From the NCBI GenBank assembly GCA_021498125.1, contig JAIZWL010000001.1, positions 837,434 to 901,433 on the forward strand: a stretch of DNA of 64,000 nucleotides, given 5' to 3'. Positions 1 to 64,000 of the stretch are shown one piece after another. Positions within the stretch are counted from its first letter, which is position 1. The number at the start of each line of letters is the position of its first letter. The position numbers were made by a program, and so were the translations under genes. The notes beneath the pieces were generated by a model. The model searched no databases and was not told the DNA's origin. It was given only the letters and a program-made list of their open reading frames with translations. This DNA comes from Candidatus Thorarchaeota archaeon (GTDB lineage Archaea > Asgardarchaeota > Thorarchaeia > Thorarchaeales > Thorarchaeaceae).

Positions 1-465
1 TGCCGTACTTGGGCCTCCTACACCTGCGGCATGAACCGAGACCTTTGTTTTGAATGTGAGAAGCATGACTGCGGTAGTGACCATTAAGTAGGCTGCCGCG
101 AGGACCCGGAATATATCACAATAAAACCATGCATAGAGACCATAGGCCAGCGCATAGCAGATCAAAGAATATAGGAAGAACTTGGTCCTATGATCTCTGA
201 CCGACACGTCAAGATCAACATGTCCTTTCCACGCATTATAGACAATTGGTAAAATTGGTGCGACCACCATCAAGCAAAGGCAGATGAGAAACGCAGTCAC
301 GGGGTTTAGGATTGGCCCGAGATCATTTGGAGATGCCACAACTATGACGAGTGCTATGTAGATATTGAAGATCGGTGCAGGTGTGAGTCTTGAAATAATC
401 CGTGCGGGTCTGATATGCCTGCCATCCAAGTCGAGAATCTCATCATTAAATTTCAGGTCTATCAC
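1..465 (-). CDS. PAP2-superfamily-like integral membrane protein (3' part missing)
   Basis: Reading the minus strand gives 155 codons that run off the window start. The protein has a short polar N-terminus with PARIISRLTPAP, several hydrophobic segments, and ends in SVHAAGVGGPSTA. A K/S-x-S-x-HAAG-x-x-GP segment is seen in membrane phosphatases related to PAP2, so phosphatase or lipid-phosphate chemistry in the membrane is possible, but the catalytic part lies outside. The start is GTG at 465 or TTG at 468. No Shine-Dalgarno precedes it, and an AT-rich AATAAATAA stretch about 30 bp upstream fits a leaderless archaeal promoter. Family call is moderate. Confidence 0.5.
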   Translation of the reverse strand, partial: MIDLKFNDEILDLDGRHIRPARIISRLTPAPIFNIYIALVIVVASPNDLGPILNPVTAFLICLCLMVVAPILPIVYNAWKGHVDLDVSVRDHRTKFFLYSLICYALAYGLYAWFYCDIFRVLAAAYLMVTTAVMLLTFKTKVSVHAAGVGGPSTA

Positions 466-600
466 CAATTGGCTTTTTTTGACAGAATTCTTATTTATTG
501 GATTGTTTTGTACGTAGATACAGGTGTTCAATCCAGCAGGAAAAACCTTTTCTTACAATAGGGAACACTGACAGTAAGGGGCACACAAGCCCAGTGAAGG

Positions 601-924
601 ATGTTGAAAAACATGCCAGCAATGCCAAAGCGTGAGATCTTCGAGCGTATCATTCAAAACATTACAAGTAAGTTCCCTGATGTCTATGCTGCTCTTTTTA
701 TCAGCCCAGAGGGCTTTCCTATCAATAGTTGGGGTGTTACAATGGAACGGGCAGAGGAGATCTCCGCCTTATTGAGCGCGCTCATCGGAAAGACGAAGGA
801 AGTCATCACTCAGGTCAATGAGGGTGCGGATATGCTCTTTATCCAAGTACAGACCACCCAAGGTGGAATTAAGATCGCGCCTCAGGAAGAGTTCATTCTT
901 GTGACAATGACTCGTTCCGAATAA
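601..924 (+). CDS. Roadblock/LC7-domain protein
   Basis: 107 residues forming one Roadblock/LC7 domain: an N-terminal helix (FERIIQNITSKFPDV), a strand with the turn ISPEGFPINSWG, the long helix EEISALLSALIGKTKEVI, and C-terminal strands. In eukaryotes such domains regulate small GTPases and dynein; Asgard archaea carry many alongside Ras-like GTPases, two of which lie at 5.5 and 7.5 kb. The exact partner cannot be told. ATG codons at 601, 613 and 622 are all possible starts; GTGAAGG sits immediately before 601, which would favour 613. Confidence 0.85.
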   Translation: MLKNMPAMPKREIFERIIQNITSKFPDVYAALFISPEGFPINSWGVTMERAEEISALLSALIGKTKEVITQVNEGADMLFIQVQTTQGGIKIAPQEEFILVTMTRSE

Positions 925-939
925 ATGAACCTCACTTCC

Positions 940-966
940 GACGGGGACTCGTTGTATGGCCCCGTC
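940..966. terminator. GC-rich hairpin after the Roadblock gene
   Basis: GACGGGG (940-946) pairs with CCCCGTC (960-966), a 7-bp stem with a 13-nt loop, 15 nt after the Roadblock stop codon. There is no long T-run after it, so it may be an RNA-stabilising 3' end rather than a true terminator. Confidence 0.35.
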
Positions 967-1004
967 ATGCTATATTATATGAACACTCGGTGTTACCTCC
1001 AGTG

Positions 1005-1017
1005 CCCTTTTTATACA
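1005..1017 (+). promoter_or_regulatory. TATA-type promoter of radA
   Basis: CCTTTTTATACAC is a good archaeal TATA box. It lies about 80-90 bp upstream of the radA Shine-Dalgarno (GGAGGT, 1084-1089), giving a leader of some 50 nt. Confidence 0.5.
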
Positions 1018-1189
1018 CACATTTGCTATGTGAAGGTGGCCACGTGCTTGATCAGACAAGGCAAACAAGTGGTCGAGCACATAGGAGGTCATTGCGATTT
1101 CACCGGATGAAGAACTTGAAGATGTAGATTATGACGAATTCGAAGAGGGTGCAGATGCCGCTGTTGAAGAAGGTGAGGCCCTCACAGGC

Positions 1190-2122
1190 ATGGAACTAAC
1201 GGATTTGCCTGGAGTCGGTCCAGCAATTGCTAAGCGTCTTGCAGAGGCCGGATTTAAGAGCGTAGAGGCCATTGCCGTCGCTTCTCCAAGCGAGCTGGCC
1301 GCAGCAGGTTCAATTGGTGAGACCACTGCAACTAAAATCATCAAGGCCGCCCGCGAGATGTTGGATATCGGATTTGAAACGGCTGATCTCTTGCTAGAGC
1401 GTCGTAAGGTCGCCGGAAGAATCTCTACAGGTTCGAAGGCTCTCGACGAAATCCTTGGCGGTGGAATAGAGACCCAGAGTATCACTGAAGTCTATGGTTC
1501 ATTCAGATCAGGGAAGACTCAACTCGCCCATCAATTGTCCGTAAATGTTCAACTCCCTCCTGAAAAGGGAGGGCTTGGTGCTACTGCCATCTATATTGAC
1601 ACTGAGGGAACTTTTCGACCGGAACGTCTTGTTGACATGGCTCTCGCAGTCGGACTTGATCCGGAAGAAGTGTTGAAGAACGTCATCTGGGCACGAGCCT
1701 ACAACTCGGACCACCAGATTCTTCTCTGTGATCAGGCCATGGAGATGGCTCCCGAGAAGAATGCTAAACTATTGGTTGTTGACTCTGTGACAAGCCACTT
1801 TCGTGCCGAGTATACAGGACGTGGTACTCTAGCCGCCCGTCAGCAAAAACTCAACAAACATCTCCACCATCTTGGTCGTGGATCAGAGGTCAATAATATG
1901 GCCGTCTTCATTACGAACCAGGTCATGTCGCGACCTGATGCATTCTTTGGCGATCCCACTGCACCTGTTGGTGGCCATGTCCTTGCACACGTTCCACAGA
2001 CCCGTTGTTATCTGCGGAAATCGAAAGGCGAACGCAGGATCTGTCGTCTTGTTGACTCTCCGAATCTTCCAGAAGGAGAAGCGGTATTTACCGTCACCAA
2101 AGACGGAATACGTGATGTGTGA
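1190..2122 (+). CDS. radA: DNA repair and recombination protein RadA
   Basis: Archaeal RecA/Rad51-family recombinase that forms filaments on single-stranded DNA and drives ATP-dependent strand exchange. From ATG 1190 it has an N-terminal helix-hairpin-helix domain ([19 protein letters not shown]), a Walker A motif GSFRSGKT, the segment [12 protein letters not shown], Walker B LLVVDSV and a Rad51-like core, 310 residues, close to family length. The frame is open upstream to 1085 and would add an acidic tail ([15 protein letters not shown]). A strong GGAGGT at 1084-1089 stands 7 nt before an ATT codon at 1097, while ATG 1190 has only a distant GGTGAGG (11 nt). The true start may therefore be the ATT. 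Confidence 0.95.
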
Positions 2123-2173
2123 GTACGCGATCTGATTAATAATATAATGGAGTGTGGCCACTATTGGCCACGC

Positions 2174-3532
2174 TTACTTCTTTCTAAATTCCGCTGATTG
2201 GACTATTGCAAGCACTGATTCATTCCACTGCTTGAAGCCACTTGGGCTCGTAGGATATCTTGCATAGATCCGATTCATCTTTTTCATCAGGCTAGCTGCC
2301 TTCTGAAGACTTCTGAGAAGTGAGGGTTTAGTGATACTGCGCTTAACACGTCTCATCTTATCCGCCAAAGAGAGCGGTATGCCATCTCCTCGGTTTGCGG
2401 CCATGAGGTCGCCAGCTTCTAAGAGCCTCTTCTCAAAACCAAAATTCATCTCTTCATCAGTGACTTGCTGTAACAGGCGTCTGAAGATCTCCAGAGAGGC
2501 CAGTCTCCGGCCAAATCCCCTAAGGAATCGCACATTGTAGTCCCAGAGGCCGTTGACCGTGTAGTCGCGTCTTGCAATAGCCTCCTTTGCAACTTCACCG
2601 AGGATTATACCCGCACGCATTCCGGGTCCGAGTCCACCACCATGAATTGGATTAGCCTGTAGTGCAGCATCTCCAACAAAGGCTACTCCATTGCCCACAA
2701 GGCTTGCCAGAGGTCTCCGAACTGGTACTGCGCCTCCTCCACTATCTAACACCTCACAATCGTAGAGTAGTGGATATTCCTCTTTAAACGAGTCATAGAG
2801 CGCCTTAGGAGAGCCTCTACCGCCACCACCGCCGATCCCAACTCCCACATTGACTGACTGAGGCCCTTTCGGAAAGATCCAGGCATAGCCTCCGGGGGCG
2901 TATTTGCCACCCAAGAACACACTCGCAACTTCAGGTTCTGCCATGGGATATCGTAGTTTTACAATCTCCCGGTAACACAGGGCGACATCTTCCTTGTCAA
3001 CATGTTTCTCAACAAATTCACTATCAAGCTTGTTTCTGATCGTGGCTGCAAAACCACTGGCGTCAACTACTATCTTTGCTGCAATTGTATCTTCTTGTTT
3101 CGATTTGAGATCTTTGTATCGCACGCCCGTGACTTGTTCACCTCGTAGGATAGGTTCGCCTACCCTGTATTCGGTCATCAACATGACCCCTGCTGCTAAT
3201 GCCTCTGATAGCAGCCGTTGGCCAAAGGACAATCGATCAACGGTCCACCCATTAAAGTCATCCCATCCTCGAACCTTGAGCTCATGGGTTAGACTGGGCG
3301 GGTATACATCGGCCCCGGAGACCACACTTGATACTTCTCCATTCGCGGGATAGTTAATGCCTGTATCATCAAAATGTGATTTGCTGATCTCATCGCCACA
3401 TACTTTTCTGCCAATCAGATCTTGTGGCTTCTTCTCTAAGATGAGTGTCTTGAGACCTAATTCTGCACATCTTCTGGCTGTCACGCACCCTGCGCTGCCA
3501 GCACCAACTACAAGGACATCGACCCGCTTCAA
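2174..3532 (-). CDS. Geranylgeranyl reductase family FAD-dependent protein
   Basis: 452-residue flavoprotein, the size of archaeal digeranylgeranylglycerophospholipid reductases, which saturate the isoprenoid chains of ether lipids. The N-terminus carries the FAD Rossmann motif VVGAGSAGC followed by an acidic residue in LILEKK; the Cys-containing RKVCGDEI follows; the second FAD motif GVAFVGDAALQANPIHGGG is near residue 290. It stands alone, convergent with radA. Substrate is inferred from family only; other members act on quinones or chlorophyll precursors, less likely here. Confidence 0.85.
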   Translation of the reverse strand: MKRVDVLVVGAGSAGCVTARRCAELGLKTLILEKKPQDLIGRKVCGDEISKSHFDDTGINYPANGEVSSVVSGADVYPPSLTHELKVRGWDDFNGWTVDRLSFGQRLLSEALAAGVMLMTEYRVGEPILRGEQVTGVRYKDLKSKQEDTIAAKIVVDASGFAATIRNKLDSEFVEKHVDKEDVALCYREIVKLRYPMAEPEVASVFLGGKYAPGGYAWIFPKGPQSVNVGVGIGGGGGRGSPKALYDSFKEEYPLLYDCEVLDSGGGAVPVRRPLASLVGNGVAFVGDAALQANPIHGGGLGPGMRAGIILGEVAKEAIARRDYTVNGLWDYNVRFLRGFGRRLASLEIFRRLLQQVTDEEMNFGFEKRLLEAGDLMAANRGDGIPLSLADKMRRVKRSITKPSLLRSLQKAASLMKKMNRIYARYPTSPSGFKQWNESVLAIVQSAEFRKK

Positions 3533-3628
3533 CTTAATTCAACTAAATAATCCCAGTCTCAGATATAAATGCACAGGTGAGAATCGATTGTTTTTTCGAG
3601 TTCAACCTAAACGCCCCTGTCGGAATTG

Positions 3629-3641
3629 TTATTTATACTGG
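3629..3641 (+). promoter_or_regulatory. TATA box of purA
   Basis: TTATTTATACTGG lies about 30-40 bp before the purA start at 3670. The Shine-Dalgarno AGAGGT (3657-3662) lies 7 nt before ATG 3670 and decides the start: a longer in-frame ORF from 3577 would put the TATA box inside the gene. Confidence 0.5.
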
Positions 3642-3669
3642 TATTTGCCGCACACAAGAGGTCCTTTTG

Positions 3670-4989
3670 ATGGTGAATCTTGTTGCAGTCGGTCTCCAAT
3701 GGGGCGATGAAGGAAAGGGTAAGATCATTGATACCCTGTCAGGACATTTTGACATAGTTGCAAGATTTCAAGGTGGAAGTAATGCAGGGCATACTGTAGT
3801 CACCGATGGTATCACGTACAAGTTCAGGATCATTCCGACTGGTGCAGTACGCGGAAAGACTGTTGTGATCGGTAATGGGGTGGTCGTTGACCCTGCGATT
3901 CTACTTGATGAGATCATGGCTCTTGAACAAGGTGGCATCAAAGTCGATCTTGTGCTTAGCGAGCGAGCTCATGTTATCACACCTTTTCAGATTCAGATTG
4001 ATGGACTGATGGAGGAAGCAAAAGGTGCCTCAAGGGTGGGAACGACTAAGCGTGGCATTGGTCCGACCTACGCGGACAAGATCTCACGAATTGGTCTTCG
4101 AGTGGGTGATATTCACAACGACGATCGAAATGCATGGGGCCAGTTCGAAAAGGCCACACTATCGCGTATTGAGAAGCAATATGGTGCGGAGCCAGTAAAG
4201 CCGCCCACTGAGGTCTTTGAATCCCTCTCAGAGATAATGCACAAGCTCGCTCCGTACATCTCTGATTCGGGCGCATATCTACGGGCCGCTATTCAGTCCG
4301 GAAAGAATGTTCTCTTTGAAGGGGCTCAGGGCACGCTCTTAGACATAGATCATGGAACATATCCCTATGTGACCAGTTCTAACTGTGTTTCCGGCGCAGC
4401 AGCTACTGGTACGGGTGTTCCTCCAACTGCCCTTGATCACATTCTAGGGGTCACAAAGGCATATACGACGCGCGTGGGCGCAGGGCCCTTCCCCACGGAA
4501 TTGAGTGACGACGTAGGTCAACGTATTCAAGAGCAAGGCGGTGAGTTTGGGACAGTGACAGGCCGACCACGACGCTGTGGTTGGTTAGATATAGTTGCAC
4601 TTCGCTATGCAGTGCAGTTGAACGGAGCCGAGTTTCTTGCAGTCACTAAAGTGGATGTTCTCTCAGGAATCGACCCTCTCAAATTTGCAGTGGCATACGA
4701 AATAGAAGGTGTGGAGATCTCTGATTTTCCCGTATCCATTCACAAGCTGCAACAGGTCACTCCGATATATGAAGAGTTGCCTGGGTGGAAAGAGTTCTCA
4801 TCGGAAGACTGGACACGAATGGCTAAAGCTGGGTATGATGATCTCCCGTCAGCTCTGAGAGAATATCTCTCCGTGATCGAGAGGTATACAGGCTCTAAGA
4901 TCGCTATAGTATCAACAGGGCCCAGTCGTACAGATACTCTCTTCCGGCCCGAGGTCAGTGATTTGTTCACAGATGACGAAACTCGATGA
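3670..4989 (+). CDS. purA: Adenylosuccinate synthetase
   Basis: GTP-dependent ligation of IMP and aspartate to adenylosuccinate, the first committed step to AMP. The P-loop-like GLQWGDEGKGKIID is at the N-terminus, followed by ARFQGGSNAGHTV, GTTKRGIGPTYADK, FEGAQGTLLDIDHGTYPYVT, and the GTP-binding TKVDVLSG. At 439 residues it is the long, bacterial/eukaryotic-size form rather than the roughly 340-residue form of many archaea. The start at 3670 is set by AGAGGT. The 3' end overlaps a convergent membrane-protein gene by 23 bp. Confidence 0.95.
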   Translation: MVNLVAVGLQWGDEGKGKIIDTLSGHFDIVARFQGGSNAGHTVVTDGITYKFRIIPTGAVRGKTVVIGNGVVVDPAILLDEIMALEQGGIKVDLVLSERAHVITPFQIQIDGLMEEAKGASRVGTTKRGIGPTYADKISRIGLRVGDIHNDDRNAWGQFEKATLSRIEKQYGAEPVKPPTEVFESLSEIMHKLAPYISDSGAYLRAAIQSGKNVLFEGAQGTLLDIDHGTYPYVTSSNCVSGAAATGTGVPPTALDHILGVTKAYTTRVGAGPFPTELSDDVGQRIQEQGGEFGTVTGRPRRCGWLDIVALRYAVQLNGAEFLAVTKVDVLSGIDPLKFAVAYEIEGVEISDFPVSIHKLQQVTPIYEELPGWKEFSSEDWTRMAKAGYDDLPSALREYLSVIERYTGSKIAIVSTGPSRTDTLFRPEVSDLFTDDETR

Positions 4990-5509
4990 TGACGATCGAT
5001 ATGACCACAATGCCTACAATGAGGAGCATTAGTGGCGGTGTCCAATTGAGGAACAGTTCGAAATATGCCACAATGACTGAGGGATTTAGTACGATCGTGA
5101 CGATGTGGGCATAGGTGAGCAGAAATCCGTAGATGGCGAATATCGGATAGAACACCGGGCCTCCACTTATGACAAGCAAGAGTATGATTAGGGCGAGATT
5201 GCTTCTTGTGGGGTCGAGAAGGGGTACAGGAATAATCTCATTGTCCTCGAGCTGAAAGTAATAGCTGACCAAGAAAGTCGGCATCCTTATGCGGATAAGT
5301 TCTAGGATCTGCACTCCTAGTTGCACAGAGAGCATGATTGAGGTATGGACCAGCATGTAGTCCAGAATTATCATGTTGATTAGTGGCAAGTCAGTGCCGA
5401 GTAACTGAAAGCTCTCAACAACTCCGACCAGAACAAAAAAATTGATGATAAACAGGGCAGAATGACCTGCAAAGCCCTTGAGAATTTGTGTTCGTCGTGC
5501 CAGCTTCAC
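4967..5509 (-). CDS. Small integral membrane protein, unknown
   Basis: 180 residues with at least four hydrophobic segments: around residues 15-35 (LFIINFFVLVGVV), 40-65, 105-140 (LALIILLLVISGGPVFYP onward) and 150-178 (MLLIVGIVVISIVIIEF). A soluble loop near residues 80-100 contains YYFQLEDNEIIPVPLLDP. No family recognised. It is the second gene after the small GTPase on the same strand (6 bp gap) and so probably shares its transcript, raising the possibility that it is a membrane partner. Its end overlaps purA on the other strand. Confidence 0.6.
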   Translation of the reverse strand: MKLARRTQILKGFAGHSALFIINFFVLVGVVESFQLLGTDLPLINMIILDYMLVHTSIMLSVQLGVQILELIRIRMPTFLVSYYFQLEDNEIIPVPLLDPTRSNLALIILLLVISGGPVFYPIFAIYGFLLTYAHIVTIVLNPSVIVAYFELFLNWTPPLMLLIVGIVVISIVIIEFRHL

Positions 5510-5515
5510 TCACTC

Positions 5516-6100
5516 TCAGACCATTTTCATTGGCCCGCTCGCCTGTGGTGTGATTTTTGATAACTGTTCCTGTTTGAGACTTGCTCTTCGGACAAGTTCG
5601 CTAAAGAGCTCATCGATATTGTCTCCAGTCTTGGCTGAGGTCTCAAAGTGGATGACATCAAGCCATTTTTCGATCATCTTTCCAGCCTCAGGTGGGACCA
5701 GTCTGTCTGGTCTGTCGATTTTGTTCGCTACGACAGCTACTACCGCATTCGGGCAGACCGTGATAAATTTCGTGAACCATTCGCCGATGTTCAAGAATGT
5801 CTGCGGTCTGGTGACATCGTATACTATGATTGCCATTGAGGCTCCAGCCATATATCTACGTCGGAGTTCGTTGTATGAGGGCTGGCCTGCAAGATCCCAT
5901 AGCACAATCCTGCAATTGATAGGGCCTTTACCGGGGACATCTACTTTGACATTTTTCAGGGCAAAGGTTGTTCCAATGGTCATGATGTAATGTTCACTGA
6001 AACTGCCCTCGGTATATCTCTTAATGCAACTCGTCTTTCCTACAGCTCCATCCCCTAGAGCCACCAATTTGAACATATGTGTTATTGAGTCCGAGGACAC
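5516..6100 (-). CDS. Ras/Rab-like small GTPase
   Basis: 194 residues with the full set of small-GTPase motifs: G1 GDGAVGKTS, a G2 threonine in MTIGTTFALK, G3 WDLAGQ, G4 NKID and G5 ETSAKT. The overall pattern is of the Rab/Ras branch of the Ras superfamily, as found in numbers in Asgard archaea. No C-terminal CAAX or double-cysteine lipidation site is present (it ends GPMKMV), so membrane attachment would need another mechanism. ATG 6100 or the ATG at 6076 (MFKLVALGD) could be the start. The Gln of G3 that supports GTP hydrolysis is present. Nearby Roadblock proteins are candidate regulators by analogy. Confidence 0.9.
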   Translation of the reverse strand: MSSDSITHMFKLVALGDGAVGKTSCIKRYTEGSFSEHYIMTIGTTFALKNVKVDVPGKGPINCRIVLWDLAGQPSYNELRRRYMAGASMAIIVYDVTRPQTFLNIGEWFTKFITVCPNAVVAVVANKIDRPDRLVPPEAGKMIEKWLDVIHFETSAKTGDNIDELFSELVRRASLKQEQLSKITPQASGPMKMV

Positions 6101-6249
6101 TCTCTACACCTGACCTATTAATTCTGATTTGGAGTCTTCTGCATTTAACGGTATTCCCTATGTTTACACTTGAATAAACTATGTGTTACAGGCTGCAAAG
6201 GCTTTTTTATGGGTTTGTTTTGTCATTATTGTAAGGACGGTGACATCTT

Positions 6250-7044
6250 ATGGCAGAGCAATTCCTCTCTCGCTTGAATGAGATCGAGAAAAAAGTTGAG
6301 GCCCTTGGAGAAACCCTCAAGCGTATGATTACAATTTTAACAACTGTTACTGAGATCAAGACTGAACTTACTGTTAGTCGCGAACAGATTTTGAAAGCAA
6401 TACAGTCTCAAAGTGTTCCTGAGGCCAGTCTGTCCGAAGAACTGGCACAGCTCGTAGTAAGCGAAGTACGTGCTGCTAAAGATGAGATTCTCTCACTCCG
6501 CTCTGACGTGCAGCCTAGTGGTGGATCTGGTGGCGCTGACACCGACCAGTTGGCTGAGATGATTAAGACCGAGATCGGTTTTCTTGGCAAATTCCTGGGC
6601 GAGCAGATTGATGCCTTTAAGGAAGAGGTACAGGAGATGATCAAGAGTATGCCTCCGGCTCCCGTTTCACCGCCTCCAACCGTGGAAGCCTCTTCAGCAG
6701 CACCCGTGGCCAGTGCTCCAACGACGCCCCCTGCTACTCCAGCAGCAGCATCTGCCGCTCCAAGTAGTCTGCCATTAGACCGAGCCATGAAAGTAGCCGA
6801 TCAGCTTGACAGGATAATCGCCTCGATGAAGATGGGTTGTGTTGCAGGTGATGTCTTGGAAGTGATGGCCGACGCAAAGTCTGAGATTATGAAGATCACT
6901 CCAAGTGACCCCATCATGGTCAAGATTGACAAATGGGTTGGAGTCGTAGCCTCGTACTCAAAGCGTCACCAGCTTCAAGCACGTGACATTCTGAAGTTGA
7001 AGAAAGAGATTCGTGAGGAGCTTCCAAAATATAGACCCAGCTAG
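6250..7044 (+). CDS. Coiled-coil protein with Pro/Ala-rich linker, unknown
   Basis: 264 residues. Residues about 5-55 have a heptad-like pattern (LNEIEKKVEALGETLKRM); a second helical part reaches about 135; a Pro/Ala/Ser-rich linker covers about 138-175; the C-terminal 90 residues form a helical domain (VADQLDRIIASMKMGC, IMVKIDKWVGVVASYSKRH). No enzyme motif seen. It could be a scaffold or cytoskeleton-type protein. A TTTTTTATGG box about 40 bp upstream and GGTGA at 6239-6243 support the start. It lies between two GTPase genes but on the opposite strand. Confidence 0.7.
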   Translation: MAEQFLSRLNEIEKKVEALGETLKRMITILTTVTEIKTELTVSREQILKAIQSQSVPEASLSEELAQLVVSEVRAAKDEILSLRSDVQPSGGSGGADTDQLAEMIKTEIGFLGKFLGEQIDAFKEEVQEMIKSMPPAPVSPPPTVEASSAAPVASAPTTPPATPAAASAAPSSLPLDRAMKVADQLDRIIASMKMGCVAGDVLEVMADAKSEIMKITPSDPIMVKIDKWVGVVASYSKRHQLQARDILKLKKEIREELPKYRPS

Positions 7045-7452
7045 TTAGTCTTGGTCCTCTGCACCCTCTGCAATGATTTTCATGGTCGCCAAGACACGTA
7101 TAATATCCGTTGCCGAAACAACTCCTATCGTGTCGTTTCCGGCGACGACAGGGATGTGTTTCTTTCCTGTCTGATCCATTAGTGCAAGGGCCTGCCAGAG
7201 ATCCGCATCAGGATCGATAGTGACGATCTGCGTCATCATGATATCCTTTACTTGCAGCCCCTCATAGATGTCTGCTGACAGTAGATGCGCAGCGATGATA
7301 TCACGTTGGGTCACAATCCCCACCATCTCGTCTTGTCTGGTGATGATCAGGCTGCCAATGTCTTCAGCAGCCATAAGTTTTGCAGCCTCTGATACAAGTG
7401 TGTCTTCGTCTGCTGTTACGAGGATATTTGTCATGAAGTCTTTTACTTTCAT
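7045..7452 (-). CDS. Tandem CBS-domain protein
   Basis: 135 residues made of two CBS motifs forming one Bateman module: VKDFMTNILVTADEDTLVSE and VKDIMMTQIVTIDPDADLWQ, each followed by a hydrophobic strand and G-I-V or G-V-V-S. Such stand-alone pairs bind adenine nucleotides and tune partner proteins. The gene follows the second GTPase on the same strand after a 30-bp gap, so co-transcription is likely. It ends exactly at the convergent coiled-coil gene. Ligand unknown. Confidence 0.9.
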   Translation of the reverse strand: MKVKDFMTNILVTADEDTLVSEAAKLMAAEDIGSLIITRQDEMVGIVTQRDIIAAHLLSADIYEGLQVKDIMMTQIVTIDPDADLWQALALMDQTGKKHIPVVAGNDTIGVVSATDIIRVLATMKIIAEGAEDQD

Positions 7453-7482
7453 GTTGTTCGGTCTCCGGTGTGATTTACCTCG

Positions 7483-8118
7483 TCACATCTTTGGTTCTTT
7501 AAGTTCTCTTAATTTCTTTAGTAACATGATCTCCGCGAGTCTAGAAAACACATCAGTGACCAACTGCCCCGTCTTTGCCGAAGTCTCAAAATAATCGGCT
7601 TGGAACCAATCCCTTAGCATGAACCCCGGTTCTTCGGGCACCATCCTCTGGTCGTCCAAGTCCACCTTGTTAGCGCAGATGATCGCATCGGCAGTAGGGC
7701 AGGTTTCTCTAAATGACTCGTACCAATTATTCATGGCCATGAACGTTTCTGGTCGCGTCACATCATACACAATAATTGCGCCCGCTGCGCCCTTCATGAA
7801 TCTGCGTCTGAGCTCCTTGTACGTATCCTGACCACCCATATCCCAGATGACCAATCTTGCATCACGAGTCAATCCATCCTCACACAGGACCTTTACATCC
7901 TTAGAAGCAAATGTCGTCCCAATAGTCTTCTTATATTGTTCTTCAAAGGCATTCTCAGTAAAACGTCTCAGTAATGAGGTCTTGCCAACTCCTGCCTCTC
8001 CAATCAAAACGACCCTGAACTTGTACCCACTAAACTCTTCACTGCTGGGCTTAGTGGCTGTAGCATCTTGTTGGTTCAAGGGACTTGTACCTCCAACTTG
8101 GGTCCGTATGAGCATCAA
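7483..8118 (-). CDS. Ras/Rab-like small GTPase
   Basis: 211 residues. G1 GEAGVGKTS, G2 region KTIGTTFASKDV, G3 WDMGGQ, G4 NKVD (within ICANKVDLDD) and G5 ETSAKT are intact. A Thr/Ser/Gln-rich N-terminal extension of about 30 residues precedes the domain; the true start may be an internal codon. It is clearly related to the GTPase at 5.5 kb (shared AIIVYDVTRP and RRRF/Y-MxGA motifs), indicating a local paralogue pair. No lipidation motif at the C-terminus (KEPKM). Confidence 0.9.
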   Translation of the reverse strand: MMLIRTQVGGTSPLNQQDATATKPSSEEFSGYKFRVVLIGEAGVGKTSLLRRFTENAFEEQYKKTIGTTFASKDVKVLCEDGLTRDARLVIWDMGGQDTYKELRRRFMKGAAGAIIVYDVTRPETFMAMNNWYESFRETCPTADAIICANKVDLDDQRMVPEEPGFMLRDWFQADYFETSAKTGQLVTDVFSRLAEIMLLKKLRELKEPKM

Positions 8119-8181
8119 GCTCTCATCTTATATCTTTTCTCCGCAGGTGTAATCGCAGTTCATTCGGGTTATTCTCTCATT

Positions 8182-9855
8182 TTAGTGTGTTTCCCAATTG
8201 CCACTCGAAGGGAGGGTTAATTCAAAGGTGACCACCGGGTGCCCTAATTGAAAGGCCTCTAAGACTTCAGGTGCAACCTCCCCAAAATAACCAGTCTCTT
8301 GGTCATCAATTAGGATCGTGCCGCTTCGACCTTGAATGAATGATGGGTCCTCTCTTGACTTGAACTTGAATCTTCCATCAAGTCCCATTCCTCTCAACAA
8401 GAACCCGATCTCGGTCATTAGATCGGTGAGGTTGACCCTTGTGTCCGTGGTCAGACCACAGAGCATAGCACGCTGATCCACCCGTGTCTCTTTTTGTGCA
8501 TCAGGGATGACCACATCTCCCACCTCGAACACCTTTTGCGGGTAGTCTGCATGTTGGTTCTTTGAGGCGAAATCGAGCAATACTGGCACAAGCGAGTTTC
8601 TGAGCACCGAAAAATCTCTGCTCTTAGGGTTGCCCACTTGAACGAGTGGTCGATCTCTCTTCATGTGCGCATTCATTATTTCAGGTGATGTCATGACGTA
8701 ACTCATGATCTCTTGATACCCTGCTCCAATCATCAGATCCCTGCATTTATTCCGTAGCCGTGTCAGTGGTCTCAGTGAGCCTGCTGTCATTGTTGAAGGA
8801 ATCACCGGCTCGATCCGATCAAACCCATAGCCAATGGCCACATCCTCAATGATGTCTACAGGATGCAGAACATCTGTTCGAAATGGTGGGATTGCGACCT
8901 TTACCTTATGCTTGCCCACCAACCGTGCATCGTAGTTCATCCGTTCCAGCGATTCCACTATCTCCTCAGGTTTCAGATCAAGACCAGTCATTGTTTTGAT
9001 CTCATCAATGGTTACGGTCATGGTCCTTGGTCTCAGGTTTGGGGTCTCAAGCACAGTTCCGTCAGGATACGTCACGGTCACCGATTCTATCTTGCCATGA
9101 CGCTCAGCCAGAGTGGTCACCATGATGTTAAGCGCCTGCTCAACTGTGGGCAAGTGTGTGCCAGTCACCTCGACAAAGATGTTTCGAGTGTGTTCGGTCA
9201 CGCGCCCAAGATCGTTACTATTGATGACAGGTGGCAGACTGAGAATCTTTCCTTCCGAATCGACTAAGAGCGGCCACTTCTTGAACTCCGCGATGATCGG
9301 CCCATACTCGATTCCCTTGACATGTTCTCTAAGAATTGTTGGCCCATCCATCTCTGTCTCATATCCAAGTGGCACAAAATGGATCTTGTCAGGTCGCTCG
9401 GTCTTGTACGTGACTGGGAACTTGAGCTCGTCATAGACATAGAGACCGATACTTGCCTTCCGTCTATTTCTTCCATGTGTTGCAGTGAGTGCTTCTTGAA
9501 GACGCATATACTCCTTGATGAGTTCATCTGATACTTCTACGTTCTTGACTATGCCACAGGCGATGTATTTCCGAATCTTCTCCAGGCCTCTCTGGACGAT
9601 GATCTCCTTTCCAGACTTTCTGACAGGATGTTTCGGGAGACCCGGGCTTATCCCCAGAAATGCCCGTAGTGCTAAAGCGATCCCTTCGGTTGAGAGCATG
9701 TCCTGTCTGTCCGGGTTTATCTCGATCTCAATCGTGTCACCCTCGATTTTTTCGATCTCCGCCTTGAGCATGAAGAGGGTGTGTTCCAATTCTTTCATGG
9801 TCATCTTCTTTCCAACTAGGCTCATTAGGTTCTTGACGCTACATTCCACGATCAT
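8182..9855 (-). CDS. pheT: Phenylalanyl-tRNA synthetase beta subunit
   Basis: 557 residues, the archaeal/eukaryotic type of PheRS beta. B1, B5 (HxxDIIEDVAIGYG) and the catalytic-like domain of the heterotetramer are recognisable: early IEIEINPDRQDMLSTEGIA, then PVINSNDLGRVTEHTR and GNPKSRDFSVLRNSLVP. It supports tRNA-Phe charging together with PheS. The start is taken at ATG 9855 because GAGGTG (9867-9862) stands 6 nt upstream; alternative starts at 9861 and 9864 would overlap that site. It lies 10 bp after the pheS stop in one operon. Confidence 0.95.
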   Translation of the reverse strand: MIVECSVKNLMSLVGKKMTMKELEHTLFMLKAEIEKIEGDTIEIEINPDRQDMLSTEGIALALRAFLGISPGLPKHPVRKSGKEIIVQRGLEKIRKYIACGIVKNVEVSDELIKEYMRLQEALTATHGRNRRKASIGLYVYDELKFPVTYKTERPDKIHFVPLGYETEMDGPTILREHVKGIEYGPIIAEFKKWPLLVDSEGKILSLPPVINSNDLGRVTEHTRNIFVEVTGTHLPTVEQALNIMVTTLAERHGKIESVTVTYPDGTVLETPNLRPRTMTVTIDEIKTMTGLDLKPEEIVESLERMNYDARLVGKHKVKVAIPPFRTDVLHPVDIIEDVAIGYGFDRIEPVIPSTMTAGSLRPLTRLRNKCRDLMIGAGYQEIMSYVMTSPEIMNAHMKRDRPLVQVGNPKSRDFSVLRNSLVPVLLDFASKNQHADYPQKVFEVGDVVIPDAQKETRVDQRAMLCGLTTDTRVNLTDLMTEIGFLLRGMGLDGRFKFKSREDPSFIQGRSGTILIDDQETGYFGEVAPEVLEAFQLGHPVVTFELTLPSSGNWETH

Positions 9856-9865
9856 TGCCATCACC

Positions 9866-11380
9866 TCATTTTACAAAGTACTTCCTGCGGAGCCAAGTCA
9901 GATCTCTAGAATAGAGTTCTCTAATGTCCGCAATTCCCATTGATGCCATGTACATCCGTCCTGCTCCGAGGCCCCATGCCAGTACCGTGTCTTTGATCCC
10001 AAGGGGATATGTGACCTCAGGTCGGAAGATACCTCCCGGTGCAACCTCGATCCAACCTAGGGTCTCGTGCTTGGCGAATCCCTCGACACTTGGTTCTGTG
10101 AACGGGAACTGCCCCGGTTTGAATCTCAATTTCTTGATGCCCACTCGTTTGCAGATTTCTGAGATATAGCCCATGAGGTCTCGCAGTGTCAGCTTCTTAT
10201 CCCAGATGATGCCCTCGCATTGATTGAATTCCTGTGCATGATGAGGGTTAAGTTTCTCCGCTCTAAAGTTGCGATCTATTATGAACATCTTGTGAGGCGG
10301 GCTGTCGTGTTCCGAGAGATACCTGACCGATACTGGTGTAGTATGAGACCTCAAGACCAACCGTGTTGTGATCTCTCGACTGAACGGCGCTTGCCACCCG
10401 ATCGATCCAGTATTCCCACCGTTCTCGTGAACCGCCTTGACTGCTCGATAATGTTTCTCGTCAAGGATGTCTCCGTGATCATATGGCTGTGAGACCCTAT
10501 ACTGATCCTGTACCTCTCTGGCCACATGGTCTTGAGGCACGAATAGGACATCATTGTTCCAGAACTCGGTCTCAACATATGGGCCGAACCATTCAGTGAA
10601 CCCAAGTCCTACGAGAATCTCTTTTAGCCAGTCCAAGAATTCCGCATAGGGATGTTTGCGACCAAGATTGGCATAGGCTGGCTGAATCTCCACATTGAAC
10701 GGTCTGAAGGTCTTGTTCTCCCACGCCCTTGTCGCAAGTATTTCGGGAGTGAGATCGATAATGCCCTTGGTCTCTTGTGATAGAGCCTGCTGAATCTCCT
10801 GTACCTTTTCAGGATTCATGCTGGCTACAAATGATTTTGTGACGTGTGATGTGACAAGGGTACGATCTAATCCCTGTTTCAGACCCTGTTGAAGATCGTC
10901 TGGGACGCTCTGCTCCCCTGACGCAAGAAGTTCGAGAACTTCAACAACCTGCGATCTTGGCTCATTGGTCTTGTTCTTGAGTATAGTCTTTCCATCTCTC
11001 TTGCTGATATCCACCCATCCATTTTTCCGGCACCAGCTGATTGCTATGCCTTTCGCCTTTGGAGAGATCCCCGCTCTCTCAACTATCTCGTCAAGGCCTG
11101 CCTCTCCACCAAGATTCTTAATCGCATCGAAGACACGTACCTCTGGGAGACCCTCTTTTGCGTACTGCTTCCCCTCATCGGTCAGGGAATAGGTCTCCTG
11201 CTCAATCACTCTCAGATTGATGATCCCTTTCTCGGCAAGCGCATTTAGAATGGAGATCACCCGTTCGGGCTGCTCGCCAATTCTCTCTGCAAGCTCCTGA
11301 GCGGGAATTTCCGTAGCTATTTGAATCAGCTCGGAGAGAACTCGTCGCTCGCCTTCTGTCAACTGAATGTGGTCAATCAT
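9866..11380 (-). CDS. pheS: Phenylalanyl-tRNA synthetase alpha subunit
   Basis: 504 residues, archaeal/eukaryotic-type PheRS alpha. The N-terminal 180 residues hold winged-helix-like domains used for tRNA contact (GERRVLSELIQIATEIPAQE); the class II catalytic core follows with motif 1 HPYAEFLDWLKEI, motif 2 FIIDRNFRAEKLNPHH, and motif 3-like GLGAGRMYMASMGI. It aminoacylates tRNA-Phe with PheT, whose gene begins 10 bp after its stop. A 5' leader of some 150 nt containing a hairpin precedes it. Confidence 0.95.
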   Translation of the reverse strand: MIDHIQLTEGERRVLSELIQIATEIPAQELAERIGEQPERVISILNALAEKGIINLRVIEQETYSLTDEGKQYAKEGLPEVRVFDAIKNLGGEAGLDEIVERAGISPKAKGIAISWCRKNGWVDISKRDGKTILKNKTNEPRSQVVEVLELLASGEQSVPDDLQQGLKQGLDRTLVTSHVTKSFVASMNPEKVQEIQQALSQETKGIIDLTPEILATRAWENKTFRPFNVEIQPAYANLGRKHPYAEFLDWLKEILVGLGFTEWFGPYVETEFWNNDVLFVPQDHVAREVQDQYRVSQPYDHGDILDEKHYRAVKAVHENGGNTGSIGWQAPFSREITTRLVLRSHTTPVSVRYLSEHDSPPHKMFIIDRNFRAEKLNPHHAQEFNQCEGIIWDKKLTLRDLMGYISEICKRVGIKKLRFKPGQFPFTEPSVEGFAKHETLGWIEVAPGGIFRPEVTYPLGIKDTVLAWGLGAGRMYMASMGIADIRELYSRDLTWLRRKYFVK

Positions 11381-11705
11381 TGCGATTCAGAACTCCTTGG
11401 TGGTGATTCGGATGGAGTGCCCTTGCTGGACTGGTTTCAGTACAGAAAGGAGCCATTACACAGATGCTGTAAATTGGTGGTTATCCATCCGTCCTTCACC
11501 TGCTGACATCAGGCAGGTGTCCTACCCCTTTTTAATGTAACGCCGCTCGAATGAGGCAATAACGCAGGCCGTGACTGCGATACGTGTCCTCCTACATAAT
11601 CTTAAAATACACTGCTTTGCCGCCTTCATGATGGCAGTTGCCGGGATCTCTTTCTGGGGTCGCAAACGGTCAGTGTCGACCATTATCTAAAACGAGGCGA
11701 AAACC
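11381..11705. promoter_or_regulatory. Divergent promoter region between pheS and prf1, with hairpin
   Basis: 325 bp without a gene. On the minus strand an ATTAAAAAGG TATA-like box at about 11528-11537 would start the pheST transcript; just inside that leader CACCTGC (11507-11513) can pair with GCAGGTG (11523-11529 region), a 7-bp stem with a short loop. On the plus strand CTTAAAATAC at about 11600-11609 is a TATA candidate for prf1. No T-box-like or known riboswitch pattern was recognised. Confidence 0.4.
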
Positions 11706-12782
11706 TTGAGTGTAGAACGTCAACAGTTGAAAAAGAAAATTCAGGAACTCAAGGCACTGAAAGGCAGGCATAGCTCCTTCACTACACTGTACATACCCCC
11801 CTCCAAGAATCTGACTGATGTCATCAGCTTCATCAGAACCGAGTTGGCTGGAACTGATAACATCAAGAGCAAGACCAACAGGAAGAACGTTGCCGATAAT
11901 CTGACTGCTATACTAAGCGAGCTCACAAAGATCAAAGAGCTTCCCAAGAACGGGATTGCCTTCTTCTTTGGGATTCAAGAGGAGGGCGGCACGCTCAAGA
12001 CCATTCGTGAGATAGTCATTCCCCCCGCTCCAGTCGCTCAGTTTCTCTATATCTGTGGTCGCGAGTTTGACACATCCGAACTTGAGGATATGGTCAAGCC
12101 AAAGAGCCTTGTCGTCATTGTTCTTATTGAGGGTGGTAAGGTGACGATTGGGTATCTACGTGGCAAGCACATCGAACTAATACGCGATGAGGACTTCTAT
12201 ATCATTGGAAAGACACGTGCTGGAGGTCAGAGTGCAAGACGATACCAGCGCATCCGTGACGAGAAGATGCAGGAGTTCTTCAAGCACGTTGGAAAATTGC
12301 TGTCCGATCTGTTGCTTGATAATATTGAGAATGTAGATGCCATTGTGTTGGGTGGCAATACGATTAGGGCTCAGGAGTTTCTAGAGAAAGGAGACCTTGA
12401 CTATCGTATCCGTGAAAAGGTTGTAGACACCATCATCCCGGTCAGTGTGGTTGACGAGACCGGTCTTCTTCAGGCCATGAAGGAGGCAGCACGGATCCTC
12501 AAAGAGACCGAGATCTATGCCGAGCGTGTGGCATGGGACAAGTTCATGGAATCGCTCATGCGCGGTGAGAACACAGTCACGTATGGTGAGAAGGAGGTTA
12601 TGGCTGCACTCAGAGAGGGCCGCGTGGAAGAGATTCTCGTTGTCGAAGATCATCAGGCCCTTGACCAGCTCGTGGATGAGGTCAATCTCTACGGGACCAA
12701 GCTGCTTGTCTTTTCCACCCAGACGGAGTCCGGCGCCCAACTAAAGTCGTTTGGTGGAATTGCAGCCAGACTACGCTGGTAA
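11706..12782 (+). CDS. prf1: Peptide chain release factor aRF1, lacking the mini-domain
   Basis: Archaeal/eukaryotic class 1 release factor that reads all three stop codons and triggers peptide release. Domain 1 carries NIKS (within TDNIKSKTNRKN, about residues 60-63), the stop-codon reading motif; domain 2 carries GGQ (RAGGQSARR), the catalytic motif. Domain 3 ends normally (GAQLKSFGGIAARLRW). At 358 residues it is about 50 shorter than usual aRF1. The shortening falls in domain 3 directly after EILVVED, where aRF1/eRF1 normally insert the mini-domain, often with cysteines. The start is TTG 11706. Confidence 0.95.
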   Translation: MSVERQQLKKKIQELKALKGRHSSFTTLYIPPSKNLTDVISFIRTELAGTDNIKSKTNRKNVADNLTAILSELTKIKELPKNGIAFFFGIQEEGGTLKTIREIVIPPAPVAQFLYICGREFDTSELEDMVKPKSLVVIVLIEGGKVTIGYLRGKHIELIRDEDFYIIGKTRAGGQSARRYQRIRDEKMQEFFKHVGKLLSDLLLDNIENVDAIVLGGNTIRAQEFLEKGDLDYRIREKVVDTIIPVSVVDETGLLQAMKEAARILKETEIYAERVAWDKFMESLMRGENTVTYGEKEVMAALREGRVEEILVVEDHQALDQLVDEVNLYGTKLLVFSTQTESGAQLKSFGGIAARLRW

Positions 12783-12813
12783 TCAATGCTGGTCAGTTTC
12801 CTTACTTACTCGC

Positions 12814-13236
12814 TCACTCTTTAGGTGGTCGTGGGAGATCTATCAAGGTTTCAATGTCGTTGATCCATGATGCAAGGTCAAGCCCGATCGATTCAATGTA
12901 CTCCATTAGACTCTTCTGATATCTGTGGAGATGTTCTTGCTTCAGGCTCTTGTACTTGCTCTTGTAATCTTTGACACGCCTTGGCAGACCTAATTTCCAC
13001 TGTTGCAGGCTGACCTCTGCTCTTCTGTCGGTGAGGGTCTTGACAACTAACCTCGTCTTGGATGCCATCTCTATGATCCGTTCAATGCTCTTCTGGAGAC
13101 CTATGACAGAGGCGACAAGATCCTTTGCATCAGCCTTGGTTTCCGCATTCCGTGTGGTATAGTAGATCTCTTTCAGCTGCCGTTTGGCGTCAAGCACTAC
13201 TGTTAGAAAACCTCTCAATTCTCTCATAGTTATCAT
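12814..13236 (-). CDS. Helical protein, unknown
   Basis: 140 residues, almost entirely helical by composition and rich in Lys/Arg/Leu (LDAKRQLKEIYYTTRNAE; KDYKSKYKSLKQEHLHRYQ). No signal peptide, no membrane segment, no cysteine and no recognised motif. It follows the Cas4-like nuclease gene on the same strand after about 40 bp, suggesting the same transcript. The first two codons (MIT) precede a second ATG; the start is uncertain by three codons. Confidence 0.55.
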   Translation of the reverse strand: MITMRELRGFLTVVLDAKRQLKEIYYTTRNAETKADAKDLVASVIGLQKSIERIIEMASKTRLVVKTLTDRRAEVSLQQWKLGLPRRVKDYKSKYKSLKQEHLHRYQKSLMEYIESIGLDLASWINDIETLIDLPRPPKE

Positions 13237-13275
13237 CTTGACAAAACAAGGAAATGACTCTTTGGGCTCCCATTA

Positions 13276-13935
13276 TCATACTGCTGAGTACTGACATTTG
13301 CCCTTTGAGTACGGGCATTGTCTGCAATTCTCTCGTGAGGGTGAGGGGATCGGTCTTCGTTTTCCCAGCCAATACGGCTCCATTCGCTCAAGGATCTTGC
13401 TCACCTCATGTTCTCTGAATCTTGATTTGAATGTTCGACCTTTGGAACACGAGATACATCGTTCAACGCTTGGTTTTCCACAGCGTCTTGCATTGTCCTG
13501 TAGGCAATATACGACCAGCAGTGCGGTATTCCGAGTTGACACTCCCATATCCCTGAATGCTAGGGCGTAGAGCCCTGCTTGGAAGATGTCTTCCTTTCTT
13601 ACCTTGTAGGGTATGTGGTTCTGCGGGAACTTGAACTCTATGATCGCGTCGAGAACTGGTCCCTCTTCCATCCGGAGTATTGCATGATCAAAACGGCCCC
13701 GATACTGGCGTGTCATATTTGTCACGACCTGTTCCGTGAATATGTATTTGTGATGGGCGATCGCATTGGTGCGAGCATTGATAAAATCATGAAGTTTCCA
13801 TTTGGCAGGTCGTGCGTTAGCAACAATCGCCCTTGGTGTTCCTGGGATTCCTCCCTTTGCAAGGACTATGACCATCAGTAGGCCGAGGAGAAAGATTGCG
13901 AGGAAAATCGTGTTTGTCAGAGGATCCATGCCCAT
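13276..13935 (-). CDS. Membrane-anchored Cas4-like PD-(D/E)XK nuclease, core half
   Basis: 219 residues. A transmembrane helix opens the protein (TIFLAIFLLGLLMVIVLA); the rest resembles the catalytic half of Cas4/RecB-type nucleases. GRFDHAIL supplies the metal-binding Asp, IIEFKFP the E-x-K pair, QAGLYALAF the QxxxY-like motif, and a C-terminal cluster CRQCPYSKGKC the cysteines of an Fe-S site. The N-terminal Cas4 portion with its first cysteine is missing here but is found in the preceding gene, whose TGA overlaps this ATG (TGATG, 13937-13933). It is far from cas genes, so CRISPR adaptation is not implied; a membrane-associated DNA nuclease is the best guess. Confidence 0.7.
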   Translation of the reverse strand: MGMDPLTNTIFLAIFLLGLLMVIVLAKGGIPGTPRAIVANARPAKWKLHDFINARTNAIAHHKYIFTEQVVTNMTRQYRGRFDHAILRMEEGPVLDAIIEFKFPQNHIPYKVRKEDIFQAGLYALAFRDMGVSTRNTALLVVYCLQDNARRCGKPSVERCISCSKGRTFKSRFREHEVSKILERMEPYWLGKRRPIPSPSRENCRQCPYSKGKCQYSAV

Positions 13936-14189
13936 CACCACAACAACCAGAGGAGGGCAGCCAACACGGTCACAATGAGAAAGAACAGAAAGGCTCGTGT
14001 CTTGAACTGAGACGCCGACGTTGGAGCGACCTTTACACCAGCATGCAACCGAGACCCCTGTCGTGAGGCCTGTGTGGGCCTATCACCAAGTCTCTTCTTG
14101 AGAGCGAGACGATATTCACACTGATACTGTGTCCGAAGTTCTGAGACCGTCTTGTACTTTGAAATATCGCGCGAGGAATAATCTGGCAT
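13935..14189 (-). CDS. N-terminal half of the split Cas4-like membrane nuclease
   Basis: 84 residues. VSELRTQYQCEYRLALKKRL followed by RQGSRLHAGV matches the opening of Cas4-like proteins, where a helix with the first Fe-S cysteine is followed by a G-x-x-x-H helix. The C-terminus is a transmembrane helix (FLFFLIVTVLAALLWLLW). The stop codon overlaps the ATG of the core half by 1 nt, so translation is probably coupled. The two proteins together have the order helix, TM, TM, nuclease, as expected if a single hairpin-anchored protein was split. Confidence 0.65.
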   Translation of the reverse strand: MPDYSSRDISKYKTVSELRTQYQCEYRLALKKRLGDRPTQASRQGSRLHAGVKVAPTSASQFKTRAFLFFLIVTVLAALLWLLW

Positions 14190-14201
14190 TTATGACATCC
14201 A

Positions 14202-15446
14202 TCAATCAGTTGGTTCTCTCCCCTGAAAAGGGCCACTATTTACTTTAATATACTTGAGCGTGGGCATTCCAATGATCAAGAGGAGGAGTGGAACAATCAA
14301 TGCGGTCCGCAAAGACATCCCCGGGAGATCCGCAATGAGTCCTGTAAGCAATGGTCCAATCGAGCCTCCGAAAAATGTGAAGATGGCTGCGATTCCAAAG
14401 AGCCTTGCCTCGACCCCTTCTGGAATGATTCGCGCATATAGTGCCCGTGAGATCGCCATATTTCCACCAAGGGCCAAGCCCGCGACTATCGCGACCAAGA
14501 GGTCTGGGACAAGTGGACCGAGAACGATGAGTGTTGCTATTCCTCCCGCCCATACACAGAGGTTGGCCCCTTGGACCCGTACAAGGCCAAAACGATCTCC
14601 TATTCTTCCATGAAGGATGGCCCCTATAAGCGCTGATGGTACTGCGATAGCTAATAGTAGTGTGATATGCTCGGTAGGAATCTGAAGCACATCTGAGACC
14701 AAAAGCGATGCAAATGTGACAATTGTGGCTACTCCATCGCCCCACAGAACGGCTCCTATGAGATATGCCTTTATCGAGGTGTCCGATGTGACCACGTGTA
14801 CTCCCTCCATGAGGCTCTCACGGAGTGCTTTGGGCCGCTCTCTCTCCACAGTTCGTTCACGAAGCAATGCCCCTGATAGTAGGCCAAAGACAATGAGGAA
14901 GGCTCCTATGAAGATAAGTGCGATTGATCTGTTGCATATCTTTTCGAAAAGTACTGCACCTCCCGCACCAATTGCCCCACCAAGATATCCCATCATCACG
15001 CCTGTTGCAGAGGTCGTGCCCATTCGCGTGTCCGCCCCCTCTTGTGCAAGATATGCATTCATGGCGGTCCATCCGGTCTGAACGCCTAAGGTCATGGTGA
15101 TGAACAGTAAGACGATTTGCAACAGCCCACTCATCATCGTCATGGCTACGATGCTCGCGCCTGCAATCAAGACCGAGATGGTGACGATTATTTTTCTCGT
15201 GACCGAGCGATGTTGACTTCTATCAATAAGTGCGCCAATAATTGGTGTCCAGAGGCTTGCAACAACTCCGGTGATCAGTGGTAATATCCCAACTGTAGAA
15301 TTACTCCCTCCGGCCTCGATGATCATTAGTGGAAGATACATGGCATTAATTGCGAAGGCAACTGGTGTCGTGGCAAAATCGTATAATGACCAAAGCATGA
15401 TCATTTTCCGGTTCATGAGTTTTTCCATCGAGTTATCACTAACCAT
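14202..15446 (-). CDS. Major facilitator superfamily transporter
   Basis: 414 residues with about 12 hydrophobic segments. The N-terminus (LWSLYDFATTPVAFAINAMY) resembles the opening of the UMF1/Atg22-like MFS branch. After the second helix the MFS loop IIGALIDRSQHRSVTRK is seen. A second-half copy of the loop is GRIGDRFGLVRVQG. Substrate unknown. It starts the minus-strand run that leads into the split Cas4-like genes (12 bp gap). Confidence 0.85.
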   Translation of the reverse strand: MVSDNSMEKLMNRKMIMLWSLYDFATTPVAFAINAMYLPLMIIEAGGSNSTVGILPLITGVVASLWTPIIGALIDRSQHRSVTRKIIVTISVLIAGASIVAMTMMSGLLQIVLLFITMTLGVQTGWTAMNAYLAQEGADTRMGTTSATGVMMGYLGGAIGAGGAVLFEKICNRSIALIFIGAFLIVFGLLSGALLRERTVERERPKALRESLMEGVHVVTSDTSIKAYLIGAVLWGDGVATIVTFASLLVSDVLQIPTEHITLLLAIAVPSALIGAILHGRIGDRFGLVRVQGANLCVWAGGIATLIVLGPLVPDLLVAIVAGLALGGNMAISRALYARIIPEGVEARLFGIAAIFTFFGGSIGPLLTGLIADLPGMSLRTALIVPLLLLIIGMPTLKYIKVNSGPFQGREPTD

Positions 15447-15479
15447 TTGATATGTAAGATGCCAAGAAGAGCAAAGAGC

Positions 15480-15500
15480 TTTATTTATATTGGACTACAT
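15480..15500 (+). promoter_or_regulatory. Strong BRE/TATA promoter
   Basis: A purine-rich AAAGAGC followed by TTTATTTATA at about 15480-15490 is a clean archaeal BRE-TATA pair about 65 bp before the 15556 start. Confidence 0.5.
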
Positions 15501-15555
15501 AATGTTCTTTATAGCCTTAAAGTAAATTTCGTGTAAAGTGTAGGGTGTTCTTGCT

Positions 15556-15981
15556 ATGTCTGAAATGACTGACTATGAAGGAGCGACTGCTGGACGTGTA
15601 CTTGATTTCGCATCAGGAGAATCAATTGTATTTCCATCATCATTTAGGACCGCATTGGGAACAGAGCGAGCGCTGATGGTTCTTGTATATAAAGACCGGC
15701 AAGTCAGAATTTTTCCCCTTGAGAGTGAGTCGGTCTATTATCTCAGTATTGTAATTGGGAAGCTGACCAATGACTTTCTTACAGAACTGTCTCGAACGTT
15801 CAAAGAATATGGCCTTGTTGATCTTCTATATTCTACTGGCGTGTGTCTCCGCGGCACTCGCTGCTTCTATGAATGCTACTTCAGTCCGCATCAACTGACC
15901 GCTGAAATAAAAGATCTGGAGAACTCTTTGACCAGCCTAGAAGGTGTGGTTCAAGTGGTGATTGAACCAGTGAATACGTAG
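15556..15981 (+). CDS. Possible AbrB-like/ACT-like small protein, unknown
   Basis: 141 residues. Residues about 22-55 (SIVFPSSFRTALGTERALMV, then VRIFPL) look like a SpoVT/AbrB-type swapped-hairpin DNA-binding domain; the remainder alternates strands and helices, with two cysteines (GVCLRGTRCFYECY) and an ending LEGVVQVVIEPV reminiscent of ACT folds. A ligand-sensing regulator is possible but not shown. It has its own strong promoter; the next gene follows in the same direction. Confidence 0.5.
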   Translation: MSEMTDYEGATAGRVLDFASGESIVFPSSFRTALGTERALMVLVYKDRQVRIFPLESESVYYLSIVIGKLTNDFLTELSRTFKEYGLVDLLYSTGVCLRGTRCFYECYFSPHQLTAEIKDLENSLTSLEGVVQVVIEPVNT

Positions 15982-16089
15982 TCCATCATGGCTTGCCATA
16001 TCTGTCATCTTGCTCTCAGTTGCTCAACCGAATCTTCCGTGAGACATATTATCCCATGCCATTCTCTTGTCATCAGTGGTGAATCTACA

Positions 16090-16764
16090 GTGCAGGACTT
16101 TCTCCAATTAGTGACCGACCTCATTCTTCAAGGATATCTGGGTCTCTTCATCGCCTGTTTTATTATTAATATGATCCCCTTTCTCTCACCAAGCAACATG
16201 GTGCTGGCAGGAGTCGCAGCCCTCCTTCTCCCGAGCATGAGCTGGATCGCAATAGGCATCATTGTAGCCATTGCCGCAACGCTTGCAAAACTGTTTCACT
16301 ATTTTGTCATTCGTGGGTCTCGTGTTGTCATGTCTGATAAGCGTCTGGCAGCCCTTGACTCGGAACGTGAGCGCGTGGACAAGTGGGGGGCTCTTGCACT
16401 GTTTATCGCCGCGGCCTCTCCTGTTCCCGATGATCCACTCATAGTCTATGTGGGTCTCACAAAATACAGTGTTTCCAAGTTTGTCGGGTTCTATTTTGTT
16501 GGGAAGGTTGCAGTGACCTTGGCTGGAGCCCTTATTGGTTCCACAGTGAGCAACTACTTTGAATCGATGCCCATTGTGCTGGCCTCTATCGCTCTTACTG
16601 CATTGATCACGGGCATCCTCTTCAAACGCAAGACCGAAGGCGAGGAGTCGGACATGCTACAGGATCTTCTCGAAGAAGAGATATTTGACTCAGACGACGA
16701 TGACGCGGGAGCCGAGGTCGCTGACGATGACGATGATGGCAGTGAAGTACCGCACAACTCTTAA
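16090..16764 (+). CDS. VTT/DedA-like membrane protein with acidic tail
   Basis: 224 residues. Membrane segments alternate with the signature of the VTT (SNARE-associated/DedA-like) fold: NMIPFLSPSNMVLAGVAALL, then ALALFIAAASPVPDDPLIVY with its re-entrant Pro/Asp motif, and KFVGFYFVGKVAVTLAGALIG. Such proteins are lipid scramblases or small-molecule exporters. The last 40 residues are highly acidic (FDSDDDDAGAEVADDDDDG). GTG 16090 is chosen since GGTGA (16078-16082) is 7 nt upstream; a longer frame reaches back to 15988. Confidence 0.75.
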   Translation: MQDFLQLVTDLILQGYLGLFIACFIINMIPFLSPSNMVLAGVAALLLPSMSWIAIGIIVAIAATLAKLFHYFVIRGSRVVMSDKRLAALDSERERVDKWGALALFIAAASPVPDDPLIVYVGLTKYSVSKFVGFYFVGKVAVTLAGALIGSTVSNYFESMPIVLASIALTALITGILFKRKTEGEESDMLQDLLEEEIFDSDDDDAGAEVADDDDDGSEVPHNS

Positions 16765-16804
16765 GAGATAGTCAAATACTTGGCATGCTAACTTGGTGAT
16801 TATA

Positions 16805-17203
16805 ATGCCCGGAAAAAGCAAGATCGAGGTCAAATGTAAAAAGTGTGGTAAGGTCTTTGAGGCTGAGGTCATTGATCATGTGGATCTCCACGAAGACAGA
16901 GATCTCATCAAACAGGTGAAGTCCGGGAAAATAAATCGCGTTGTCTGTCCGAAGTGTAAAAAGGTCATGTATCTTGACCGGAGCATCGTTATCAATTTCG
17001 ACCCCGACAATCTCATAGTCATTTATGATCCCGCCGCCACTACTCAAGAGGCTCGGGATGTCATCATGCGTAACTATCAGGGTATTGTGAGTTATAATGA
17101 GATTCTAGAGGAAGTGGGCCAAGACACTGAGTTCAAGATTCTCAGCGACAAGGCCCAGCTAAAGAAACTGATTGACAAATATATCAAAGAGCACAACACG
17201 TGA
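16805..17203 (+). CDS. CpXC-domain protein
   Basis: 132 residues. Two C-x-x-C knuckles, VKCKKCGKVFE and VVCPKCKKVMYL, about 40 residues apart form a zinc site like that of CpXC-domain proteins; between them a charged segment (DLHEDRDLIKQVKSGKIN) is typical of the family. Function unknown. GGTGAT lies just before ATG 16805. The stop is immediately followed by the convergent inositol-phosphate synthase gene. Confidence 0.75.
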   Translation: MPGKSKIEVKCKKCGKVFEAEVIDHVDLHEDRDLIKQVKSGKINRVVCPKCKKVMYLDRSIVINFDPDNLIVIYDPAATTQEARDVIMRNYQGIVSYNEILEEVGQDTEFKILSDKAQLKKLIDKYIKEHNT

Positions 17204-18274
17204 TCAGGAGCTTCTCTTACCGAGCAAGAATTCCTCGACCCAGCGTTCAGCCTTGTACATAGTTGTCGTGACCGGAGGCATCTTGAATCCATAAGCGGAT
17301 AGTGACTCCAGTGTGCCTTTCACTCCTCTTTTGATTGCCAGCTTTGTCCCACGGATCACATCAAAGAGCACTGGTCCTGCATTAGGTCCATCAGTAATCT
17401 CCATCCGGATGTCGATGATGACCGGCGCACCACCGAATTGGCGGCCATGAATATAGAAGTATGATTCTCGCGCGTTGTCCATGAATGGGACATAGTCTGA
17501 GGACCCGGCTACGAGAGGTGCATCATAGGGGAGATCCTGACTGATGGCATTTGTCTTGACACCACGTTTACGCATGCGTCCCCTGTAATGTGAATCTAAT
17601 GATTCTGCGCCACCACCTACATCCAACTGGTAACTCTTATCCACCTTCACGCCTCTTGCAACAAGTAACTGTAAGATACTTCTGTGCAGTATTGTTGAGC
17701 CGAGCTGGTCCTGAAGATCATCTCCCACAAGTGCTAGCCCTGCTTCTTCATACTTCATCGCCCACTCGGGATTTGATGCTACTGGGATCGGGGTGGCATT
17801 TACAAAGGCACATCCTGCTTTGAGAGCAGCATCTGCGTAGAAGGCAGTTGCCTCCTGTGAAGACCCTGGCAAGAGGTTAATCACAATTTCAGCGCCCGAC
17901 TCTTTCAGCGCCTTGACCACATCTTCATCACGTGCATCAGAGATTTTGACGAGCGCTCTGAGATTATCATCTACACCATCCATTGGAGGGCCTTTCAGTA
18001 CTGTGACTCCCGTCTTTGGAACATCTGCAAAATGCATGACATTATTTGGTTGCGCGAATATTGCCTCAGCTAGGTCATGGCCAACCTTCGTGGCAGCCAC
18101 ATCAAATGCTGCAACAAATTCGATCTCACTGACATGATATCCTCCAAAGTCAGGATGGCTTAGACCTACTAAGTCTTCATCATCTATCTTTGCATCCCTG
18201 TAATATTCCACACCCTGTACGAGTGCGCTGGCACAATTTCCAATGCCGATGAGGGCTACCTTGATCTTATCCAA
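17204..18274 (-). CDS. ino1: Inositol-3-phosphate synthase (myo-inositol-1-phosphate synthase)
   Basis: NAD-dependent isomerisation of glucose 6-phosphate to inositol 3-phosphate, feeding inositol head groups of ether lipids and possible solutes. The Rossmann motif IGIGNCASALVQG opens the protein; LVGDDLQDQLGSTILHR and the KSYQLDVGGGAESLD region identify the archaeal MIPS type. The start is set at TTG 18274 by GAGGTG (18286-18281), 6 nt upstream, giving 356 residues. The same frame is open upstream through 18364 and into the inserted element, where it gives an unrelated N-terminus. The original upstream sequence lies 22 kb away at 40399-40509. Confidence 0.9.
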   Translation of the reverse strand: MDKIKVALIGIGNCASALVQGVEYYRDAKIDDEDLVGLSHPDFGGYHVSEIEFVAAFDVAATKVGHDLAEAIFAQPNNVMHFADVPKTGVTVLKGPPMDGVDDNLRALVKISDARDEDVVKALKESGAEIVINLLPGSSQEATAFYADAALKAGCAFVNATPIPVASNPEWAMKYEEAGLALVGDDLQDQLGSTILHRSILQLLVARGVKVDKSYQLDVGGGAESLDSHYRGRMRKRGVKTNAISQDLPYDAPLVAGSSDYVPFMDNARESYFYIHGRQFGGAPVIIDIRMEITDGPNAGPVLFDVIRGTKLAIKRGVKGTLESLSAYGFKMPPVTTTMYKAERWVEEFLLGKRSS

Positions 18275-18364
18275 TAGGTTCACCTCTGCCTGTGGCTCTA
18301 TTAGCCTATTCTCTCTCTCTATGGTGACCTTATAAGTTCTATGGCCATAGAATAGTTGGTGGTT

Positions 18365-18373
18365 GTAGGTCTC
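18365..18373. repeat. Left target-site duplication of the 22-kb element
   Basis: GTAGGTCTC is repeated exactly at 40399-40407. The two copies abut the outer ends of the left and right terminal elements and nothing else, as expected for a 9-bp duplication created by insertion of the whole segment. Confidence 0.85.
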
Positions 18374-18551
18374 GGCTCTGTGTGAAAAGTCGGTGAGGTA
18401 ATACAAAGGATTGTGACGGGTCCGACCACATCAGTGAGTTCACGCGGGTTCCGCGAACAACGTCGCGAGGTCCTGCTAAAGGTGCTCCTGCACAACATCG
18501 AGCGGCTCAACTTCCTAGAGTGTGACGGGAGGTGACTTTTCACACAGAACC
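18374..18551. mobile_element. Left terminal element (E1), 178 bp, with transposase remnant
   Basis: The terminal inverted repeats GGCTCTGTGTGAAAAGTC and GGTTCTGTGTGAAAAGTC (read inward from 18374 and 18551) match at 17 of 18 positions. On the plus strand the interior is open and ends with LLKVLLHNIERLNFLE and a TGA just before the right repeat. This looks like the C-terminal tail of a DDE transposase, so E1 is probably an internal-deletion derivative of the autonomous insertion sequence. A T-run follows the right end. Confidence 0.75.
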
Positions 18552-18764
18552 GGTTTTTTTAGACTATGTGCGTTTAATTAGAATGGATTCTATAAGTCGT
18601 AGATAAGGCCTGCAATAGACTTGCAGTTTGAACGTCATTGACTAATTCCATAAAATACATCATTAATAGAATTCATCAAGCTGCAATTATCATACACATA
18701 TCTGTTCTTTAGTAGTCTTGCGAAGGTGCAATATTCCACAATTACTCAACTCACAATCAAACAG
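18552..18764. other. Gene-free AT-rich stretch between E1 and the solo cmr1
   Basis: About 210 bp. The only structure seen is a small hairpin, CTGCAA/TTGCAG around 18610-18627. It is the 3' side of the minus-strand cmr1-like gene. No repeat units of a CRISPR array are present. Confidence 0.4.
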
Positions 18765-19955
18765 CTATACTCTGATCTCTTCTCCATCTAATGTTCCAAG
18801 GAAGTCTTCCAAATAATCAAAGGTTGGTACCCCAGTAAAAATTGATTGTTCAGGATCGTACAGATTAGAAATTTTCAGCTCGCCTTCAGAAATGAATTCG
18901 GACTTGAACAGCTGCACACCTACCACATATTTTTTCTGTTCTAATTTCCATATCTTCACAAGTAGGGGTGAGGCTCTTCTTTGAGTATTCTTGCCCTGTA
19001 CTATGGCCTTTTTACCAATGGATTGGAATTGAAACTGGTGTGGTAAACCGAAAATTGACCCTTTAGGTGTTTTATGTGTATGTGATGCTGATTTACCTGA
19101 TGTCTGAAATACGGCTCTAACTGCTGTATAATCCTTTGTAGTCCGATAGCTGTATTCTTTACCTTTTCTAGTTCTACGCGTATGTAATGTTTTCGGATCC
19201 TCTCTAAAAGATCGAATACGAGAACCAATAAAATCAATTGCATCAAAAGCGCTCTCAAAAACCTGATCTATAATCTTTAATTTCCAGTAGTTGGGAGAAA
19301 TTATTGGAAATGCAGGAAGTGTTTGGTGGGTAGTTTGTTCATTTATTTCAAAGATCTTGAAGCATTCTCGAATATTGGTTTCTAAATATTCGACCAAGCT
19401 TTCACAATCGTTCGGATTTTCAAATTCGAGTTCTGAGTTAAGATTCTCTGTTTCTGAAACCATGAAGCTACCAAAACCCTTTCTGCTTTTAGCTCCAACA
19501 TTTCCCAAATTAAAAAGTAACCATATTGTAGATTCGATTTTATTTTTTTCTTCGGCCGATAATGAATGCGGGTATAACAATTCCAATTCGAAATTGCTAT
19601 CAATATCAATGTACGGTCGATTCTCTATTCCATATGTGAGATATTTAATACCTTTATTACGCCTTGTTTTCTCCTTTATATTCCTCTTTTTTTTAATCTT
19701 GGGTGATTTGACTCGAATTATAATCTTACTTTTTGCTCGGGTGGATCCCCATATACGATTTTCTTCTTTCGTTACGTTCTCAAACTCTTGAGAACTAGAC
19801 GAATAAATTGCCCCTCCTTTTATTGCTCTGAACCACCATCTCATTAGTCCTTTCAAACTAGTTGGTCTTAATGGATTATCCTCGATGATTCGTTGATCCG
19901 CACCTGCAATAAATGTAGGTGTAACTGATGTGAGTTTGAAAATTGCCCTATCCAC
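18765..19955 (-). CDS. Solo Cmr1-like RAMP protein
   Basis: 396 residues. The opening FKLTSVTPTFIAGADQ, then LRPTSLKGLMRWWFRAIKG, and later NVGAKSRKGFGSFM are the hallmark Cmr1 segments, matching those of the operon Cmr1 at 26.7 kb (PSSIKGLLRFWFRAF; GARSRRGFGSF). Sequence elsewhere is quite different and the central Lys-rich insert (SPKIKKKRNIKEK) is unique to this copy. It stands alone on the minus strand with no cas10 or other RAMP beside it, between two copies of the short element. It could be an alternative subunit for the Cmr complex or part of another RNA-guided assembly. Start GTG 19955. Confidence 0.85.
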   Translation of the reverse strand: MDRAIFKLTSVTPTFIAGADQRIIEDNPLRPTSLKGLMRWWFRAIKGGAIYSSSSQEFENVTKEENRIWGSTRAKSKIIIRVKSPKIKKKRNIKEKTRRNKGIKYLTYGIENRPYIDIDSNFELELLYPHSLSAEEKNKIESTIWLLFNLGNVGAKSRKGFGSFMVSETENLNSELEFENPNDCESLVEYLETNIRECFKIFEINEQTTHQTLPAFPIISPNYWKLKIIDQVFESAFDAIDFIGSRIRSFREDPKTLHTRRTRKGKEYSYRTTKDYTAVRAVFQTSGKSASHTHKTPKGSIFGLPHQFQFQSIGKKAIVQGKNTQRRASPLLVKIWKLEQKKYVVGVQLFKSEFISEGELKISNLYDPEQSIFTGVPTFDYLEDFLGTLDGEEIRV

Positions 19956-20124
19956 GATTAATTCCCCTTTGCGGAGTTATATTGATGTTGTAGAATTGTC
20001 TACATATATCTTTCTGGATTATCTTCGTTGATGTCATTTCATGAACGGCGAATTTTATTAATTAAGTACTGCTTTCTTAATCCACTTATTTATGTATAAT
20101 AAATGGCTTGTCAATAGTTTTGCA

Positions 20125-20271
20125 TAAATTTCAGGCTCTGTGTGAAAAGTCGGTAACATAGTGAGTGTGAACCAAATGAACACTATTTTCTGTTCGGATC
20201 CAAAACTCTTCGGGATTCATTCTGACTTGTATGATCTATGTCTGGACTTTTCACACAGCTCCTAAATTTCA
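20125..20271. repeat. 9-bp target-site duplication pair around E2
   Basis: TAAATTTCA occurs at 20125-20133 and 20263-20271, directly abutting both ends of the 129-bp element. This is the cleanest evidence for the size of duplication produced by this element family. Confidence 0.85.
20134..20262. mobile_element. Miniature inverted-repeat element (E2), 129 bp
   Basis: Inverted repeats GGCTCTGTGTGAAAAGTC and, from the right, GGAGCTGTGTGAAAAGTC bound a 129-bp unit with no sizeable coding capacity. The interior shares TTCGGATCCAAAACTC with the corresponding TTCGGATTCAAGACTC of the element at 40267, in the same orientation. It was inserted into the island between the solo cmr1 and the DHH operon. 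The surrounding 459-bp gap (19956-20414) otherwise holds divergent AT-rich promoters. Confidence 0.85.
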
Positions 20272-20338
20272 AGATTATTTTAATAGCCGCTTTACGAAGG
20301 CCGTATTTTTTATAATATCGCTTATAATGTACATAAAC

Positions 20339-20360
20339 CGCGAGTATATATTTTAATATA
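20339..20360 (+). promoter_or_regulatory. TATA-rich promoter of the DHH operon
   Basis: CGCGAGTATATATTTTAATA contains an extended TATA box about 65 bp before the first gene at 20415. Confidence 0.5.
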
Positions 20361-20414
20361 ATGGAAAAATTAATAAACCACTGGAAACCTATACGATTAT
20401 AATAGCTGTATCTG

Positions 20415-21380
20415 GTGGGAGATGTGGCGGATATATTTAATGAATATTTATCGAAGGTTACGAATTATCGGATAGTGAGCGATGGGGATCTCGATGGGAT
20501 ATTTGCGACAGGATTTTTGCTACAGTATTTCGAACAGATTGGACAATCCGTACAATACGAATATCCTGCACCTAAACTAATCCGTGGGATGGAAGTTTCT
20601 AATTCGATTCTAATTGAGTTGCCTCTCACGAAGGGACTTGTCTATAGAGGGACAAATTTGTTGATTGATCATCACAATGAGGCTCCACATCTTCAGCTGT
20701 ACTCTGGAGCAACACTTGTTTCCTCGTGCTCGTTAGATTTCGACGTACGGGCAGTTACTGAGGTCATTACTTTTTTGATAAAAGATAGAGTGACTTTACC
20801 AAAAGAAGCAGAATCTGTGCTATCAGCTGTTTCTCGAATTGATCAGGGAATATATGAATCGGATCTCGATTTTGATCTACATCATGCTTACTTGCTAGAG
20901 ATTGAGAGTTCACAGATGCGTGCACGAGTTACGGAATGGGTACGTCGAAATCAGTGGTCGAAGATAATCGATTGGGCGAATGACGCACGGCACAAATGGC
21001 AGACAGTACAGCAGCATGTGAGCGAATTTGTGCGTGCAGCCTTACCCGTGATAGATAATGCGGTATATTTCACATATGGTGAAGGATCAATTGAACGATC
21101 GGCAATGCGTGATGCAATGTTGCAACTTGAAACGGAGCATCCGATTGTCGTTGCAGTACAGATGGGAGAAGATGGATCTGTTTCTCGGATCAGTATTGGG
21201 ACAACTCGTGAAGATATTGATCTAACTCCCATGTTTGATTATTTGCGTTCCATCCCCGGTGTTACGGCAGGTGGTCGCAAGAGTATAGGCGGTGCTCAAT
21301 TTCCCGAAAATTTACCTCTGTCTACTGTTATTGAATATCTATCAGAGGCATTGAATCAACTTGTTATGGAGGATTCATGA
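20415..21380 (+). CDS. DHH-family phosphoesterase
   Basis: 321 residues. VSDGDLDGIFATGFLLQYF provides the first aspartate motif and LLIDHHNEAP the DHH motif; near the C-terminus GVTAGGRKSIGGAQFP resembles the GG motif of DHHA1 substrate-binding domains. DHH-DHHA1 enzymes cleave cyclic dinucleotides, short oligonucleotides or single-stranded nucleic acids, and one from Sulfolobus is reported to degrade cyclic oligoadenylate. Leading an operon in a type III CRISPR island, this protein may switch off cOA signalling; this is inference. GTG 20415 is used, and GTG 20424 is possible. Confidence 0.8.
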   Translation: MGDVADIFNEYLSKVTNYRIVSDGDLDGIFATGFLLQYFEQIGQSVQYEYPAPKLIRGMEVSNSILIELPLTKGLVYRGTNLLIDHHNEAPHLQLYSGATLVSSCSLDFDVRAVTEVITFLIKDRVTLPKEAESVLSAVSRIDQGIYESDLDFDLHHAYLLEIESSQMRARVTEWVRRNQWSKIIDWANDARHKWQTVQQHVSEFVRAALPVIDNAVYFTYGEGSIERSAMRDAMLQLETEHPIVVAVQMGEDGSVSRISIGTTREDIDLTPMFDYLRSIPGVTAGGRKSIGGAQFPENLPLSTVIEYLSEALNQLVMEDS

Positions 21381-21381
21381 G

Positions 21382-22398
21382 ATGTCCGATAATCTAAATG
21401 AACAGAGCTTCGAGCTTGGCGATTTGTACATCAATACGCGATTGCCTAATCTAATTGAGATTGACAATATTGAGTTGTTTCATGGTGTTGATTTATCCGA
21501 ACTTCATATTACTTTTACAGAAAAAAAGAAGGACAAATCCGATTTGTTCAAAGATCGACTCAAACTATTTGGATTAGCTTCACGTTACATGGTGCGTCCT
21601 TTTGGTGTTCGTTTTGAAAGCGTTTCAGAATCGTCCAGTGATGATGTTGTACTCCGAGGAGTCCTTCCTGAAATTGAACTGTTTCTAAATCAGTTGATCG
21701 CATGTGCTGGTTATGAAGAGATTAAGAGATTATCAGAAGAGGTATTTTCTTCTCTGGAACTAGTAGATGATAAATCATGGGCTGTGTTAGGTCCCCTCCT
21801 GAATGCTAGTGTTATTACAATGCGCAATAAAGCTCGGTGGTTAGCGAAAAAGCCCACGATTCCTGTTCCAAAGGTAAAACTTCCAAAGGATACTAACGAG
21901 TTTTTCAGATTAATTGGGCTTTATCAACCATCACCCGTTTCGTATGAATGTGTCTTTGTTGCTGTGGGCTTCATGGATTCTCTTCAAATGGGATCTGCTG
22001 TCGATACAATCATTTATAGTATAGAAAAGAATCTGTTTGAAATTTCGGATAGGCTCTACTTGATTCATTCAGAATATAGCAAGTCGAACGCAGAGAAGAT
22101 GTGTGACCTTTTTCGGGCAAAGAAGCTTATTCGTGAACGGAAGTTGGAAGTATCTACACTCCTGCAATCAGAGCTTGAATCTATCCAAAAAGTTCAACTT
22201 CCAACGGCATTGGTTATTACCCCGTATCCAAAGGATCTGCTCAAGGGATTATTATTATTTTTTTGCAAAGTTGGGATACCTTCACCTGATATTTACTCCA
22301 TTGGAGCTTATTCACATCCATCTGATAGTAAGGTATTGCGTGTAGTATCACTTCTCGAGTGGGTAGGTTCTGTAGATGATTATGTGGGGGCTGAGTGA
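21382..22398 (+). CDS. Unknown protein, possible divergent CARF-like fold
   Basis: 338 residues from ATG 21382, 1 nt after the DHH stop. The first half is charged and without known motif. From about residue 190 the pattern CVFVAVGFMDSLQMGSAVDT, then DRLYLIHSEYS, and ALVITPYPKDLLKGLLLFF alternates strands and helices in the order of CARF sensor domains, although the usual (T/N)-G-G-T-K is not conserved. It could be a divergent ligand sensor; no catalytic motif is visible. Genomic position between the phosphoesterase and another unknown gene suggests a shared role. Confidence 0.6.
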   Translation: MSDNLNEQSFELGDLYINTRLPNLIEIDNIELFHGVDLSELHITFTEKKKDKSDLFKDRLKLFGLASRYMVRPFGVRFESVSESSSDDVVLRGVLPEIELFLNQLIACAGYEEIKRLSEEVFSSLELVDDKSWAVLGPLLNASVITMRNKARWLAKKPTIPVPKVKLPKDTNEFFRLIGLYQPSPVSYECVFVAVGFMDSLQMGSAVDTIIYSIEKNLFEISDRLYLIHSEYSKSNAEKMCDLFRAKKLIRERKLEVSTLLQSELESIQKVQLPTALVITPYPKDLLKGLLLFFCKVGIPSPDIYSIGAYSHPSDSKVLRVVSLLEWVGSVDDYVGAE

Positions 22399-22403
22399 TT
22401 ATT

Positions 22404-23540
22404 ATGAAATTGACAAGTATTACCTACAAACTTGTACCACAGAAAAAACACCGTAAATTGTTTCAGCGACTTCTCAGTGCGTTAACGTTGCAAGGTTCTA
22501 ATCGGTTCAAAACAATAGGTGGAGTCAATAGCATATTTTTTACAGGATCATTCGATGGTCTAATAGTCAGAAAAAATATGCTACTGGATTCTCCTGCAAT
22601 TAACAAAGAATTAGGACATGAATTGGCGTTATTACGTAAGGTATTTGATAATCCGTTGCTACCTTTTGATTCAGCAATATCACTCATTTCGAGAAGTGAT
22701 GCGCCATCATCACTCACATACATTTGTGAATCAATCGTTCCTGATCCTCCATCCGATGTTGCAGTTACTGTGACACATCCTCTTGCTATTTTGCCAGCTT
22801 TGTTGAAGAGTAATAGGATTGGTCTAAGTCTTGGAATTGCATGCTGCCAGAGTATAGTCGCACTTGAGAGGATGAAACCCGGTCAGGTTGAGGCTGTTGA
22901 TCTGGCTGTAGCCGTTGCGAGTGTTCTCATCGACATGGCACGATCTGCTACTACAAGCCCTACACAACGATACTTGACATCTGCAAGATGGACCGACCTG
23001 ATTTCTGATAGATCGCCTAGTGAAATTATGGCTATCGCAAATGAAATCTCTCTTTGGAAGGAAAAGTCGATTGATTCATTTCTTCTCCGTCTGAAGACTG
23101 AATATGAGCAAGTGAATTCAGTTATCTTCGGAAGAATTAGATCATGTTTGATGGAATCTGATCGTAATGATGGTGGTTTCCATTTTCAGAGTGTAGTAGC
23201 TGCTCTATCAGAACAGATGAATCTATTCGATTTCTATCATGTCATAGATAAGCGGATTCCTCTCAAGATTCTGTATACTCCCTTGACCCTCTATACTCGC
23301 CTGCTTCTTGAAACTTTGATAGACGTTTTATGCAACAAACACAACAATGTAGAATTTCAATTTCATGTTGGTCTATTGCCTGTAATGGCTAATGTTCTTC
23401 TGGACAAGGTAATAGATAGCAGTAAAAAACCAGTTCTTTATATTTCAGGAGGTGGACAGCTGAACTATCTGATATCATTTAGTTTAGAGAAAAAATATCG
23501 TGACGATATTATAGTTAGAACTCGTCCCTGTCCGTCTTAG
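22404..23540 (+). CDS. Unknown protein, third gene of the DHH operon
   Basis: 378 residues from ATG 22404, six bases after the previous stop; the open frame overlaps it. No family was recognised. Notable parts: LLSALTLQGSNRFKTIGG near the N-terminus, a helical middle, and near the C-terminus VGLLPVMANVLLDKVIDSS followed by the Gly-rich strand PVLYISGGGQLNYLIS. The YISGGGQ turn could be a nucleotide- or phosphate-binding loop. Not membrane-associated. Followed by about 90 bp with a T-rich run shared with a convergent gene. Confidence 0.55.
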   Translation: MKLTSITYKLVPQKKHRKLFQRLLSALTLQGSNRFKTIGGVNSIFFTGSFDGLIVRKNMLLDSPAINKELGHELALLRKVFDNPLLPFDSAISLISRSDAPSSLTYICESIVPDPPSDVAVTVTHPLAILPALLKSNRIGLSLGIACCQSIVALERMKPGQVEAVDLAVAVASVLIDMARSATTSPTQRYLTSARWTDLISDRSPSEIMAIANEISLWKEKSIDSFLLRLKTEYEQVNSVIFGRIRSCLMESDRNDGGFHFQSVVAALSEQMNLFDFYHVIDKRIPLKILYTPLTLYTRLLLETLIDVLCNKHNNVEFQFHVGLLPVMANVLLDKVIDSSKKPVLYISGGGQLNYLISFSLEKKYRDDIIVRTRPCPS

Positions 23541-23631
23541 CACTATTATTTAACAAAATGGAAATTTTGACTGTTGCTAGCACTTACTGTAACTTGGTTT
23601 GAATTAGATGAATTGCAAAAGGAATATTTTT

Positions 23632-25281
23632 TTATCCTGTTCGGGATTTAGGCCCTTGTTCCATTGACTGGATCCATCTAGAGGTATCATTTTTTGTCTT
23701 CATCCACTTACCAGTCTCTAGATTCCAGTCATCCAACCAATTTGTGAGATTCCATGATCCCCACAATCGGTTACCCACAAGTATTGGTTTTGGACGTGGT
23801 TGCAGTCCACTAAGGGCCCTAATCAGACCGTACGTGCCCCCGGGAGGAACCTGCACACGCATAAGCAAATTCTCCTTCTGATCGTATTCAATGTTGCATC
23901 TCGGCAGTCGGAGTCCAAGAGCTGATACACAATGTACAATTTCTGGATTTTCGCTCGTGATAATGACCTCTTCAACGAGACCTATATGTTGGACATCCCA
24001 GAACTTTCGAATCACATCTAACGCTCTTAGTTTCCTTACATGCTGGATGATTGTTTCATTTCTCGATTCCAGTTGTTCTCTAAGTTCCCGGATGGTTTTG
24101 TATCCTCTCTGAAACAGGTCAAGAATTTTGAGGTCGAGTGAATCCAGTTCTAAATCTTCTGATGGTGATGAGTAGTGTATTTGTGGATATACAATTGCTA
24201 GGTCATCGCGCTGCATCATTTCAGATTCCATTTGAAGCACTCCCCAGTTGATATCCCATCGGCCTGCTTCATGGTTGTAATCATCAAAGTTCAATAGAGT
24301 AGCAGCCTTAAATCTCTCAAATATCTGGACATCTAAATTGTAAGTTCTCGCTTTATTCTTTAGAACTCCAAGATATCGGATATTTTCATAGTTGTTTGGA
24401 ATACATAATGTGGCTAGAATTCCTCCGTTTCCCGTCAGTATTGGTGCCGTTGAATATACAAAAGGACACCATCTAAGTAAAAACGAAACATCGATTTGGG
24501 AGTCTTTAGGTGGTTCGATGATAATATTGTACAACCGAATTCCGATTTTAGAGAGCACCACATATTCAAACTCAGTGAGGATATCACGCTTTTTGAGAGA
24601 TTTGATAATCTTTCTTGTCCATTGAGGAGAGTGTCTTAATCGATCAGAAATCACTTCGATAGTTTCATTAGAAGACTTCATCAGTGCATCAATCACAAAA
24701 CATTCCATCATCTTGAGGTGAGCTGAAGTATTCATAATATATCTATAGAGAAACAATGCCCAATCGTCAAAATCCGGAATAATTCTATATTTTGCCATTT
24801 TTTTAACTGAGGCGAGTAAATCCGCAAACCCTTTGGAGCCACGTAATTTTTCAAGGACTTGTAGCGATTCTTGAGGCTTGTAGGGATATCCCTTTGAGGT
24901 CTTGCGTGGTGGATTGACTTCTTTCCATTTATCAATCCAGATCTGTTCATGCTGCGAATCAATATGTTGGCGGCCATATTCCCAAGCAATATCGTCGGCT
25001 GCAATTGTATCGATGAAATCGGTGGGGATTGCATTGTACATCACTTCTCTGGCGATGACGGCTTTAAGGATTCCATATTGATCATGTGCTTTTCTGTTAA
25101 TCGCTATACTTTCTTCAACGATTGAGGTAGCAATCAGTGAGTCGATATCGCAATCATCATTGTCGATAATTTGGATTGATAATTCGTTGGTTGATACGTG
25201 CAGGTCAAACTTGTGTTTAATTTCTCCTGATAGTTCAGTCCACAACTGTTGAACGATCTCATCGATTGTGCCTATTTTCAA
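23632..25281 (-). CDS. Large winged-helix regulator-like protein
   Basis: 549 residues. Two helix-turn-helix regions are seen: about 205-235 (ETIEVISDRLRHSPQWTRKI) and about 380-425 (LDSLDLKILDLFQRGYKTIR, then HVRKLRALDVI), the second like AsnC/Lrp-type winged helices. The N-terminal 110 residues (IVEESIAINRKAHDQYGILK) hold a conserved-looking mixed region of unknown role. It directly follows the CARF-HTH gene on the same strand (21-bp gap), so the two are probably co-transcribed and may jointly regulate the island. TTG 25281 is the start. Confidence 0.6.
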   Translation of the reverse strand: MKIGTIDEIVQQLWTELSGEIKHKFDLHVSTNELSIQIIDNDDCDIDSLIATSIVEESIAINRKAHDQYGILKAVIAREVMYNAIPTDFIDTIAADDIAWEYGRQHIDSQHEQIWIDKWKEVNPPRKTSKGYPYKPQESLQVLEKLRGSKGFADLLASVKKMAKYRIIPDFDDWALFLYRYIMNTSAHLKMMECFVIDALMKSSNETIEVISDRLRHSPQWTRKIIKSLKKRDILTEFEYVVLSKIGIRLYNIIIEPPKDSQIDVSFLLRWCPFVYSTAPILTGNGGILATLCIPNNYENIRYLGVLKNKARTYNLDVQIFERFKAATLLNFDDYNHEAGRWDINWGVLQMESEMMQRDDLAIVYPQIHYSSPSEDLELDSLDLKILDLFQRGYKTIRELREQLESRNETIIQHVRKLRALDVIRKFWDVQHIGLVEEVIITSENPEIVHCVSALGLRLPRCNIEYDQKENLLMRVQVPPGGTYGLIRALSGLQPRPKPILVGNRLWGSWNLTNWLDDWNLETGKWMKTKNDTSRWIQSMEQGPKSRTG

Positions 25282-25302
25282 ATCTGAACTCTCATCTCCA
25301 TT

Positions 25303-25953
25303 TCAGGAGTCATTTTCTTTCCAGTGTTTGGACAGCCCAAGGACAACTCGGCCAAGCTTGGTGATACATATTCCCTTTTTTTCAGATCCAGTTCTTGGAT
25401 CTTTTGTGATATATCCCCAGTCACGAAGCATATTTACGTGTCGGCTTATTGATGAAGCTCCCAACTCCATGCGAGATCCAAGATCTTTCTGAGATTCCAC
25501 ACAACCGCCTGCTTCTATCAATTTTTCAAGAATTTTCCTTTTTGGGGTTTGGAGTTTTTCTCTTTTGATAGGTTCAATCTCTCGTACTCCCTTCTCCTCC
25601 CCTTGAATCTCAATAACCAGATACAGTTTTGCGTTGATATACGCCGCAGCCATGACCAATGCGGCTGTCATCACTCTTGTTCCTAATGAAGGGTTAAATC
25701 TAATCTCCCACCCTTGATGTTCAAGAACAATTTCTAATGCAGTAGCAAGCACATCATAGTAATCCCACGGATCAACTGGTCTTAGTTCGACTGTGAACGC
25801 CTTCTCAATTTCCTCTTTTACTGCTTCTGCATTATCTTTTGTGTCTTCACTATGTAGAAGGACAAGCTTGTTCCCCCCAAAATGCCGAATGACATAGTCC
25901 ACTCTCTGTGTTCGATGAAATCCCATGCTCGCTATATGAACGACTTTCCTCAA
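25303..25953 (-). CDS. csa3: CARF-HTH transcriptional regulator (Csa3-like)
   Basis: 216 residues. N-terminal CARF domain: strand VVHIASMGFHRTQRVDYV, then LVLLHSED, and the ligand loop EIRFNPSLGTRVMTAALVMA, with the small-residue signature that contacts cyclic oligoadenylate in this superfamily. C-terminal winged helix: VESQKDLGSRMELGASSISR with the wing LRDWGYITKDPR. Csa3-type proteins act on cas gene promoters in archaea and bind cOA. Divergent from the cmr operon with the structured region between them, a likely target. Start TTG 25953. Confidence 0.85.
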   Translation of the reverse strand: MRKVVHIASMGFHRTQRVDYVIRHFGGNKLVLLHSEDTKDNAEAVKEEIEKAFTVELRPVDPWDYYDVLATALEIVLEHQGWEIRFNPSLGTRVMTAALVMAAAYINAKLYLVIEIQGEEKGVREIEPIKREKLQTPKRKILEKLIEAGGCVESQKDLGSRMELGASSISRHVNMLRDWGYITKDPRTGSEKKGICITKLGRVVLGLSKHWKENDS

Positions 25954-26059
25954 TTGACCACTTCCAGTTCTAATTCGAAATTCGAATTCACCCTCAAACT
26001 GTCCTCGTAATTCTCGAACTTTCTACTCATTGTTTCGTTAGTCTTTGATGTTAATGACT

Positions 26060-26220
26060 TTTTGATAACAATGGCGTTCGAGACACACTATCAGTTCCCG
26101 GGCGAGCCACAGGATCCACCTTGGTAGGAATAATCTGTGGCACGCGATAGGGCTCTTTGAGCCCACCTAGTTTCCCCTGCGGGCCCACGGTCTATTAGAC
26201 CGCGGGGCCCCTTTTTTTTG
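26060..26220 (+). ncRNA. Candidate structured RNA ending in an intrinsic-type terminator
   Basis: Three hairpins follow one another: GCCACAG (26106-26112) with CTGTGGC (26135-26141); GGGCTC (26150-26155) with GAGCCC (26159-26164) around a TTT loop; and GGGCCC (26181-26186) plus CGGTC (26188-26192) with GACCG (26198-26202) plus GGGCCC (26205-26210). The last is followed by eight Ts (26212-26219). There is no ORF. The 5' end is not known, and no known RNA family was recognised. Confidence 0.55.
26181..26219 (+). terminator. GC-rich terminator hairpin
   Basis: An 11-bp GC-rich stem with loop TATTA runs straight into a T8 tract. The T-run is on one side only, so it works for plus-strand transcripts entering from the regulator side. 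Confidence 0.65.
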
Positions 26221-26441
26221 TTTCTGGTTTAAGTCTTGTATTTTCTAAAGTTTGGTCACAATTGGAAAATCCGTGCGAATCCGGATTATTTACTAACCAA
26301 TATCGGGTGTTTATTTAATTAATTGGAGTCGGATTTTATCTCGGGAACCATTTAGTGTCGAAAAATATTGATGTTATTTCTGTTTGTTTCCCGTAAAGCC
26401 GAAAAACGGCGGTTATTAAATAATATTCTCAAAGACCCTCT

Positions 26442-26470
26442 CCAAAACCGTGTTTTGGGGCAGTTTTTTC
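26442..26470 (+). terminator. Second terminator-like hairpin upstream of cmr1
   Basis: CCAAAAC (26442-26448) pairs with GTTTTGG (26452-26458) around CGT, followed by a T6 run at 26464-26469. A smaller GCCG/CGGC hairpin (26398-26410) lies before it. Together with 26181-26219 these suggest two short plus-strand transcripts between the regulator and cmr1. Confidence 0.4.
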
Positions 26471-26485
26471 GGGTTATATCGATGG

Positions 26486-26502
26486 TGTTGTATTATATAG
26501 TA
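26486..26502 (+). promoter_or_regulatory. TATA box of the cmr operon
   Basis: GTTGTATTATATAG contains a good TATA box. Transcription would start near 26520-26530 and leave a leader of about 160 nt before cmr1. Confidence 0.5.
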
Positions 26503-26529
26503 ACTCTTGCCTGATGATAAATTATGAAT

Positions 26530-26633
26530 GTAGCTTCATTCGATCTGAACTGAGCTACTAGGGCATTGGCGGAAAGGTAGCAAGGGGGGTCCCTTCCCCC
26601 ACGCAATCCTGCTTGGAGATACTACCTTCCTAG
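26530..26633 (+). promoter_or_regulatory. Structured 5' leader of the cmr operon
   Basis: GTAGCT (26530-26535) pairs with AGCTAC (26553-26558). Then a long branched stem is possible: CTAGG (26558-26562) with CCTAG (26629-26633), GGAAAGGTAG (26571-26580) with CTACCTTCC (26622-26630, one bulged A), CAAG (26581-26584) with CTTG (26612-26615), and GGGGG (26585-26589) with CCCCC (26596-26600). The first and second cannot both use base 26558, hinting at alternative folds. It ends 55 nt before the cmr1 start. Confidence 0.5.
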
Positions 26634-26687
26634 ATGGATTCATGACATGAAACTTGAACTTGAATAACAAAGAGGAGATGGATCAAT

Positions 26688-27782
26688 GTGGTTGAAAGGT
26701 TGATTATCGAAATTGAACTACTGGCCCCTACGTACCTCGGTGGTGCATATCAGCAGCCTGAGATTAGACCGTCATCAATCAAAGGGCTACTACGCTTCTG
26801 GTTTAGAGCGTTCTATCCTGATTTTCGTGAGAAGGAAGGTATGTTCTTTGGCGATGCAGGAATTCAGGGTATGTCTCCTTTTAGATTGCGGATCCGAAGT
26901 CCATCCAAGTATCGGATTTGTTATATTGGATTACAACCCGACGCAACACAATCACCTTCCTGCATCCAAGACAAGGCCCGGTTTCGAGGAATTGATTATC
27001 TCACTTTCCCGTATCAACTGAAAGATTCTAAACGAAATGCAATCTCTCCGAGGCAGCGAATTACTTTCGAGCACATTTTCTCAGAGAGAACGGTAAAGTC
27101 ATCTATGTGGGGCGGGCTCAAATTAGCATTAATTACATCTTGGTGGGGGCTCGCAGCATTAGGAGGTATCGGTGCACGATCTCGACGTGGTTTTGGTTCA
27201 TTTATGATTACTAACACTGAAAGTTCTTGGAAGCAAACAAAGATTCTATCGGCAATCTCGGAGAAGAAAGAAGTGAATTCTTGGTGGGCAGGATTTACCC
27301 GATCATTATCAAAAATTCTTAAAGCATTAGGCACACATCATTCAGATGATTTTCTTACAATTGGCTCAGGCACGAAAATTGCATTAGTTGGTAGAAATAA
27401 TCGTGGTTTCAAACAGTGGGATTCCGCACTAGACTTTTTTGGGGTCGAACTGAAACGATTTCGAAGTGGAGATACACGTGGTGTTGATTTACGTCCTGAA
27501 GAAAAGGCGTCTTTTGGACTACCAATTGCTGGCAAAACTCTTACTGTTGAAGGAAAGGAACATGTACGTGGTGCCTCACCTCTACTTGTCAATGTCATCA
27601 GGATTGGTGGTGAATATTACCTTCTTGTAACATTGACTCGCAGTCCGGTTCTCCCTAAAGGTGAACCGCTCGTCATTGAGAAAAATGGACGTACAAGAGA
27701 CTCTGCTATCAAACGTAAAGCAGTAGAGGAGTTCTTTGAAGTGTTCACATCAGACAGTCTCAAGGAGAAGACGATATCATGA
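26688..27782 (+). CDS. cmr1: Type III-B CRISPR effector subunit Cmr1
   Basis: 364-residue RAMP protein of the Cmr complex, located near the 3' end of the guide RNA. Signature segments: LLAPTYLGGAYQQPEIRPSS, IKGLLRFWFRAF, GIGARSRRGFGSF and the C-terminal HVRGASPLLVNVIRIGGE. The GTG start at 26688 is preceded by AGAGGAGATGG (26671-26681). It opens a run of genes with 4-bp overlaps: its stop overlaps cas10 by 4 bp. A distinct second Cmr1 lies at 18.8-20.0 kb on the other strand. Confidence 0.92.
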   Translation: MVERLIIEIELLAPTYLGGAYQQPEIRPSSIKGLLRFWFRAFYPDFREKEGMFFGDAGIQGMSPFRLRIRSPSKYRICYIGLQPDATQSPSCIQDKARFRGIDYLTFPYQLKDSKRNAISPRQRITFEHIFSERTVKSSMWGGLKLALITSWWGLAALGGIGARSRRGFGSFMITNTESSWKQTKILSAISEKKEVNSWWAGFTRSLSKILKALGTHHSDDFLTIGSGTKIALVGRNNRGFKQWDSALDFFGVELKRFRSGDTRGVDLRPEEKASFGLPIAGKTLTVEGKEHVRGASPLLVNVIRIGGEYYLLVTLTRSPVLPKGEPLVIEKNGRTRDSAIKRKAVEEFFEVFTSDSLKEKTIS

Positions 27783-29644
27783 AATCATTGCATATTCATT
27801 TTGGACCTATTCAGCCGTTTATAGCGAGTGCACGAACGACACGTGATCTGTGGGCAGGATCATTTCTGCTATCAACACTGTCTCTTGAAGCCCTTAGTAA
27901 AGTTGAAAGCACAGGTGCAACGATTATCCGACCACAAGTCGCCACATTAAAGGATAATTCATCAACAGGGTTCGGAGATATCAAAAAGAGGATTGGTTTG
28001 TGTCCTAATTATTTCGAGATCGAGGTTGAAGATTCTGAAGTCCAGTCCGTGGCCAATGCTGCATTTACTGGCTGGAACAACTTTTGGTCAACCGTAACAT
28101 CCAATGTTCTTGATCTTATAGAATCAAAGGTTAAAATTGACGAAACTTTTCATGAGATTTGGGATCGACAGGTCAGCAATCTATGGGAGCAATATTGGGC
28201 TGTAGGAGGATATATGCAATTACGGCGGCGTAAATCGGCTCGTTCATTTGACTATTCTGCAGAGCCTGGTGAGAAGTGCACTCTTTGTGGTAATCGTGAA
28301 GTGCTTCATCTCCAAGATGGTTCTAGACGAGGTATCCGTAGTTTTTGGTCAGATCTTTCGAAGAAACTGGGACCACATATTTTGAAACAGGACGGCGTGG
28401 AACGTCTGTGTGCCGTCTGTCTTACAAAGCGGAATGTAATGAATATACTAAGTAAACTATCAAAAGCGGATAATATTCCGTTTCCTTCAACTGCTTCGTT
28501 TGCCACGATAATATGGCGATTGATGCTGCTTTCTTCGGATAACCAAGACTTGCAGAAAGCCATAGCGGAATTTTTGAAAGCATTGAAAGATAATGGTGTA
28601 CAACCACTATCGCATTTGTGGTGTGCAAAATTAAACGGTAAAATTCCTTTATTACTGAATTATGAAGGGGACTACTTTCTCTCAGAGAGCTATGATACTG
28701 ATAAGATTCCCGATTTGACCGAATCTGCACGAAATGCTCTTCGATCGAGTTTTGCTAATTTGATGAAAGTTGTCCGTGTCGCAGGATTTGAAGACCCCCC
28801 CTCTTATTTCGCTGTTCTTTCAATGGATGGTGATGGGATGGGTCAGCTTCTGCAAGATAACCCCGATATGAAAAATGAACTCAGTGCAATCATGGCCGAG
28901 TTCGCAAAGAGTGTTCCGGGAATTATTGAAAAACAATGGGGTCGTGTTGTATATGCGGGTGGTGATGACGTTCTTGCTGTGTTGCCTCCAAGTGATGCAT
29001 TGAGAATTGCTAAGCGTGTTCGTGATAAGTTTACGGAAATTATGCAGTCACTACAAGGGTTAAAGCGTGTCCCTACAATTAGTGCAGGTATTGTCTTAGC
29101 ACCTCTAACGATGCCTCTACAAACAGTCGTCGGTAGATCACATTATCTGTTAGAAGAAATTGCCAAAGGCCACGTCGTCCCTAACTCCACTTCAACAGAA
29201 AATCCGCGAGAAAAAGATGCATTTGCTATCGAGGTATGGGATCGTGGTGGTCCTAATCTGCGTTTTGTGAAAAAGTGGGACCGTGATGAAGATTCATCGT
29301 GGGTTGATGAAATCTATGAACTGGCGGATAGACTCTCAAAGAATCATGAAGTTCCTCTAACTAACAGCTTTCTCTATTCGTGTGCAGATCTACTCAATCG
29401 GCAAGCCGTTGATGTGACCGATGCCGAAGTCATAGAGAAACTACTGACCGCAGATTATCTTCGAAGCCGTGATGAACGTATTTCAAAATTAAAAGAAACG
29501 CCAGACGGACTGGAAAAAGCTACCAAGTTGATTCATTCGCTCCTTGAAATAGCACAAGATGATACACGAAAACAGACGTGTCTTGTAGTTGATCACATAC
29601 TGATGCTTAGATTCTTCGCTAACAGTGGGAGGCTGATATCATGA
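27779..29644 (+). CDS. cas10: Cas10/Cmr2, cyclase-competent, no HD domain
   Basis: 621 residues. The protein starts at the first palm-like domain (HFGPIQPFIASARTTRDLWA) with no HD nuclease domain before it. A zinc site is formed by CTLCG (near residue 165) and CAVC (near residue 212). In the second palm domain DGDG (350-353) and GGDD (394-397, within YAGGDDVL) supply the metal-binding residues for cyclic oligoadenylate synthesis, so the signalling activity should be intact while the DNase is absent. It is the large subunit and signalling enzyme of the Cmr complex. Flanked by 4-bp overlaps. Confidence 0.95.
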   Translation: MKSLHIHFGPIQPFIASARTTRDLWAGSFLLSTLSLEALSKVESTGATIIRPQVATLKDNSSTGFGDIKKRIGLCPNYFEIEVEDSEVQSVANAAFTGWNNFWSTVTSNVLDLIESKVKIDETFHEIWDRQVSNLWEQYWAVGGYMQLRRRKSARSFDYSAEPGEKCTLCGNREVLHLQDGSRRGIRSFWSDLSKKLGPHILKQDGVERLCAVCLTKRNVMNILSKLSKADNIPFPSTASFATIIWRLMLLSSDNQDLQKAIAEFLKALKDNGVQPLSHLWCAKLNGKIPLLLNYEGDYFLSESYDTDKIPDLTESARNALRSSFANLMKVVRVAGFEDPPSYFAVLSMDGDGMGQLLQDNPDMKNELSAIMAEFAKSVPGIIEKQWGRVVYAGGDDVLAVLPPSDALRIAKRVRDKFTEIMQSLQGLKRVPTISAGIVLAPLTMPLQTVVGRSHYLLEEIAKGHVVPNSTSTENPREKDAFAIEVWDRGGPNLRFVKKWDRDEDSSWVDEIYELADRLSKNHEVPLTNSFLYSCADLLNRQAVDVTDAEVIEKLLTADYLRSRDERISKLKETPDGLEKATKLIHSLLEIAQDDTRKQTCLVVDHILMLRFFANSGRLIS

Positions 29645-30837
29645 TTCGTGCACTGAAATTTACACCTTTAGATGTATTATTTTTCAGGGATGGAACACCA
29701 TTCAATGCTGGTGAGGGAGGCGCTGTCAAATCCCTCTTTCCGCCTACCCCCTCTACGGCTTATGGTGCAGCAAGGGCATTTCTACTTGAGGCATATTGTA
29801 CTCACCTGAGCGACTATATTCGTCGAGGTTGTGGCGATTGTCCCGATTGTGAAACATGTTCAATCAAGGACATCGTCGGTCATCCAAGTAAAAGGAATGG
29901 GGCAATGGATATCATAGGACCGTATATTCGGATGGATAATCAGATGTACTTCCCTGCCCCGGTTGATCTTGGAATGAAAGAACAACACGACGCAAAAGCC
30001 CCTCTTTTCGAGACCAGAGTTCCGCGTGAACCAATTGAATGTGACTTGGGTAGTGTACGACTTCCGTCAATGCATCCTGATGTGAAACATACTCTTGATT
30101 CAAGTAACACAGTCGTTTCTGAAGAAGCATTGAAACGATATCTTGAAGGTAACACTGTCGTTAAAGAGGATGTAAAGGCTATCTGGGAATCCGTAGAGGG
30201 GCCGGGCACGCCTTCTTTAGTTTATGACGAGTTTCAAGTTGGGATTGCTATCGAACGTGATCGTCGAGCAGCAAAGGAACATCATCTTTATGCTATCAAG
30301 TTTGCTCGTCCTGTTGAAGGACTGGAACTATGGATTGGATTAGACGGAGTCACTCTGGACAAACCACCCCATAATGGAATACTGATGCGGTTTGGTGGCG
30401 AGGGGAAACGAGCTTTTGCTCAAGCAGTAGATGAGCATACTCTTCTCAAACCCGAAATCCATGGAGAACTATCGAAAACAGGCCACCTGAAAATTTTGCT
30501 GCTTCAACACGCAGATTTTGATGGTACGTGGCTGTTACCTGAGTTTGAGCAAATTACCGACGAGGATGGAATAACTTCTTGGCGGGGGAAATTGGGGGAC
30601 TTTGAAATGAATCTAATAACCGCAAGTATAGGCCGACCTGTCTATGCTGGCGGATGGGACATGGCCGCGGGGCGACCTAGGGCTTTGAGAGCTCTAGTTC
30701 CTGCTGGCAGTGTCTATTACCTAAAGATCAATCCCGAGCAAGCTGAACAAATCGTACGCAAACTGCACGGCTCGAAGATTGGTCGCAATACAAACATTGG
30801 ATATGGTCATATTGCACTAGGAGTGTGGAACGAATGA
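29641..30837 (+). CDS. cmr3: Type III-B CRISPR effector subunit Cmr3
   Basis: 398 residues. The Cmr3 opening FTPLDVLFFRDGTPFNAGEG and the segment SLFPPTPSTAYGAAR are conserved. It caps the crRNA 5' tag end beside Cas10. A cluster of four cysteines (CGDCPDCETC, about residues 61-70) could bind a metal and is unusual enough to note. The C-terminal glycine-rich RNA-binding loop KIGRNTNIGYGHIALG is present. It overlaps cas10 and cmr4 by 4 bp. Confidence 0.92.
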   Translation: MIRALKFTPLDVLFFRDGTPFNAGEGGAVKSLFPPTPSTAYGAARAFLLEAYCTHLSDYIRRGCGDCPDCETCSIKDIVGHPSKRNGAMDIIGPYIRMDNQMYFPAPVDLGMKEQHDAKAPLFETRVPREPIECDLGSVRLPSMHPDVKHTLDSSNTVVSEEALKRYLEGNTVVKEDVKAIWESVEGPGTPSLVYDEFQVGIAIERDRRAAKEHHLYAIKFARPVEGLELWIGLDGVTLDKPPHNGILMRFGGEGKRAFAQAVDEHTLLKPEIHGELSKTGHLKILLLQHADFDGTWLLPEFEQITDEDGITSWRGKLGDFEMNLITASIGRPVYAGGWDMAAGRPRALRALVPAGSVYYLKINPEQAEQIVRKLHGSKIGRNTNIGYGHIALGVWNE

Positions 30838-31739
30838 GTAGAACAAACGGAATTCTTGGGTTGTATACGGAAACATCACTGCATCCCGGAACTGGACAAA
30901 ATGTTGGATCAATCGATCTACCTGTTCGCCGGGAAAAACATACGAGGTTCCCGTTCATACCAAGCTCGAGTCTGAAGGGCGCATTTAGGAATGTTGAATA
31001 TTCGGAGGATTACAAAGAGATTCTCTTTGGTGCTGAACTTGGCAGCGCTAAGCACTTTGCTGGAGCATTGTCCGTGAGTGACGCCAGGCTGTTACTGTTT
31101 CCAGTTAGATCAATTCGGTATGGTTTCGTCTGGGTCACAACACCTTTTGTCTTGCATCGGCTGAGTCGTGATCTTCGGCTACTTGGTTTGGATGCACCTG
31201 AGTTCTTTACGAGCGAGGTTGTAAATGGAACCGCAATTGTCGGCGAGAAATTGGCCTCGAAAGACTCCATAATTCTTGAGGATATGATGTTGACAACAAA
31301 AACTGATGATCATCTGTCTGATATTGCAAAGAAGGTTGGCTCGCTTTGTTTGAAAGGGGAGGCCAACAAACCAATGCTGGACCTGCTCTTGGAAAAACTG
31401 GTCATTGTGTCGATGAATGACTTTGTTCATCTTGTACAATATGGGACAGAGGTAGTCGCCCGCAATCAGCTGAATGAGAGTAAAATCAGTAAGAATCTGT
31501 GGTACGTAGAGCTAATTCCGCGTGACAGTGTGTTCTATGTTGTTGTGAGTGCTGAAGATAGTATGCATGCTGAAAATCACAGTTCAGCGGACCTCTTTTC
31601 CACCTTTAAGGCAGCGTTTGATAGTAAATATGTCCAGATCGGTGGTCATGAAACATTAGGTCAGGGATGGTGCCTATCTACTGTAAACAGTGAAGACGAT
31701 TTGATCACGTTTCTTGGGGAATCTTCTAGGGAGGAATAG
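30834..31739 (+). CDS. cmr4: Type III-B backbone RNase subunit Cmr4
   Basis: 301 residues. Cmr4 polymerises along the guide and cuts the target RNA every six nucleotides. The motif PGTGQNVGSIDLPVRREKHT carries the catalytic aspartate (Asp28), so cleavage should be intact. FIPSSSLKGAFR and a C-terminal IGGHETLGQGW (Gly-rich loop) confirm the family. ATG 30834 gives the 4-bp overlap with cmr3; the open frame starts 9 nt earlier at a GTG. Confidence 0.94.
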   Translation: MSRTNGILGLYTETSLHPGTGQNVGSIDLPVRREKHTRFPFIPSSSLKGAFRNVEYSEDYKEILFGAELGSAKHFAGALSVSDARLLLFPVRSIRYGFVWVTTPFVLHRLSRDLRLLGLDAPEFFTSEVVNGTAIVGEKLASKDSIILEDMMLTTKTDDHLSDIAKKVGSLCLKGEANKPMLDLLLEKLVIVSMNDFVHLVQYGTEVVARNQLNESKISKNLWYVELIPRDSVFYVVVSAEDSMHAENHSSADLFSTFKAAFDSKYVQIGGHETLGQGWCLSTVNSEDDLITFLGESSREE

Positions 31740-31742
31740 ATT

Positions 31743-32177
31743 TTGTCGAACGGAGTCCGGTTAACTCTTGAGCAAGAAGAAGCAAAATTTGCGTTAGAAT
31801 GTATCGAGAAAGTAAAAGACAATATATTGGAGATTACAAGTAGTGAAAGAGTACAAATAAAATCATACCCCAGTGATTATCATCGATTTGCCAAGCGTCT
31901 TCCAGCTATGATTCTCAATAATGGACTAGGACCTACATTAGCGTTCATTAAAGCATCATCAGAAAAAGAGAATGACTCTAGCAAGGCAGCAGCTGCGATT
32001 TATTCCCATTTTACCCATTGGCTATGTAAATCAAGGCAGGTCTATCCCGAGGATAAAGATCTTCTCAAGAGCATTGTAAGCACCGAGATGTATACCTATT
32101 TTGAAGCACAAGATCTTGCACTTAGATTGGCAACATGGTTGTCTCGACTTGCTGATGCGTATCTTCCTAAGGAGTGA
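31743..32177 (+). CDS. cmr5: Type III-B small subunit Cmr5
   Basis: 144 helical residues, the usual size of the Cmr small subunit that lines the target-binding groove. FAKRLPAMILNNGLGPTLAF is the family's hallmark stretch. The start is TTG at 31743, with GGGAGGA about 8-14 nt before it. It follows cmr4 by 3 nt and is followed by cmr6 with a Shine-Dalgarno inside its end. Confidence 0.9.
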   Translation: MSNGVRLTLEQEEAKFALECIEKVKDNILEITSSERVQIKSYPSDYHRFAKRLPAMILNNGLGPTLAFIKASSEKENDSSKAAAAIYSHFTHWLCKSRQVYPEDKDLLKSIVSTEMYTYFEAQDLALRLATWLSRLADAYLPKE

Positions 32178-32182
32178 TAAGA

Positions 32183-33004
32183 ATGAAACATTTCGCAATT
32201 TACGAGTCAAAAAAAGTTTCAGAATTAATAGAATCCCCCGGAGGAAAAATAATAAATAATGCGGGTCTTTTCTTTGAAAGATATCCCTTGCTCTGGACAT
32301 ATAACGATTCTATTAGTGATTCTGATAAACCAGAAAAGACACATGATTCACTATCTAATAAATTCTTTAAACAGGTTATGTGGGCATTACGACATGCTGA
32401 GATTCATGACCAGTTGCGTATTTACCATAACCGGATTTCGACCATGGTACATACAATAGGTGGTCACTCGTTTGAACTGACGACAAGAAGCCGATTTGTT
32501 ACAGGTCTGGGTGCAACACATCCTTCAGAAACAGGTTTTAGGTGGGATCATAATCTTGGAATCCCTGTTATCCCTTCATCATCGATTAAGGGAGTGTTAC
32601 GGACTTGGTACAGGGACTATTCTCACGATTCAGATATTCTCGAGTGGCTTGGACCTGAACATAGTCCTGGAAACGATTCATCATCTGCGGGAAGTCTCAT
32701 AATATTTGATGCAATTCCTCGAATCGAAAAGAAACGGTCAATCTTGAATTTGGATATTATGAATCCACATTATAGTAAGTATTACTCAAATCCTGAGAAG
32801 AATCCACCTGCTGACTATTATTCACCAGTACCCATTTTCTTCTTGACTGTTGCTCCTAATACAAGGTTTTCGTTTCATATAGCGCCTCGTCCGAATTGCG
32901 CTGTCGATTTAGGCAAGGTCGAGTCTACAATTCACGAAGCATTAGAGACAATCGGTATTGGTGCAAAGACATCTGTTGGATATGGTCAGTTTATATCCCG
33001 GTAA
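32183..33004 (+). CDS. cmr6: Type III-B effector subunit Cmr6
   Basis: 273 residues. RAMP protein near the guide 3' end. FVTGLGATHPSETGFRWDHN and IPVIPSSSIKGVLRTWY are the Cmr6 signatures, and IGIGAKTSVGYGQF is the final glycine-rich loop. ATG 32183 is preferred over GTG 32174, as AAGGAGTGA (32169-32177) stands about 5 nt before it. The last gene of the core Cmr set; the helicase gene follows after 13 bp with its own AAGGAG. Confidence 0.92.
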   Translation: MKHFAIYESKKVSELIESPGGKIINNAGLFFERYPLLWTYNDSISDSDKPEKTHDSLSNKFFKQVMWALRHAEIHDQLRIYHNRISTMVHTIGGHSFELTTRSRFVTGLGATHPSETGFRWDHNLGIPVIPSSSIKGVLRTWYRDYSHDSDILEWLGPEHSPGNDSSSAGSLIIFDAIPRIEKKRSILNLDIMNPHYSKYYSNPEKNPPADYYSPVPIFFLTVAPNTRFSFHIAPRPNCAVDLGKVESTIHEALETIGIGAKTSVGYGQFISR

Positions 33005-33017
33005 GGAGTTATCGACT

Positions 33018-35891
33018 ATGGTAGGAGTAAAACGTATACGTCGTCGTGATTCGGATTCAGCAAAGCCCGAAAGGAATCACAGTTATGAAATAGACCCTTC
33101 CCAACTTGAAGCCTCTATTTTGGCCTATAGAAACCTACCAGAAGTCGATAGTGATCAAGCCTGTTACCACTTGATGAAACGAGTATCAGTAGGTCTCGCG
33201 GATATCTCCCGATACCTTGAACACTCGATTAAAAGTTATGAGTATTCAAGCCTATTCATTCTTGTTCAACAATTGAATACTAGAGTTGGAGATCATATTC
33301 TAAAGAACTATCCCAATGCCCGCTGGTGTAAAATTATCAAAACCGTTCCAAAAGGAAAAAAGAAGGCTCAATCTGTTCTACGTAGAGGTAAAACTTTACT
33401 CAGTCCTACTGAAGTGCCTGACGTTGAACCGTATATGGAAAAATTACCTTCGTCTGCACCTGATGAAGTAATTAATATTGTCCGAAATCAGGGCAATGAT
33501 GAAAATGGATTTTTGGGATACCCTGTTGAAGTTTTAGATCTCCGATTCAATGCCCTTCTTTTATCTTCTGCACCTAATACTCGAAGACGTAATGAAAAAT
33601 TCTGGGTCTGCTATATTCCTTCAGCATATTCATTGCGTAGATATCGTGATGCGGTCAATAATTTAATACACTCGCCAACAAACAATTTACGTCCACTTCT
33701 TAACTTATTTGAACGACGTGCATATGCTCAGTGGCCAGACTTCAAGCTAGTCAGAATCAACGATTGGCTATTTCTCACAGATCCAGATATTGGATCTGAA
33801 AATCCTTTTGAAGACTACGAAGACGATTGGGATTATCTGGACGATGGCTATCATGATGAACGGAGTTCTACGAGTGAGGCTCGAAATCCGTCAACATCTG
33901 ATCAACGGAGATTTGTTCGGCTTGCACTGAGTACGCCAGATTTTGGATTGCTATGGGGTCCACCAGGTTCAGGTAAGACCTACACCATCATGGAGCTAAT
34001 TTTTCAGGCTGTAAAACGTGGTTGGCGTGTTTTGTTCTGCGCCTCTACTCATGTTGCTATTGATCAAGCGCTTGAACGCTTACTTGCTAACAAAGATGCA
34101 ATGAAATATATTGTACCTCTACGGATTGGAGATTCTGAAAAAATCAGTGATTCCATTAGAGAATATAAACTTGCACGAATTAGTTCCAAGTATCGCCAAG
34201 AAATAATGGATGATCTCCGCAAACAGCCCTCATTAACAGTTTCTCAGGAGAGATGGTTAAGTGCTCTCGGTTCCAAAGATGGAAATTATTGGATGGAACG
34301 TACTCTACTAGATTCTGCTAATCTCATTTGTGGGACAACCGTTGGGATTCTTCAGCATCCCGAAATTCGTAGAGGCGATTGGTTTGCACACAAACCAATG
34401 TTTGATTTACTGATAATTGATGAAGCTAGCAAGACCACATTTCATGAATTCCTCATTCCTGCTCACTTTGCTAAACGTTGGATTCTTTGTGGGGATCCTC
34501 GTCAGCTTTCTCCGTTTGTAGACGATAATAGCATCCAAATGTCAATTAAATCTCTGATTAGAGACGATTGGAAGCGTGAATGCTGTTATGACGTTTTCAA
34601 GGCGATCACTTATGAGAAAACGCAAATAGTTGTAATTAGTGATGATGAAGAGGTAAAGGCGGGGTATCTGACTCAGGTCGAGGCAAAAAATGATTCAGCC
34701 GAAAACCAAATAATATCTATTATTAACATTACTGAGGAACCAAAAAATAATGATGAATGGTTAAAGATTCTTGGTTCTCAGATTATTATTTGCAGCATAG
34801 ATTTAGCACCAATTCTTGGTCGATATCTTCCAGGATCTGTAGATATCATTCGTGGAAACCCCAAACTTTTGGGATCGAAATTCATGGCTAGATATGAATA
34901 CATGCAGCAAAGCGGAATGTCAAGGGAAATTGATGATACGTGGGACACTCTATTATCACGATATATGGGTTTTGAATTCTACACAAGAAACACTAAGGAC
35001 GGATCTTTTGAGAACTATAGAGCAAAGAAAGAATTGCTATTGCCCGAATTTGATGGCAATTCGGATGAAGATTTAGATGATGACGACATCAGTAAAAAAA
35101 CACGTCAACAGTTTGAGCGCAAGTTGGATCGAATTAGAATATGTGCGTATCCTAGTGTATTGGAACTACTGATTGAAGGATTTCGTCCTGAAAGTGAGTA
35201 TGATAGCACATTGAATAAGGGATTTCCTAACGATGTTAAAAAAAGGAGATTAATAAAATTAAAGTACCAGTTTCGTATGCATCCTGAAATATCAGCATTT
35301 CCCCGTAAACAAATATATGATTCGAGTCAACTTCGTGATTCACCGGATATTTCTCAGAGGCGAAAGTGGAGCTATCCCGGCTACAGTTCAAGGGCACAAT
35401 GGGTTGAAGTCAATGGGATTTGGAGTGACGACGTTAACAATGAAGAGATCTCGCAATTATTATCTGAACTTTCCAAGTTTGTAAGATGGACCTCAGACAA
35501 TCCGCGTGATGATGGGCGAAAGTGGGAGGTGGCGATTCTATCATTTTATTCTAATCAGGTACATGCAATACTCGAGCGTATTATTAATGATTCAAAACTG
35601 AATCAAGAGGGTGCCACTGCTTTTTCAACAAAAAATGTTCATGTATTAGTGGGGACTGTGGATAGCATTCAAGGTAGAGAGGCAGATATTGTGTTCATTA
35701 GTTTTGTGCGTAACGGAACACGTGGTGTTGGATTTATTGAGAATCCCAACAGATTGAATGTTGCATTGACGAGAGCGAGATATCAACTCGTACTGATTGG
35801 GAATCGGACTTACTTTTCGAAACAAAAGCGATCTGCACTACTGAGAGAATTATCTAAACTGGAATCCGATTTGACTTATGGGGCTGATTAG
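33018..35891 (+). CDS. SF1 (UPF1/DNA2-like) helicase
   Basis: 957 residues. The first 290 are an unknown, charged N-terminal region. Then come helicase motifs: Walker A GPPGSGKT (314-321), motif Ia FCASTHVAIDQALERLL, Walker B LLIIDEASK (Asp468-Glu469), motif III CGDPRQLSP, motif IV-like KYQFRMHPEIS, motif V VDSIQGREADIVFISFVR, and motif VI NRLNVALTRARYQLVLIG. This is the UPF1/DNA2 branch, acting on RNA or DNA. An acidic, variable insert separates motifs III and IV. ATG 33018 is supported by AAGGAG (33003-33008). Co-directional with cmr6, so it is likely on the Cmr transcript. Confidence 0.9.
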   Translation: MVGVKRIRRRDSDSAKPERNHSYEIDPSQLEASILAYRNLPEVDSDQACYHLMKRVSVGLADISRYLEHSIKSYEYSSLFILVQQLNTRVGDHILKNYPNARWCKIIKTVPKGKKKAQSVLRRGKTLLSPTEVPDVEPYMEKLPSSAPDEVINIVRNQGNDENGFLGYPVEVLDLRFNALLLSSAPNTRRRNEKFWVCYIPSAYSLRRYRDAVNNLIHSPTNNLRPLLNLFERRAYAQWPDFKLVRINDWLFLTDPDIGSENPFEDYEDDWDYLDDGYHDERSSTSEARNPSTSDQRRFVRLALSTPDFGLLWGPPGSGKTYTIMELIFQAVKRGWRVLFCASTHVAIDQALERLLANKDAMKYIVPLRIGDSEKISDSIREYKLARISSKYRQEIMDDLRKQPSLTVSQERWLSALGSKDGNYWMERTLLDSANLICGTTVGILQHPEIRRGDWFAHKPMFDLLIIDEASKTTFHEFLIPAHFAKRWILCGDPRQLSPFVDDNSIQMSIKSLIRDDWKRECCYDVFKAITYEKTQIVVISDDEEVKAGYLTQVEAKNDSAENQIISIINITEEPKNNDEWLKILGSQIIICSIDLAPILGRYLPGSVDIIRGNPKLLGSKFMARYEYMQQSGMSREIDDTWDTLLSRYMGFEFYTRNTKDGSFENYRAKKELLLPEFDGNSDEDLDDDDISKKTRQQFERKLDRIRICAYPSVLELLIEGFRPESEYDSTLNKGFPNDVKKRRLIKLKYQFRMHPEISAFPRKQIYDSSQLRDSPDISQRRKWSYPGYSSRAQWVEVNGIWSDDVNNEEISQLLSELSKFVRWTSDNPRDDGRKWEVAILSFYSNQVHAILERIINDSKLNQEGATAFSTKNVHVLVGTVDSIQGREADIVFISFVRNGTRGVGFIENPNRLNVALTRARYQLVLIGNRTYFSKQKRSALLRELSKLESDLTYGAD

Positions 35892-36984
35892 AACGATGGC
35901 GAGTAAATCAATACAATTCAAGAGAAAAATCACTATAGAAAAATGGAGCGTCAATTTAACACTCAAAGAGTATGTTGATAATCCGATCTGGTTAGCAATT
36001 CTCGAATTAGCATATGAACATAAGCGGCATGTTACTCCGGCTATTTTGCATACCCAACTGTTGAAACGAAAGCTTCCCATAAAATCTGCTAAGCTGCTTA
36101 TTGAACGTCTTGTCGAATTAGGGCTCTTGGACAACAAATATAAATTAACGGAAGAAGGACTCGAAACGTACGAGTCCAAGAGAATCCCGGATCCGCAAAC
36201 AGGAACATATACTATCAAATTTGCAAGAGATTCCCTTCTCCCTCAAATTATTGTGGACTGCGAAGGACCATTCCCACCACGCTTTGACAAACGACGGATT
36301 AATAAAACACAAATTACTACGGATGAAATAGATACGTTGTTGTTTGATACCATCGGGAAGACAATAATTGTGGGTGCGTCCTCAAAGCCTATCCAAATTA
36401 TGGAGGTTAAAGAAAGAGGAACTAAACTCGATACTGAATATGCAACCCTTCAGCTGATGTATTATCCGGACAAGTCGCCAGAATTATTGTTAATTCAATC
36501 TGATTCAAAAGGTATCAACATGCCAATACCCAAGAAACTGGCCTCGCTAAAATTTAAAGAAATTTGTAATATAGTTTATTCACAAATCAATGGCTGGGAT
36601 AGAAAGACCGAAAAAGTGTTAGTACCATTCAAAGGCCTCGAACCATCAGAACGACGAACGTTTAGAAAGAGATTCACTATCAAAAGGCCTACTATACCAG
36701 ACTATGGGACATTTAATAGCGTTTTAACTCCGCCTCTAAATATCGAGCCTCAATCATCAGCGGATGCCCAAGAATGGATTGATTGGTATATTGAAGATCA
36801 GTTGCCACCAACATATCTTCGTAGTCAAACCTATGCGAAGTTCATTACAAAAGTAAAACACACTTTTCCGACACGTTATGATGTTACAATACCAGATCGT
36901 CATACTCTGGCGAGAAAATTGATGAAAACTAACCGCACTAAAGGATGGTTGCTTCAAGCACCCATTGATCTATTGTTGAGGTGA
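35878..36984 (+). CDS. Unknown protein with N-terminal winged-helix-like domain
   Basis: 368 residues, overlapping the end of the helicase gene by 14 bp; ATG 35896 is an alternative start. Residues about 30-100 (NPIWLAILELAYEHKRHVTP to ERLVELGLLDNKYKLTEEG) look like a winged helix. A middle region (IIVDCEGPFPPRFDKRRINK; LFDTIGKTIIVGASSKPI) has no recognised motif. Its position between a helicase and a nuclease suggests an adaptor or target-recognition role; not established. Confidence 0.6.
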   Translation: MGLIRTMASKSIQFKRKITIEKWSVNLTLKEYVDNPIWLAILELAYEHKRHVTPAILHTQLLKRKLPIKSAKLLIERLVELGLLDNKYKLTEEGLETYESKRIPDPQTGTYTIKFARDSLLPQIIVDCEGPFPPRFDKRRINKTQITTDEIDTLLFDTIGKTIIVGASSKPIQIMEVKERGTKLDTEYATLQLMYYPDKSPELLLIQSDSKGINMPIPKKLASLKFKEICNIVYSQINGWDRKTEKVLVPFKGLEPSERRTFRKRFTIKRPTIPDYGTFNSVLTPPLNIEPQSSADAQEWIDWYIEDQLPPTYLRSQTYAKFITKVKHTFPTRYDVTIPDRHTLARKLMKTNRTKGWLLQAPIDLLLR

Positions 36985-36989
36985 ATTAA

Positions 36990-38489
36990 ATGACTCTGCC
37001 ATTTGAAAAGAAATTTACATACCATGTTGACAATAGTGACAAGACTGTAACCTCAGCATGGTTCGGACGTGAAGTAAAGTCTTGGGAAATTGATTTGCAG
37101 TCACGGGTACTTATGGGTGGGAAGAGCGGTGGATCTCTAAAACGAAAAGTTTTGGAAATTATAACCAAGTCTAAAGAAGTCATTGCACTCTGCTCATTTA
37201 TTCTGGGTGACAAGGAAATCATTGATGCATTAATGGATGCTGCTGGTCGAGATGTACGTGTATATATTTTGACTGCATCAGAGCAAAGACTACGACAATC
37301 CATGTCTAACGATCCTGATGACTTACAGGAACGAATGAGAAAAGAGCACGAATCTATGTTGGATTTGCTTGCTGGAACCGTCTTGCTTAGAGATGCAGAA
37401 ACACATGCCAAATTCATTATTTCTGATTCAAAGACCGACAATCGTATGGGTGTTCTTTCTACAGCCAATTTTACAACTGAGGCCTTTGAACATCCCGAGT
37501 TAGGAGTGGTTCTAAACAATGCAGAAATATCCCATCTCTACAAGATTTTTGTTTCTGCTTGGTGGACTTTAGCAGAGCATGAACTACTTGGTAAAAAACG
37601 TTTGAATAACATCCGACCTATTGTGCCCCCTATTGATGATGATGTAGACAGATTGATTTCTCAAATTGGTTCCTTTAGGATAACATTTCCCCACCGCAAG
37701 ACTTCCCTGCGTGAAGAAATCATACGACTGATTCGAGAGAGTGCTACAACTATTTACATTTCAACCTACGGAATCTCAGACGATGACGATGAAGTATATA
37801 CACAGCTTGAAGATGCTCTAGCATCGGGTAAATCAGTAAATCTTCTTATCCGACCTAGGGCAAAAACGACTCCGATTGTAGAACGGCTCGTACGTAAAGG
37901 CGCAGAAGTCAGAGGCCTAGACTGGTTGCATGCAAAAGTAGTTGTTTCGGATACGGTCAAAGGTGTGAATGCTCTGATAATGACCGCTAATCTTGAGAAA
38001 ATTAGTTTGCAGGATGGATATGAGGTGGGTTTCATCCTGCCGAAACGTCATGCAGTTACACTCTTGAAGATTATAAAACATTGGTGGGATAATGCGAATT
38101 GGGACTACGCTCTATCAAGAAGGTATCGTGACTGCGTAGGAAAGTATATGATTTTTCATAATGGCCAACCTGAACAACGTACAATCAAAAAGAAGCGTGT
38201 CGTAGATCTTGGTGAAATTGCCCTAGCTGACCTTGCGGATTATTATTCGTTCAGACCTAATTTTCCTGAAACAAATGATGCCATTGCGGTGACGTATCAA
38301 TGGAAGATTACTCCACCAATTCTACCCTCAATATGCAAGCCAATTACTGATTCTAAATATCCACATCTATCACTATGGGAGCGGAAAAAAGGGAAGTTGT
38401 ACATTGCCATTAAATCAGAGAAGGAACTCAAAGAGGTGTTGAGTGTTGATCGTCCTCCAAATGCTAAAATTGTACTTCATACCGAGTAA
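36990..38489 (+). CDS. Double-HKD phospholipase D-family protein (likely nuclease)
   Basis: 499 residues with two PLD-type motifs: HAKFIISD (His139) with STANFT, and HAKVVVSD (His314) with MTANLE. Both have H-x-K and the following Asn, so a complete bilobed active site can form. In defence islands such soluble PLD proteins act as nucleases (for example DrmC-type). The start is ATG 36990 with GAGGTGA just upstream. It is the last gene of the plus-strand cassette; a C-terminal region of about 120 residues is unassigned. Confidence 0.85.
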   Translation: MTLPFEKKFTYHVDNSDKTVTSAWFGREVKSWEIDLQSRVLMGGKSGGSLKRKVLEIITKSKEVIALCSFILGDKEIIDALMDAAGRDVRVYILTASEQRLRQSMSNDPDDLQERMRKEHESMLDLLAGTVLLRDAETHAKFIISDSKTDNRMGVLSTANFTTEAFEHPELGVVLNNAEISHLYKIFVSAWWTLAEHELLGKKRLNNIRPIVPPIDDDVDRLISQIGSFRITFPHRKTSLREEIIRLIRESATTIYISTYGISDDDDEVYTQLEDALASGKSVNLLIRPRAKTTPIVERLVRKGAEVRGLDWLHAKVVVSDTVKGVNALIMTANLEKISLQDGYEVGFILPKRHAVTLLKIIKHWWDNANWDYALSRRYRDCVGKYMIFHNGQPEQRTIKKKRVVDLGEIALADLADYYSFRPNFPETNDAIAVTYQWKITPPILPSICKPITDSKYPHLSLWERKKGKLYIAIKSEKELKEVLSVDRPPNAKIVLHTE

Positions 38490-38665
38490 AAGAAATATCC
38501 GCCAACTATTTGAACGGAATTATATTATATGTTAAGTTGTTTGTTAATCTAACGTAAAATCTGTACTTATTTAACAGGTATGATGAATCATTGATTACTC
38601 GGTAGTTGAATTGTTCATTCGGGTAGCATGTGTCCGTGGGGGATATAACAATAATTCTATGGTGA
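38490..38665. other. Convergent intergenic stretch
   Basis: About 175 AT-rich bases between the PLD gene and the PIN-like gene. No repeat array, no clear terminator with a GC stem, and no promoter is needed here because both genes end in it. Confidence 0.4.
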
Positions 38666-39700
38666 CTAACGGTTGAGCACAATTGCCATCCGACTCAACC
38701 ATCCACTATCGTCCTTGTTTCTAGTTGATAGCCGAAGACTTTCAGTATCCCAGCTCTCACCTTTTTTCCCCTGCCAAATCCCTTCGATAACAATCCATTG
38801 AGATTTACTCCACCGTAGTCTGATGACTCCCATTTGAACTGCAAGAACATATAGTAAATCACAGAGGTCGTTCCAATGTGCACTGAATCTTTGATTAGTA
38901 AGTTGTTGCCGATCCAATCGAACCGCCATTATCTCTTGGTTAACACATTTGCTCACAAAGTCTGTGTCCTCACTAATTGCAAGAATATCGATTCTATTTT
39001 GTTGTGAATGGCGTGCAAGGGCATTGATAATTTTATCATCTGAAACGGCAGAGGTTATCCTTACACACCTTGGACTTGCTCTCATCTTTTTTGATTCAAC
39101 ATCCCCGAGTCGGAAAATTCTGTCCTTTGTCGCAAGCTGGTTCGTGAAATTTCTAAAATTATACCAATCTACTGAAAACAGTTTTTGCAAATCTACAATA
39201 TCCCTATTTCGATATTTTCTATCGTATTTTTTTATCTCATCTATTATCCCTGTTGTAATAATGTATCTGGCTCCACCAGTTCTAAGTAATTGTTTTTTAC
39301 TTTTTATAGATCGTTCGAGAATGCTATAGTATCGCCGATTCAATGCAACTGTGTCAAAGGCAATCCAACAAGGTTTTTCTCCACTATAGACATCTCTTGA
39401 AAGAGCCTCTTCTACCTTCTTTAGCAGTTTATCCCATCCTTGTGGATTGACTACTCCTGATGAAAACAAAGCCTCAGTAACCTTTGCATGTTTAAATTCG
39501 TATTTTTGAGCGTTTTTTGTAAAGTCCTCAGGTGATACTGTTTTTATTATTTCCGCAGTTGGTTTGTTGCGTGAAATCTTTATTTCAAAAAGTGGTGCAA
39601 TACTAAACGGAGTATCAATCTTGAATTCTATGACTTCATTAGATGCCATCCAATTCAATATAGCTATTAATTTTGGAGCCGCCAACTGTACATACTTCAT
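38666..39700 (-). CDS. PIN-like ribonuclease paired with a CARF protein
   Basis: 344 residues. The first third is a mixed domain without known motif. From about residue 107 a PIN-like core appears: an Asp in CWIAFDTVALNRRYYS, an acidic pair in ITTGIIDEIKKYDRKY, then SDDKIINALARHS and ILAISEDTDFVSKC supply the further acidic residues expected of a PIN active site. It starts in a 4-bp ATGA overlap with the CARF gene before it. By analogy with CARF-linked effectors it would be an RNase controlled by cyclic oligoadenylate; sensor and nuclease here are separate chains. Confidence 0.65.
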   Translation of the reverse strand: MKYVQLAAPKLIAILNWMASNEVIEFKIDTPFSIAPLFEIKISRNKPTAEIIKTVSPEDFTKNAQKYEFKHAKVTEALFSSGVVNPQGWDKLLKKVEEALSRDVYSGEKPCWIAFDTVALNRRYYSILERSIKSKKQLLRTGGARYIITTGIIDEIKKYDRKYRNRDIVDLQKLFSVDWYNFRNFTNQLATKDRIFRLGDVESKKMRASPRCVRITSAVSDDKIINALARHSQQNRIDILAISEDTDFVSKCVNQEIMAVRLDRQQLTNQRFSAHWNDLCDLLYVLAVQMGVIRLRWSKSQWIVIEGIWQGKKGESWDTESLRLSTRNKDDSGWLSRMAIVLNR

Positions 39701-40200
39701 GTTGTGACCCCCCTCTTAAAGTCAACAAGCTTCACGAATGCTTCGGGGATTAGAGGATAGTCTCGATTTGTATATGCATCGTCTAAAAGGTGAAGGTAAA
39801 ATATCGACTCGACGTTTTCGGAAATTCCGACTTTGAGACCTATTGCTGAAGCAAATTTACGTCCGGGAGTAATATCAATGACGCGCGGTTTGTTTGAATG
39901 TGCATGTACCTCTTTCTGAAACTTTTCTGCAAAACCGCTGTAATCTATTTCGTTGCACACTTCAACACTCAGACGGATTGACAAATCATATGCTTCATTG
40001 AATTTCTCTAGCCACTTCTCAAAATTGGAGAACGCCAAGTCAAGTTGATCGATGATTCTTTGCTTTCCGCTTTCCGGAATCAATCTAAATAAAATAATCT
40101 TGTTTGGTTGCCAGTTGTATTTAAGGTATGCCGCCCATATTGTATTAAGAACCGCATGTGGACTTAATCCAATTGTAGTAAACCAATACCCCTCTGTCAT
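39697..40200 (-). CDS. CARF-domain sensor protein
   Basis: 167 residues from ATG 40200, chosen as AAAGGAG is 8 nt upstream; the longer open frame runs into the right terminal element and so is not native. The fold fits a CARF domain: first strand and loop FTTIGLSPHAVLNTIWAAYL, then KIILFRLIPESGK, and the ligand loop VIDITPGRKFASAIGL, matching D-x-T-x-G-x-K-x-x-S of cOA sensors. There is no effector domain in the same chain; the PIN-like protein overlaps by 4 bp. The promoter may be affected by the adjacent terminal element. Confidence 0.75.
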   Translation of the reverse strand: MTEGYWFTTIGLSPHAVLNTIWAAYLKYNWQPNKIILFRLIPESGKQRIIDQLDLAFSNFEKWLEKFNEAYDLSIRLSVEVCNEIDYSGFAEKFQKEVHAHSNKPRVIDITPGRKFASAIGLKVGISENVESIFYLHLLDDAYTNRDYPLIPEAFVKLVDFKRGVTT

Positions 40201-40266
40201 AACCTTAACTCCTTTGTAATTAGCTATCTTTGAACCGTTATCCTTCAAAAAGATTTTGAGCTGTTT

Positions 40267-40398
40267 GGCCCTGTGTGAAAAGTCGATGAATGTGTATGAA
40301 TCCTCTCGACCTGTATCACATGGTGCATTCGGATTCAAGACTCCACATACATAGTTTGCATTGATCCGTTCATGACTACAGACTTTTCACACAGATTC
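40267..40398. mobile_element. Right terminal element (E3), 132 bp
   Basis: Inverted repeats GGCCCTGTGTGAAAAGTC (from 40267) and GAATCTGTGTGAAAAGTC (from 40398 on the other strand) bound a short non-coding unit. The interior shares TTCGGATTCAAGACTC with E2. Its own two flanks do not match each other; its outer flank GTAGGTCTC instead matches the outer flank of E1, making E3 the right end of the 22-kb element. Confidence 0.8.
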
Positions 40399-40407
40399 GT
40401 AGGTCTC
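40399..40407. repeat. Right target-site duplication of the 22-kb element
   Basis: GTAGGTCTC, identical to 18365-18373. On the minus strand it reads GAGACCTAC, codons Glu-Thr-Tyr in the same frame on both sides. Confidence 0.85.
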
Positions 40408-40509
40408 GGAAAGCTTATCTGCTTTGGGGCCCATATCTTTCTTGGACGGCGGATGGACTTCATGCCGCTTGGTGGTAATAATATCCCACTTTGGCCGTGA
40501 CTCGTGCAC
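40399..40509 (-). pseudogene. Detached 5' part of the reading frame upstream of ino1
   Basis: From GTG 40509 the minus strand reads 37 codons without stop to the duplication (VHESRPKWDIITTKRHEV, ending ADKLSETY). Joined to 18364 and onward it continues as NHQLFYGHRTYKVTIERE and, in frame, into ino1. Either ino1 once had a roughly 67-residue N-terminal extension, or this is an open leader; an internal TTG with a good Shine-Dalgarno suggests ino1 survives. A TTTTAACA box near 40580 could be the old promoter. Coding status is unproven. Confidence 0.5.
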
Positions 40510-40904
40510 CGATCCGAATGTCCGTAAAATGAGGAGATTCGGCTCTCACCCAAGTGGTTCAGAGAGAGGTGTTAAAAGCGCGAGGTGTGGAGAAAGTCAC
40601 GTTCATCAGATGTATGAATACGAGTCTAAGAGCCTTAAGGCACGATTCGTAGTCTATCCCCGTCCACCTTCTTCTATTAACGCTCGAAGTTTCCACTCTT
40701 GAGTATGAATACTTGTCGATCATCATTTCTGTCGTGAATCTTTTTTCGCGAGTCGTAAAAATCCATAACCTTAAAGCACATGAGATAAGTATGAAATGTA
40801 GGCAAGGCTGCCATTCAAACTGTCTACCTGTTACCTCTCTGGGGGCTACTGGGCGTGACTCTTTGTCTAAACAGCTCTGCTGATTCATACCACAGTGAAC
40901 AACC
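40510..40904. other. Gene-free stretch upstream of the SSB gene
   Basis: About 395 bp. It holds the possible old ino1 promoter (minus strand, near 40580) and, on the plus strand, a CCTTAAAGC box near 40770 that may serve the SSB gene. The minus-strand open frame across 40559-40984 has no protein-like features. No RNA gene recognised. Confidence 0.4.
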
Positions 40905-41420
40905 ATGAGTGAAGTTAGAGAGCCCGTTTTGGCTACTGTTTCAGAACTGAAACCGAGAATGAAAAATCTCACAGTATCGTTCAAAGTTATTGAGAAAGGT
41001 GAAGCCCGCGAGGTGGTCTCACGTAAGGATCAGAGCACCCATCGAGTGCTTGATGCAGTTGTCGGTGATGGGACCGCAATTGTTACAATGCCACTCTGGG
41101 ATGATACCATTGACCAAGTTGAGAGCGAAAAGAGCTACAAGTTGGAGAATGGCTATACTACCCTCTTCCAAGGACACCTCCGATTGAATATTGGCAGATA
41201 TGGTGTTCTCAGTGAGGCTGAGGAACCGATTGAGACCGTAAATACGGAACTTGATATGTCTGAACAGGAGCACGAGCGTCCTGAACGCCGCTATTACTCT
41301 GGAGGAAGACGTGATTCCTACGGTGGGTACGGTGGCGGTTCTCGCGGCGGTGACTATCGCGGTCGTGGCGGTCGAGATCGACGCGGCGGCAGGGACAGAG
41401 GCCGTGGAAGACGCTACTAG
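40905..41420 (+). CDS. ssb: OB-fold single-stranded DNA-binding protein with RGG tail
   Basis: 171 residues. One OB fold (about 8-105): VSELKPRMKNLTVSFKVIEK, VVGDGTAIVTMPLWDDTIDQ, YTTLFQGHLRLNIGRYG, as in the short crenarchaeal/thaumarchaeal SSB type. The C-terminus is a Gly/Arg/Tyr-rich tail (SRGGDYRGRGGRDRRGG) that may bind nucleic acid or partners. It protects single-stranded DNA in replication and repair. Weak GTGA precedes ATG 40905. Located just outside the mobile island. Confidence 0.85.
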   Translation: MSEVREPVLATVSELKPRMKNLTVSFKVIEKGEAREVVSRKDQSTHRVLDAVVGDGTAIVTMPLWDDTIDQVESEKSYKLENGYTTLFQGHLRLNIGRYGVLSEAEEPIETVNTELDMSEQEHERPERRYYSGGRRDSYGGYGGGSRGGDYRGRGGRDRRGGRDRGRGRRY

Positions 41421-41491
41421 TTTATGAAATAATCGCCGGGATCGATATTTTCTCCGATCCCGGGGACTCTCCCTCCTTTTTCTATTCCATG

Positions 41492-42664
41492 TTATTTTTT
41501 GGTCTTGGACTCAAGTGCCTTGACCAGAATATCGACCACATCCAATGTTCCAAGTTGGATGCCTGCTAGTTCGGCTCCCGAACTAAGGTTGGTTTCACAG
41601 AATGGGCATGCTGTCGCGATAATATCCGCACCTGTTGCTTCAGCCTCTTTGACTCTGCTTGCAGCAATTCGTTTTGAGAGATCAGAGTCGTAGGAGCGAA
41701 GACCACCTCCCGCACCACAACACTTTGCTTTGTCGTGGTGTGTTTCCATCTCGACCAAAGTGACACCTGGAATTGCCGTGAGAATATCTCTTGGAGAGTC
41801 GTAAACGTTCATCTCACGACCGAGGTGGCAGGGGTCATGGTAGGTGATGGTCATCTCCTCGTCCATGTCTGTAGGTTGAAGTCTGCCCTGCTCAATGAGT
41901 TCTTTGGCGAGATCTACAACATGGACGACCTCGGGCATCTCTATCCCAAGTTCCTCATAGTCCTTCTTCAAGGTCTTGAAGCAACCCGCGCAGGAGACAA
42001 TGATCCGTTGTACTCCGGCCTCTTTGAATCTCTTAGCGGCCTCTTGGGCATTCTCCACTGCCTTGTCCATTTTTCCGGTCCTCATCATGACCGATCCGCA
42101 GCATGGTTCATTCTCCATCACGGCGAAGTCTATGCCTGCGATGTGAAGGATACGTGCAGTGTTCCTTGCAACACGCGGATTCCGAAGGGCTGCTGTGCAA
42201 CCTGCAAAATAGATGGTCTCACCAGTTGTCGGGATCGAAAAGTCAAGTTCTCTGGTCCATTCCCGTTTTTTGTCAGCAGGCTCATCATACGGATTGTCTT
42301 TCTCAAAGATATTGTCCGCCAACGAGTCCCTCACTTTGATAGGCACATCAAGAATCGCTCGAACTTGTTCAATGACTCTGTTAGGTTCGAACTCTGCGGG
42401 GCAGATCTGTGTACAGTTTCCACACAGGGTGCATTGGAATAACGCCTCCGCATTCTCGGCTGTCTTTTCGAGTCGTCCTTCTACGAGCGCCAATGCTACC
42501 ATAATCTTGCCACGCATGGCATCGGTCTCAAATCCACTTGTATTCTCCCAGACGGGGCAAATCCCATTGAAGCCTTTTGCCTCATAGACCGCCTCTCGGC
42601 AGAGACCACAGCGGCGACACTGGAGCATCTCTTCATGAAGTTCATCGATGTCAATCTGTGCCAT
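41492..42664 (-). CDS. Fe-S oxidoreductase, HdrD/GlcF-like
   Basis: 390 residues. Two 4Fe-4S clusters near the N-terminus (CRRCGLC with a distal Cys-Pro; CTLCGNCTQICP) and two C-terminal CCG domains (NEPCCGSVMMRTG and KAKCCGAGGGLRS) that hold a noncubane cluster in the heterodisulfide reductase D family. It takes electrons from the flavoprotein encoded immediately before it; the TAA of that gene overlaps this ATG by 1 base. The acceptor (quinone, disulfide or other) is not known. Confidence 0.9.
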   Translation of the reverse strand: MAQIDIDELHEEMLQCRRCGLCREAVYEAKGFNGICPVWENTSGFETDAMRGKIMVALALVEGRLEKTAENAEALFQCTLCGNCTQICPAEFEPNRVIEQVRAILDVPIKVRDSLADNIFEKDNPYDEPADKKREWTRELDFSIPTTGETIYFAGCTAALRNPRVARNTARILHIAGIDFAVMENEPCCGSVMMRTGKMDKAVENAQEAAKRFKEAGVQRIIVSCAGCFKTLKKDYEELGIEMPEVVHVVDLAKELIEQGRLQPTDMDEEMTITYHDPCHLGREMNVYDSPRDILTAIPGVTLVEMETHHDKAKCCGAGGGLRSYDSDLSKRIAASRVKEAEATGADIIATACPFCETNLSSGAELAGIQLGTLDVVDILVKALESKTKK

Positions 42665-44073
42665 TATTCTTCGCCTCCTAGGATATGCGGATTCAGAATA
42701 TTATTCGGATCCATCTCCTTTTTCATCCGCTTGACGAGATTGAGATAGTCTGTCATTTCAGGAACATCCTTGAACCAATACGGTGCGATCTTGAAGGGGA
42801 CTGCCCCAACCTTGAACACCTGCTCGGCTAACCACGTATGCATTGCACGGACCTTCTCCTCGTCCTCTTTATCAGCCGGATCAAAATAGAGGTGAGGATA
42901 GAAGTTAAAGCTCGCATGTCCTGTTGCAAAGCCCGCTGTTTGTCCGAGTATTCCGAACTTATCGAGGCCTTCCCAGATTTTTTCTATGACATAATGCCAA
43001 TGCATGGGGGTATGATGATGATACAATATTCTCCAATGCCAACCGTGAGCATACGACGCTCTAGCAAATGTTCTGAGTCGATCTTCCCACTCGCCTCTTG
43101 GGAACTCGGGAATATTAATCACAAAGCCATCAAGGTTCTCGCAAATCTCACGAGCCATTGCAGCATCGGACTGCATCACATCTTTCCGGACATGACCAAT
43201 GATGAGCGAGACCGTATACGGCGGCCAGTCGTATTTGGGAATGCCATACTCTTCTCCAAGCATCTCCATAAAGAAATCAAGGATTTGCCCCTCGTATAAT
43301 GATATGAAGAGCGTATTGACATCATTCTGTTTGAGTTCGTGAATAAAACGTTCGGCCTGTTCTGCGGTCTCAAAGCCATACGTGTTGTAATCAAAGAACT
43401 GCATTCGTTTGTATGTCTTGACGGAGATAGTGGTGATAATTCCAAACATTCCCAATGAACCAATGAAGAGTCCTGTGATATCGGGGCCAAACGAGTACCT
43501 GAGGTATGGTCCTGGGGCATTTGGGTTACCCTCTGCGCCTGTCTTGATAATCTCACCAGTTGGCAATACCACTGTCAATCCAAGGACCATCTCTGCAATG
43601 CTTCCGTATTTTGATGATCCGGGTCCTGCACCATTTACAACGACATTACCCGCCACTGTGCAGGCTAACGATGACTCGGGATAGACTGGGACCCAGAGGC
43701 CGTGCTGATTCAAGAATTTATCGAGTTGGCCGAACGTGACTCCTGCTCCTACTCGTACAGAACGCAGATCCTCAAAGAGGGTGATCTCTTTGAGTCTGAG
43801 AAGCTCGATCACAATGCCACCATATTTTGGGATGACCTCTCCCTGAAGGCTTGTACCCCCAGAGCGGGGTGTGACTGGGATCTTGTATCTGTTTGCAATC
43901 TTGACTATTGCTGCAACTTCTTCTGTCGAACCCGGTTTTACTACAAGATCGGGCATGGCCCCATCAAAGCCTGTTGAGGCTGACTGCGAATAGGTGAGCA
44001 AGACATCCTGTCGTGTTGAAACGTATTCCTCCCCTACGATTGCTGCAATCTCTTTTACGATTTTTTTGTCCAA
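42664..44073 (-). CDS. FAD-linked oxidase, GlcD/lactate dehydrogenase-like
   Basis: 469 residues. N-terminal PCMH-type FAD-binding domain: VTPRSGGTSLQGEVIPKYGG, then the pyrophosphate-contact region NVVVNGAGPGSSKYGS; the C-terminal cap ends in MKKEMDPNNILNPH, typical of the GlcD/D-lactate dehydrogenase family. It oxidises a 2-hydroxy acid such as D-lactate or glycolate and passes electrons to the Fe-S partner encoded next. Substrate is not determined by sequence. Confidence 0.9.
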   Translation of the reverse strand: MDKKIVKEIAAIVGEEYVSTRQDVLLTYSQSASTGFDGAMPDLVVKPGSTEEVAAIVKIANRYKIPVTPRSGGTSLQGEVIPKYGGIVIELLRLKEITLFEDLRSVRVGAGVTFGQLDKFLNQHGLWVPVYPESSLACTVAGNVVVNGAGPGSSKYGSIAEMVLGLTVVLPTGEIIKTGAEGNPNAPGPYLRYSFGPDITGLFIGSLGMFGIITTISVKTYKRMQFFDYNTYGFETAEQAERFIHELKQNDVNTLFISLYEGQILDFFMEMLGEEYGIPKYDWPPYTVSLIIGHVRKDVMQSDAAMAREICENLDGFVINIPEFPRGEWEDRLRTFARASYAHGWHWRILYHHHTPMHWHYVIEKIWEGLDKFGILGQTAGFATGHASFNFYPHLYFDPADKEDEEKVRAMHTWLAEQVFKVGAVPFKIAPYWFKDVPEMTDYLNLVKRMKKEMDPNNILNPHILGGEE

Positions 44074-44092
44074 GAGTGTTTCCCCCTCTACC

Positions 44093-44419
44093 TCAGAATA
44101 TCTTTCGGATCTTCATGAGGTCGGATGCTGACCCCTTAATTTTGAGTTTCCGCTTCAGTAGCGCAGCAGCAGCGCTCATCTCTTCCAGAAACAATTTTCT
44201 GACAGTTTCTGCGTCGCTCTCGATCTTCATATCATACTGGTCAGGTTCTCCTGGGACCACTTCTATATTTGGCCCATCAACACTGATCGTGAATTTTCGG
44301 CCATCTTTCAATGAGAGCAATGCAACACGTTTCCAGCCCTCAAGGGCCTTCTTAGTGTCCTCACGTTCTAGGCCGACCGCAATTCTCTGTTTCATCAACG
44401 TCAATAGTTCTTCAGGCAT
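44093..44419 (-). CDS. SCP2-like sterol-carrier-type domain protein
   Basis: 108 residues, a single SCP2-like domain: RVALLSLKDGRKFTISVDGP, then DQYDMKIESDAETVRKLFLE and KLKIKGSASDLMKIRKIF. The fold has a hydrophobic pocket for lipids or acyl chains. It lies upstream of the flavoprotein/Fe-S pair on the same strand (19-bp gap), so the three are probably one operon, perhaps with a lipid-like ligand. Confidence 0.85.
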   Translation of the reverse strand: MPEELLTLMKQRIAVGLEREDTKKALEGWKRVALLSLKDGRKFTISVDGPNIEVVPGEPDQYDMKIESDAETVRKLFLEEMSAAAALLKRKLKIKGSASDLMKIRKIF

Positions 44420-44671
44420 ATCTTATCATCTCGTAATTGATTGCCTACAGATAATGCGGTATTTTTTGTTTTCGGTGGCTCTTGAAATTGCATTTTGTGT
44501 TCATTCAGTGTGCATTCGAATGTGTTTTTTGATGGATCCTTGAACCTATTGTGATCTTACTATGCCTACTGTTCTCTCTCACACGATATGGAACTATGAA
44601 ACTGACTAATATTCCTAAAATATTGTTTTGATTTATGGATTGACCGAGAGCGCATCACATTGCGCGAATAT
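44420..44671. promoter_or_regulatory. Upstream region of the SCP2-oxidoreductase operon
   Basis: About 250 bp, AT-rich. It should contain the operon promoter on the minus strand. No hairpin, repeat or RNA gene stood out. Confidence 0.3.
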
Positions 44672-44884
44672 TTAGAAATCCTGTCCGGTCTCCGCATTTT
44701 TTCCATTGGGCATGAGCTCAGCAGGGGGCTCCTCGTTTGTCTTTGCAATATATGCAAGTCTTGCGCATTCGGAGAGTTTTGGTCCCATGCAATAAAGTTC
44801 CTTTAGTTTCCCTATGGTTGTTGGTGCTTTGTCAAGGTATTTTTTCAGAAACGCGCAGGTTGGTAATTTTTCACATTCTGTCAT
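44672..44884 (-). CDS. Small cysteine-containing protein, unknown
   Basis: 70 residues from ATG 44884 (MTECEKLPTCAFLKKYLD); the open frame extends to 44926. Four cysteines are spaced as C-x5-C early and YCMGPKLSEC later, consistent with a small metal or Fe-S binding module, followed by the Pro-rich PPAELMPNGK. Similar short Cys proteins occur in many archaea, but no function is known to me. Confidence 0.6.
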   Translation of the reverse strand: MTECEKLPTCAFLKKYLDKAPTTIGKLKELYCMGPKLSECARLAYIAKTNEEPPAELMPNGKNAETGQDF

Positions 44885-45068
44885 GTCGCATCCGTCCGAA
44901 ATACAAAGGGATGTTACCGATAGCAATAATGTATGTGTTACTACGGCATATAATTTCTTTTTGGGACTAATATTGTCATTGGCTTTCTACTTTACCATGT
45001 TAATTTGGCACGATTTTGAGCAGTGAGTCGGAAGGCAAGCTACATAAGGCTACAAAATTTATGAGTCG

Positions 45069-45617
45069 TTGATTGCCTTGCCCGACGAGACCGTCAAGAC
45101 TCAAGAACTTCCGCCAGACGCCCTTGATCGTAGCCAGTTTGCATGGAGCCGTAGTGATGAGACCAAAGAGGCACTATTGGTCATGCTCTCGCATCATCCT
45201 CCCTCAATGTACGGCCACTGTCTACGTGTATCCTTTCATGGGCATTCTCTCTATCTCTGCGGCCGTTGTACTGGGATCTATGGCGGAATGGGCCTTGGGA
45301 TCTTGACTATTCTCTTTGGTCATATCTCTCTAGAGCCTTCATGGCTCTGGTTTCTATTGGCTGTTGCACTTGGTCTGACCACTGTGATCGAATGGATGAC
45401 ACAACGTATGACTCCACGAAAGACTACACTTCATCTGCGATTTGTGAGCGGACTCATGAGTGGGATTGGTCTGGCCATTGTGTTTATGCTCTCCAATATG
45501 TTCTATATGCTCGTCACTTTGGCGATCATGGGGGTCTCGATCGGTACAGTGAGTCTTTTCGAGGCAAGAAAAGGTAACGCCCGTGCCGAAGACGAAGAAG
45601 TCGAGGATGATAGCTGA
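45069..45617 (+). CDS. DUF2085-like membrane protein
   Basis: 182 residues. A cytoplasmic N-terminus with a HHPPSMYGHC stretch and SLYLCGRCTGIYGG, the C-x-x-C signature of DUF2085 proteins, followed by four hydrophobic helices (WLWFLLAVALGLTTVIEW; LVTLAIMGVSIGTVSLF) and an acidic tail. Role unknown. Start TTG 45069 is tentative. Confidence 0.75.
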   Translation: MIALPDETVKTQELPPDALDRSQFAWSRSDETKEALLVMLSHHPPSMYGHCLRVSFHGHSLYLCGRCTGIYGGMGLGILTILFGHISLEPSWLWFLLAVALGLTTVIEWMTQRMTPRKTTLHLRFVSGLMSGIGLAIVFMLSNMFYMLVTLAIMGVSIGTVSLFEARKGNARAEDEEVEDDS

Positions 45618-45682
45618 CATTTCGTTTCTTTGCAGGCAAACAGTTAAAGACACCTTACCATTTGAACTATCAAGTGACCACC

Positions 45683-46819
45683 ATGATTCCAGTCGCAAAA
45701 CCAATCATCGGTGATGAAGAGCTCGAGGCAGTACGAAAGGTTCTCGAATCCGGATACCTTGCAGAAGGAAAGGTTTCACGAGAACTCGAAGCGAAGTTTT
45801 CAGAATACATCGGTACAAAGTATGCTACTGTGACTACCAACGGTACAACCGCACTGTTTACGGCATTAGATGCGATGGGTATCCGCCCCGGTGATGAAGT
45901 GATCACTACGCCCTTCACATTTATTGCATCCGCCAATACGATCACTCAGCTAGGTGCGATTCCGATCTTTGTCGATGTGGACCCCGAGACCTACAACATT
46001 GACCCTGATCTCATCGAGCAGGCTATAACTGAGAAGACCAAGGCAATTATGCCCGTCCATATCTTTGGTAATCCCGCTGATATGAAGCGTATCATGGAAA
46101 TTGCAGAGGCCCACGATTTGTCAGTGTTAGAGGACGCTTGTCAGGCGCATGGCGCTACGATCGATGGTAAGAAGGTTGGTTCTTTTGGACATGCTGCTGC
46201 ATTCTCTTTCTACGCAACTAAGAATATGATGACTGGCGAGGGTGGAATGATTGTTACCGATGATGAGGACCTGATCGAGCGTGCCAAGTCCATTAAGAAC
46301 CATGGGCGGGGCGTGCATGGAGGCTACAGTCATTTCCGGATAGGTTACAACTTTCGTATGCTGGATATTGTATCTGCGATTGGTATAGTGCAGCTCAAGA
46401 GATTACCTGGGATCGTCAAGGCACAACAACGGAATGGTGTATTGTACAATGAGGCACTGGCCGAGATTGATGCTCTCAAACCTCAAGCCATGTATCCTGG
46501 CGCAAAATCCGCATATCACGTCTATGCGCCTCGCCTCTATTCGGATAAAGTAGGTCGAGATGAGATCATTGCGATTCTCAAACAGCATAATATTGGGTCA
46601 CGAAGCGTCTATGCAGTCCCCTGTCACAAGCAGGGAACATATGCGAATATTCAGGAGTGGTCATGGGCCAAGTTTGTCAAATATCCTGATTATTCATCTA
46701 TGTCCTTTCCCATTGCTGAGGATATTGGGGATCGTCACTTCCAGCTCCCATCACATTCTCAGGTATCCGAAGAGGATGTTAAGTTCGTAGTTGAGACGAT
46801 CCGTTCAATTTTCCAATAA
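45683..46819 (+). CDS. DegT/DnrJ/EryC1 family aminotransferase
   Basis: 378 residues. PLP-dependent sugar aminotransferase family: TNGTTALFTALDAMGIRPGD, the EDACQAHGA motif, the Schiff-base lysine in SFYATKNMMTGEGG, and FRIGYNFRMLDIVSAIG. It likely transfers an amino group to a keto-sugar nucleotide for a surface glycan. It is not among other glycan genes here. ATG 45683 is chosen; the frame is open back to 45662. Confidence 0.9.
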   Translation: MIPVAKPIIGDEELEAVRKVLESGYLAEGKVSRELEAKFSEYIGTKYATVTTNGTTALFTALDAMGIRPGDEVITTPFTFIASANTITQLGAIPIFVDVDPETYNIDPDLIEQAITEKTKAIMPVHIFGNPADMKRIMEIAEAHDLSVLEDACQAHGATIDGKKVGSFGHAAAFSFYATKNMMTGEGGMIVTDDEDLIERAKSIKNHGRGVHGGYSHFRIGYNFRMLDIVSAIGIVQLKRLPGIVKAQQRNGVLYNEALAEIDALKPQAMYPGAKSAYHVYAPRLYSDKVGRDEIIAILKQHNIGSRSVYAVPCHKQGTYANIQEWSWAKFVKYPDYSSMSFPIAEDIGDRHFQLPSHSQVSEEDVKFVVETIRSIFQ

Positions 46820-46932
46820 TCTATCAAACGGGGAGCGACACGGCTCTATTTCGCTCCCCCTTACTATTGTTGGTCGTTGTTCTGTTCATAGCCAATACAA
46901 ACATATTCTGCAATTGCTATTTATCATTCATC

Positions 46933-48090
46933 ATGAATGTCATCATCAAACAGAGACGCAGTGGTTCGGTCAATGAAATAAAAAAACGGTTTGACCGTGC
47001 AAAACGGGAAAAGCGAGACCTCGACTTTCAGACTGGCCGTATACCACGTGATGTGCTAAGCAAGCTCCTGATTGTCTGTGGGCAGGTCTCTCCTGATGAT
47101 GTAGCAGCATATCGCAAAAAGGCCTCTGAGATCAAAGCGGATTTTGTTTTCTGCAAGTCGCGTTCTTGGAAGGAGACCCGTTCTGTAATTCGCGAGCATT
47201 ATGAATTTGGCAAGCATAAGGGCGTTCTGCTCATTGGTGATGGGAACCAACTCCCTTCGCGGCAATTGACCTTCAAAGAAGAGCATGGGTACACAGATTG
47301 GTTTCTGCAGGACATGAATGACGATCTCCAGCCGGACGTTCCCATAGGTCGAGTATACGGTTCTCGGGAAGTAGTGTTGTATCATCTCGACCCTCCTATT
47401 ATTGACAGTAATATTGCAGTCATCTTTGATACTGAACCGGATCGTAGCAGCCGTCATGTGGTGGCTCTGCATAAGCTCGGGTTTGATGTTGAGGTCTTAG
47501 AAAAGTATCATCCTGAAGATACTAACCTTCTTGCATCGAGTGAGTTCATACTTCAATTCTCTGATGGTCTCTATACTCGTCGAATTCATGGTAATCCGGA
47601 GGCATGGCTCTCTCAGAATTCTGTTGTACTCTCTCATTCCTACGTGCGTAAGATCAGCTTCAAAGGCTATCCTGTCGTCTTCTCGGAGGCATGTAGCACG
47701 GCAAACTCGGGGCCTCTTCTTCGCGCATTTCTTGACAAAGGGGCTTGCTATATTGGTTCCCCATTTGAGACCGTTAATAACATCAAACCTTGTGGTAACT
47801 GGCGTGAATGTGCAGCGGCAGACGGTTGGAAGTTTGGCTTTCTCGATCTTCTTGACTCGTATGATACGATTGGCGAAGTAAAGATGAATGTAGATATCAA
47901 TCTCTTCATCAACTTGGAAGACAAGGTGGTTGCGGAGATCAGGCGTCTAGCCGAGGACATTGAGTCTGCGATTCAAAGTGATGAGGCATTGAGTATTGTT
48001 GAGTGGAACCTCTTTGGAAATCCTTTACGGACCTCTACACGTGGGCCACATGCTGACTATGTGCCTGGCCGCATCTATGTTGATACGTGA
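46933..48090 (+). CDS. C25/gingipain-like caspase-fold protein
   Basis: 385 residues. VLLIGDGNQLPSRQLTF, then YTDWFLQDMNDDLQPDVPIG with the R of IGRV, are the opening segments of clan CD (gingipain C25-like) peptidases. A His candidate lies in RRIHGNPEAW and the Cys candidate in FSEACSTAN (Cys254). No signal peptide is seen, so it would be cytoplasmic, unlike secreted gingipains. Substrate unknown. ATG 46933 is chosen over the 66-bp-longer open frame, whose extension is hydrophobic and out of place. Confidence 0.7.
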   Translation: MNVIIKQRRSGSVNEIKKRFDRAKREKRDLDFQTGRIPRDVLSKLLIVCGQVSPDDVAAYRKKASEIKADFVFCKSRSWKETRSVIREHYEFGKHKGVLLIGDGNQLPSRQLTFKEEHGYTDWFLQDMNDDLQPDVPIGRVYGSREVVLYHLDPPIIDSNIAVIFDTEPDRSSRHVVALHKLGFDVEVLEKYHPEDTNLLASSEFILQFSDGLYTRRIHGNPEAWLSQNSVVLSHSYVRKISFKGYPVVFSEACSTANSGPLLRAFLDKGACYIGSPFETVNNIKPCGNWRECAAADGWKFGFLDLLDSYDTIGEVKMNVDINLFINLEDKVVAEIRRLAEDIESAIQSDEALSIVEWNLFGNPLRTSTRGPHADYVPGRIYVDT

Positions 48091-48094
48091 GATC

Positions 48095-48454
48095 TCAGCG
48101 GAGCCTTGTGCCGCGAATAAACATGCCAATGATTCCGCCAATGAATCCTACTCCTGCGAGAAGAAGCGAGGCCACAACGATCTCAACAAGACCGCTCTGG
48201 AGGGACGTGGTCATTGATACGTACGTAAAGAGCGCAATATATGCTCCCAGTGCACCAAAGGCCCCGCTCATCGGTGATTGTTTTTTATGTCCGAGTAGAA
48301 ATCCAACTACTGTTCCAGCCAGTATTGGCGTGAGAAAATACATCATGAAATAGAGGCCAATGTTAAGAAATGCACACGCGACGGTCAGGCCTATAAATCG
48401 ACCCCAATGCGGATTTTGGATTCGGAGTTCAATGCCACTCAGTGTGACCACCAT
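48095..48454 (-). CDS. Small four-helix membrane protein, unknown
   Basis: 119 residues with four hydrophobic helices (LTVACAFLNIGLYFMMYFL; PILAGTVVGFLLG; LGAYIALFTYVSM; IVVASLLLAGVGFIGGIIG), rich in Gly and similar in layout to small archaeal membrane proteins such as DUF5518. No functional residues stand out. Convergent with the C25-like gene. Confidence 0.6.
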   Translation of the reverse strand: MVVTLSGIELRIQNPHWGRFIGLTVACAFLNIGLYFMMYFLTPILAGTVVGFLLGHKKQSPMSGAFGALGAYIALFTYVSMTTSLQSGLVEIVVASLLLAGVGFIGGIIGMFIRGTRLR

Positions 48455-48559
48455 AGGGTTCTCAGGTGTACACGATATAACTCTGATGTTACGATACGAT
48501 GCCTATTGGTCGAGTCATTTCAGTGCCTTTTGGAGTCAGTTCCATACTGCTTTTATTGA

Positions 48560-49504
48560 ATGACCGATGTTCAACTTCTAATGACAATCCGCCTGAAGCC
48601 TCCCCCTCACTATAGCCTCCTCGACTCAATTCATTCATGGATTTTTCCTGATATCCAGCCTGTTCCTGAGATGACCGATGGCTCTCACTTTTTTAGGATT
48701 GTCACGATTGAGGACGAGTATGTCCCTTTGCGCATTAGTCAGTGCACGTCAGGAGCCGCGTTGATGGTGGACTATTCATCTGAAACCACCACGCCAAAAG
48801 AAGTCCGCGAAAAAGTGCAAACCATACTAAGCCTGAAATTGGACATGTCTTCCGTACATGATATCATACAGCACGACCCCTCTCTTTCTACCATCGAGGA
48901 GCGCATTCAAGGGGTCCGTCCTTATCTTTCAGATACCCCCTTTGAAGCGCTCATCAAGTCAATATTGCAACAGCAGATCTCTTACCGGTCAGCCAACAAT
49001 CTTACGAAACGACTTGTGCTTGCAGCGAACATTACTGCCTCTCTTGATGATGTTACCGTCTATCACTTTCCCCCGGCAGCGACCATTATCTCTATGGGCC
49101 CTGAACAGCTGCGATCACTTGGCCTAGGGTACAAGGTCTCATATGTTCTCGACATTAGTAATCTGATTCAGTCTGGGACTCTCGATATTGACAGTCTCAA
49201 GGGAAGACCATATTCGGAGGTCCGTGAGGTGTTGCTGCCGTTGAGGGGGATTGGCGATTGGACCGTTCAGGCTACTGCTATTGCGGGCCTTGGTGACTTT
49301 TCGATCTTTCCCTATTCCGATCTTGGAATAAGAAACCTGCTTGGTAGACTGTATAACAGTGGTGAGCGAATGGCAACAGCGGAGGTTCAGCGCAAGGCTG
49401 AGGAATGGGGTGAGGCTGGCCCTCTTGTCCTATACCTTCTTATGTGTGCTGATGTATTGAACCTAATCCCGGCCAGTAGGCACCGCAAGTCAGAAAACGC
49501 ATAA
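48560..49504 (+). CDS. DNA-3-methyladenine glycosylase (AlkA-like, HhH-GPD)
   Basis: 314 residues. The HhH-GPD core includes FEALIKSILQQQISYRSANN, the hairpin LLPLRGIGDWTVQATAI, and the catalytic aspartate in FSIFPYSDLGIRN. This removes alkylated bases in base-excision repair. The N-terminal 100 residues form the extra beta domain of AlkA. The 49546 permease follows in the same direction. Confidence 0.88.
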   Translation: MTDVQLLMTIRLKPPPHYSLLDSIHSWIFPDIQPVPEMTDGSHFFRIVTIEDEYVPLRISQCTSGAALMVDYSSETTTPKEVREKVQTILSLKLDMSSVHDIIQHDPSLSTIEERIQGVRPYLSDTPFEALIKSILQQQISYRSANNLTKRLVLAANITASLDDVTVYHFPPAATIISMGPEQLRSLGLGYKVSYVLDISNLIQSGTLDIDSLKGRPYSEVREVLLPLRGIGDWTVQATAIAGLGDFSIFPYSDLGIRNLLGRLYNSGERMATAEVQRKAEEWGEAGPLVLYLLMCADVLNLIPASRHRKSENA

Positions 49505-49545
49505 AAGGGAAGGATAAGAGCTAAGGTTGCTTGGAGGATTAGACA

Positions 49546-50697
49546 TTGACCAGAACGAGCCGAAAAAACTCGAAAATCTACCGCATCTGGTCCATGTTCC
49601 TTAAGGAGCTGCGTCTGATCCAGAACGACAAGTTTGCTCTTTTGATGATCTTCGTTCTCCCCGGAATGATCATGGGGACTACTTGGGTCGCTATTAATCA
49701 GGGGAAGGCCACTACGGTCAGTGCAAGCGGTAAGAGTGAGGACGCAATAGTCCTTGGAGTTGTCGATCTCGATACTACTGATACGTTTCCCGGACAAGAT
49801 CTCTCTGCTAATTTTACATGGTATCTCTCACAGTGTCCCGACTTAATTGTGGTCCAATATGCCACAGAGGACGAGGCCTTAGAAGCTCTATACCGTGATC
49901 AAATAGACAGCTATGCCGTCATCAGGTATGGCTTTGAGGGAAACATCACAAATGATATTCCCGCCTTTGTTGACATACATATCAGCAGTACGAACTTCCA
50001 GTCACAATCAACGATTTTCTCTGCGTTCTCGGATGTTGTAAAAGAGTTCCGAGCCGATCATGGCTGGGTCAAGGGCGAGGTCGAAAATCGTATTGTGCGT
50101 GAGTTCCAACCAGTTGGTGACTATACTGCAGCGACCTTCGGTGTATTCCTCTTGGTCTTCGCAGTGTTCATCGCGGTTGCTGCAACTGCGGCTCAGGCAA
50201 TTGTAGGTGATGTTCCTTTGAGCCGGATGCTTCTTACTCCGGCCACGAAGATGGAGGCAATCATCTCAAAATGGCTTGCTTATTCGGTCCTTGGTGTCAT
50301 ACAATCGCAGTTTCTTCTGATCCTCTGGGAGGGGCTTTTTGGAATTGTACCTAATACTGATTATCTGACCCTGAATGTGATACTGGCGTTAATGTCCATC
50401 TCGGGTTCGGCTCTGGGTATTCTGATCTCTACTGTGGTGACAACAAGGCTCCAAGCCAATCAGTCTTTTCTCTTCCTGCTCTTTGGCTCGATGATCTTCG
50501 GAACTGGTTTTATCGATGTTGGAATAATTGAAGATATATTTCCACTGAACATTGGTCGCAAGATGATTATCGATACAGCCTTCAAGGGTGTTGCTCTGGG
50601 TTTGTATCTGAACCAAATCATATTAATTCTAGAGATTACTGCAGCATTGTTAATCATCTCATGGTTTATTTTCAGTCGGCGACGTGTTCTCGCATAG
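49546..50697 (+). CDS. ABC-2 type transporter permease
   Basis: 383 residues. One N-terminal membrane helix (FALLMIFVLPGMIMGTTWVA), a long extracellular loop of about 150 residues, then five helices at the C-terminus including FGVFLLVFAVFIAVAATAA and SISGSALGILISTVV. This is the ABC-2 exporter permease layout. No ATPase gene lies beside it. Start TTG 49546 with GGAGG about 11 nt upstream. Confidence 0.85.
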   Translation: MTRTSRKNSKIYRIWSMFLKELRLIQNDKFALLMIFVLPGMIMGTTWVAINQGKATTVSASGKSEDAIVLGVVDLDTTDTFPGQDLSANFTWYLSQCPDLIVVQYATEDEALEALYRDQIDSYAVIRYGFEGNITNDIPAFVDIHISSTNFQSQSTIFSAFSDVVKEFRADHGWVKGEVENRIVREFQPVGDYTAATFGVFLLVFAVFIAVAATAAQAIVGDVPLSRMLLTPATKMEAIISKWLAYSVLGVIQSQFLLILWEGLFGIVPNTDYLTLNVILALMSISGSALGILISTVVTTRLQANQSFLFLLFGSMIFGTGFIDVGIIEDIFPLNIGRKMIIDTAFKGVALGLYLNQIILILEITAALLIISWFIFSRRRVLA

Positions 50698-50767
50698 GTC
50701 CCTATACAAGGTCAAAGGTCTTAAGCAATGATGTGTACGACTATTCACTCCATTTGGAGGAACTATC

Positions 50768-50971
50768 ATGAGCGTAGTAAAAGTAGTTGAACTCATTGGA
50801 GAGTCTCCCACCAGCTGGGAGGAAGCCGTGTCGAACGCCCTCGCAGTGGCATCTAAGAGCATCCGCGGTATTGTCGGAATTGATGTGGATCACTTCACAG
50901 CCAAGGTTGTTGACAATAAGATCGTGGCCTTCAGGGCGAATATCAAACTTGCATTCAAATACGAGGCTTAA
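50768..50971 (+). CDS. Dodecin
   Basis: 67 residues, full length for dodecins: VVELIGESPTSWEEAVSNAL, then SIRGIVGIDVDHFTAKV and VAFRANIKLAFKYE. Twelve copies assemble into a hollow shell that binds flavin dimers, buffering free riboflavin, FMN or FAD. GGAGGAAC 8 nt upstream is a strong Shine-Dalgarno. It has its own short unit. Confidence 0.93.
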   Translation: MSVVKVVELIGESPTSWEEAVSNALAVASKSIRGIVGIDVDHFTAKVVDNKIVAFRANIKLAFKYEA

Positions 50972-51023
50972 GACACATCCCTTCATCATATAGTTGGAAT
51001 GGGGGATGTTCCCCCATCTTTTT

Positions 51024-51830
51024 TTAAAACCCGAAAAATGCCAAGACAACAATCATTGAGTTATTGATGCCATGAGCAATCGATGGAGCTAATAGCGAGT
51101 ATTTTTGCTTCTGTGCAAGAGAGCCTAATATTAATCCGAGGACAAATCGCACCGCAAGGCCTGAGAGATCAAGGTGTATTGCTGCAAAGATGAACGAGGC
51201 CATTACCAATGCCCACATTCTATATTCTTTCTTGTGGTTGTGATAATAGATCTCTAGACGGCGTTGGAGGAACCCTCTAAAGAGTATCTCCTCTGTGGGG
51301 CCCACAACGATCATCATCAACACGACTAAGGCAACAACTTCCAGTACTGATTCTGGGTGGAACATTGAGGAATCATCAGGAGTAGGGACTCCTGGGACTT
51401 GATAGAGTAGCCAAGACAAGATGTAGTTCAGGCCGATCATGAATATGCCTGCCATCAGACCGATTGCAAGCTCTTTCATTGGAAAATTTGTCTTGAATCC
51501 TATGGAATTGAGTGGTAACCTCCGTTTCTTAATATAATATATGGGTGGTACTACAAGTAAGAGTTCACTCACACTCAGTAAGGCAGCAGCAACGGGTGCA
51601 ATTTTGGCCGAACCTGTGTAGATATTTATCTCTACGAGACCGAATGGTATCATTAGCAGTAATATAGGAATCGTGACAACAACCATTAAGCCGAGCCCTA
51701 ACATGACATAACCGACAATCTTGAACGCCTGTCTTGTAGTGATAATTGATTCTAGATTTTCGCCCGGCACATAGATGTCTATGGTTTCAGAATATTCAAG
51801 TTCATCATAGTTCGGATCCCACAATACCAA
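51024..51830 (-). CDS. CPBP-family intramembrane metalloprotease
   Basis: 268 residues, eight or so hydrophobic segments. The family motif EEILFRGFLQRR (E-E-x-x-x-R) is followed by a first His in FIFAAIHLDL and a second in LLAPSIAHGINNS, the metal ligands of CAAX protease and bacteriocin-processing (CPBP/Rce1-like) enzymes. Substrate unknown; prenylated-protein processing would be of interest in an organism with Ras-like proteins, but those here lack CAAX ends. Confidence 0.88.
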   Translation of the reverse strand: MVLWDPNYDELEYSETIDIYVPGENLESIITTRQAFKIVGYVMLGLGLMVVVTIPILLLMIPFGLVEINIYTGSAKIAPVAAALLSVSELLLVVPPIYYIKKRRLPLNSIGFKTNFPMKELAIGLMAGIFMIGLNYILSWLLYQVPGVPTPDDSSMFHPESVLEVVALVVLMMIVVGPTEEILFRGFLQRRLEIYYHNHKKEYRMWALVMASFIFAAIHLDLSGLAVRFVLGLILGSLAQKQKYSLLAPSIAHGINNSMIVVLAFFGF

Positions 51831-51953
51831 TCAATGTCACCCAAGTTTAAATTTAATGAATTGATGATAAGCATTTGGCTGTACGCGACAGGTATGCGTT
51901 TTTCGTATATGCTTTATGCTTATATGGCGTATTGGTATTATTGGTGAATCACT

Positions 51954-53954
51954 ATGGTTGATTCTGAATGGGAACCATCTTCGAAAAGAGGTACGGCAGT
52001 TCTCGTTCTCACTATCATAGTGATCTCCAGTTTCATTACATTATTGGCTGTTGGCCCAAGTCGTATTTTTGGTCCCAAGGTTCGAGTGGCGGTCATTGAT
52101 TCAGGTATTAATCCTGAGGGTGAGCTTGCCGGACGCATTATTGCCGAAAAGAGTTTCATCTCTGAAGGCTATGGATACTCGTTATCCGACAATTCCACAC
52201 GTGACAGCTCTCCGCATGGTACACCACATGGTACCTATGTGGCCCGGACCATTATAGTTTCATCCCCAAGCTCGATCATAGTCAATGCAAAAGTCGTGAC
52301 CTCTAAGAACGAGGCTACTGAGACCGCAATTGCCGACGCAATACGCTGGACCGTTGAAGAGGAGGACTGCTCGGTGATTAATCTCAGTCTTGGTGGGATT
52401 GCGACACTGGATGATCCTGTTGCCGAGGCTGTACGATGGGCCTTTGCTCGTGGTGTTGTGATCATTGCTGCAGCAGGTAATGGTGGTGCAGGCGGTGTGG
52501 CAGGGTCTTCAGTTGAGAGTCCTGCAATGCTCCTTGAGGCTATAGCTGTCGCAGCCGTTAATGAGGAAGGCGATCCATACGATTTCTCTGCGCGTGGTCC
52601 TCTACGGAATGGGACTGCTAAACCGGATATATCCGCCTATGGGTTCTATGCTGACAATAATGGTGTTGTATATGGTACCAGTTTTGCAGCTCCTCGTGTC
52701 AGTGCAGCAGCTGCGGAAATTATCTCCTATTGTCTTACCAAAAAATGGCGTTGGAGCCCGGGCATGGTCAAGGCTCTCTTGCTGTCAAGTGCCAGTCATC
52801 TGTCCCATAAATTCTACGAAGTGGGGTCCGGTCTATTAGATCTGGAGAAGGCGAAGTTGCGGCTAGAAAATGTGCCTCGTGATGAGAATCTTCCACTTGT
52901 TGCATGGATGACCCCCAAGACAGGGCCTTGGGATTTTGAGCGTTGGTTTGTCAATACTACTTCCCTCGTTTCGTTCTCCATCTTTTCCAGCGATGCTAGG
53001 ATGTGGAGATGCATACTTAGCGGGAGTGCTTCTCACTGGGCGGGGATCCCGGAATATGTGAATGTGAATCAGACCGCATCATTTACCGTTCGAATTCATA
53101 TCATGTCAAATGAGTCTATTACTGGATTACGTCTGCTGGTCGAGCTTGAGGCTTCTCCTTATGGGCATGTATATAGTCGAATTGATTTTGATGTTGACAC
53201 GCCGATTGCGCGAGTGGCCTTTGATATCAGTCATACCAACTGGGCCATTGATTCGATTTATGGGCAATTCCGAGAATTCTATGTGCTGACCACAGATCTG
53301 GGCGTTGCTGTGGAAGAGATCCGGGACCCCTCAGACATTACCACTTCGTATCTGGCTCAATTCGATGCCCTCTTTATTATTGATGCCTGTTCACGTACTA
53401 CGCGGGTCCAAAATGGGACCTATGTTTCGGAATTATATCGAAGGTTTTCACGGTCCGAGATCAATGCCATAATTGATTTCTGGGACTCCGGCGGAAACAT
53501 ATTCATTGCCGGATTGAGTAATCGTTCCATCCACCTTGAGGCCATCAATGTCCTTTTGACCCAGTTCAATATGTCCTTTCAGTATGATCACATTCCCTCG
53601 ATCTCTATTGTTGTCAATGGTGTCCCCTCCACCGAGCTAGTGACCGATATCTTGCCACATGTGATGACTCAAGGTGTTGATGATTTTGACTATTATGGGT
53701 GTTCTATCAACATCTTTGGTGCTGCCAAACCGATTGCACAGACTCAAGTATCTATTATGAACGGTCTTGGTAATCAGGTACAGTTTAATCGGACGCTCAT
53801 CGCTGCTACAGAGAACAGTGCTGGTGGGCGAATGGTGGTCAGTGGAAGTAATTTCTTTATTGATAACTGGGGCATATTAGGCCATTATAAATCCGCTCAC
53901 GATGCGAAGTTGGCACGGCAGATAGTCATGTGGCTCGTGGGTGTTCTCAACTAG
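51954..53954 (+). CDS. Membrane-anchored subtilisin-like serine protease
   Basis: 666 residues. A helix at about 14-35 (VLVLTIIVISSFITLLAVG) is an anchor or signal. The S8 triad is visible: Asp49 in VAVIDSGIN, His88 or His92 in PHGTPHGTYVA (His92 fits the family), and Ser243 in YGTSFAAPRVSA; the oxyanion Asn is in AAAGNGG. After the catalytic domain (ending about 300) comes a beta-rich region and a domain with FDALFIIDACSRTTR and FWDSGGNIFIAGLSNR resembling a glutamine-amidotransferase-like fold. Probably extracellular. Confidence 0.9.
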   Translation: MVDSEWEPSSKRGTAVLVLTIIVISSFITLLAVGPSRIFGPKVRVAVIDSGINPEGELAGRIIAEKSFISEGYGYSLSDNSTRDSSPHGTPHGTYVARTIIVSSPSSIIVNAKVVTSKNEATETAIADAIRWTVEEEDCSVINLSLGGIATLDDPVAEAVRWAFARGVVIIAAAGNGGAGGVAGSSVESPAMLLEAIAVAAVNEEGDPYDFSARGPLRNGTAKPDISAYGFYADNNGVVYGTSFAAPRVSAAAAEIISYCLTKKWRWSPGMVKALLLSSASHLSHKFYEVGSGLLDLEKAKLRLENVPRDENLPLVAWMTPKTGPWDFERWFVNTTSLVSFSIFSSDARMWRCILSGSASHWAGIPEYVNVNQTASFTVRIHIMSNESITGLRLLVELEASPYGHVYSRIDFDVDTPIARVAFDISHTNWAIDSIYGQFREFYVLTTDLGVAVEEIRDPSDITTSYLAQFDALFIIDACSRTTRVQNGTYVSELYRRFSRSEINAIIDFWDSGGNIFIAGLSNRSIHLEAINVLLTQFNMSFQYDHIPSISIVVNGVPSTELVTDILPHVMTQGVDDFDYYGCSINIFGAAKPIAQTQVSIMNGLGNQVQFNRTLIAATENSAGGRMVVSGSNFFIDNWGILGHYKSAHDAKLARQIVMWLVGVLN

Positions 53955-54355
53955 ACCAGCAATGGAGCGATCTTTTCAACAGCACTTTTTGCAGCATAGA
54001 CAAGCAACCCAGCACGTAGTGTCTTTTTGGCTGAGAGAATTAAGATTGCCTTTTCCCCTGCGCTCTTGAGGATTATCTGACCATTCTCATTAGTTAGTAA
54101 GACCTCTTCCAACTGTCCTTGGTCCATTCTCTCAGCTGCAAGATCCGCAACCCCCAGAATTGAGGCAGCCATTGCAGCGATTTCAACCTCCTCCATCACT
54201 TCAGGAACAGCAGAGGCGATAGGTAGTCCTTCTTTTGAGAGAAGCATCCAAGCCTTAATTTTGCCTTCTGCTAACTCTGTAGACTCCTCTAGAATATCTT
54301 GAACCTTTACTCTGATGTCCTCGATATCTGCATTCATCATTGTGGCTGCGTCCAT
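53951..54355 (-). CDS. Roadblock/LC7-domain protein
   Basis: 134 residues. One Roadblock domain: WMLLSKEGLPIASAVPEV, then the helix EIAAMAASILGVADLAAERM and strands GQIILKSAGEKAILILSAKK. The N-terminal MMNADIEDIRVKVQDILEE helix is an extension. A likely GTPase partner by family analogy. It overlaps the end of the protease gene by 4 bp (convergent). Confidence 0.88.
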   Translation of the reverse strand: MDAATMMNADIEDIRVKVQDILEESTELAEGKIKAWMLLSKEGLPIASAVPEVMEEVEIAAMAASILGVADLAAERMDQGQLEEVLLTNENGQIILKSAGEKAILILSAKKTLRAGLLVYAAKSAVEKIAPLLV

Positions 54356-54437
54356 GCAATTGACTCAGTAGCAGATGGTATATGCGCATTATTAAACTTT
54401 AGTTGGCTGAGTAAAAAACAATGTTGGATGTGTTAGA

Positions 54438-55055
54438 ATGGTCGAATATGTGGATTTGTCCCTTGGTGTCGAAGAGCGTCCTGGCCGATCATGGAAAGCA
54501 GCAGTCCGGGTGCTCGGGGTCGCAGAGAGCTTTCAAAAGACCGATACACAGAGCATTGTTACGGGAGTGGTGATGCGGGGTGACCTTCAGATAGACGGTT
54601 TCGGTCTATGTAGACCATTAGTTGGTGGTTTCGACTCCACAGAACAATTACAATTCATGTTCGATCGTATCAACAGAAAAGATATCCGAGTATGGATACT
54701 TGGAGGCTCGATCATCTCGTGGTTTAATATCGTTGACCTGCACGAATTGTATGAGATCACGGGCATTCCTGTGATCAGTGTGACGTACTCCGAGTCTGCT
54801 GGCATCTCCGACTACTTGCGTGAATACTTTCCAGACGATTGGCAGCAGCGTGAGCAGATCATTGCAAAGAATGGGTCAAGGTCCATGCTCACATTGGATA
54901 CTGGCCACAGTATATTTGTTAATAATGTGGGCTTACAGCTCTCTGAGGCTCTCCAATTACTCAACATGTTTACCCTTGAAGGGAAGATTTGCGAGCCTGT
55001 ACGAGTCGCACGCCTGATCGCTGCTTCTATCAGGAAGAATCTTCCGTTACTATGA
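54438..55055 (+). CDS. DUF99/UPF0215 family protein
   Basis: 205 residues. RVLGVAESF, then IVTGVVMRGDLQIDGFG, IRVWILGGSIISWFNIVDLH and GIPVISVTYSES are the conserved DUF99 stretches. The family is distantly related to endonuclease V in fold and is archaeal; its function is not known. It overlaps the HD-domain gene by 6 bp at the 3' ends. Confidence 0.88.
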   Translation: MVEYVDLSLGVEERPGRSWKAAVRVLGVAESFQKTDTQSIVTGVVMRGDLQIDGFGLCRPLVGGFDSTEQLQFMFDRINRKDIRVWILGGSIISWFNIVDLHELYEITGIPVISVTYSESAGISDYLREYFPDDWQQREQIIAKNGSRSMLTLDTGHSIFVNNVGLQLSEALQLLNMFTLEGKICEPVRVARLIAASIRKNLPLL

Positions 55056-55661
55056 ATCGTACTTGTTCACTCGTTCGCTATGTGATTCCATTAGCCTTTG
55101 AGCCAATGTGATCGCAGCCTCAATTCTAAGGGCCCGGAGGCGTTTAATTCCCGATCTGAAAAACTCCTCTAGTCGCGTAGGATCCACTCCCTGCTCTTCG
55201 ATGGTTCGTGCATGAAGGAGCATATCAAGGATATCCGCTGACCTGACTATCCTGGCCTCTATGGTCTCACACTTACAAAACTCATCCCACAAGTCAAGGA
55301 CTACCGTTTCCCGTGACGGGTGAGTAAATATTTCATGTATTATTTTGTCTTCCAATTTGGCTTTGGCATCGTGAAGATCTTTCCACGCCTCATTGTTCTC
55401 CTTGTGAGGAAGGTCTGAAGTGACAGCCTCTGGTAGGTCATGGATGATTGCCATGCCCAAGACCCGTTCAATATTGATCTGTTCATGTGAAGTGATGGTC
55501 TCGTTTGCAATGATGAGCGCGATGTATGCTGTGCCCCACGAATGGGCTGCAACGGTCTCGGGCGTACTTGATACAATTCCTGCCAGAATCCATCCGGTTC
55601 TTGGGATGTTCTTTATGATCTCGCCAAGAGATAAAATTTCGTAAATGTCATCATGCGACAT
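55050..55661 (-). CDS. HD-domain phosphohydrolase (YfbR/HDDC2-like)
   Basis: 203 residues. HD metal motifs: His in VAAHSWGTAYIALI, the HD pair in MAIIHDLPEAVTSDLPH, and a final Asp in IVRSADILDMLL. The layout matches the 5'-deoxynucleotidase YfbR/HDDC2 group, which dephosphorylates deoxynucleoside monophosphates. Substrate inferred from family. It comes next to the BMP-type gene on the same strand with a 60-bp gap. Confidence 0.85.
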   Translation of the reverse strand: MSHDDIYEILSLGEIIKNIPRTGWILAGIVSSTPETVAAHSWGTAYIALIIANETITSHEQINIERVLGMAIIHDLPEAVTSDLPHKENNEAWKDLHDAKAKLEDKIIHEIFTHPSRETVVLDLWDEFCKCETIEARIVRSADILDMLLHARTIEEQGVDPTRLEEFFRSGIKRLRALRIEAAITLAQRLMESHSERVNKYDS

Positions 55662-55721
55662 AAACAGTCCTCATTAAGAGGGAGGAGGAGGTGTTCTCCT
55701 CCTCACAAAATTCAAAATTAT

Positions 55722-56816
55722 TTATACATCAACAGTGATTACGCCATTGATGATGTCATCATAGTAGTTCCATACAATGGTTCTAACCGTAGCAGGTACG
55801 TATGTAGTGCTGTAGGTAAAGTTCGTTAGAGTGACTCCACCATTAGCAAGATTGTATTCGAAATGCTTACCACCCGGGAAATCATTCCAGAGTGTGGCAT
55901 TTAGAATCGTGTACGCTGCAAGATCAGTGTGAGGAACAACGCTTACTGGAATCCAACTTGGACCAACATCGATATTCGGATTGGGGTTACCAAGATAGTC
56001 TTGGTCGCCACCAGCAGCAATGACAAGGGGTGCGCGTTTGGTCAGATAGAGCGATGTACGATTCGCTATTTCCATGCCTTCGCGTATTCCTTTCATGCTT
56101 GCACGCACAGGTGCGAAGATAATGGTCACGTGTTGCTGAACGAACAGCTGTACTGTGTACGTGCTGGCCAGAGCTGTGTTGTTAAAGCTTCCAATGTACA
56201 GAGGATCTAGAAGCTCGACGCCAAGAGCATAGGTCTGATTTGCATGCTCCACGCCCTGAGTGAATCCCTCTATCATGTTTATGACATCGGGATCGTTCTC
56301 GTAGGATCCAATAATTCCAATCTTGCCAGTTCCATTTTCATTGTATGTTGTATTGGCCATAAACGCGGCAACAACTCCGGCAAGGAACGAAGCTTGTTCA
56401 ACCTTGAAAGTTGCTGAAACCACATTAGGGGCATCTACATGACCATCGATTATTGCAAAATGCTGATTCGGGTATTTTGCAGCAACGGTCTGAAGACTGG
56501 AAACCATATCCGCGCCTACTCCGACAATTAGGACATACTTGCCAGATTGAGCCAATTGTTCCAAGGTCTGTTGCGCTTCAGCAGCAGTCGTTGGAAACTT
56601 AGGATACTCGTACTGTACGGATATAGAGCTACCGAGGCTGTCAAGCCCCTTCTTCAGCTGGTCCGCATAACTGAAATCGCCGAATCCTGGTGACATGACC
56701 ACTACGGCGACTCGTGATGGCTCATATGGACGGGTAAGATATAGCAGTCCACCTACAGAGCCAAAAACTATGGCAACAATTATCACTGATGCGATGATGC
56801 TCGATCGTGAGCTCAC
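55722..56816 (-). CDS. BMP/PnrA-like substrate-binding protein
   Basis: 364 residues from GTG 56816, where GGAGGAAG (56828-56821) is 4 nt upstream; the open frame reaches 56894. A short N-terminus and helix IIVAIVFGSVGGLLYL make a signal anchor. The PnrA/BMP fold follows: VVVMSPGFGDFSYADQLKKG, VGADMVSSLQTVAAKYPNQH, AIIDGHVDAPNVVSATF, GKIGIIGSYENDPDV. Such proteins bind nucleosides for uptake; no transporter genes are beside it. Confidence 0.88.
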   Translation of the reverse strand: MSSRSSIIASVIIVAIVFGSVGGLLYLTRPYEPSRVAVVVMSPGFGDFSYADQLKKGLDSLGSSISVQYEYPKFPTTAAEAQQTLEQLAQSGKYVLIVGVGADMVSSLQTVAAKYPNQHFAIIDGHVDAPNVVSATFKVEQASFLAGVVAAFMANTTYNENGTGKIGIIGSYENDPDVINMIEGFTQGVEHANQTYALGVELLDPLYIGSFNNTALASTYTVQLFVQQHVTIIFAPVRASMKGIREGMEIANRTSLYLTKRAPLVIAAGGDQDYLGNPNPNIDVGPSWIPVSVVPHTDLAAYTILNATLWNDFPGGKHFEYNLANGGVTLTNFTYSTTYVPATVRTIVWNYYDDIINGVITVDV

Positions 56817-56998
56817 ATTTCTTCCTCCAGAGTCAGTGATGGAGCTTCGTCCTGTGGTTGATTTAAATATGTCGGACAGCTCAAGAGTGACCAAAAACAG
56901 GCGGTCTCTACACGATTTCGGGTCAGATCTGCTGGATTGCTGTATGATTTTGTGATACTACCAGTCTTATATGGGAGTTTTGGATAGAGGAGTATCTT

Positions 56999-57778
56999 GT
57001 GAGCGAGCAGTTAAAAAAGCCTCTCGCTCTAACAAAACAAAATCAAAAGAGTGGACTTGTATTGTCAAGCACTATGCTTACGAAAGTGACAGAACTGCTC
57101 GGTCAGGCTCTAGAATCCCACGAGGCAGTCATTAATGCAGTCGTATGTACTCAGGAAGGAGTCATTGTGGCGGCTGCTTCAAAGCGTCAAGATATAGACC
57201 CTCGAATAATCGCAACCGTTTCTGCTGCGATTGCTTGGGTGGGCCGTACCACATTAGAAAAGGTGACAACGTCTTCTCCGTCACATGTCACTCTTGTCAC
57301 TCCACGTAATCATGTTATTATTCTCATTCAGGCTAATTACTACGTCATTATTGTGACCTCGACCGATGGTGCCTCCTCATTCAATCTCTCAGAACATATT
57401 CAACTGTTCAAGTCCCTCTCTGCTCAGATCGAGCTGTTGATGTCTTCCGATCAAGAGTTCTCTACTGCTAATATTCTTGGTCGGGTCGTTCAATCAATTC
57501 CCGGTGTCACCCGTGCAATGCTGTTGACTCTTGATGGACTTCCCTTGGGTTCTGTGGGTTTCGAGGATGACATTGAAGTGGCTGGGCTAGTCGGATCCAT
57601 GTTTGCAAATGGTCTGACCTTCTCTTCTCTCACCGACTATATCCTGATGCAGTCCGATGATGCAAATCTCCTGATTGTCCGTGTCGATGAGACCCGGCTC
57701 TTGGCAGTTGTCTATCGTGATGGTGTCTCTCCAGATATTTGCGAACTCATAGTGGATACTGTTCGTCAGAGCGTGTGA
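56999..57778 (+). CDS. Protein with two Roadblock/LC7 domains
   Basis: 259 residues. First domain about 28-140 (VINAVVCTQEGVIVAAAS; NHVIILIQANYYVIIVTS), second about 155-255 (VTRAMLLTLDGLPLGSVG; ANLLIVRVDETRLLAVVY). Two domains in one chain could mimic a Roadblock dimer. A partner GTPase or other protein is not known. GTG 56999 with GAGGAGT about 7 nt upstream. The end overlaps the wHTH gene by 13 bp on the opposite strand. Confidence 0.82.
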   Translation: MSEQLKKPLALTKQNQKSGLVLSSTMLTKVTELLGQALESHEAVINAVVCTQEGVIVAAASKRQDIDPRIIATVSAAIAWVGRTTLEKVTTSSPSHVTLVTPRNHVIILIQANYYVIIVTSTDGASSFNLSEHIQLFKSLSAQIELLMSSDQEFSTANILGRVVQSIPGVTRAMLLTLDGLPLGSVGFEDDIEVAGLVGSMFANGLTFSSLTDYILMQSDDANLLIVRVDETRLLAVVYRDGVSPDICELIVDTVRQSV

Positions 57779-58491
57779 ACCTCTTCTTTCTCAATCTCAC
57801 TGGTTGAGGAAGCATGTTCGCCATCAGGCTCTAGGTTGTCACTGATAAACTCAAACTGCCACTCGTTCAATTTAATTGTTATAAAACAATCTTGGCCCTT
57901 ATCTGGACAATCTATTCTGATCGTAACACGCTCAGGAGTCTTCTCGCGAATCTCTGGATTAAGGCATACGTCCTTCAGTTTTTCTATGAGAAATAGTACA
58001 AAGGTCTCAGATATTGTATTCAGACTGCCCGCAAGCAATGCCTCGCCAAGGCTTGCTAAATAGTGCTTTTTAGTTCGGCCCTCTTTTTCTACTCGCACGA
58101 GACCGATCTCTTCCATCCTTGAAACATGCCACTTTACAGTGTCGTGGTGGACATCAAGTTTTTCGGCCATCTCCTCTTGATAGCAACTTGGGTGATTGAC
58201 AATATACTGGAAGATCTTTTTGGCGATATCGCTTCGCAAGGTCAGAAATGCCATCTCAGCCTGTTTAGTGCGTAACATTGTTGGGTAGTAGAGTCGCTTT
58301 CCTGCGAATTTAATTGATTTCACCAGTCCCTCGCGTTCTAAGATCCTAAGGTGCCACGTCAGTGTTCCTAGCGGGGACTCCAGCATATTCACTAATTCGA
58401 TAAGATATGTGCCTGGGTTTTCACATAGCACTGTATAGAGATCACGTCTAAATGGATGTAAAAGTAGGCTCATTCTCTTCTGGCGGCCCAT
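57766..58491 (-). CDS. Double winged-helix transcription regulator
   Basis: 241 residues. Two ArsR/MarR-like winged helices: NPGTYLIELVNMLESPLGTL with TWHLRILEREGLVKS (about 28-65), and HPSCYQEEMAEKLDVHHDTV with KWHVSRMEEIGLVRVEKEGR (about 100-145). The remainder is helical and acidic at the end. Divergent from glmS by a short gap, so it may bind that promoter; not shown. Confidence 0.8.
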   Translation of the reverse strand: MGRQKRMSLLLHPFRRDLYTVLCENPGTYLIELVNMLESPLGTLTWHLRILEREGLVKSIKFAGKRLYYPTMLRTKQAEMAFLTLRSDIAKKIFQYIVNHPSCYQEEMAEKLDVHHDTVKWHVSRMEEIGLVRVEKEGRTKKHYLASLGEALLAGSLNTISETFVLFLIEKLKDVCLNPEIREKTPERVTIRIDCPDKGQDCFITIKLNEWQFEFISDNLEPDGEHASSTSEIEKEEVHTL

Positions 58492-58640
58492 GGCACTATC
58501 CTCTCATATCCTCCCGCTATGACTATACTTGGCAAGATAAAAGCGCTTCGACCCCGAAGTTATGTATGATTATTGCGAACTCTTTATCTTGGTTCATTTA
58601 CGTTAACAGTGCGTTGCAAAGTACTATTGAGGGAGCAACT

Positions 58641-60473
58641 TTGTGTGGAATCACTGGCATTGTCACAAAGAATCGCGACGATATAGGATCGCTCTTGGTA
58701 CGCTGTAGTAGGAAACTCACGTATCGCGGATATGATTCTGTAGGTGTTGCTGCGGTCAAAGATGGCGTTGTAGATCTCCGTAAGGATGTTGGAACAATTG
58801 ACGATGTGGACCAGATGCTCGGTCTCTCCATGATGCGGGGCGATCGAGGAATTGCACAACTACGCTGGGCCACCTATGGAGCTCCCACAAAGGTCAATGC
58901 ACAGCCGCACTTTGGTTGCACTCCCGTGTTCTATGGTGCACATAATGGCAATATTCACAATTACGCCGAATACCGTCAAGAGCTCATAGATACTGGTCAC
59001 ATCATCCGTTCCGAAAATGACGGCGAACTCTGTGTCCATGCCGTGGACAAATACTACGAAGAGACCGGTGATATGTTTGAGGCAGTACGCCTCTCCACCC
59101 GTGACCTGAAGGGTGCCTTTGCTTTCTCTGTGGGTCGTGCTGATGAGGATAAGATCTATGCTGTGAAAATGGGTTCCTCGTTAGTGGCCGGTGTTGCTGG
59201 TGATGCAACTATTGTATCGAGCGATCTCCCCTCAATCCTCCCATTGACCAATAACGTCGTGTACCTTCGTGACGGAGAGATGGTCGTTCTTACACCCGAA
59301 GAGGTTGAGGTGTATCGTGTCGAAGATGGAAAGAAAATGGACCGTCAACCCGAACCCAGCAATGTCGATCCACACGCGGCCGAAAAGGGTGGCTATCCAC
59401 ACTTCATGCTCAAAGAGATCAATGAACAGCCCAAGGTGGCACAGGACGTTCTTGGGATTTTGGAAGGATCCAAGGCTGATGAATGGCTCTCACTCATCGA
59501 AGAGTCATCACGCAAGTTTCTGGTGGCCTGTGGCTCCTCCTATAATGCAGGTATTGTAGGTACCTACTACTTCAACAGATTAGCTGGTATTCCTCTGATT
59601 CCTGTGATCGGCGGTCAATTCATCCCGATGTATGGAAACTCACTTGAAGAAGACAGCCTGACCATTCTTGTTTCTCAGAGTGGTGAGACAAAAGACATCA
59701 TCAATGTTCTCAACCTTGTGCAGGACACAGGCCGCGGAAAGACTCTTGGAATTGTTAATGTGATCGGGAGTACCCTGATGTTCCGAGCCAACTCATACAT
59801 TCCAATGGCCTGTGGATACGAGGTCAGTGTTCCCGCCACGAAGACCTATTTCTCCCAGACGGTCATCTTTGCGTATCTGGCAGCTCGACTCGGTGAGAGA
59901 AACGGGTTCATTGATCCCTCTGAGGCCAAACGCTTTATCGGACTGCTCAGAGATGACCTGCCTCGCCTTACTCAGGAGACGATTGATCGTACAGGGTTCC
60001 TCACAAAAGACCTTGCTCAGACACTCATTGATGTGAAAGATCTCTATTGTCTGGGTTATGGCTTCACGGATGGTGTGGCTCGTGAGGGGTCTCTCAAGAT
60101 CAAAGAGATCTGCTACAATCACTGCGAGGGAATGTATTCAAGCGAGTTCAAACATGGGCCATTGAGTATTGTTACACGTGACTATCCCGTGATCTTCGTG
60201 ACAACGAAGGAAGACTCGTGGATGGTCATCAATCACATAAATGAGGTCCGTGCACGCGAAGGTCGTACGATCGTTGTTGGCGAATATGAGGACAAAGTAG
60301 CACACTACGTGGATCGCAAGACCGACTATCTAAAAGTTCCAGAGGCAGATAGTCTTCTCAACCCCTTGCTTGATGTGATCCCTCTGCAAATGTTGAGCTA
60401 CTTCCTGTCAGTTGACTTGGGGATCAATCCAGACCTGCCTCGTAATCTCTCCAAGACTCTGACCGTTGATTAG
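58641..60473 (+). CDS. glmS: Glutamine-fructose-6-phosphate aminotransferase (isomerising)
   Basis: 610 residues. Makes glucosamine 6-phosphate from fructose 6-phosphate and glutamine, the entry to amino-sugar glycans. TTG 58641 with GAGGGAG (58629-58635) 5 nt upstream puts Cys2 (CGITGIV) at the N-terminus as the amidotransferase nucleophile requires; the open frame extends much further upstream to 58452 and is not native. The glutaminase half (RGYDSVGVA, THxNAQPHFG-type segment) is followed by two SIS domains (LVACGSSYNAG, LVSQSGETKD, ILCLGYGF-like) and the usual C-terminal isomerase region. Length matches the bacterial enzyme. Confidence 0.95.
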   Translation: MCGITGIVTKNRDDIGSLLVRCSRKLTYRGYDSVGVAAVKDGVVDLRKDVGTIDDVDQMLGLSMMRGDRGIAQLRWATYGAPTKVNAQPHFGCTPVFYGAHNGNIHNYAEYRQELIDTGHIIRSENDGELCVHAVDKYYEETGDMFEAVRLSTRDLKGAFAFSVGRADEDKIYAVKMGSSLVAGVAGDATIVSSDLPSILPLTNNVVYLRDGEMVVLTPEEVEVYRVEDGKKMDRQPEPSNVDPHAAEKGGYPHFMLKEINEQPKVAQDVLGILEGSKADEWLSLIEESSRKFLVACGSSYNAGIVGTYYFNRLAGIPLIPVIGGQFIPMYGNSLEEDSLTILVSQSGETKDIINVLNLVQDTGRGKTLGIVNVIGSTLMFRANSYIPMACGYEVSVPATKTYFSQTVIFAYLAARLGERNGFIDPSEAKRFIGLLRDDLPRLTQETIDRTGFLTKDLAQTLIDVKDLYCLGYGFTDGVAREGSLKIKEICYNHCEGMYSSEFKHGPLSIVTRDYPVIFVTTKEDSWMVINHINEVRAREGRTIVVGEYEDKVAHYVDRKTDYLKVPEADSLLNPLLDVIPLQMLSYFLSVDLGINPDLPRNLSKTLTVD

Positions 60474-60868
60474 TCTTGATCGCCAGTCTCGCCAATTCGT
60501 ATGGCTCGCATTGCTGCTGATGAAACGTTACCTGAGTCAAAGCCATCTTTGATGTGAATCGCCTCATCCTCTTCAAGGTGAAACACTCCGAGTAGCTCGT
60601 TCGAATCGTGGAGCATCCATTGGCCATATATTGTCAGCCCATCATCGGTCTCGCATTCCAACAGGCCAATTGTTCCAGAACTCGACCACCAGTTAATGCA
60701 GTGAGGAGATGCCACACCAAGTTCATGAAGTAGATCGTCCCACAGGTGTTCCAGTCTTGTGGGGCCATGACGATTCCTGAACGTGATGAGGAAACTACCC
60801 TTTTTTCCATTCACTTCTTTGAGGATTCGCTGCTTTTCGTCATCTGAGAATAGTGTCATCGGGACCAT
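60470..60868 (-). CDS. Unknown 132-residue protein
   Basis: 132 residues, acidic, with no recognised family. LLHELGVASPHCINWWSSSG and LLGVFHLEEDEAIHIKDGFD look like parts of a small alpha/beta fold. The end overlaps glmS by 4 bp. The upstream region is shared with a divergent ATP-grasp gene (70 bp), so the two may be co-regulated. Confidence 0.5.
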   Translation of the reverse strand: MVPMTLFSDDEKQRILKEVNGKKGSFLITFRNRHGPTRLEHLWDDLLHELGVASPHCINWWSSSGTIGLLECETDDGLTIYGQWMLHDSNELLGVFHLEEDEAIHIKDGFDSGNVSSAAMRAIRIGETGDQD

Positions 60869-60937
60869 TTCTATATGTGATATGATAGGTTAAAAGCGCA
60901 CGGATAGGTATCTTTCGTCTGTCGAGAGGCGATTTGT

Positions 60938-61840
60938 TTGTCAGGCCGTACAATCTCAACAATTGGCCTTTATTCATCTGATCCGTGGTCTCCGCGCTGT
61001 GATCAATTGGCACAGGCCTTTCAGAAGGTAGGTGTCAAAGCCACGCACATACTTCCATGGAAGGTGAAACGTATTGGCACCACTGGAACGCACGAGATCA
61101 CACATGATGACCACGACCTCACCTCACTTGATGCACTGCTTGTGTTAGATCTTGGGGGCAATGATATTGGCACTTTCTTTAATCGGGTCGGTGTACTAAG
61201 CGCACTTCAGGAGCTGGGGGTAGAGATAATCAATCCTGTGAACTCGATATTGCAGATGCGTAACAAGGCCGAGTGTATGAGAAAATTAGTGACTGCTGGT
61301 CTTCCTGTCCCTATAACATTGATCACCGAGTCTATTGAGGACGCTGCTGAGTTTGTCCATGAGCATTTTCCCTGCGTCCTCAAGCCAATCACTGGTTTCG
61401 GTGGAACTGGTGTCCAACTGATCCATCGCGATTTTGATCGTGAGCATCTGCTTGATTTCCTCAAGTTCCACAGTCAGCTCTTCGGGAAAGGGGCCTTTTT
61501 GTTACAGGAGTATATCTCCAATCATGGTTTTGATATCCGTGCACTCGTTGTTGATAACGAGGTTGTTGCAACGATGCAGCGTGTGAGTCCCGGAGGGCTG
61601 GTCACGAATATTCATGCGGGAGGTACTCCACGACGAAATGATGTTGATGTCACGGATATTGCCATTCAGGCCGCGAAGTCCGTACGTGGTCGTCTTGTCG
61701 GTGTTGACATCATTCCTGATGCCAGTGGCGATCTATGGGTACTGGAAGTCAATGCAACTCCGGGCTGGGCCGGACTTCAAGCAGTCACTGACTTTGATCT
61801 CGCTCTTCGAATCGCGACAAGTCTGAGCATCATACATTGA
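60938..61840 (+). CDS. RimK-like ATP-grasp ligase
   Basis: 300 residues. ATP-grasp core: VLKPITGFGGTGVQLIHRDF (glycine-rich loop), LLQEYISNHGFDIRALVVDN, and LWVLEVNATPGWAGLQAVT with the metal-binding E-x-N. The pattern matches RimK/MptN/LysX-type enzymes that add glutamate or other amino acids to cofactors or proteins. A cofactor ligase such as for tetrahydromethanopterin or F420 is possible; not shown. Start TTG 60938. Confidence 0.85.
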   Translation: MSGRTISTIGLYSSDPWSPRCDQLAQAFQKVGVKATHILPWKVKRIGTTGTHEITHDDHDLTSLDALLVLDLGGNDIGTFFNRVGVLSALQELGVEIINPVNSILQMRNKAECMRKLVTAGLPVPITLITESIEDAAEFVHEHFPCVLKPITGFGGTGVQLIHRDFDREHLLDFLKFHSQLFGKGAFLLQEYISNHGFDIRALVVDNEVVATMQRVSPGGLVTNIHAGGTPRRNDVDVTDIAIQAAKSVRGRLVGVDIIPDASGDLWVLEVNATPGWAGLQAVTDFDLALRIATSLSIIH

Positions 61841-61900
61841 AGAAATCCTCTCTAAGAGTCAAAATTTGCATTCATAGAGGAAACCTTAAAAGTAACGTGC

Positions 61901-63124
61901 GTGGCGGGGGTCATGTATCAGAATCGTGTAACCCTCATATCGGGGGTTTCGGAATCCGCCCAACCACTCGGGCTGCAAAACGAAGTTCTGAGGTTCGAAG
62001 TCTTGACAGAAGTAGCTGAAACACCCACTGAAGACCTTGATTTCCTACGCGCGAAGTTACGTGAACTGAAGTCTCAAGCTCGTGATGAGCTAGAGCAATT
62101 ACGACGTGACCGCGACAAGATGCGGGAATACAAGGCAATTCGGGATGAACATAATAAAGAGGTCCGTGCTCTCATTGAATCGGTAAAGGCCGAGCGAGAG
62201 GAACGTGATCGGATTAACAAAGAAATATCTGAAGCAAAGGCGCGGCGCAGCGCAATTCATGCACAATTGAAGAGTGTGTATGATGAGATTCGCGAACTGC
62301 GAAGCAAACTTGTTGGAAGCCCCTCAAATGATCAGCGTCGTATGATTCGACGTGTTGAAGAACTTGAGTGGCGACAGCAGACCGATCCTGATCTGACTTC
62401 CGAGGATGAACGTGCTATCGTGGAGCAGATTGCAAAGATCGAAGCCAAGCTTGTAAAGATCGGTCAGGAAAAAGAAAAGCAGGATCGCATTAGTGAACTG
62501 CGAAGGCTTGCCCGTCGCCTCAAGGAAGATGCCTCGGAACTACATAAACAGGTCCTTGAGCTCTCTGAACAATCCCAGATTCATCATCAAGAGGTTGTTC
62601 GTATTCGCCCACAGCTTGAAGAATACAAGAAGTCCGCAGATACAGCGCACAAGAATTTCGTAGAGTGGTTAAAGAAGGTCAAAGACGGCGAGTCCCGTCT
62701 TAAAGAGATTCGGACCAAGATTGAAGAGATCGAAGGAAAGATCCGCAAGCAGTCGGCCGATAGACCCGGCAGACCCGATCGCAGGCTTCAGAGGGAGCAG
62801 GAGCGCGAACGTATTGTTGAGGCTGTTGACAAGCTACAGGCTGGTAAACGGCTCACGTTCGATGAGTTTATTCTCGCTCAACGCTCGATCTCAAGTGACG
62901 CACGTCGCTCACGGAGAAAGGCTGCTGCTGAAGCAAGGGCTGAAGAGGAAGCCGCAGAGGCCGCTGAAGAAGAAGCAGCTACGGTCACAGACTCTGAGGA
63001 AGAATCTGAAGACGCCGAAGAAAAAGCGGAAGCTGAAGTTGAATCAGTACCGGAATCGGATGATGACGCAGGTACTATAAGTGAAGAAACTGATTCCTCA
63101 ACTGAAGAGACCGATGAGGAATAA
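61901..63124 (+). CDS. Long coiled-coil protein (COG1340-like)
   Basis: 407 residues, charged and nearly all helical. Heptad-rich from about 45 to 300 (RDELEQLRRDRDKMREYKAI; KEDASELHKQVLELSEQSQ), then a Lys/Arg-rich LQREQERERIVEAVDKLQAG, and an acidic Ala/Glu-rich tail. The central part resembles archaeal COG1340-type coiled coils. Probably structural or nucleic-acid associated; function unknown. GTG 61901 is used; ATG 61913 is an alternative. Confidence 0.7.
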   Translation: MAGVMYQNRVTLISGVSESAQPLGLQNEVLRFEVLTEVAETPTEDLDFLRAKLRELKSQARDELEQLRRDRDKMREYKAIRDEHNKEVRALIESVKAEREERDRINKEISEAKARRSAIHAQLKSVYDEIRELRSKLVGSPSNDQRRMIRRVEELEWRQQTDPDLTSEDERAIVEQIAKIEAKLVKIGQEKEKQDRISELRRLARRLKEDASELHKQVLELSEQSQIHHQEVVRIRPQLEEYKKSADTAHKNFVEWLKKVKDGESRLKEIRTKIEEIEGKIRKQSADRPGRPDRRLQREQERERIVEAVDKLQAGKRLTFDEFILAQRSISSDARRSRRKAAAEARAEEEAAEAAEEEAATVTDSEEESEDAEEKAEAEVESVPESDDDAGTISEETDSSTEETDEE

Positions 63125-63189
63125 ATACGCTATCCGGGAATGTGTAATCATCATCTCACATTCCTTCTATTTTCATTGGAGGCCGCGTA

Positions 63190-64000
63190 ATGAGTAGTCG
63201 AAATCAGAGGCCCGTCAGCAAGCGTCCGAGCAAGTACATCTTCTATAGTCTGGCTCTAGGCGCTGGAGTCTTTAAGACGATTTCTGTGGCCTTCGATATT
63301 GTTGCTATCAATACGGTCTCTATTGATGCTATCACTTTTGGATTCATGTCCCAATGGATCTCCTTTTTTGTCACCTTTGCTATTGTTGCCTTTCTCAGCA
63401 TTCGCCGCAAAATAAATGGTATTTCCCGCCCTCTTGGGTACTCTCTGGATCCCGACTTTGGCCGACTTGGCCTGCTTCCACGAAAGCCTCTCATCTATGT
63501 GATCCTCTCAGGTCTCTTTGCAGGGATTTCTACCACCTCGTATTACATTATGATTGGTGCCGCAGATGCCTCCGCAGTTCTCCCATTTGGTCAGCTTGTG
63601 ATCATCTATCTTCTTGTGGGCGACCTCTTTGCAGACAAGGACACCCCGACAATGGTGGAGATCCAGTGTGTTCTCTCAATACTGTTGGGCGTGCTTCTTG
63701 TGGGTGTGACCCCCGGCGGTTTCGATGTCTGGATGCTGCTGCTTGTTCTTGGGCCACTCAATATCTCATCTGCTCTATTCACTTACTTTCAACGCCAGGC
63801 AAAACGCTACGAAGTCGCTCCTGGGCTACGGGTTGATACGCTCAATATGCGAGTCTGGTCCCTTTTCTTTCTCAATCTCATCTTTTCGATCTATGCCATG
63901 TTTGTGATGCCTGCTGATGCCATTGTTGTGATGACGACTACTATGTCGCCCCTCTTCTGGGCAATGGCCGGCTCATCGATTACAACCTTCTTGTCACTGG
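63190..64000 (+). CDS. Multi-pass membrane transporter-like protein (cut by window end)
   Basis: 270 codons without a stop before the window ends. ATG 63190 is preceded by GGAGG (63178-63182), 7 nt upstream. About eight hydrophobic segments are seen, for example YVILSGLFAGISTTSYYIMI with AADASAVLPFGQLVIIYLLV, an arrangement seen in EamA/DMT-type drug and metabolite transporters. The N-terminus is basic (SSRNQRPVSKRPSK). Family call is tentative. Confidence 0.65.
   Translation, partial: MSSRNQRPVSKRPSKYIFYSLALGAGVFKTISVAFDIVAINTVSIDAITFGFMSQWISFFVTFAIVAFLSIRRKINGISRPLGYSLDPDFGRLGLLPRKPLIYVILSGLFAGISTTSYYIMIGAADASAVLPFGQLVIIYLLVGDLFADKDTPTMVEIQCVLSILLGVLLVGVTPGGFDVWMLLLVLGPLNISSALFTYFQRQAKRYEVAPGLRVDTLNMRVWSLFFLNLIFSIYAMFVMPADAIVVMTTTMSPLFWAMAGSSITTFLSL

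What the first reader, a model, noticed from the sequence alone, without database searches (positions are those of the whole stretch)
18374..40398. A type III-B CRISPR-Cas and defence island packaged as a 22-kb composite transposon with a perfect 9-bp target duplication
Seen directly: GTAGGTCTC stands immediately outside both ends (18365-18373, 40399-40407). The outermost 18 bases at each end are inverted repeats of one family, present again in a third copy inside. Removing the segment plus one repeat joins two reading frames in frame. The interior is AT-rich relative to the flanks. Carriage of a complete Cmr operon between two miniature-element ends, with no intact transposase, would be an uncommon, possibly undescribed, means of spreading type III immunity.
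Basis: partly seen in the sequence, partly recalled or inferred. Interest (0 to 1): 0.95.

Follow-up and report, generated by a model that had tools for sequence, protein, structure and literature searches.

The report
Transposon-borne type III-B CRISPR island
In an archaeon of the Thorarchaeota group, a complete RNA-guided immune complex without its own guide library sits in a 22-kb piece of DNA that appears to have jumped into the chromosome between two worn-out mobile-element ends, which would give such immune modules a concrete way to spread.

Summary
Confirmed, with corrections. Window 18374-40398 (22,025 bp) has a perfect 9-bp duplication, GTAGGTCTC, outside it. Its left end is a 178-bp internally deleted insertion sequence, its right end a 132-bp MITE of the same terminal-repeat family; neither has its own duplication, while a third MITE inside does. 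The family belongs to a 999-bp IS5-type element with uninterrupted copies in Thorarchaeota relatives. The nearest informative relative reads across the site without the island (73% DNA identity). The same genome has a second such composite (4.8 kb, 9/9 flanks; one relative keeps exactly one target copy) and a weaker third (3.1 kb, 7/9), both with uninterrupted sites in relatives; another genus has a candidate (8.2 kb, 8/9) with a type II DNA methyltransferase, unconfirmed. Cargo: Cas10 and Cmr1-6, CARF/PIN and CARF-HTH proteins, a Mokosh-like helicase and a PLD protein. No array, cas1 or cas6 was detected in it; the host has a type I-D locus whose repeats end in ATTGAAAC. Best reading: an IS-remnant/MITE composite transposon, mobilised in trans, carrying a plug-in type III-B effector. 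MITE composites are known in bacteria, so this is a new variant. The in-frame join is incidental.

The parts
18365..18373 (.). left copy of 9-bp target duplication GTAGGTCTC
18374..18551 (+). left end: 178-bp internally deleted IS5-family element (about 60 bp of the left end, 117 bp of the right end)
   Evidence: bases 62-178 are 92% identical to the right end of the 1012-bp copy at G000:C1:1490102; bases 1-44 are 84% identical to its left end
18765..19955 (-). second Cmr1-like RAMP protein, separate from the operon
   Evidence: TIGR01894 3.3e-25; PADLOC Cmr1 4.6e-35
20125..20271 (.). internal MITE (20134-20262) with its own 9-bp duplication TAAATTTCA; an independent insertion inside the island
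20415..21380 (+). weakly DHH/RecJ-like protein
   Evidence: TIGR00644 8.2e-4, PF01368 0.0024, both below curated cut-offs
21361..22398 (+). unknown protein, overlaps the DHH-like gene
   Evidence: no family hits; structure model useless, pLDDT 33
22395..23540 (+). unknown protein, third gene of this apparent operon
   Evidence: no family hits; structure model useless, pLDDT 36; no relative confirmed in viral contigs
23632..25281 (-). 549-aa protein with a winged-helix stretch; a homologue sits beside cmr1 in another genome of the family
   Evidence: CasR 3.9e-6; 37.5% in L137
25303..25953 (-). CARF-HTH (Csa3-like) protein
   Evidence: PF19810 1.3e-12; PADLOC CARF 1.5e-23
26688..27782 (+). Cmr1
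   Evidence: TIGR01894 3.5e-12, 46.8 bits over cut-off 28.65
27779..29644 (+). Cas10/Cmr2 with GGDD at residue 394, no HD dipeptide
   Evidence: TIGR02577 148 bits, cut-off 79.4; motif scan
29641..30837 (+). Cmr3
   Evidence: PF09700 1.2e-60
30825..31739 (+). Cmr4
   Evidence: TIGR02580 213 bits, cut-off 87
31743..32177 (+). Cmr5
   Evidence: PF09701 7e-29
32174..33004 (+). Cmr6
   Evidence: TIGR01898 157 bits, cut-off 51.1
32958..35891 (+). SF1 helicase, MkoA-like (listed ORF overlaps Cmr6; the true start is probably later)
   Evidence: PADLOC MkoA 3.7e-82; PF13087, PF13086
35878..36984 (+). protein with a weak winged-helix match
   Evidence: PF24409 2.8e-4, below cut-off
36990..38489 (+). 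PLD-family protein, DrmC/MkoB-like
   Evidence: PF13091 7.3e-24; PADLOC DrmC 2.1e-27, MkoB 7.3e-11
38666..39700 (-). PIN half of a CARF/PIN ancillary effector pair
   Evidence: PADLOC CARF_PIN 4e-26, profile positions 172-455; same pair beside cmr6 in L139
39697..40200 (-). CARF half of the pair, from the first ATG; the listed ORF to 40338 runs into the right-end element
   Evidence: PADLOC CARF 1.8e-25; start re-read
40267..40398 (+). right end: 132-bp MITE, alignable over nearly its whole length to other MITEs of the genome
   Evidence: 73% over 128 columns to C2:114452
40399..40407 (.). right copy of target duplication GTAGGTCTC
18322..18358 (-). conserved promoter-like block of the neighbouring inositol-phosphate synthase gene (17204 to about 18283); the island begins 15 bp further upstream of it
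   Evidence: aligned with relatives; coordinates; promoter role is inference

Best explanation
The segment is a non-autonomous composite transposon. A transposase of the IS5-family element, supplied in trans, paired the left repeat of the deleted IS at one end with the right repeat of the MITE at the other and moved the whole 22 kb into a 9-bp target just upstream of the inositol-phosphate synthase promoter. Shown by sequence: matching duplication outside, none at the inner sides, an uninterrupted homologous site in a relative, and sister composites with uninterrupted sites. Inferred: transposition in trans, and whether it was cut-and-paste or copying. The cargo is a type III-B effector module without detected array, adaptation genes or Cas6; it most likely loads crRNAs made by the host's type I-D Cas6 (repeat 3' end ATTGAAAC), cleaves target RNA through Cmr4, makes cyclic oligoadenylate at the Cas10 GGDD site and so activates the CARF/PIN effector (all inferred from knowledge of these families).
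For: Perfect outer duplication, mismatched inner flanks and an inner MITE with its own duplication; 2 of 53 near end pairs match 9/9 against 0.00027 expected, and 0 of 1968 different-contig pairs do. G002 aligns through the junction over 1,443 columns at 72.6% (alignment); counting G002, in 8 of the 19 relatives' loci compared a block of the right flank lies within about 450 bp of the gene, and in a ninth (L035) at about 1 kb, with no 22-kb insert (read off; the other 10 gave no such block hit). Sister composites: C2:162164-166936, with a single TTGCATATC in G003, also uninterrupted in G001 and G002 (69-77% identity); C1:1357263-1360351, uninterrupted in G002 and G022 (67-68%). IS5-family transposase over the NCBIfam cut-off; 9-bp duplications at 4 of 6 full-length copies. 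Cmr patchy: Cas10 relatives in 6 of 47 family genomes, this one included. Host type I-D genes, one Cas1, 68 repeats, repeat sequence. No array found in the window by an exact-repeat scan.
Against: The empty site rests on relatives of about 73% DNA identity or less, in which the 9 bases themselves are not conserved; G001 and G003 gave no match for the right flank. No intact transposase was seen in this genome: the 1012-bp copy is frameshifted and another copy is cut by a contig end. The genome is a draft of 14 contigs and no reads could be checked. Composite 3 matches only 7/9, and 9 of 1968 control pairs reach 7/9 or more, so about 0.24 such pairs are expected among 53; its case rests on the uninterrupted sites. 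The Cmr loci of G009, G014 and G015 showed no such composite in the stretches fetched, and G014 and G015 have no exact copy of the terminal-repeat core, so Cmr does not depend on this vehicle. Use of I-D crRNAs is untested, and no Cas10d was recognised among the ten type I-D-region proteins tested.
Confidence: 0.85

Rival explanations
1. Homologous recombination: a circular DNA carrying the island and one element recombined with a resident element that already had GTAGGTCTC on both sides.
For: It also gives matching outer flanks without inner ones; elements are numerous (44 complete ones listed), and pairs with perfectly inverted flanks such as C6:90311/93508 suggest rearrangements between elements.
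Against: Both parts of the left element come from the IS and the right element is a MITE over nearly its whole length, so there are no hybrid elements; the crossover would have to fall within a short terminal repeat. The inner flanks do not match as a donor duplication would. The 4.8-kb composite in the same genome shows the same outer-only pattern at 9/9, the 3.1-kb one at 7/9.
Confidence: 0.08
2. Two independent insertions beside resident or otherwise acquired genes, the matching 9-mers being chance.
For: The 9-mer occurs twice more in the window.
Against: 0.00027 such near pairs expected, 2 seen; the genes between are missing at the homologous site in the relatives.
Confidence: 0.02
3. Assembly artefact: contigs wrongly joined at repeated elements.
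For: Some contigs end near elements of this family (C2, C4, C7, C8), and no reads were available.
Against: A false join at MITEs would not yield matching outer 9-mers; the two end elements differ from each other and from the other copies held; the contig is 1.55 Mb.
Confidence: 0.03
4. The type III-B module is decayed or non-immune cargo and the transposon merely carries it.
For: No array, cas1 or cas6 detected in the island; function untested.
Against: All six Cmr genes are open frames with family matches and Cas10 keeps GGDD; CARF/PIN and CARF-HTH partners accompany Cmr in other genomes of the family.
Confidence: 0.15

Closest known systems
TIME-COMP elements and MITE-flanked integrons of bacteria (passages of PMC4133298; abstract of PMC13367494; abstract of PMC3934969)
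   Same: Two short non-autonomous elements bound a passenger segment with no transposase gene; target duplications lie outside the composite.
   Different: Those are Tn3-derived or 439-bp elements, with 5-bp duplications where I saw them stated, in bacteria, with resistance, resolvase or rep genes; here IS5-family ends with 9-bp duplications in an archaeon, one end a deleted IS, with a 22-kb CRISPR effector cargo.
IS903-type composite transposons such as Tn903 (recalled, no call)
   Same: IS5-family ends, 9-bp duplication, inverted outer ends.
   Different: There the ends are full IS copies with a transposase; here neither end can code for one.
Horizontally acquired promiscuous type III-B modules, Marinomonas and Sulfolobus islandicus (abstract and passages of PMC5576922)
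   Same: Type III-B effector that can use type I crRNAs; a module without its own array is described for S. islandicus REY15A.
   Different: In the passages seen no carrier element was named; here the carrier can be read from the sequence. The resident system here is type I-D.
CRISPR-Cas on archaeal integrated elements: Thaumarchaeota iMGE (passages of PMC6563490), Heimdallarchaeum loci (passages of PMC8813620)
   Same: Mobile archaeal CRISPR-Cas, including in Asgard archaea.
   Different: The thaumarchaeal cases seen are type I-B systems or stand-alone arrays on integrated elements; the Heimdall loci seen are next to tRNA genes or local operon swaps, not composites with target duplications.
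CRISPR-associated transposons (CAST) and casposons (recalled, no call)
   Same: Link between cas genes and transposition.
   Different: None of the island proteins tested matched transposition genes of these kinds; the Cmr genes look like passenger cargo.

Membership tests
Composite transposon bounded by IS/MITE elements | Related mobile elements at both ends | tested here: met
Composite transposon bounded by IS/MITE elements | Target duplication outside the whole unit, not at each end element | tested here: met
Composite transposon bounded by IS/MITE elements | Empty site in relatives | tested here: met
   G002, 72.6% identity through the junction; the 9 bases themselves are not conserved there; no data from G001 and G003
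Composite transposon bounded by IS/MITE elements | Movement of the unit observed | not testable with these tools
   needs a transposition assay
IS5 family | Transposase over the curated cut-off of an IS5-family model | tested here: met
   NF033579, 169 and 174 bits, cut-off 140, in the two copies from relatives that were scanned
IS5 family | Consistent duplication length | tested here: met
   9 of 9 at full-length copies in G019, G007, G023 and G060 (4 of 6; G053 mismatched, G003 cut by contig end)
IS5 family | Subgroup (IS903 or other) | not tested
   no ISfinder access
Type III-B CRISPR-Cas | Cas10/Cmr2 and Cmr1, 3, 4, 5, 6 | tested here: met
Type III-B CRISPR-Cas | Own CRISPR array and adaptation genes (optional in III-B) | tested here: not met
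   no array in the window by an exact-repeat scan; the only Cas1 match of the genome is on contig C9
Mokosh | MkoA helicase with MkoB PLD protein | tested here: inconclusive
   MkoA 3.7e-82; the PLD protein hits DrmC better than MkoB

The most novel reading that the evidence does not exclude
Thorarchaeota have a recurrent capture system in which scattered MITEs and IS5 remnants turn a stretch between two of them into a transposon, and defence modules are favoured cargo: array-less type III-B effectors move as cartridges that plug into the resident type I-D crRNA pool, and DNA-methyltransferase (restriction-modification-like) genes travel the same way in a second genus.
Probability: 0.35. Interest if true: 0.8.

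Novelty: new variant of a known kind. Interest (0 to 1): 0.62.

Why it matters
Type III-B effectors without arrays have been proposed to spread as backup modules that borrow type I guides (PMC5576922, passages), but in the passages seen no vehicle was named. Here the unit, its ends, its target duplication and an uninterrupted site in a relative can all be read, in a lineage of Asgard archaea, and the resident type I-D arrays supply a ready test of guide sharing. It also suggests that MITE-bounded composites, which I found described for bacterial resistance genes, shape archaeal genomes: two well-supported and one weaker case in one genome, and a candidate in another.

Tried and rejected
Reading-frame fusion at the empty site: literally open, but 6 of 19 relatives' loci have stops there and the conserved DNA is promoter-like. 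Homologous recombination with hybrid elements: disfavoured by the make-up of both ends. Empty site for the fourth composite (G009): only the right flank aligned in the 4 loci compared, of 8 fetched; unconfirmed. Right-flank match in G001 and G003: none. Rfam: nothing at gathering scores in the window, nothing up to E 5 at 40400-40920, 3 hits far below gathering scores at 25900-26750. Folding of three stretches: z-scores -0.12, -1.79 and 0.09, not significant. Spacers of the host arrays (63) against the window and loci held: best E 0.016 over 15 bases, taken as chance. Relatives of Cas10 in genome contigs and viral contigs and of 22395-23540 in viral contigs: none confirmed. Structure models of the two unknown proteins: pLDDT 33 and 36, not used. 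Solved-structure search with the 238-aa protein beside the G009 methyltransferase: nothing. Papers: judged from listings (titles, starts of abstracts), searches (20 of 110 listed; 20 of 39; 9 of 9; 4 of 4; 15 of 21; 12 of 172; 12 of 14; 12 of 199; 11 of 12) showed no MITE- or IS-remnant-bounded transposon carrying a type III-B module; passages of a MITE review (PMC10969869), of an Asgard defence paper (PMC11291487) and of an archaeal defence paper (PMC12988326) mentioned none. The library is open-access only; one search of ten was left unused.
Full report
What was checked. The window is G000:C1:837434-901433 of a 3.11-Mb genome in 14 contigs. GTAGGTCTC abuts the outermost terminal repeats at 18365-18373 and 40399-40407. 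The segment between is 22,025 bp, 40.6% GC against 48.6% and 47.4% in the 10-kb flanks. The same 9-mer occurs twice more in the window, at 33189 and 45986; none of 100 shuffles had 4 copies, and I have no explanation for the extra two.

Organism. The transposase of the element family has 14 confirmed relatives in genome contigs, 13 titled Candidatus Thorarchaeota and one titled only archaeon. Five of the contigs have the same lengths as contigs of G003, G007, G019, G053 and G060, which are of the window's genus or family; that the window is from a Thorarchaeota genome is inferred from this.

Ends. The left end (18374-18551, 178 bp) is an IS5-family element with its middle lost: its last 117 bases are 92% identical to the right end of a 1012-bp copy at C1:1490102 and its first 44 bases 84% to the left end. 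The right end (40267-40398, 132 bp) is a MITE, 73% identical over 128 columns to another MITE of the genome. A third element, 20134-20262, has its own duplication TAAATTTCA. The inner flanks of the two end elements are GGTTTTTTT and GAGCTGTTT and match neither each other nor the outer duplication.

The element family. The genome has 46 forward and 41 reverse copies of the 14-base core with up to one mismatch, and none of the reversed control pattern. In the stretches fetched I listed 44 complete elements with up to 3 mismatches per end, some of which may be chance; of 38 with up to 2 mismatches, 22 have a perfect own 9-bp duplication. Exact cores occur in 15 of 47 family genomes. Full-length copies of 998-999 bp occur in relatives: of 6 examined, 5 have an uninterrupted frame of 305 codons or more and 1 (G023) does not; 4 have matching 9-bp flanks, one (G053) does not and one (G003) is cut by its contig end. 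Two scanned transposases are IS5 family (NF033579, 169 and 174 bits over a cut-off of 140; PF01609 for one). In this genome the 1012-bp copy is broken by frame shifts, and 9 places match the C-terminal piece, one of them cut by a contig end, so an intact copy is neither shown nor excluded.

Composite, not chance. Of 53 pairs of a forward and a downstream reverse end on one contig within 50 kb that do not belong to one element, 2 have 9/9 matching flanks (0.00027 expected) and 1 has 7/9; of 1968 different-contig pairs none has 9/9, 2 have 8/9 and 7 have 7/9. The two are the island and C2:162164-166936 (4,773 bp, TTGCATATC); the 7/9 pair is C1:1357263-1360351 (3,089 bp), which by flanks alone would not stand out (about 0.24 expected from the control pairs). 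Two pairs of ends also have perfectly inverted flanks, C6:90311/93508 and C1:990384/1333446, which points to rearrangements as well.

Empty sites. The joined flanks of the island align to G002 over 1,443 columns at 72.6% through the junction (junction shown), although the 9 bases themselves have drifted. Counting G002, in 8 of the 19 relatives' loci compared a right-flank block lies within about 450 bp of the inositol-phosphate synthase gene, in a ninth (L035) at about 1 kb, and the other 10 gave no such block hit (read off the table). G001 and G003 gave no right-flank match. For the 4.8-kb composite, G003 reads straight through at 77% with exactly one TTGCATATC, and G001 and G002 align through at 70% and 69%. 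For the 3.1-kb composite, G002 and G022 align through at 68% and 67%. The interiors of these two gave no match in the 14 loci compared.

Another genus. In G009 a 738-bp IS remnant and a MITE bound 8,215 bp with 8/9 outer flanks. The cargo includes a type II DNA methyltransferase (PADLOC 3.6e-126; PF01555) next to a 238-aa protein without family or structure-sequence hits. No empty site was confirmed.

Cargo of the island. Cmr1, Cas10/Cmr2, Cmr3, Cmr4, Cmr5 and Cmr6 in one operon, a second Cmr1-like gene, CARF-HTH, a 549-aa winged-helix protein, a CARF/PIN gene pair, an MkoA-like helicase, a PLD protein and a three-gene set of unknown function that starts with a weak DHH match. Cas10 has GGDD and no HD dipeptide. 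In other family genomes the CARF/PIN pair sits by cmr6 (L139) and the two regulators by cmr1 (L137), so these seem to belong to the module, whereas the helicase, PLD and DHH sets gave no match in the six stretches compared. Cas10 relatives: 6 of 47 family genomes, this one included with a single match. The Cmr loci fetched from G009, G014 and G015 showed no composite of this kind.

Guides. No array was detected in the window by a simple exact-repeat scan. The one Cas1 match is on C9, beside Cas4, a Csa1-type Cas4, Csc1, Csc2, Cas3', Cas6 (53.5 bits, cut-off 58.65) and a Csa3-like protein, that is type I-D, though no Cas10d was recognised among the ten proteins tested. The genome has 68 repeats on C9 and C6. 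The 37-nt repeat reads GTCGCAGAAGAAGATCCCAGATTGAGGGGATTGAAAC in one direction; that ATTGAAAC resembles the usual type III 5' handle is recalled. A type III-B complex that uses type I guides is described in Marinomonas, and an array-less one in S. islandicus (PMC5576922, passages). Guide sharing here is inference.

Place in what is known. MITE-bounded composites are known in bacteria, and CRISPR-Cas on archaeal mobile DNA is known. I saw nothing in the searches named under Tried and rejected that combines these with type III-B. I therefore call it a new variant of a known kind.

Noticed in passing
G000:C2:162164-166936 (L095): 4.8-kb composite with ABC transporter and HTH genes, inserted just before a gene that I recognise as ribosomal protein S6e (no family call); the uninterrupted site in G003 keeps one copy of TTGCATATC.
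   Followed up: yes
G000:C1:1357263-1360351 (L096): 3.1-kb composite with two ORFs without family hits, right after the stop codon of a gene that I recognise as a fumarase (no family call); outer flanks 7/9.
   Followed up: yes
G009:C37 (L149:4824-13038): 8.2-kb candidate composite with a type II DNA methyltransferase, bounded by an IS remnant and a MITE, outer flanks 8/9.
   Followed up: partly
G000:C6:90311-93638 (L098): Two MITEs whose left flanks are reverse complements (GATTTGATG, CATCAAATC), as an inversion between them or replicative transposition might leave; their right flanks do not fit either model fully.
   Followed up: partly
G000:C1:990384 and C1:1333446: Left flanks of two elements 343 kb apart are perfect reverse complements, the first also with its own duplication; unexplained.
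   Followed up: no
G000:C9:84290-101274 (L181, L182): Type I-D CRISPR-Cas locus with array; further arrays with the same repeat at the C9 start and near the C6 end, perhaps neighbouring contigs (inference).
   Followed up: partly
window 40496-40669: Non-coding stretch upstream of the inositol-phosphate synthase gene, 85% identical in G002, part of it also found in other relatives; no Rfam match, no significant fold.
   Followed up: partly
window 25954-26687: 734-bp intergenic region inside the island with a hairpin followed by a T run near 26181-26219 (z-score -1.79).
   Followed up: partly
window 20415-23540: Three overlapping genes (weak DHH-like plus two unknowns) that may be an undescribed defence or repair operon.
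   Followed up: partly
window 33189-33197 and 45986-45994: Two further copies of the 9-mer GTAGGTCTC, away from any terminal repeat.
   Followed up: no

Follow-up and report, generated by a model that had tools for sequence, protein, structure and literature searches.

Within the window, i.e., the whole stretch of 64,000 nucleotides of Thorarchaeota DNA that was analyzed, three intact genes are located directly 3' of cmr6. They encode a UPF1-like SF1 helicase (HEL), a winged-helix (wHTH) protein and a double-HKD PLD protein, and are referred to below as the trio. An earlier note, made from the sequence alone, had described these genes at the same coordinates, and its spacing of 13 bp between the cmr6 stop (33004) and the helicase ATG (33018) as well as of 5 bp between the wHTH and PLD genes was confirmed. 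The overlap it reported between the helicase and wHTH genes exists for a wHTH start at position 35878, but turns into a 4-bp gap for a start at 35896; the latter is favored, since relatives of the wHTH protein align from this second ATG. The features of the locus are as follows:

23632..25281, minus strand: HTH protein that partners the CARF regulator; likewise retained next to the Cmr operon of the sister genome L065
25303..25953, minus strand: Csa3/CARF3-like CARF-wHTH regulator; retained together with Cmr in L065
26688..33004, plus strand: Cmr1-Cmr6 operon (type III-B); Cmr2 with GGDD at residue 394 and without N-terminal HD domain, a conclusion drawn from the location of the Cmr2_N region at the very start of the protein
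33018..35891, plus strand: UPF1/SETX-like SF1 helicase; all motifs intact, N-terminal extension of approximately 290 aa, insertion of approximately 250 aa between motifs III and IV
35896..36984 (ORF from 35878), plus strand: winged-helix adaptor-like protein of approximately 362 aa
36990..38489, plus strand: double-HKD PLD-family nuclease
38666..39700, minus strand: PIN-like nuclease that makes up one half of a split CARF+PIN pair; homologues occur next to the trio in L025, L026, L029 and L030, and behind cmr6 in L067
39697..40200, minus strand: CARF_m1-type CARF protein; the ORF is open from 40338, but the alignment with relatives starts at the ATG at 40200

The helicase contains the motifs GPPGSGKT, DEAS, GDxxQLSP, QFRMHPE, VDSIQGREAD and NRLNVALTRAR, matches the Pfam families AAA_11 (7e-33) and AAA_12 (5e-36), and has UPF1, SETX and IGHMBP2 as its closest solved folds. 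Its N-terminus, parts of which are of low confidence in the structure model, had been called novel. It is not wholly so: in a bacterial member, the region preceding the helicase core can be aligned with the corresponding pre-helicase section of the MkoA profile, although only the core (from residue 294) was matched in the window protein. For the wHTH protein, the fold search returned no global PDB match and only local similarity to MarR/MecI-type HTH domains. Both HKD halves of the PLD protein are intact (H139/K141/D146 and H314/K316/D321); in two lineages (L009; L083/L085) the HKD residues of this protein were lost.

Conserved gene order and co-inheritance of the three genes

Helicase, wHTH and PLD genes were found in identical order in approximately 34 archaeal and bacterial loci, many of them on MAG contigs with incomplete flanks, and the wHTH gene lies between the other two in every complete locus. 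This arrangement is far beyond chance, and the possibility raised earlier that the genes might always be dispersed does not apply. Among Asgard archaea, the trio was present in 14 of the 228 genomes searched; Thermoplasmatota yielded four clear trios and three partial or divergent matches in 390, and additionally the locus L046. Further copies were detected in Bacteroidota/Chlorobi and on plasmids of Vibrio and Pontibrevibacter (Rhodobacterales). Overall, the trio is rare and patchily distributed, with plasmid carriage in part. Viral contigs, scanned with a single wHTH sequence, gave no match.

Trees of the HEL, wHTH and PLD proteins share 14 of 24 splits, and their pairwise congruence (Mantel r 0.75–0.83) was reached in none of 2000 permutations. 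The three proteins therefore travel as one unit. Moreover, Asgard, Thermoplasmatota and plasmid entries are intermixed in a tree with weak deep forks, which suggests that the trio was moved by horizontal transfer.

Comparison with described defense systems

In line with the earlier note, no described system with exactly this set of three genes was found in PADLOC, NCBIfam or the literature searched. Among known systems, Mokosh type I (MkoA STK-helicase and MkoB PLD) comes closest and shares with the trio a UPF1-like COG1112-type helicase beside a PLD-family nuclease in a defense context. MkoA is the best PADLOC match of the window helicase (3.5e-82), the MkoB profile matches the trio PLD protein at 7e-11, and PADLOC-verified Mokosh type I loci are likewise helicase-PLD pairs. 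The trio could accordingly be read as a divergent Mokosh system that lost the kinase and gained the wHTH gene, with a helicase finding foreign transcripts, a PLD protein destroying them and CARF proteins playing no particular part. This reading is considered unlikely. The profile search returned no serine/threonine kinase domain in the window helicase, which the MkoA profile matches over the core only, whereas MkoA proteins of Oscillatoria and Anabaena cover profile positions 5–1108 and include kinase matches; scores were approximately 275 bits for the trio helicase versus 849–923 for true MkoA. In the helicase tree, a quick tree with long outgroup branches, 28 HEL proteins are placed on one side of a branch with 100% SH-aLRT support, apart from four MkoA sequences. 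Furthermore, the trio features an additional conserved gene between helicase and PLD as well as CARF/RtcR partners in two domains. Membership in Mokosh was thus rejected based on the absence of the kinase, the separate clade and the gene order, and caution is advised, as profile-based annotation may file trio helicases as Mokosh.

DISARM, to which the locus had been compared previously, is not the nearest neighbor. Although DrmC profiles are matched by the trio PLD protein (2e-27 across a single HKD domain), the helicase of DISARM is of the YprA-family/DUF1998 type (PMC12458937), in contrast to the trio helicase, a UPF1-like SF1 enzyme as in Mokosh, and DISARM was rejected on helicase family. 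Of the DISARM set (DrmA/DrmB YprA-family helicase with DUF1998, methyltransferase), neither DrmB nor a methyltransferase was recognized in the window genes scanned. CoCoNuT systems of types II and III resemble the trio in their logic of nuclease-based defense and in combining a UPF1-like helicase with RtcR-like CARF sensors (PMC11090510); in contrast, the trio nuclease is of the PLD family, and neither the McrB-like GTPase CnuB nor McrC-like CnuC was recognized among the window genes and selected neighbors scanned.

Elements of type III CRISPR signaling by cyclic oligoadenylate are also present in the window, where CARF regulators and the split CARF/PIN pair flank the trio and Cas10 carries GGDD; Csa3 is known to bind cA4 (PMC8844856). 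However, most trio loci are without adjacent cas genes. Cas10 was detectable in only 9 of 23 trio genomes, which excludes cyclic oligoadenylate as a signal common to all of them. In the closest trio relative (G007), no Cas10 was detected. The same observations bear on the proposal of the earlier note that the trio extends the Cmr complex of the window and destroys target DNA or RNA instead of the missing HD nuclease. The lack of the HD domain in Cmr2 and the position of the trio 13 bp past cmr6 on the same strand fit this proposal, but cmr genes were observed beside none of the other loci, Cas10 was not detectable in most trio genomes, and the same Cmr1-6 operon occurs without the trio in L065-L067, three sister genomes from the same family. 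Hence, a regular association with cas10 effector operons was not found, and only the window copy adjoins cmr. The trio is not a set of Cmr subunits and is independent of Cmr; based on locus neighborhoods and trio-free sister operons, the accessory role is improbable and, as a general role, largely refuted.

Association with CARF genes and proposed function

The trio nearly always lies next to genes for sensing infection signals. CARF genes are its most consistent partners, a link that the earlier note had not drawn. They were found nearby in all 13 archaeal loci with an active PLD protein and adequate flanks. Among the CARF3 matches in trio genomes, 11 of 23 are located no farther than approximately 12 kb from the trio, against 0.18 expected, corresponding to 8 of 12 genomes with CARF3 near the trio (P ~4e-13); this enrichment was counted by hand with one CARF profile and therefore undercounts other CARF types. 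Related CARF-wHTH genes accompany other trios, and CARF+PIN/NYN RNase pairs are located beside archaeal trios. In 8 of 12 bacterial loci, an RtcR-like CARF-AAA-HTH activator gene directly follows the PLD gene on its 3' side; it was identified in L041 (PADLOC 5e-103) and L043, while its assignment in the other loci is based on position, length, alignment or record annotation. No CARF regulator was seen in three Bacteroidia loci (L050, L051, L079), and the lineages with lost HKD residues are without CARF neighbors. Moreover, a sigma54-like TGGCA-N8-G element precedes the first gene by 40–54 bp in four of six RtcR-bearing lineages (P ~3e-5 versus each locus's own rate), the pattern being defined post hoc and its -12 half often reading TTGA rather than TTGC. 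A strict GG-N10-GC scan for sigma54 sites returned one convincing site (L041).

Further defense genes were detected in the neighborhood of the trio. A viperin gene lies 5' of the helicase gene in several archaea, and five of the eight viperins in trio genomes adjoin the trio (P ~6e-12). One trio copy resides inside an RNase III-Argonaute operon, and an AbiP2 RT is among the neighbors.

Based on gene content and gene proximity, the trio is proposed, as the probable reading, to represent an autonomous, horizontally moving antiviral cassette kept under CARF control and captured here behind Cmr. The suggestion of a separate defense system thus holds in so far as the cassette is separate and probably defensive. 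The UPF1-like helicase would engage and remodel nucleic acid of the invader, with RNA or ssDNA/R-loops being most likely. The wHTH protein may be an adaptor or a subunit that binds nucleic acid, and the PLD protein would cut, possibly within one complex. Ligand-sensing control would be exerted by CARF-family regulators, namely, in archaea, a Csa3-like CARF-wHTH protein accompanied by CARF+PIN/NYN RNase pairs and, in most bacteria, an RtcR/PspF-type CARF-AAA-HTH sigma54 activator. In the window, the cassette lies between CARF genes and appears to have been captured 13 bp behind cmr6, which implies probable co-expression with a Cas10 whose predicted product is cyclic oligoadenylate. An RNA-damage response, in which broken RNA ends are recognized by RtcR-like or CARF sensors that then activate a helicase-PLD pair for the removal of damaged RNA, would fit the UPF1-like helicase and the neighboring CARF+PIN/NYN RNases, but is very improbable, as the rare, patchy distribution, plasmid carriage and the neighbors viperin, Argonaute, AbiP2 and Cmr point to defense.

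A rare three-gene, putatively antiviral cassette common to archaea and bacteria is thereby defined, which appears to be tied to CARF sensing by different regulators in each domain. More tentatively, it may constitute a new immune system spanning both domains, with a conserved UPF1-like helicase-adaptor-PLD effector that is gated by CARF sensors whose architecture differs, being Csa3-like in archaea and RtcR-like in bacteria; in Asgard archaea, this system would share operons with viperin, Argonaute/RNase III or Cmr. If true, one effector cassette would be connected to several components that are ancestral or related to antiviral immunity of eukaryotes. Which signal switches on UPF1-like defense helicases becomes a directly testable question in culturable Vibrio and flavobacteria.

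The trio also partly explains the genomic surroundings of one Asgard Argonaute operon and of several Asgard viperins. In the description of the HrAgo1 operon of 'Ca. Harpocratesius repetitus', the helicase and rnc are named (PMC11217426). The genome G122 shows the described order of rnc, Argonaute and helicase; its helicase is a member of the HEL family and is followed by a wHTH gene, while the PLD-like protein encoded in G122 is without HKD residues.

Arrangement and co-inheritance of the helicase, wHTH and PLD genes

The window lies on a 1.55-Mb contig of a 3.1-Mb Asgard archaeal genome. Profile matches identified a Cmr1-Cmr6 operon, followed on the same strand, as the earlier note had described, by genes for a UPF1-like SF1 helicase, a winged-helix (wHTH) protein and a double-HKD PLD protein, in the following termed the trio.

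Features of the window
25303-25953, upstream of cmr1: Csa3/CARF3-like CARF-wHTH gene
26688-33004, plus strand: Cmr1-Cmr6 operon
33018-35891, plus strand: UPF1-like SF1 helicase
35896-36984, plus strand: wHTH protein
36990-38489, plus strand: double-HKD PLD protein
Downstream of the trio, opposite strand: CARF_m1-type protein and PIN-like protein, together the PADLOC CARF_PIN profile split over two genes

In Cmr2, residue 394 marks the GGDD cyclase motif; the HD nuclease domain is judged to be absent, since the protein starts directly at the Cmr2_N region. Elsewhere in the genome, cas1 was located on another contig, with another CARF-wHTH gene approx. 11 kb away (G000:C9:86800-98928). Furthermore, a 23-nt repeat (GGCYCTGTGTGAAAAGTCG) occurs in near-identical copies at 18374-18396, 20134-20156 and 40267-40289. 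The first two flank an ORF region (approx. 18.4-20.3 kb) and resemble insertion-sequence ends; the third copy stands alone, upstream of the ATG at 40200, where the promoter of the CARF/PIN pair is likely to be.

As the wHTH protein is not covered by any curated family, it was used as probe for the trio and was found in 14 of 228 Asgard genomes. Loci from Thermoplasmata and Bacteroidota/Chlorobi were added by a PLD-profile scan of a collection containing one genome per species (84,980 species), which relied on one peptide pattern and was not exhaustive. Frequencies refer to sampled genomes, several loci being short MAG contigs, and amounted to 2/396 for Bacteroidota (seed genome included) and 7/390 for Thermoplasmatota. 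The order helicase-wHTH-PLD, each gene overlapping the next or separated from it by a few bases, was observed in practically every locus on a sufficient contig; the same run was also found on plasmids of Vibrio aerogenes, V. rumoiensis and Pontibrevibacter, where a sigma54 regulator is added. The three genes thus stand together in the same order in archaea, bacteria and plasmids. The helicase, wHTH and PLD trees have 14 of 24 splits in common, with distance correlations of 0.75-0.83. Genome comparison indicates that the three genes are one unit and not part of Cmr.

The bacterial operon opens with a conserved gene (approx. 97-110 amino acids) that lies just 5' of the helicase and weakly matches DUF4258:
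L041, 4826-5119
L043, 4803-5105
L045, 4664-4954
L053, 4637-4969

Relation to Cmr and to Mokosh

Among the neighbourhoods compared, cmr genes adjoin the trio only in the window, and three sister genomes (G009, G014, G015) possess this Cmr1-6 operon but no trio; in G009 the operon is accompanied by the window's two upstream regulator genes. Of the two roles previously envisaged, a separate system is therefore favoured, and an accessory of Cmr is not. Accordingly, the window arrangement is best explained by capture of the trio behind a Cmr operon that was already present. Since Cas10 was detected in only 9/23 trio genomes, several of them incomplete MAGs, cyclic oligoadenylate signalling is plausible for the window copy but not general.

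Among solved structures, profile and fold comparisons both matched the helicase to UPF1, SETX, SEN1 and IGHMBP2. Its nearest defence protein is MkoA of Mokosh (3.5e-82), and those of the PLD protein are DrmC (DISARM) and MkoB. Membership in Mokosh was rejected: in type I control pairs from Rhizobium, Oscillatoria and Anabaena plasmids, MkoA reached 849-923 bits over the whole profile, whereas the window helicase reached 275 bits, confined to the helicase core, and no gene separates MkoA from MkoB. Moreover, a branch with 100% support divides the trio helicases from MkoA and other UPF1-like helicases, and tblastn of plasmids recovered three of them (1e-110 to 1e-122) before the next match at 5e-18. 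Based on these scores, the coverage, the branch and the tblastn gap, the trio would at most act like Mokosh without belonging to it. Novelty was judged against PADLOC 2.0.0, NCBIfam 2026, Pfam and the open-licence literature.

CARF neighbours and the proposed mode of action

CARF genes are consistent neighbours of the trio. Within approx. 12 kb of it, 11 of 23 CARF3 matches in trio genomes were located, versus 0.18 expected. At least one CARF gene lies near every archaeal locus with adequate flanks whose PLD protein retains the HKD residues (window, G078, G139, G172, G173, G184, G198, G210, L040, L046, L080, L081, L082). Recurrent neighbours in Asgard genomes are a CARF_m1 protein and a PIN-like protein, and in Thermoplasmatota the genes immediately before the helicase encode a CARF protein and an NYN/Zc3h12a-like RNase.

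In the bacterial loci of Nonlabens, Chlorobi, Tenacibaculum, Oceanihabitans and the three plasmids, an RtcR/PspF-type CARF-AAA-HTH activator gene directly follows the PLD gene. It was identified by PADLOC (5e-103) in L041, by Pfam in L043 and by alignment in L045, L053, L054 and L056; in L047 and L055, position and length (in L055 also annotation) suggest the same activator, and L052 encodes a WYL-HTH protein in its place. RtcR-like CARF sensors accompanying UPF1-like helicases have a precedent in CoCoNuT loci (PMC11090510). In four of six independent lineages with the activator, TGGCA-N8-G occurs 40-54 bp before the first gene; as this pattern was adjusted once the sequences had been inspected, and its -12 half mostly resembles TTGA, it is only suggestive of a candidate sigma54-like element.

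The window trio has intact ATPase and HKD motifs. The wHTH structure model is confident (pLDDT 86), and a fold search against the PDB returned no global match. In this comparative analysis, intact motifs, co-inheritance and CARF association are established. The helicase may thread or remodel RNA or ssDNA of foreign origin, the wHTH protein could couple it to nucleic acid or to the PLD protein, the latter would cut, and CARF regulators would raise expression upon infection.

HKD-less loci and further defence partners

Both HKD motifs are lost from the PLD protein in G122 (L009) and G865/G947 (L083, L085); these loci, none of which has a CARF neighbour, look like a second subtype of the trio. 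An IetA-like AAA ATPase or homologue was found near L009, L083 and also L031.

Five of the eight viperins in 21 trio genomes are located at the helicase:
L025, L027 and L030 (G149, G172 and G173), directly upstream: 6462-7355 in L025, 375-1259 in L027, 13066-14013 in L030
L007 (G078), one gene upstream, amino-acid-kinase-fold protein between: 1676-2650
L083 (G865), one gene upstream, AAA ATPase between: 3244-4206

G122 encodes on one strand an RNase III-like protein, a PAZ-PIWI Argonaute, the helicase, the wHTH protein and the HKD-less PLD-like protein, in that order (L008 9830-16001, L009 58-5725). According to PMC11217426, the HrAgo1 operon combines rnc and a helicase with Argonaute, and its order (rnc, Ago, helicase) is matched by G122. 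We infer that both are the same operon, and due to the matching order the HrAgo1-operon helicase appears to belong to the trio's helicase family. An RNase III-like gene related to that of G122, with a weak dsRBD match (L029, 12099-13199), starts 17 bp 3' of a PLD gene. Furthermore, an AbiP2-type reverse transcriptase (PADLOC 1e-209; L079, 381-1919) is encoded 59 bp upstream of a trio helicase.
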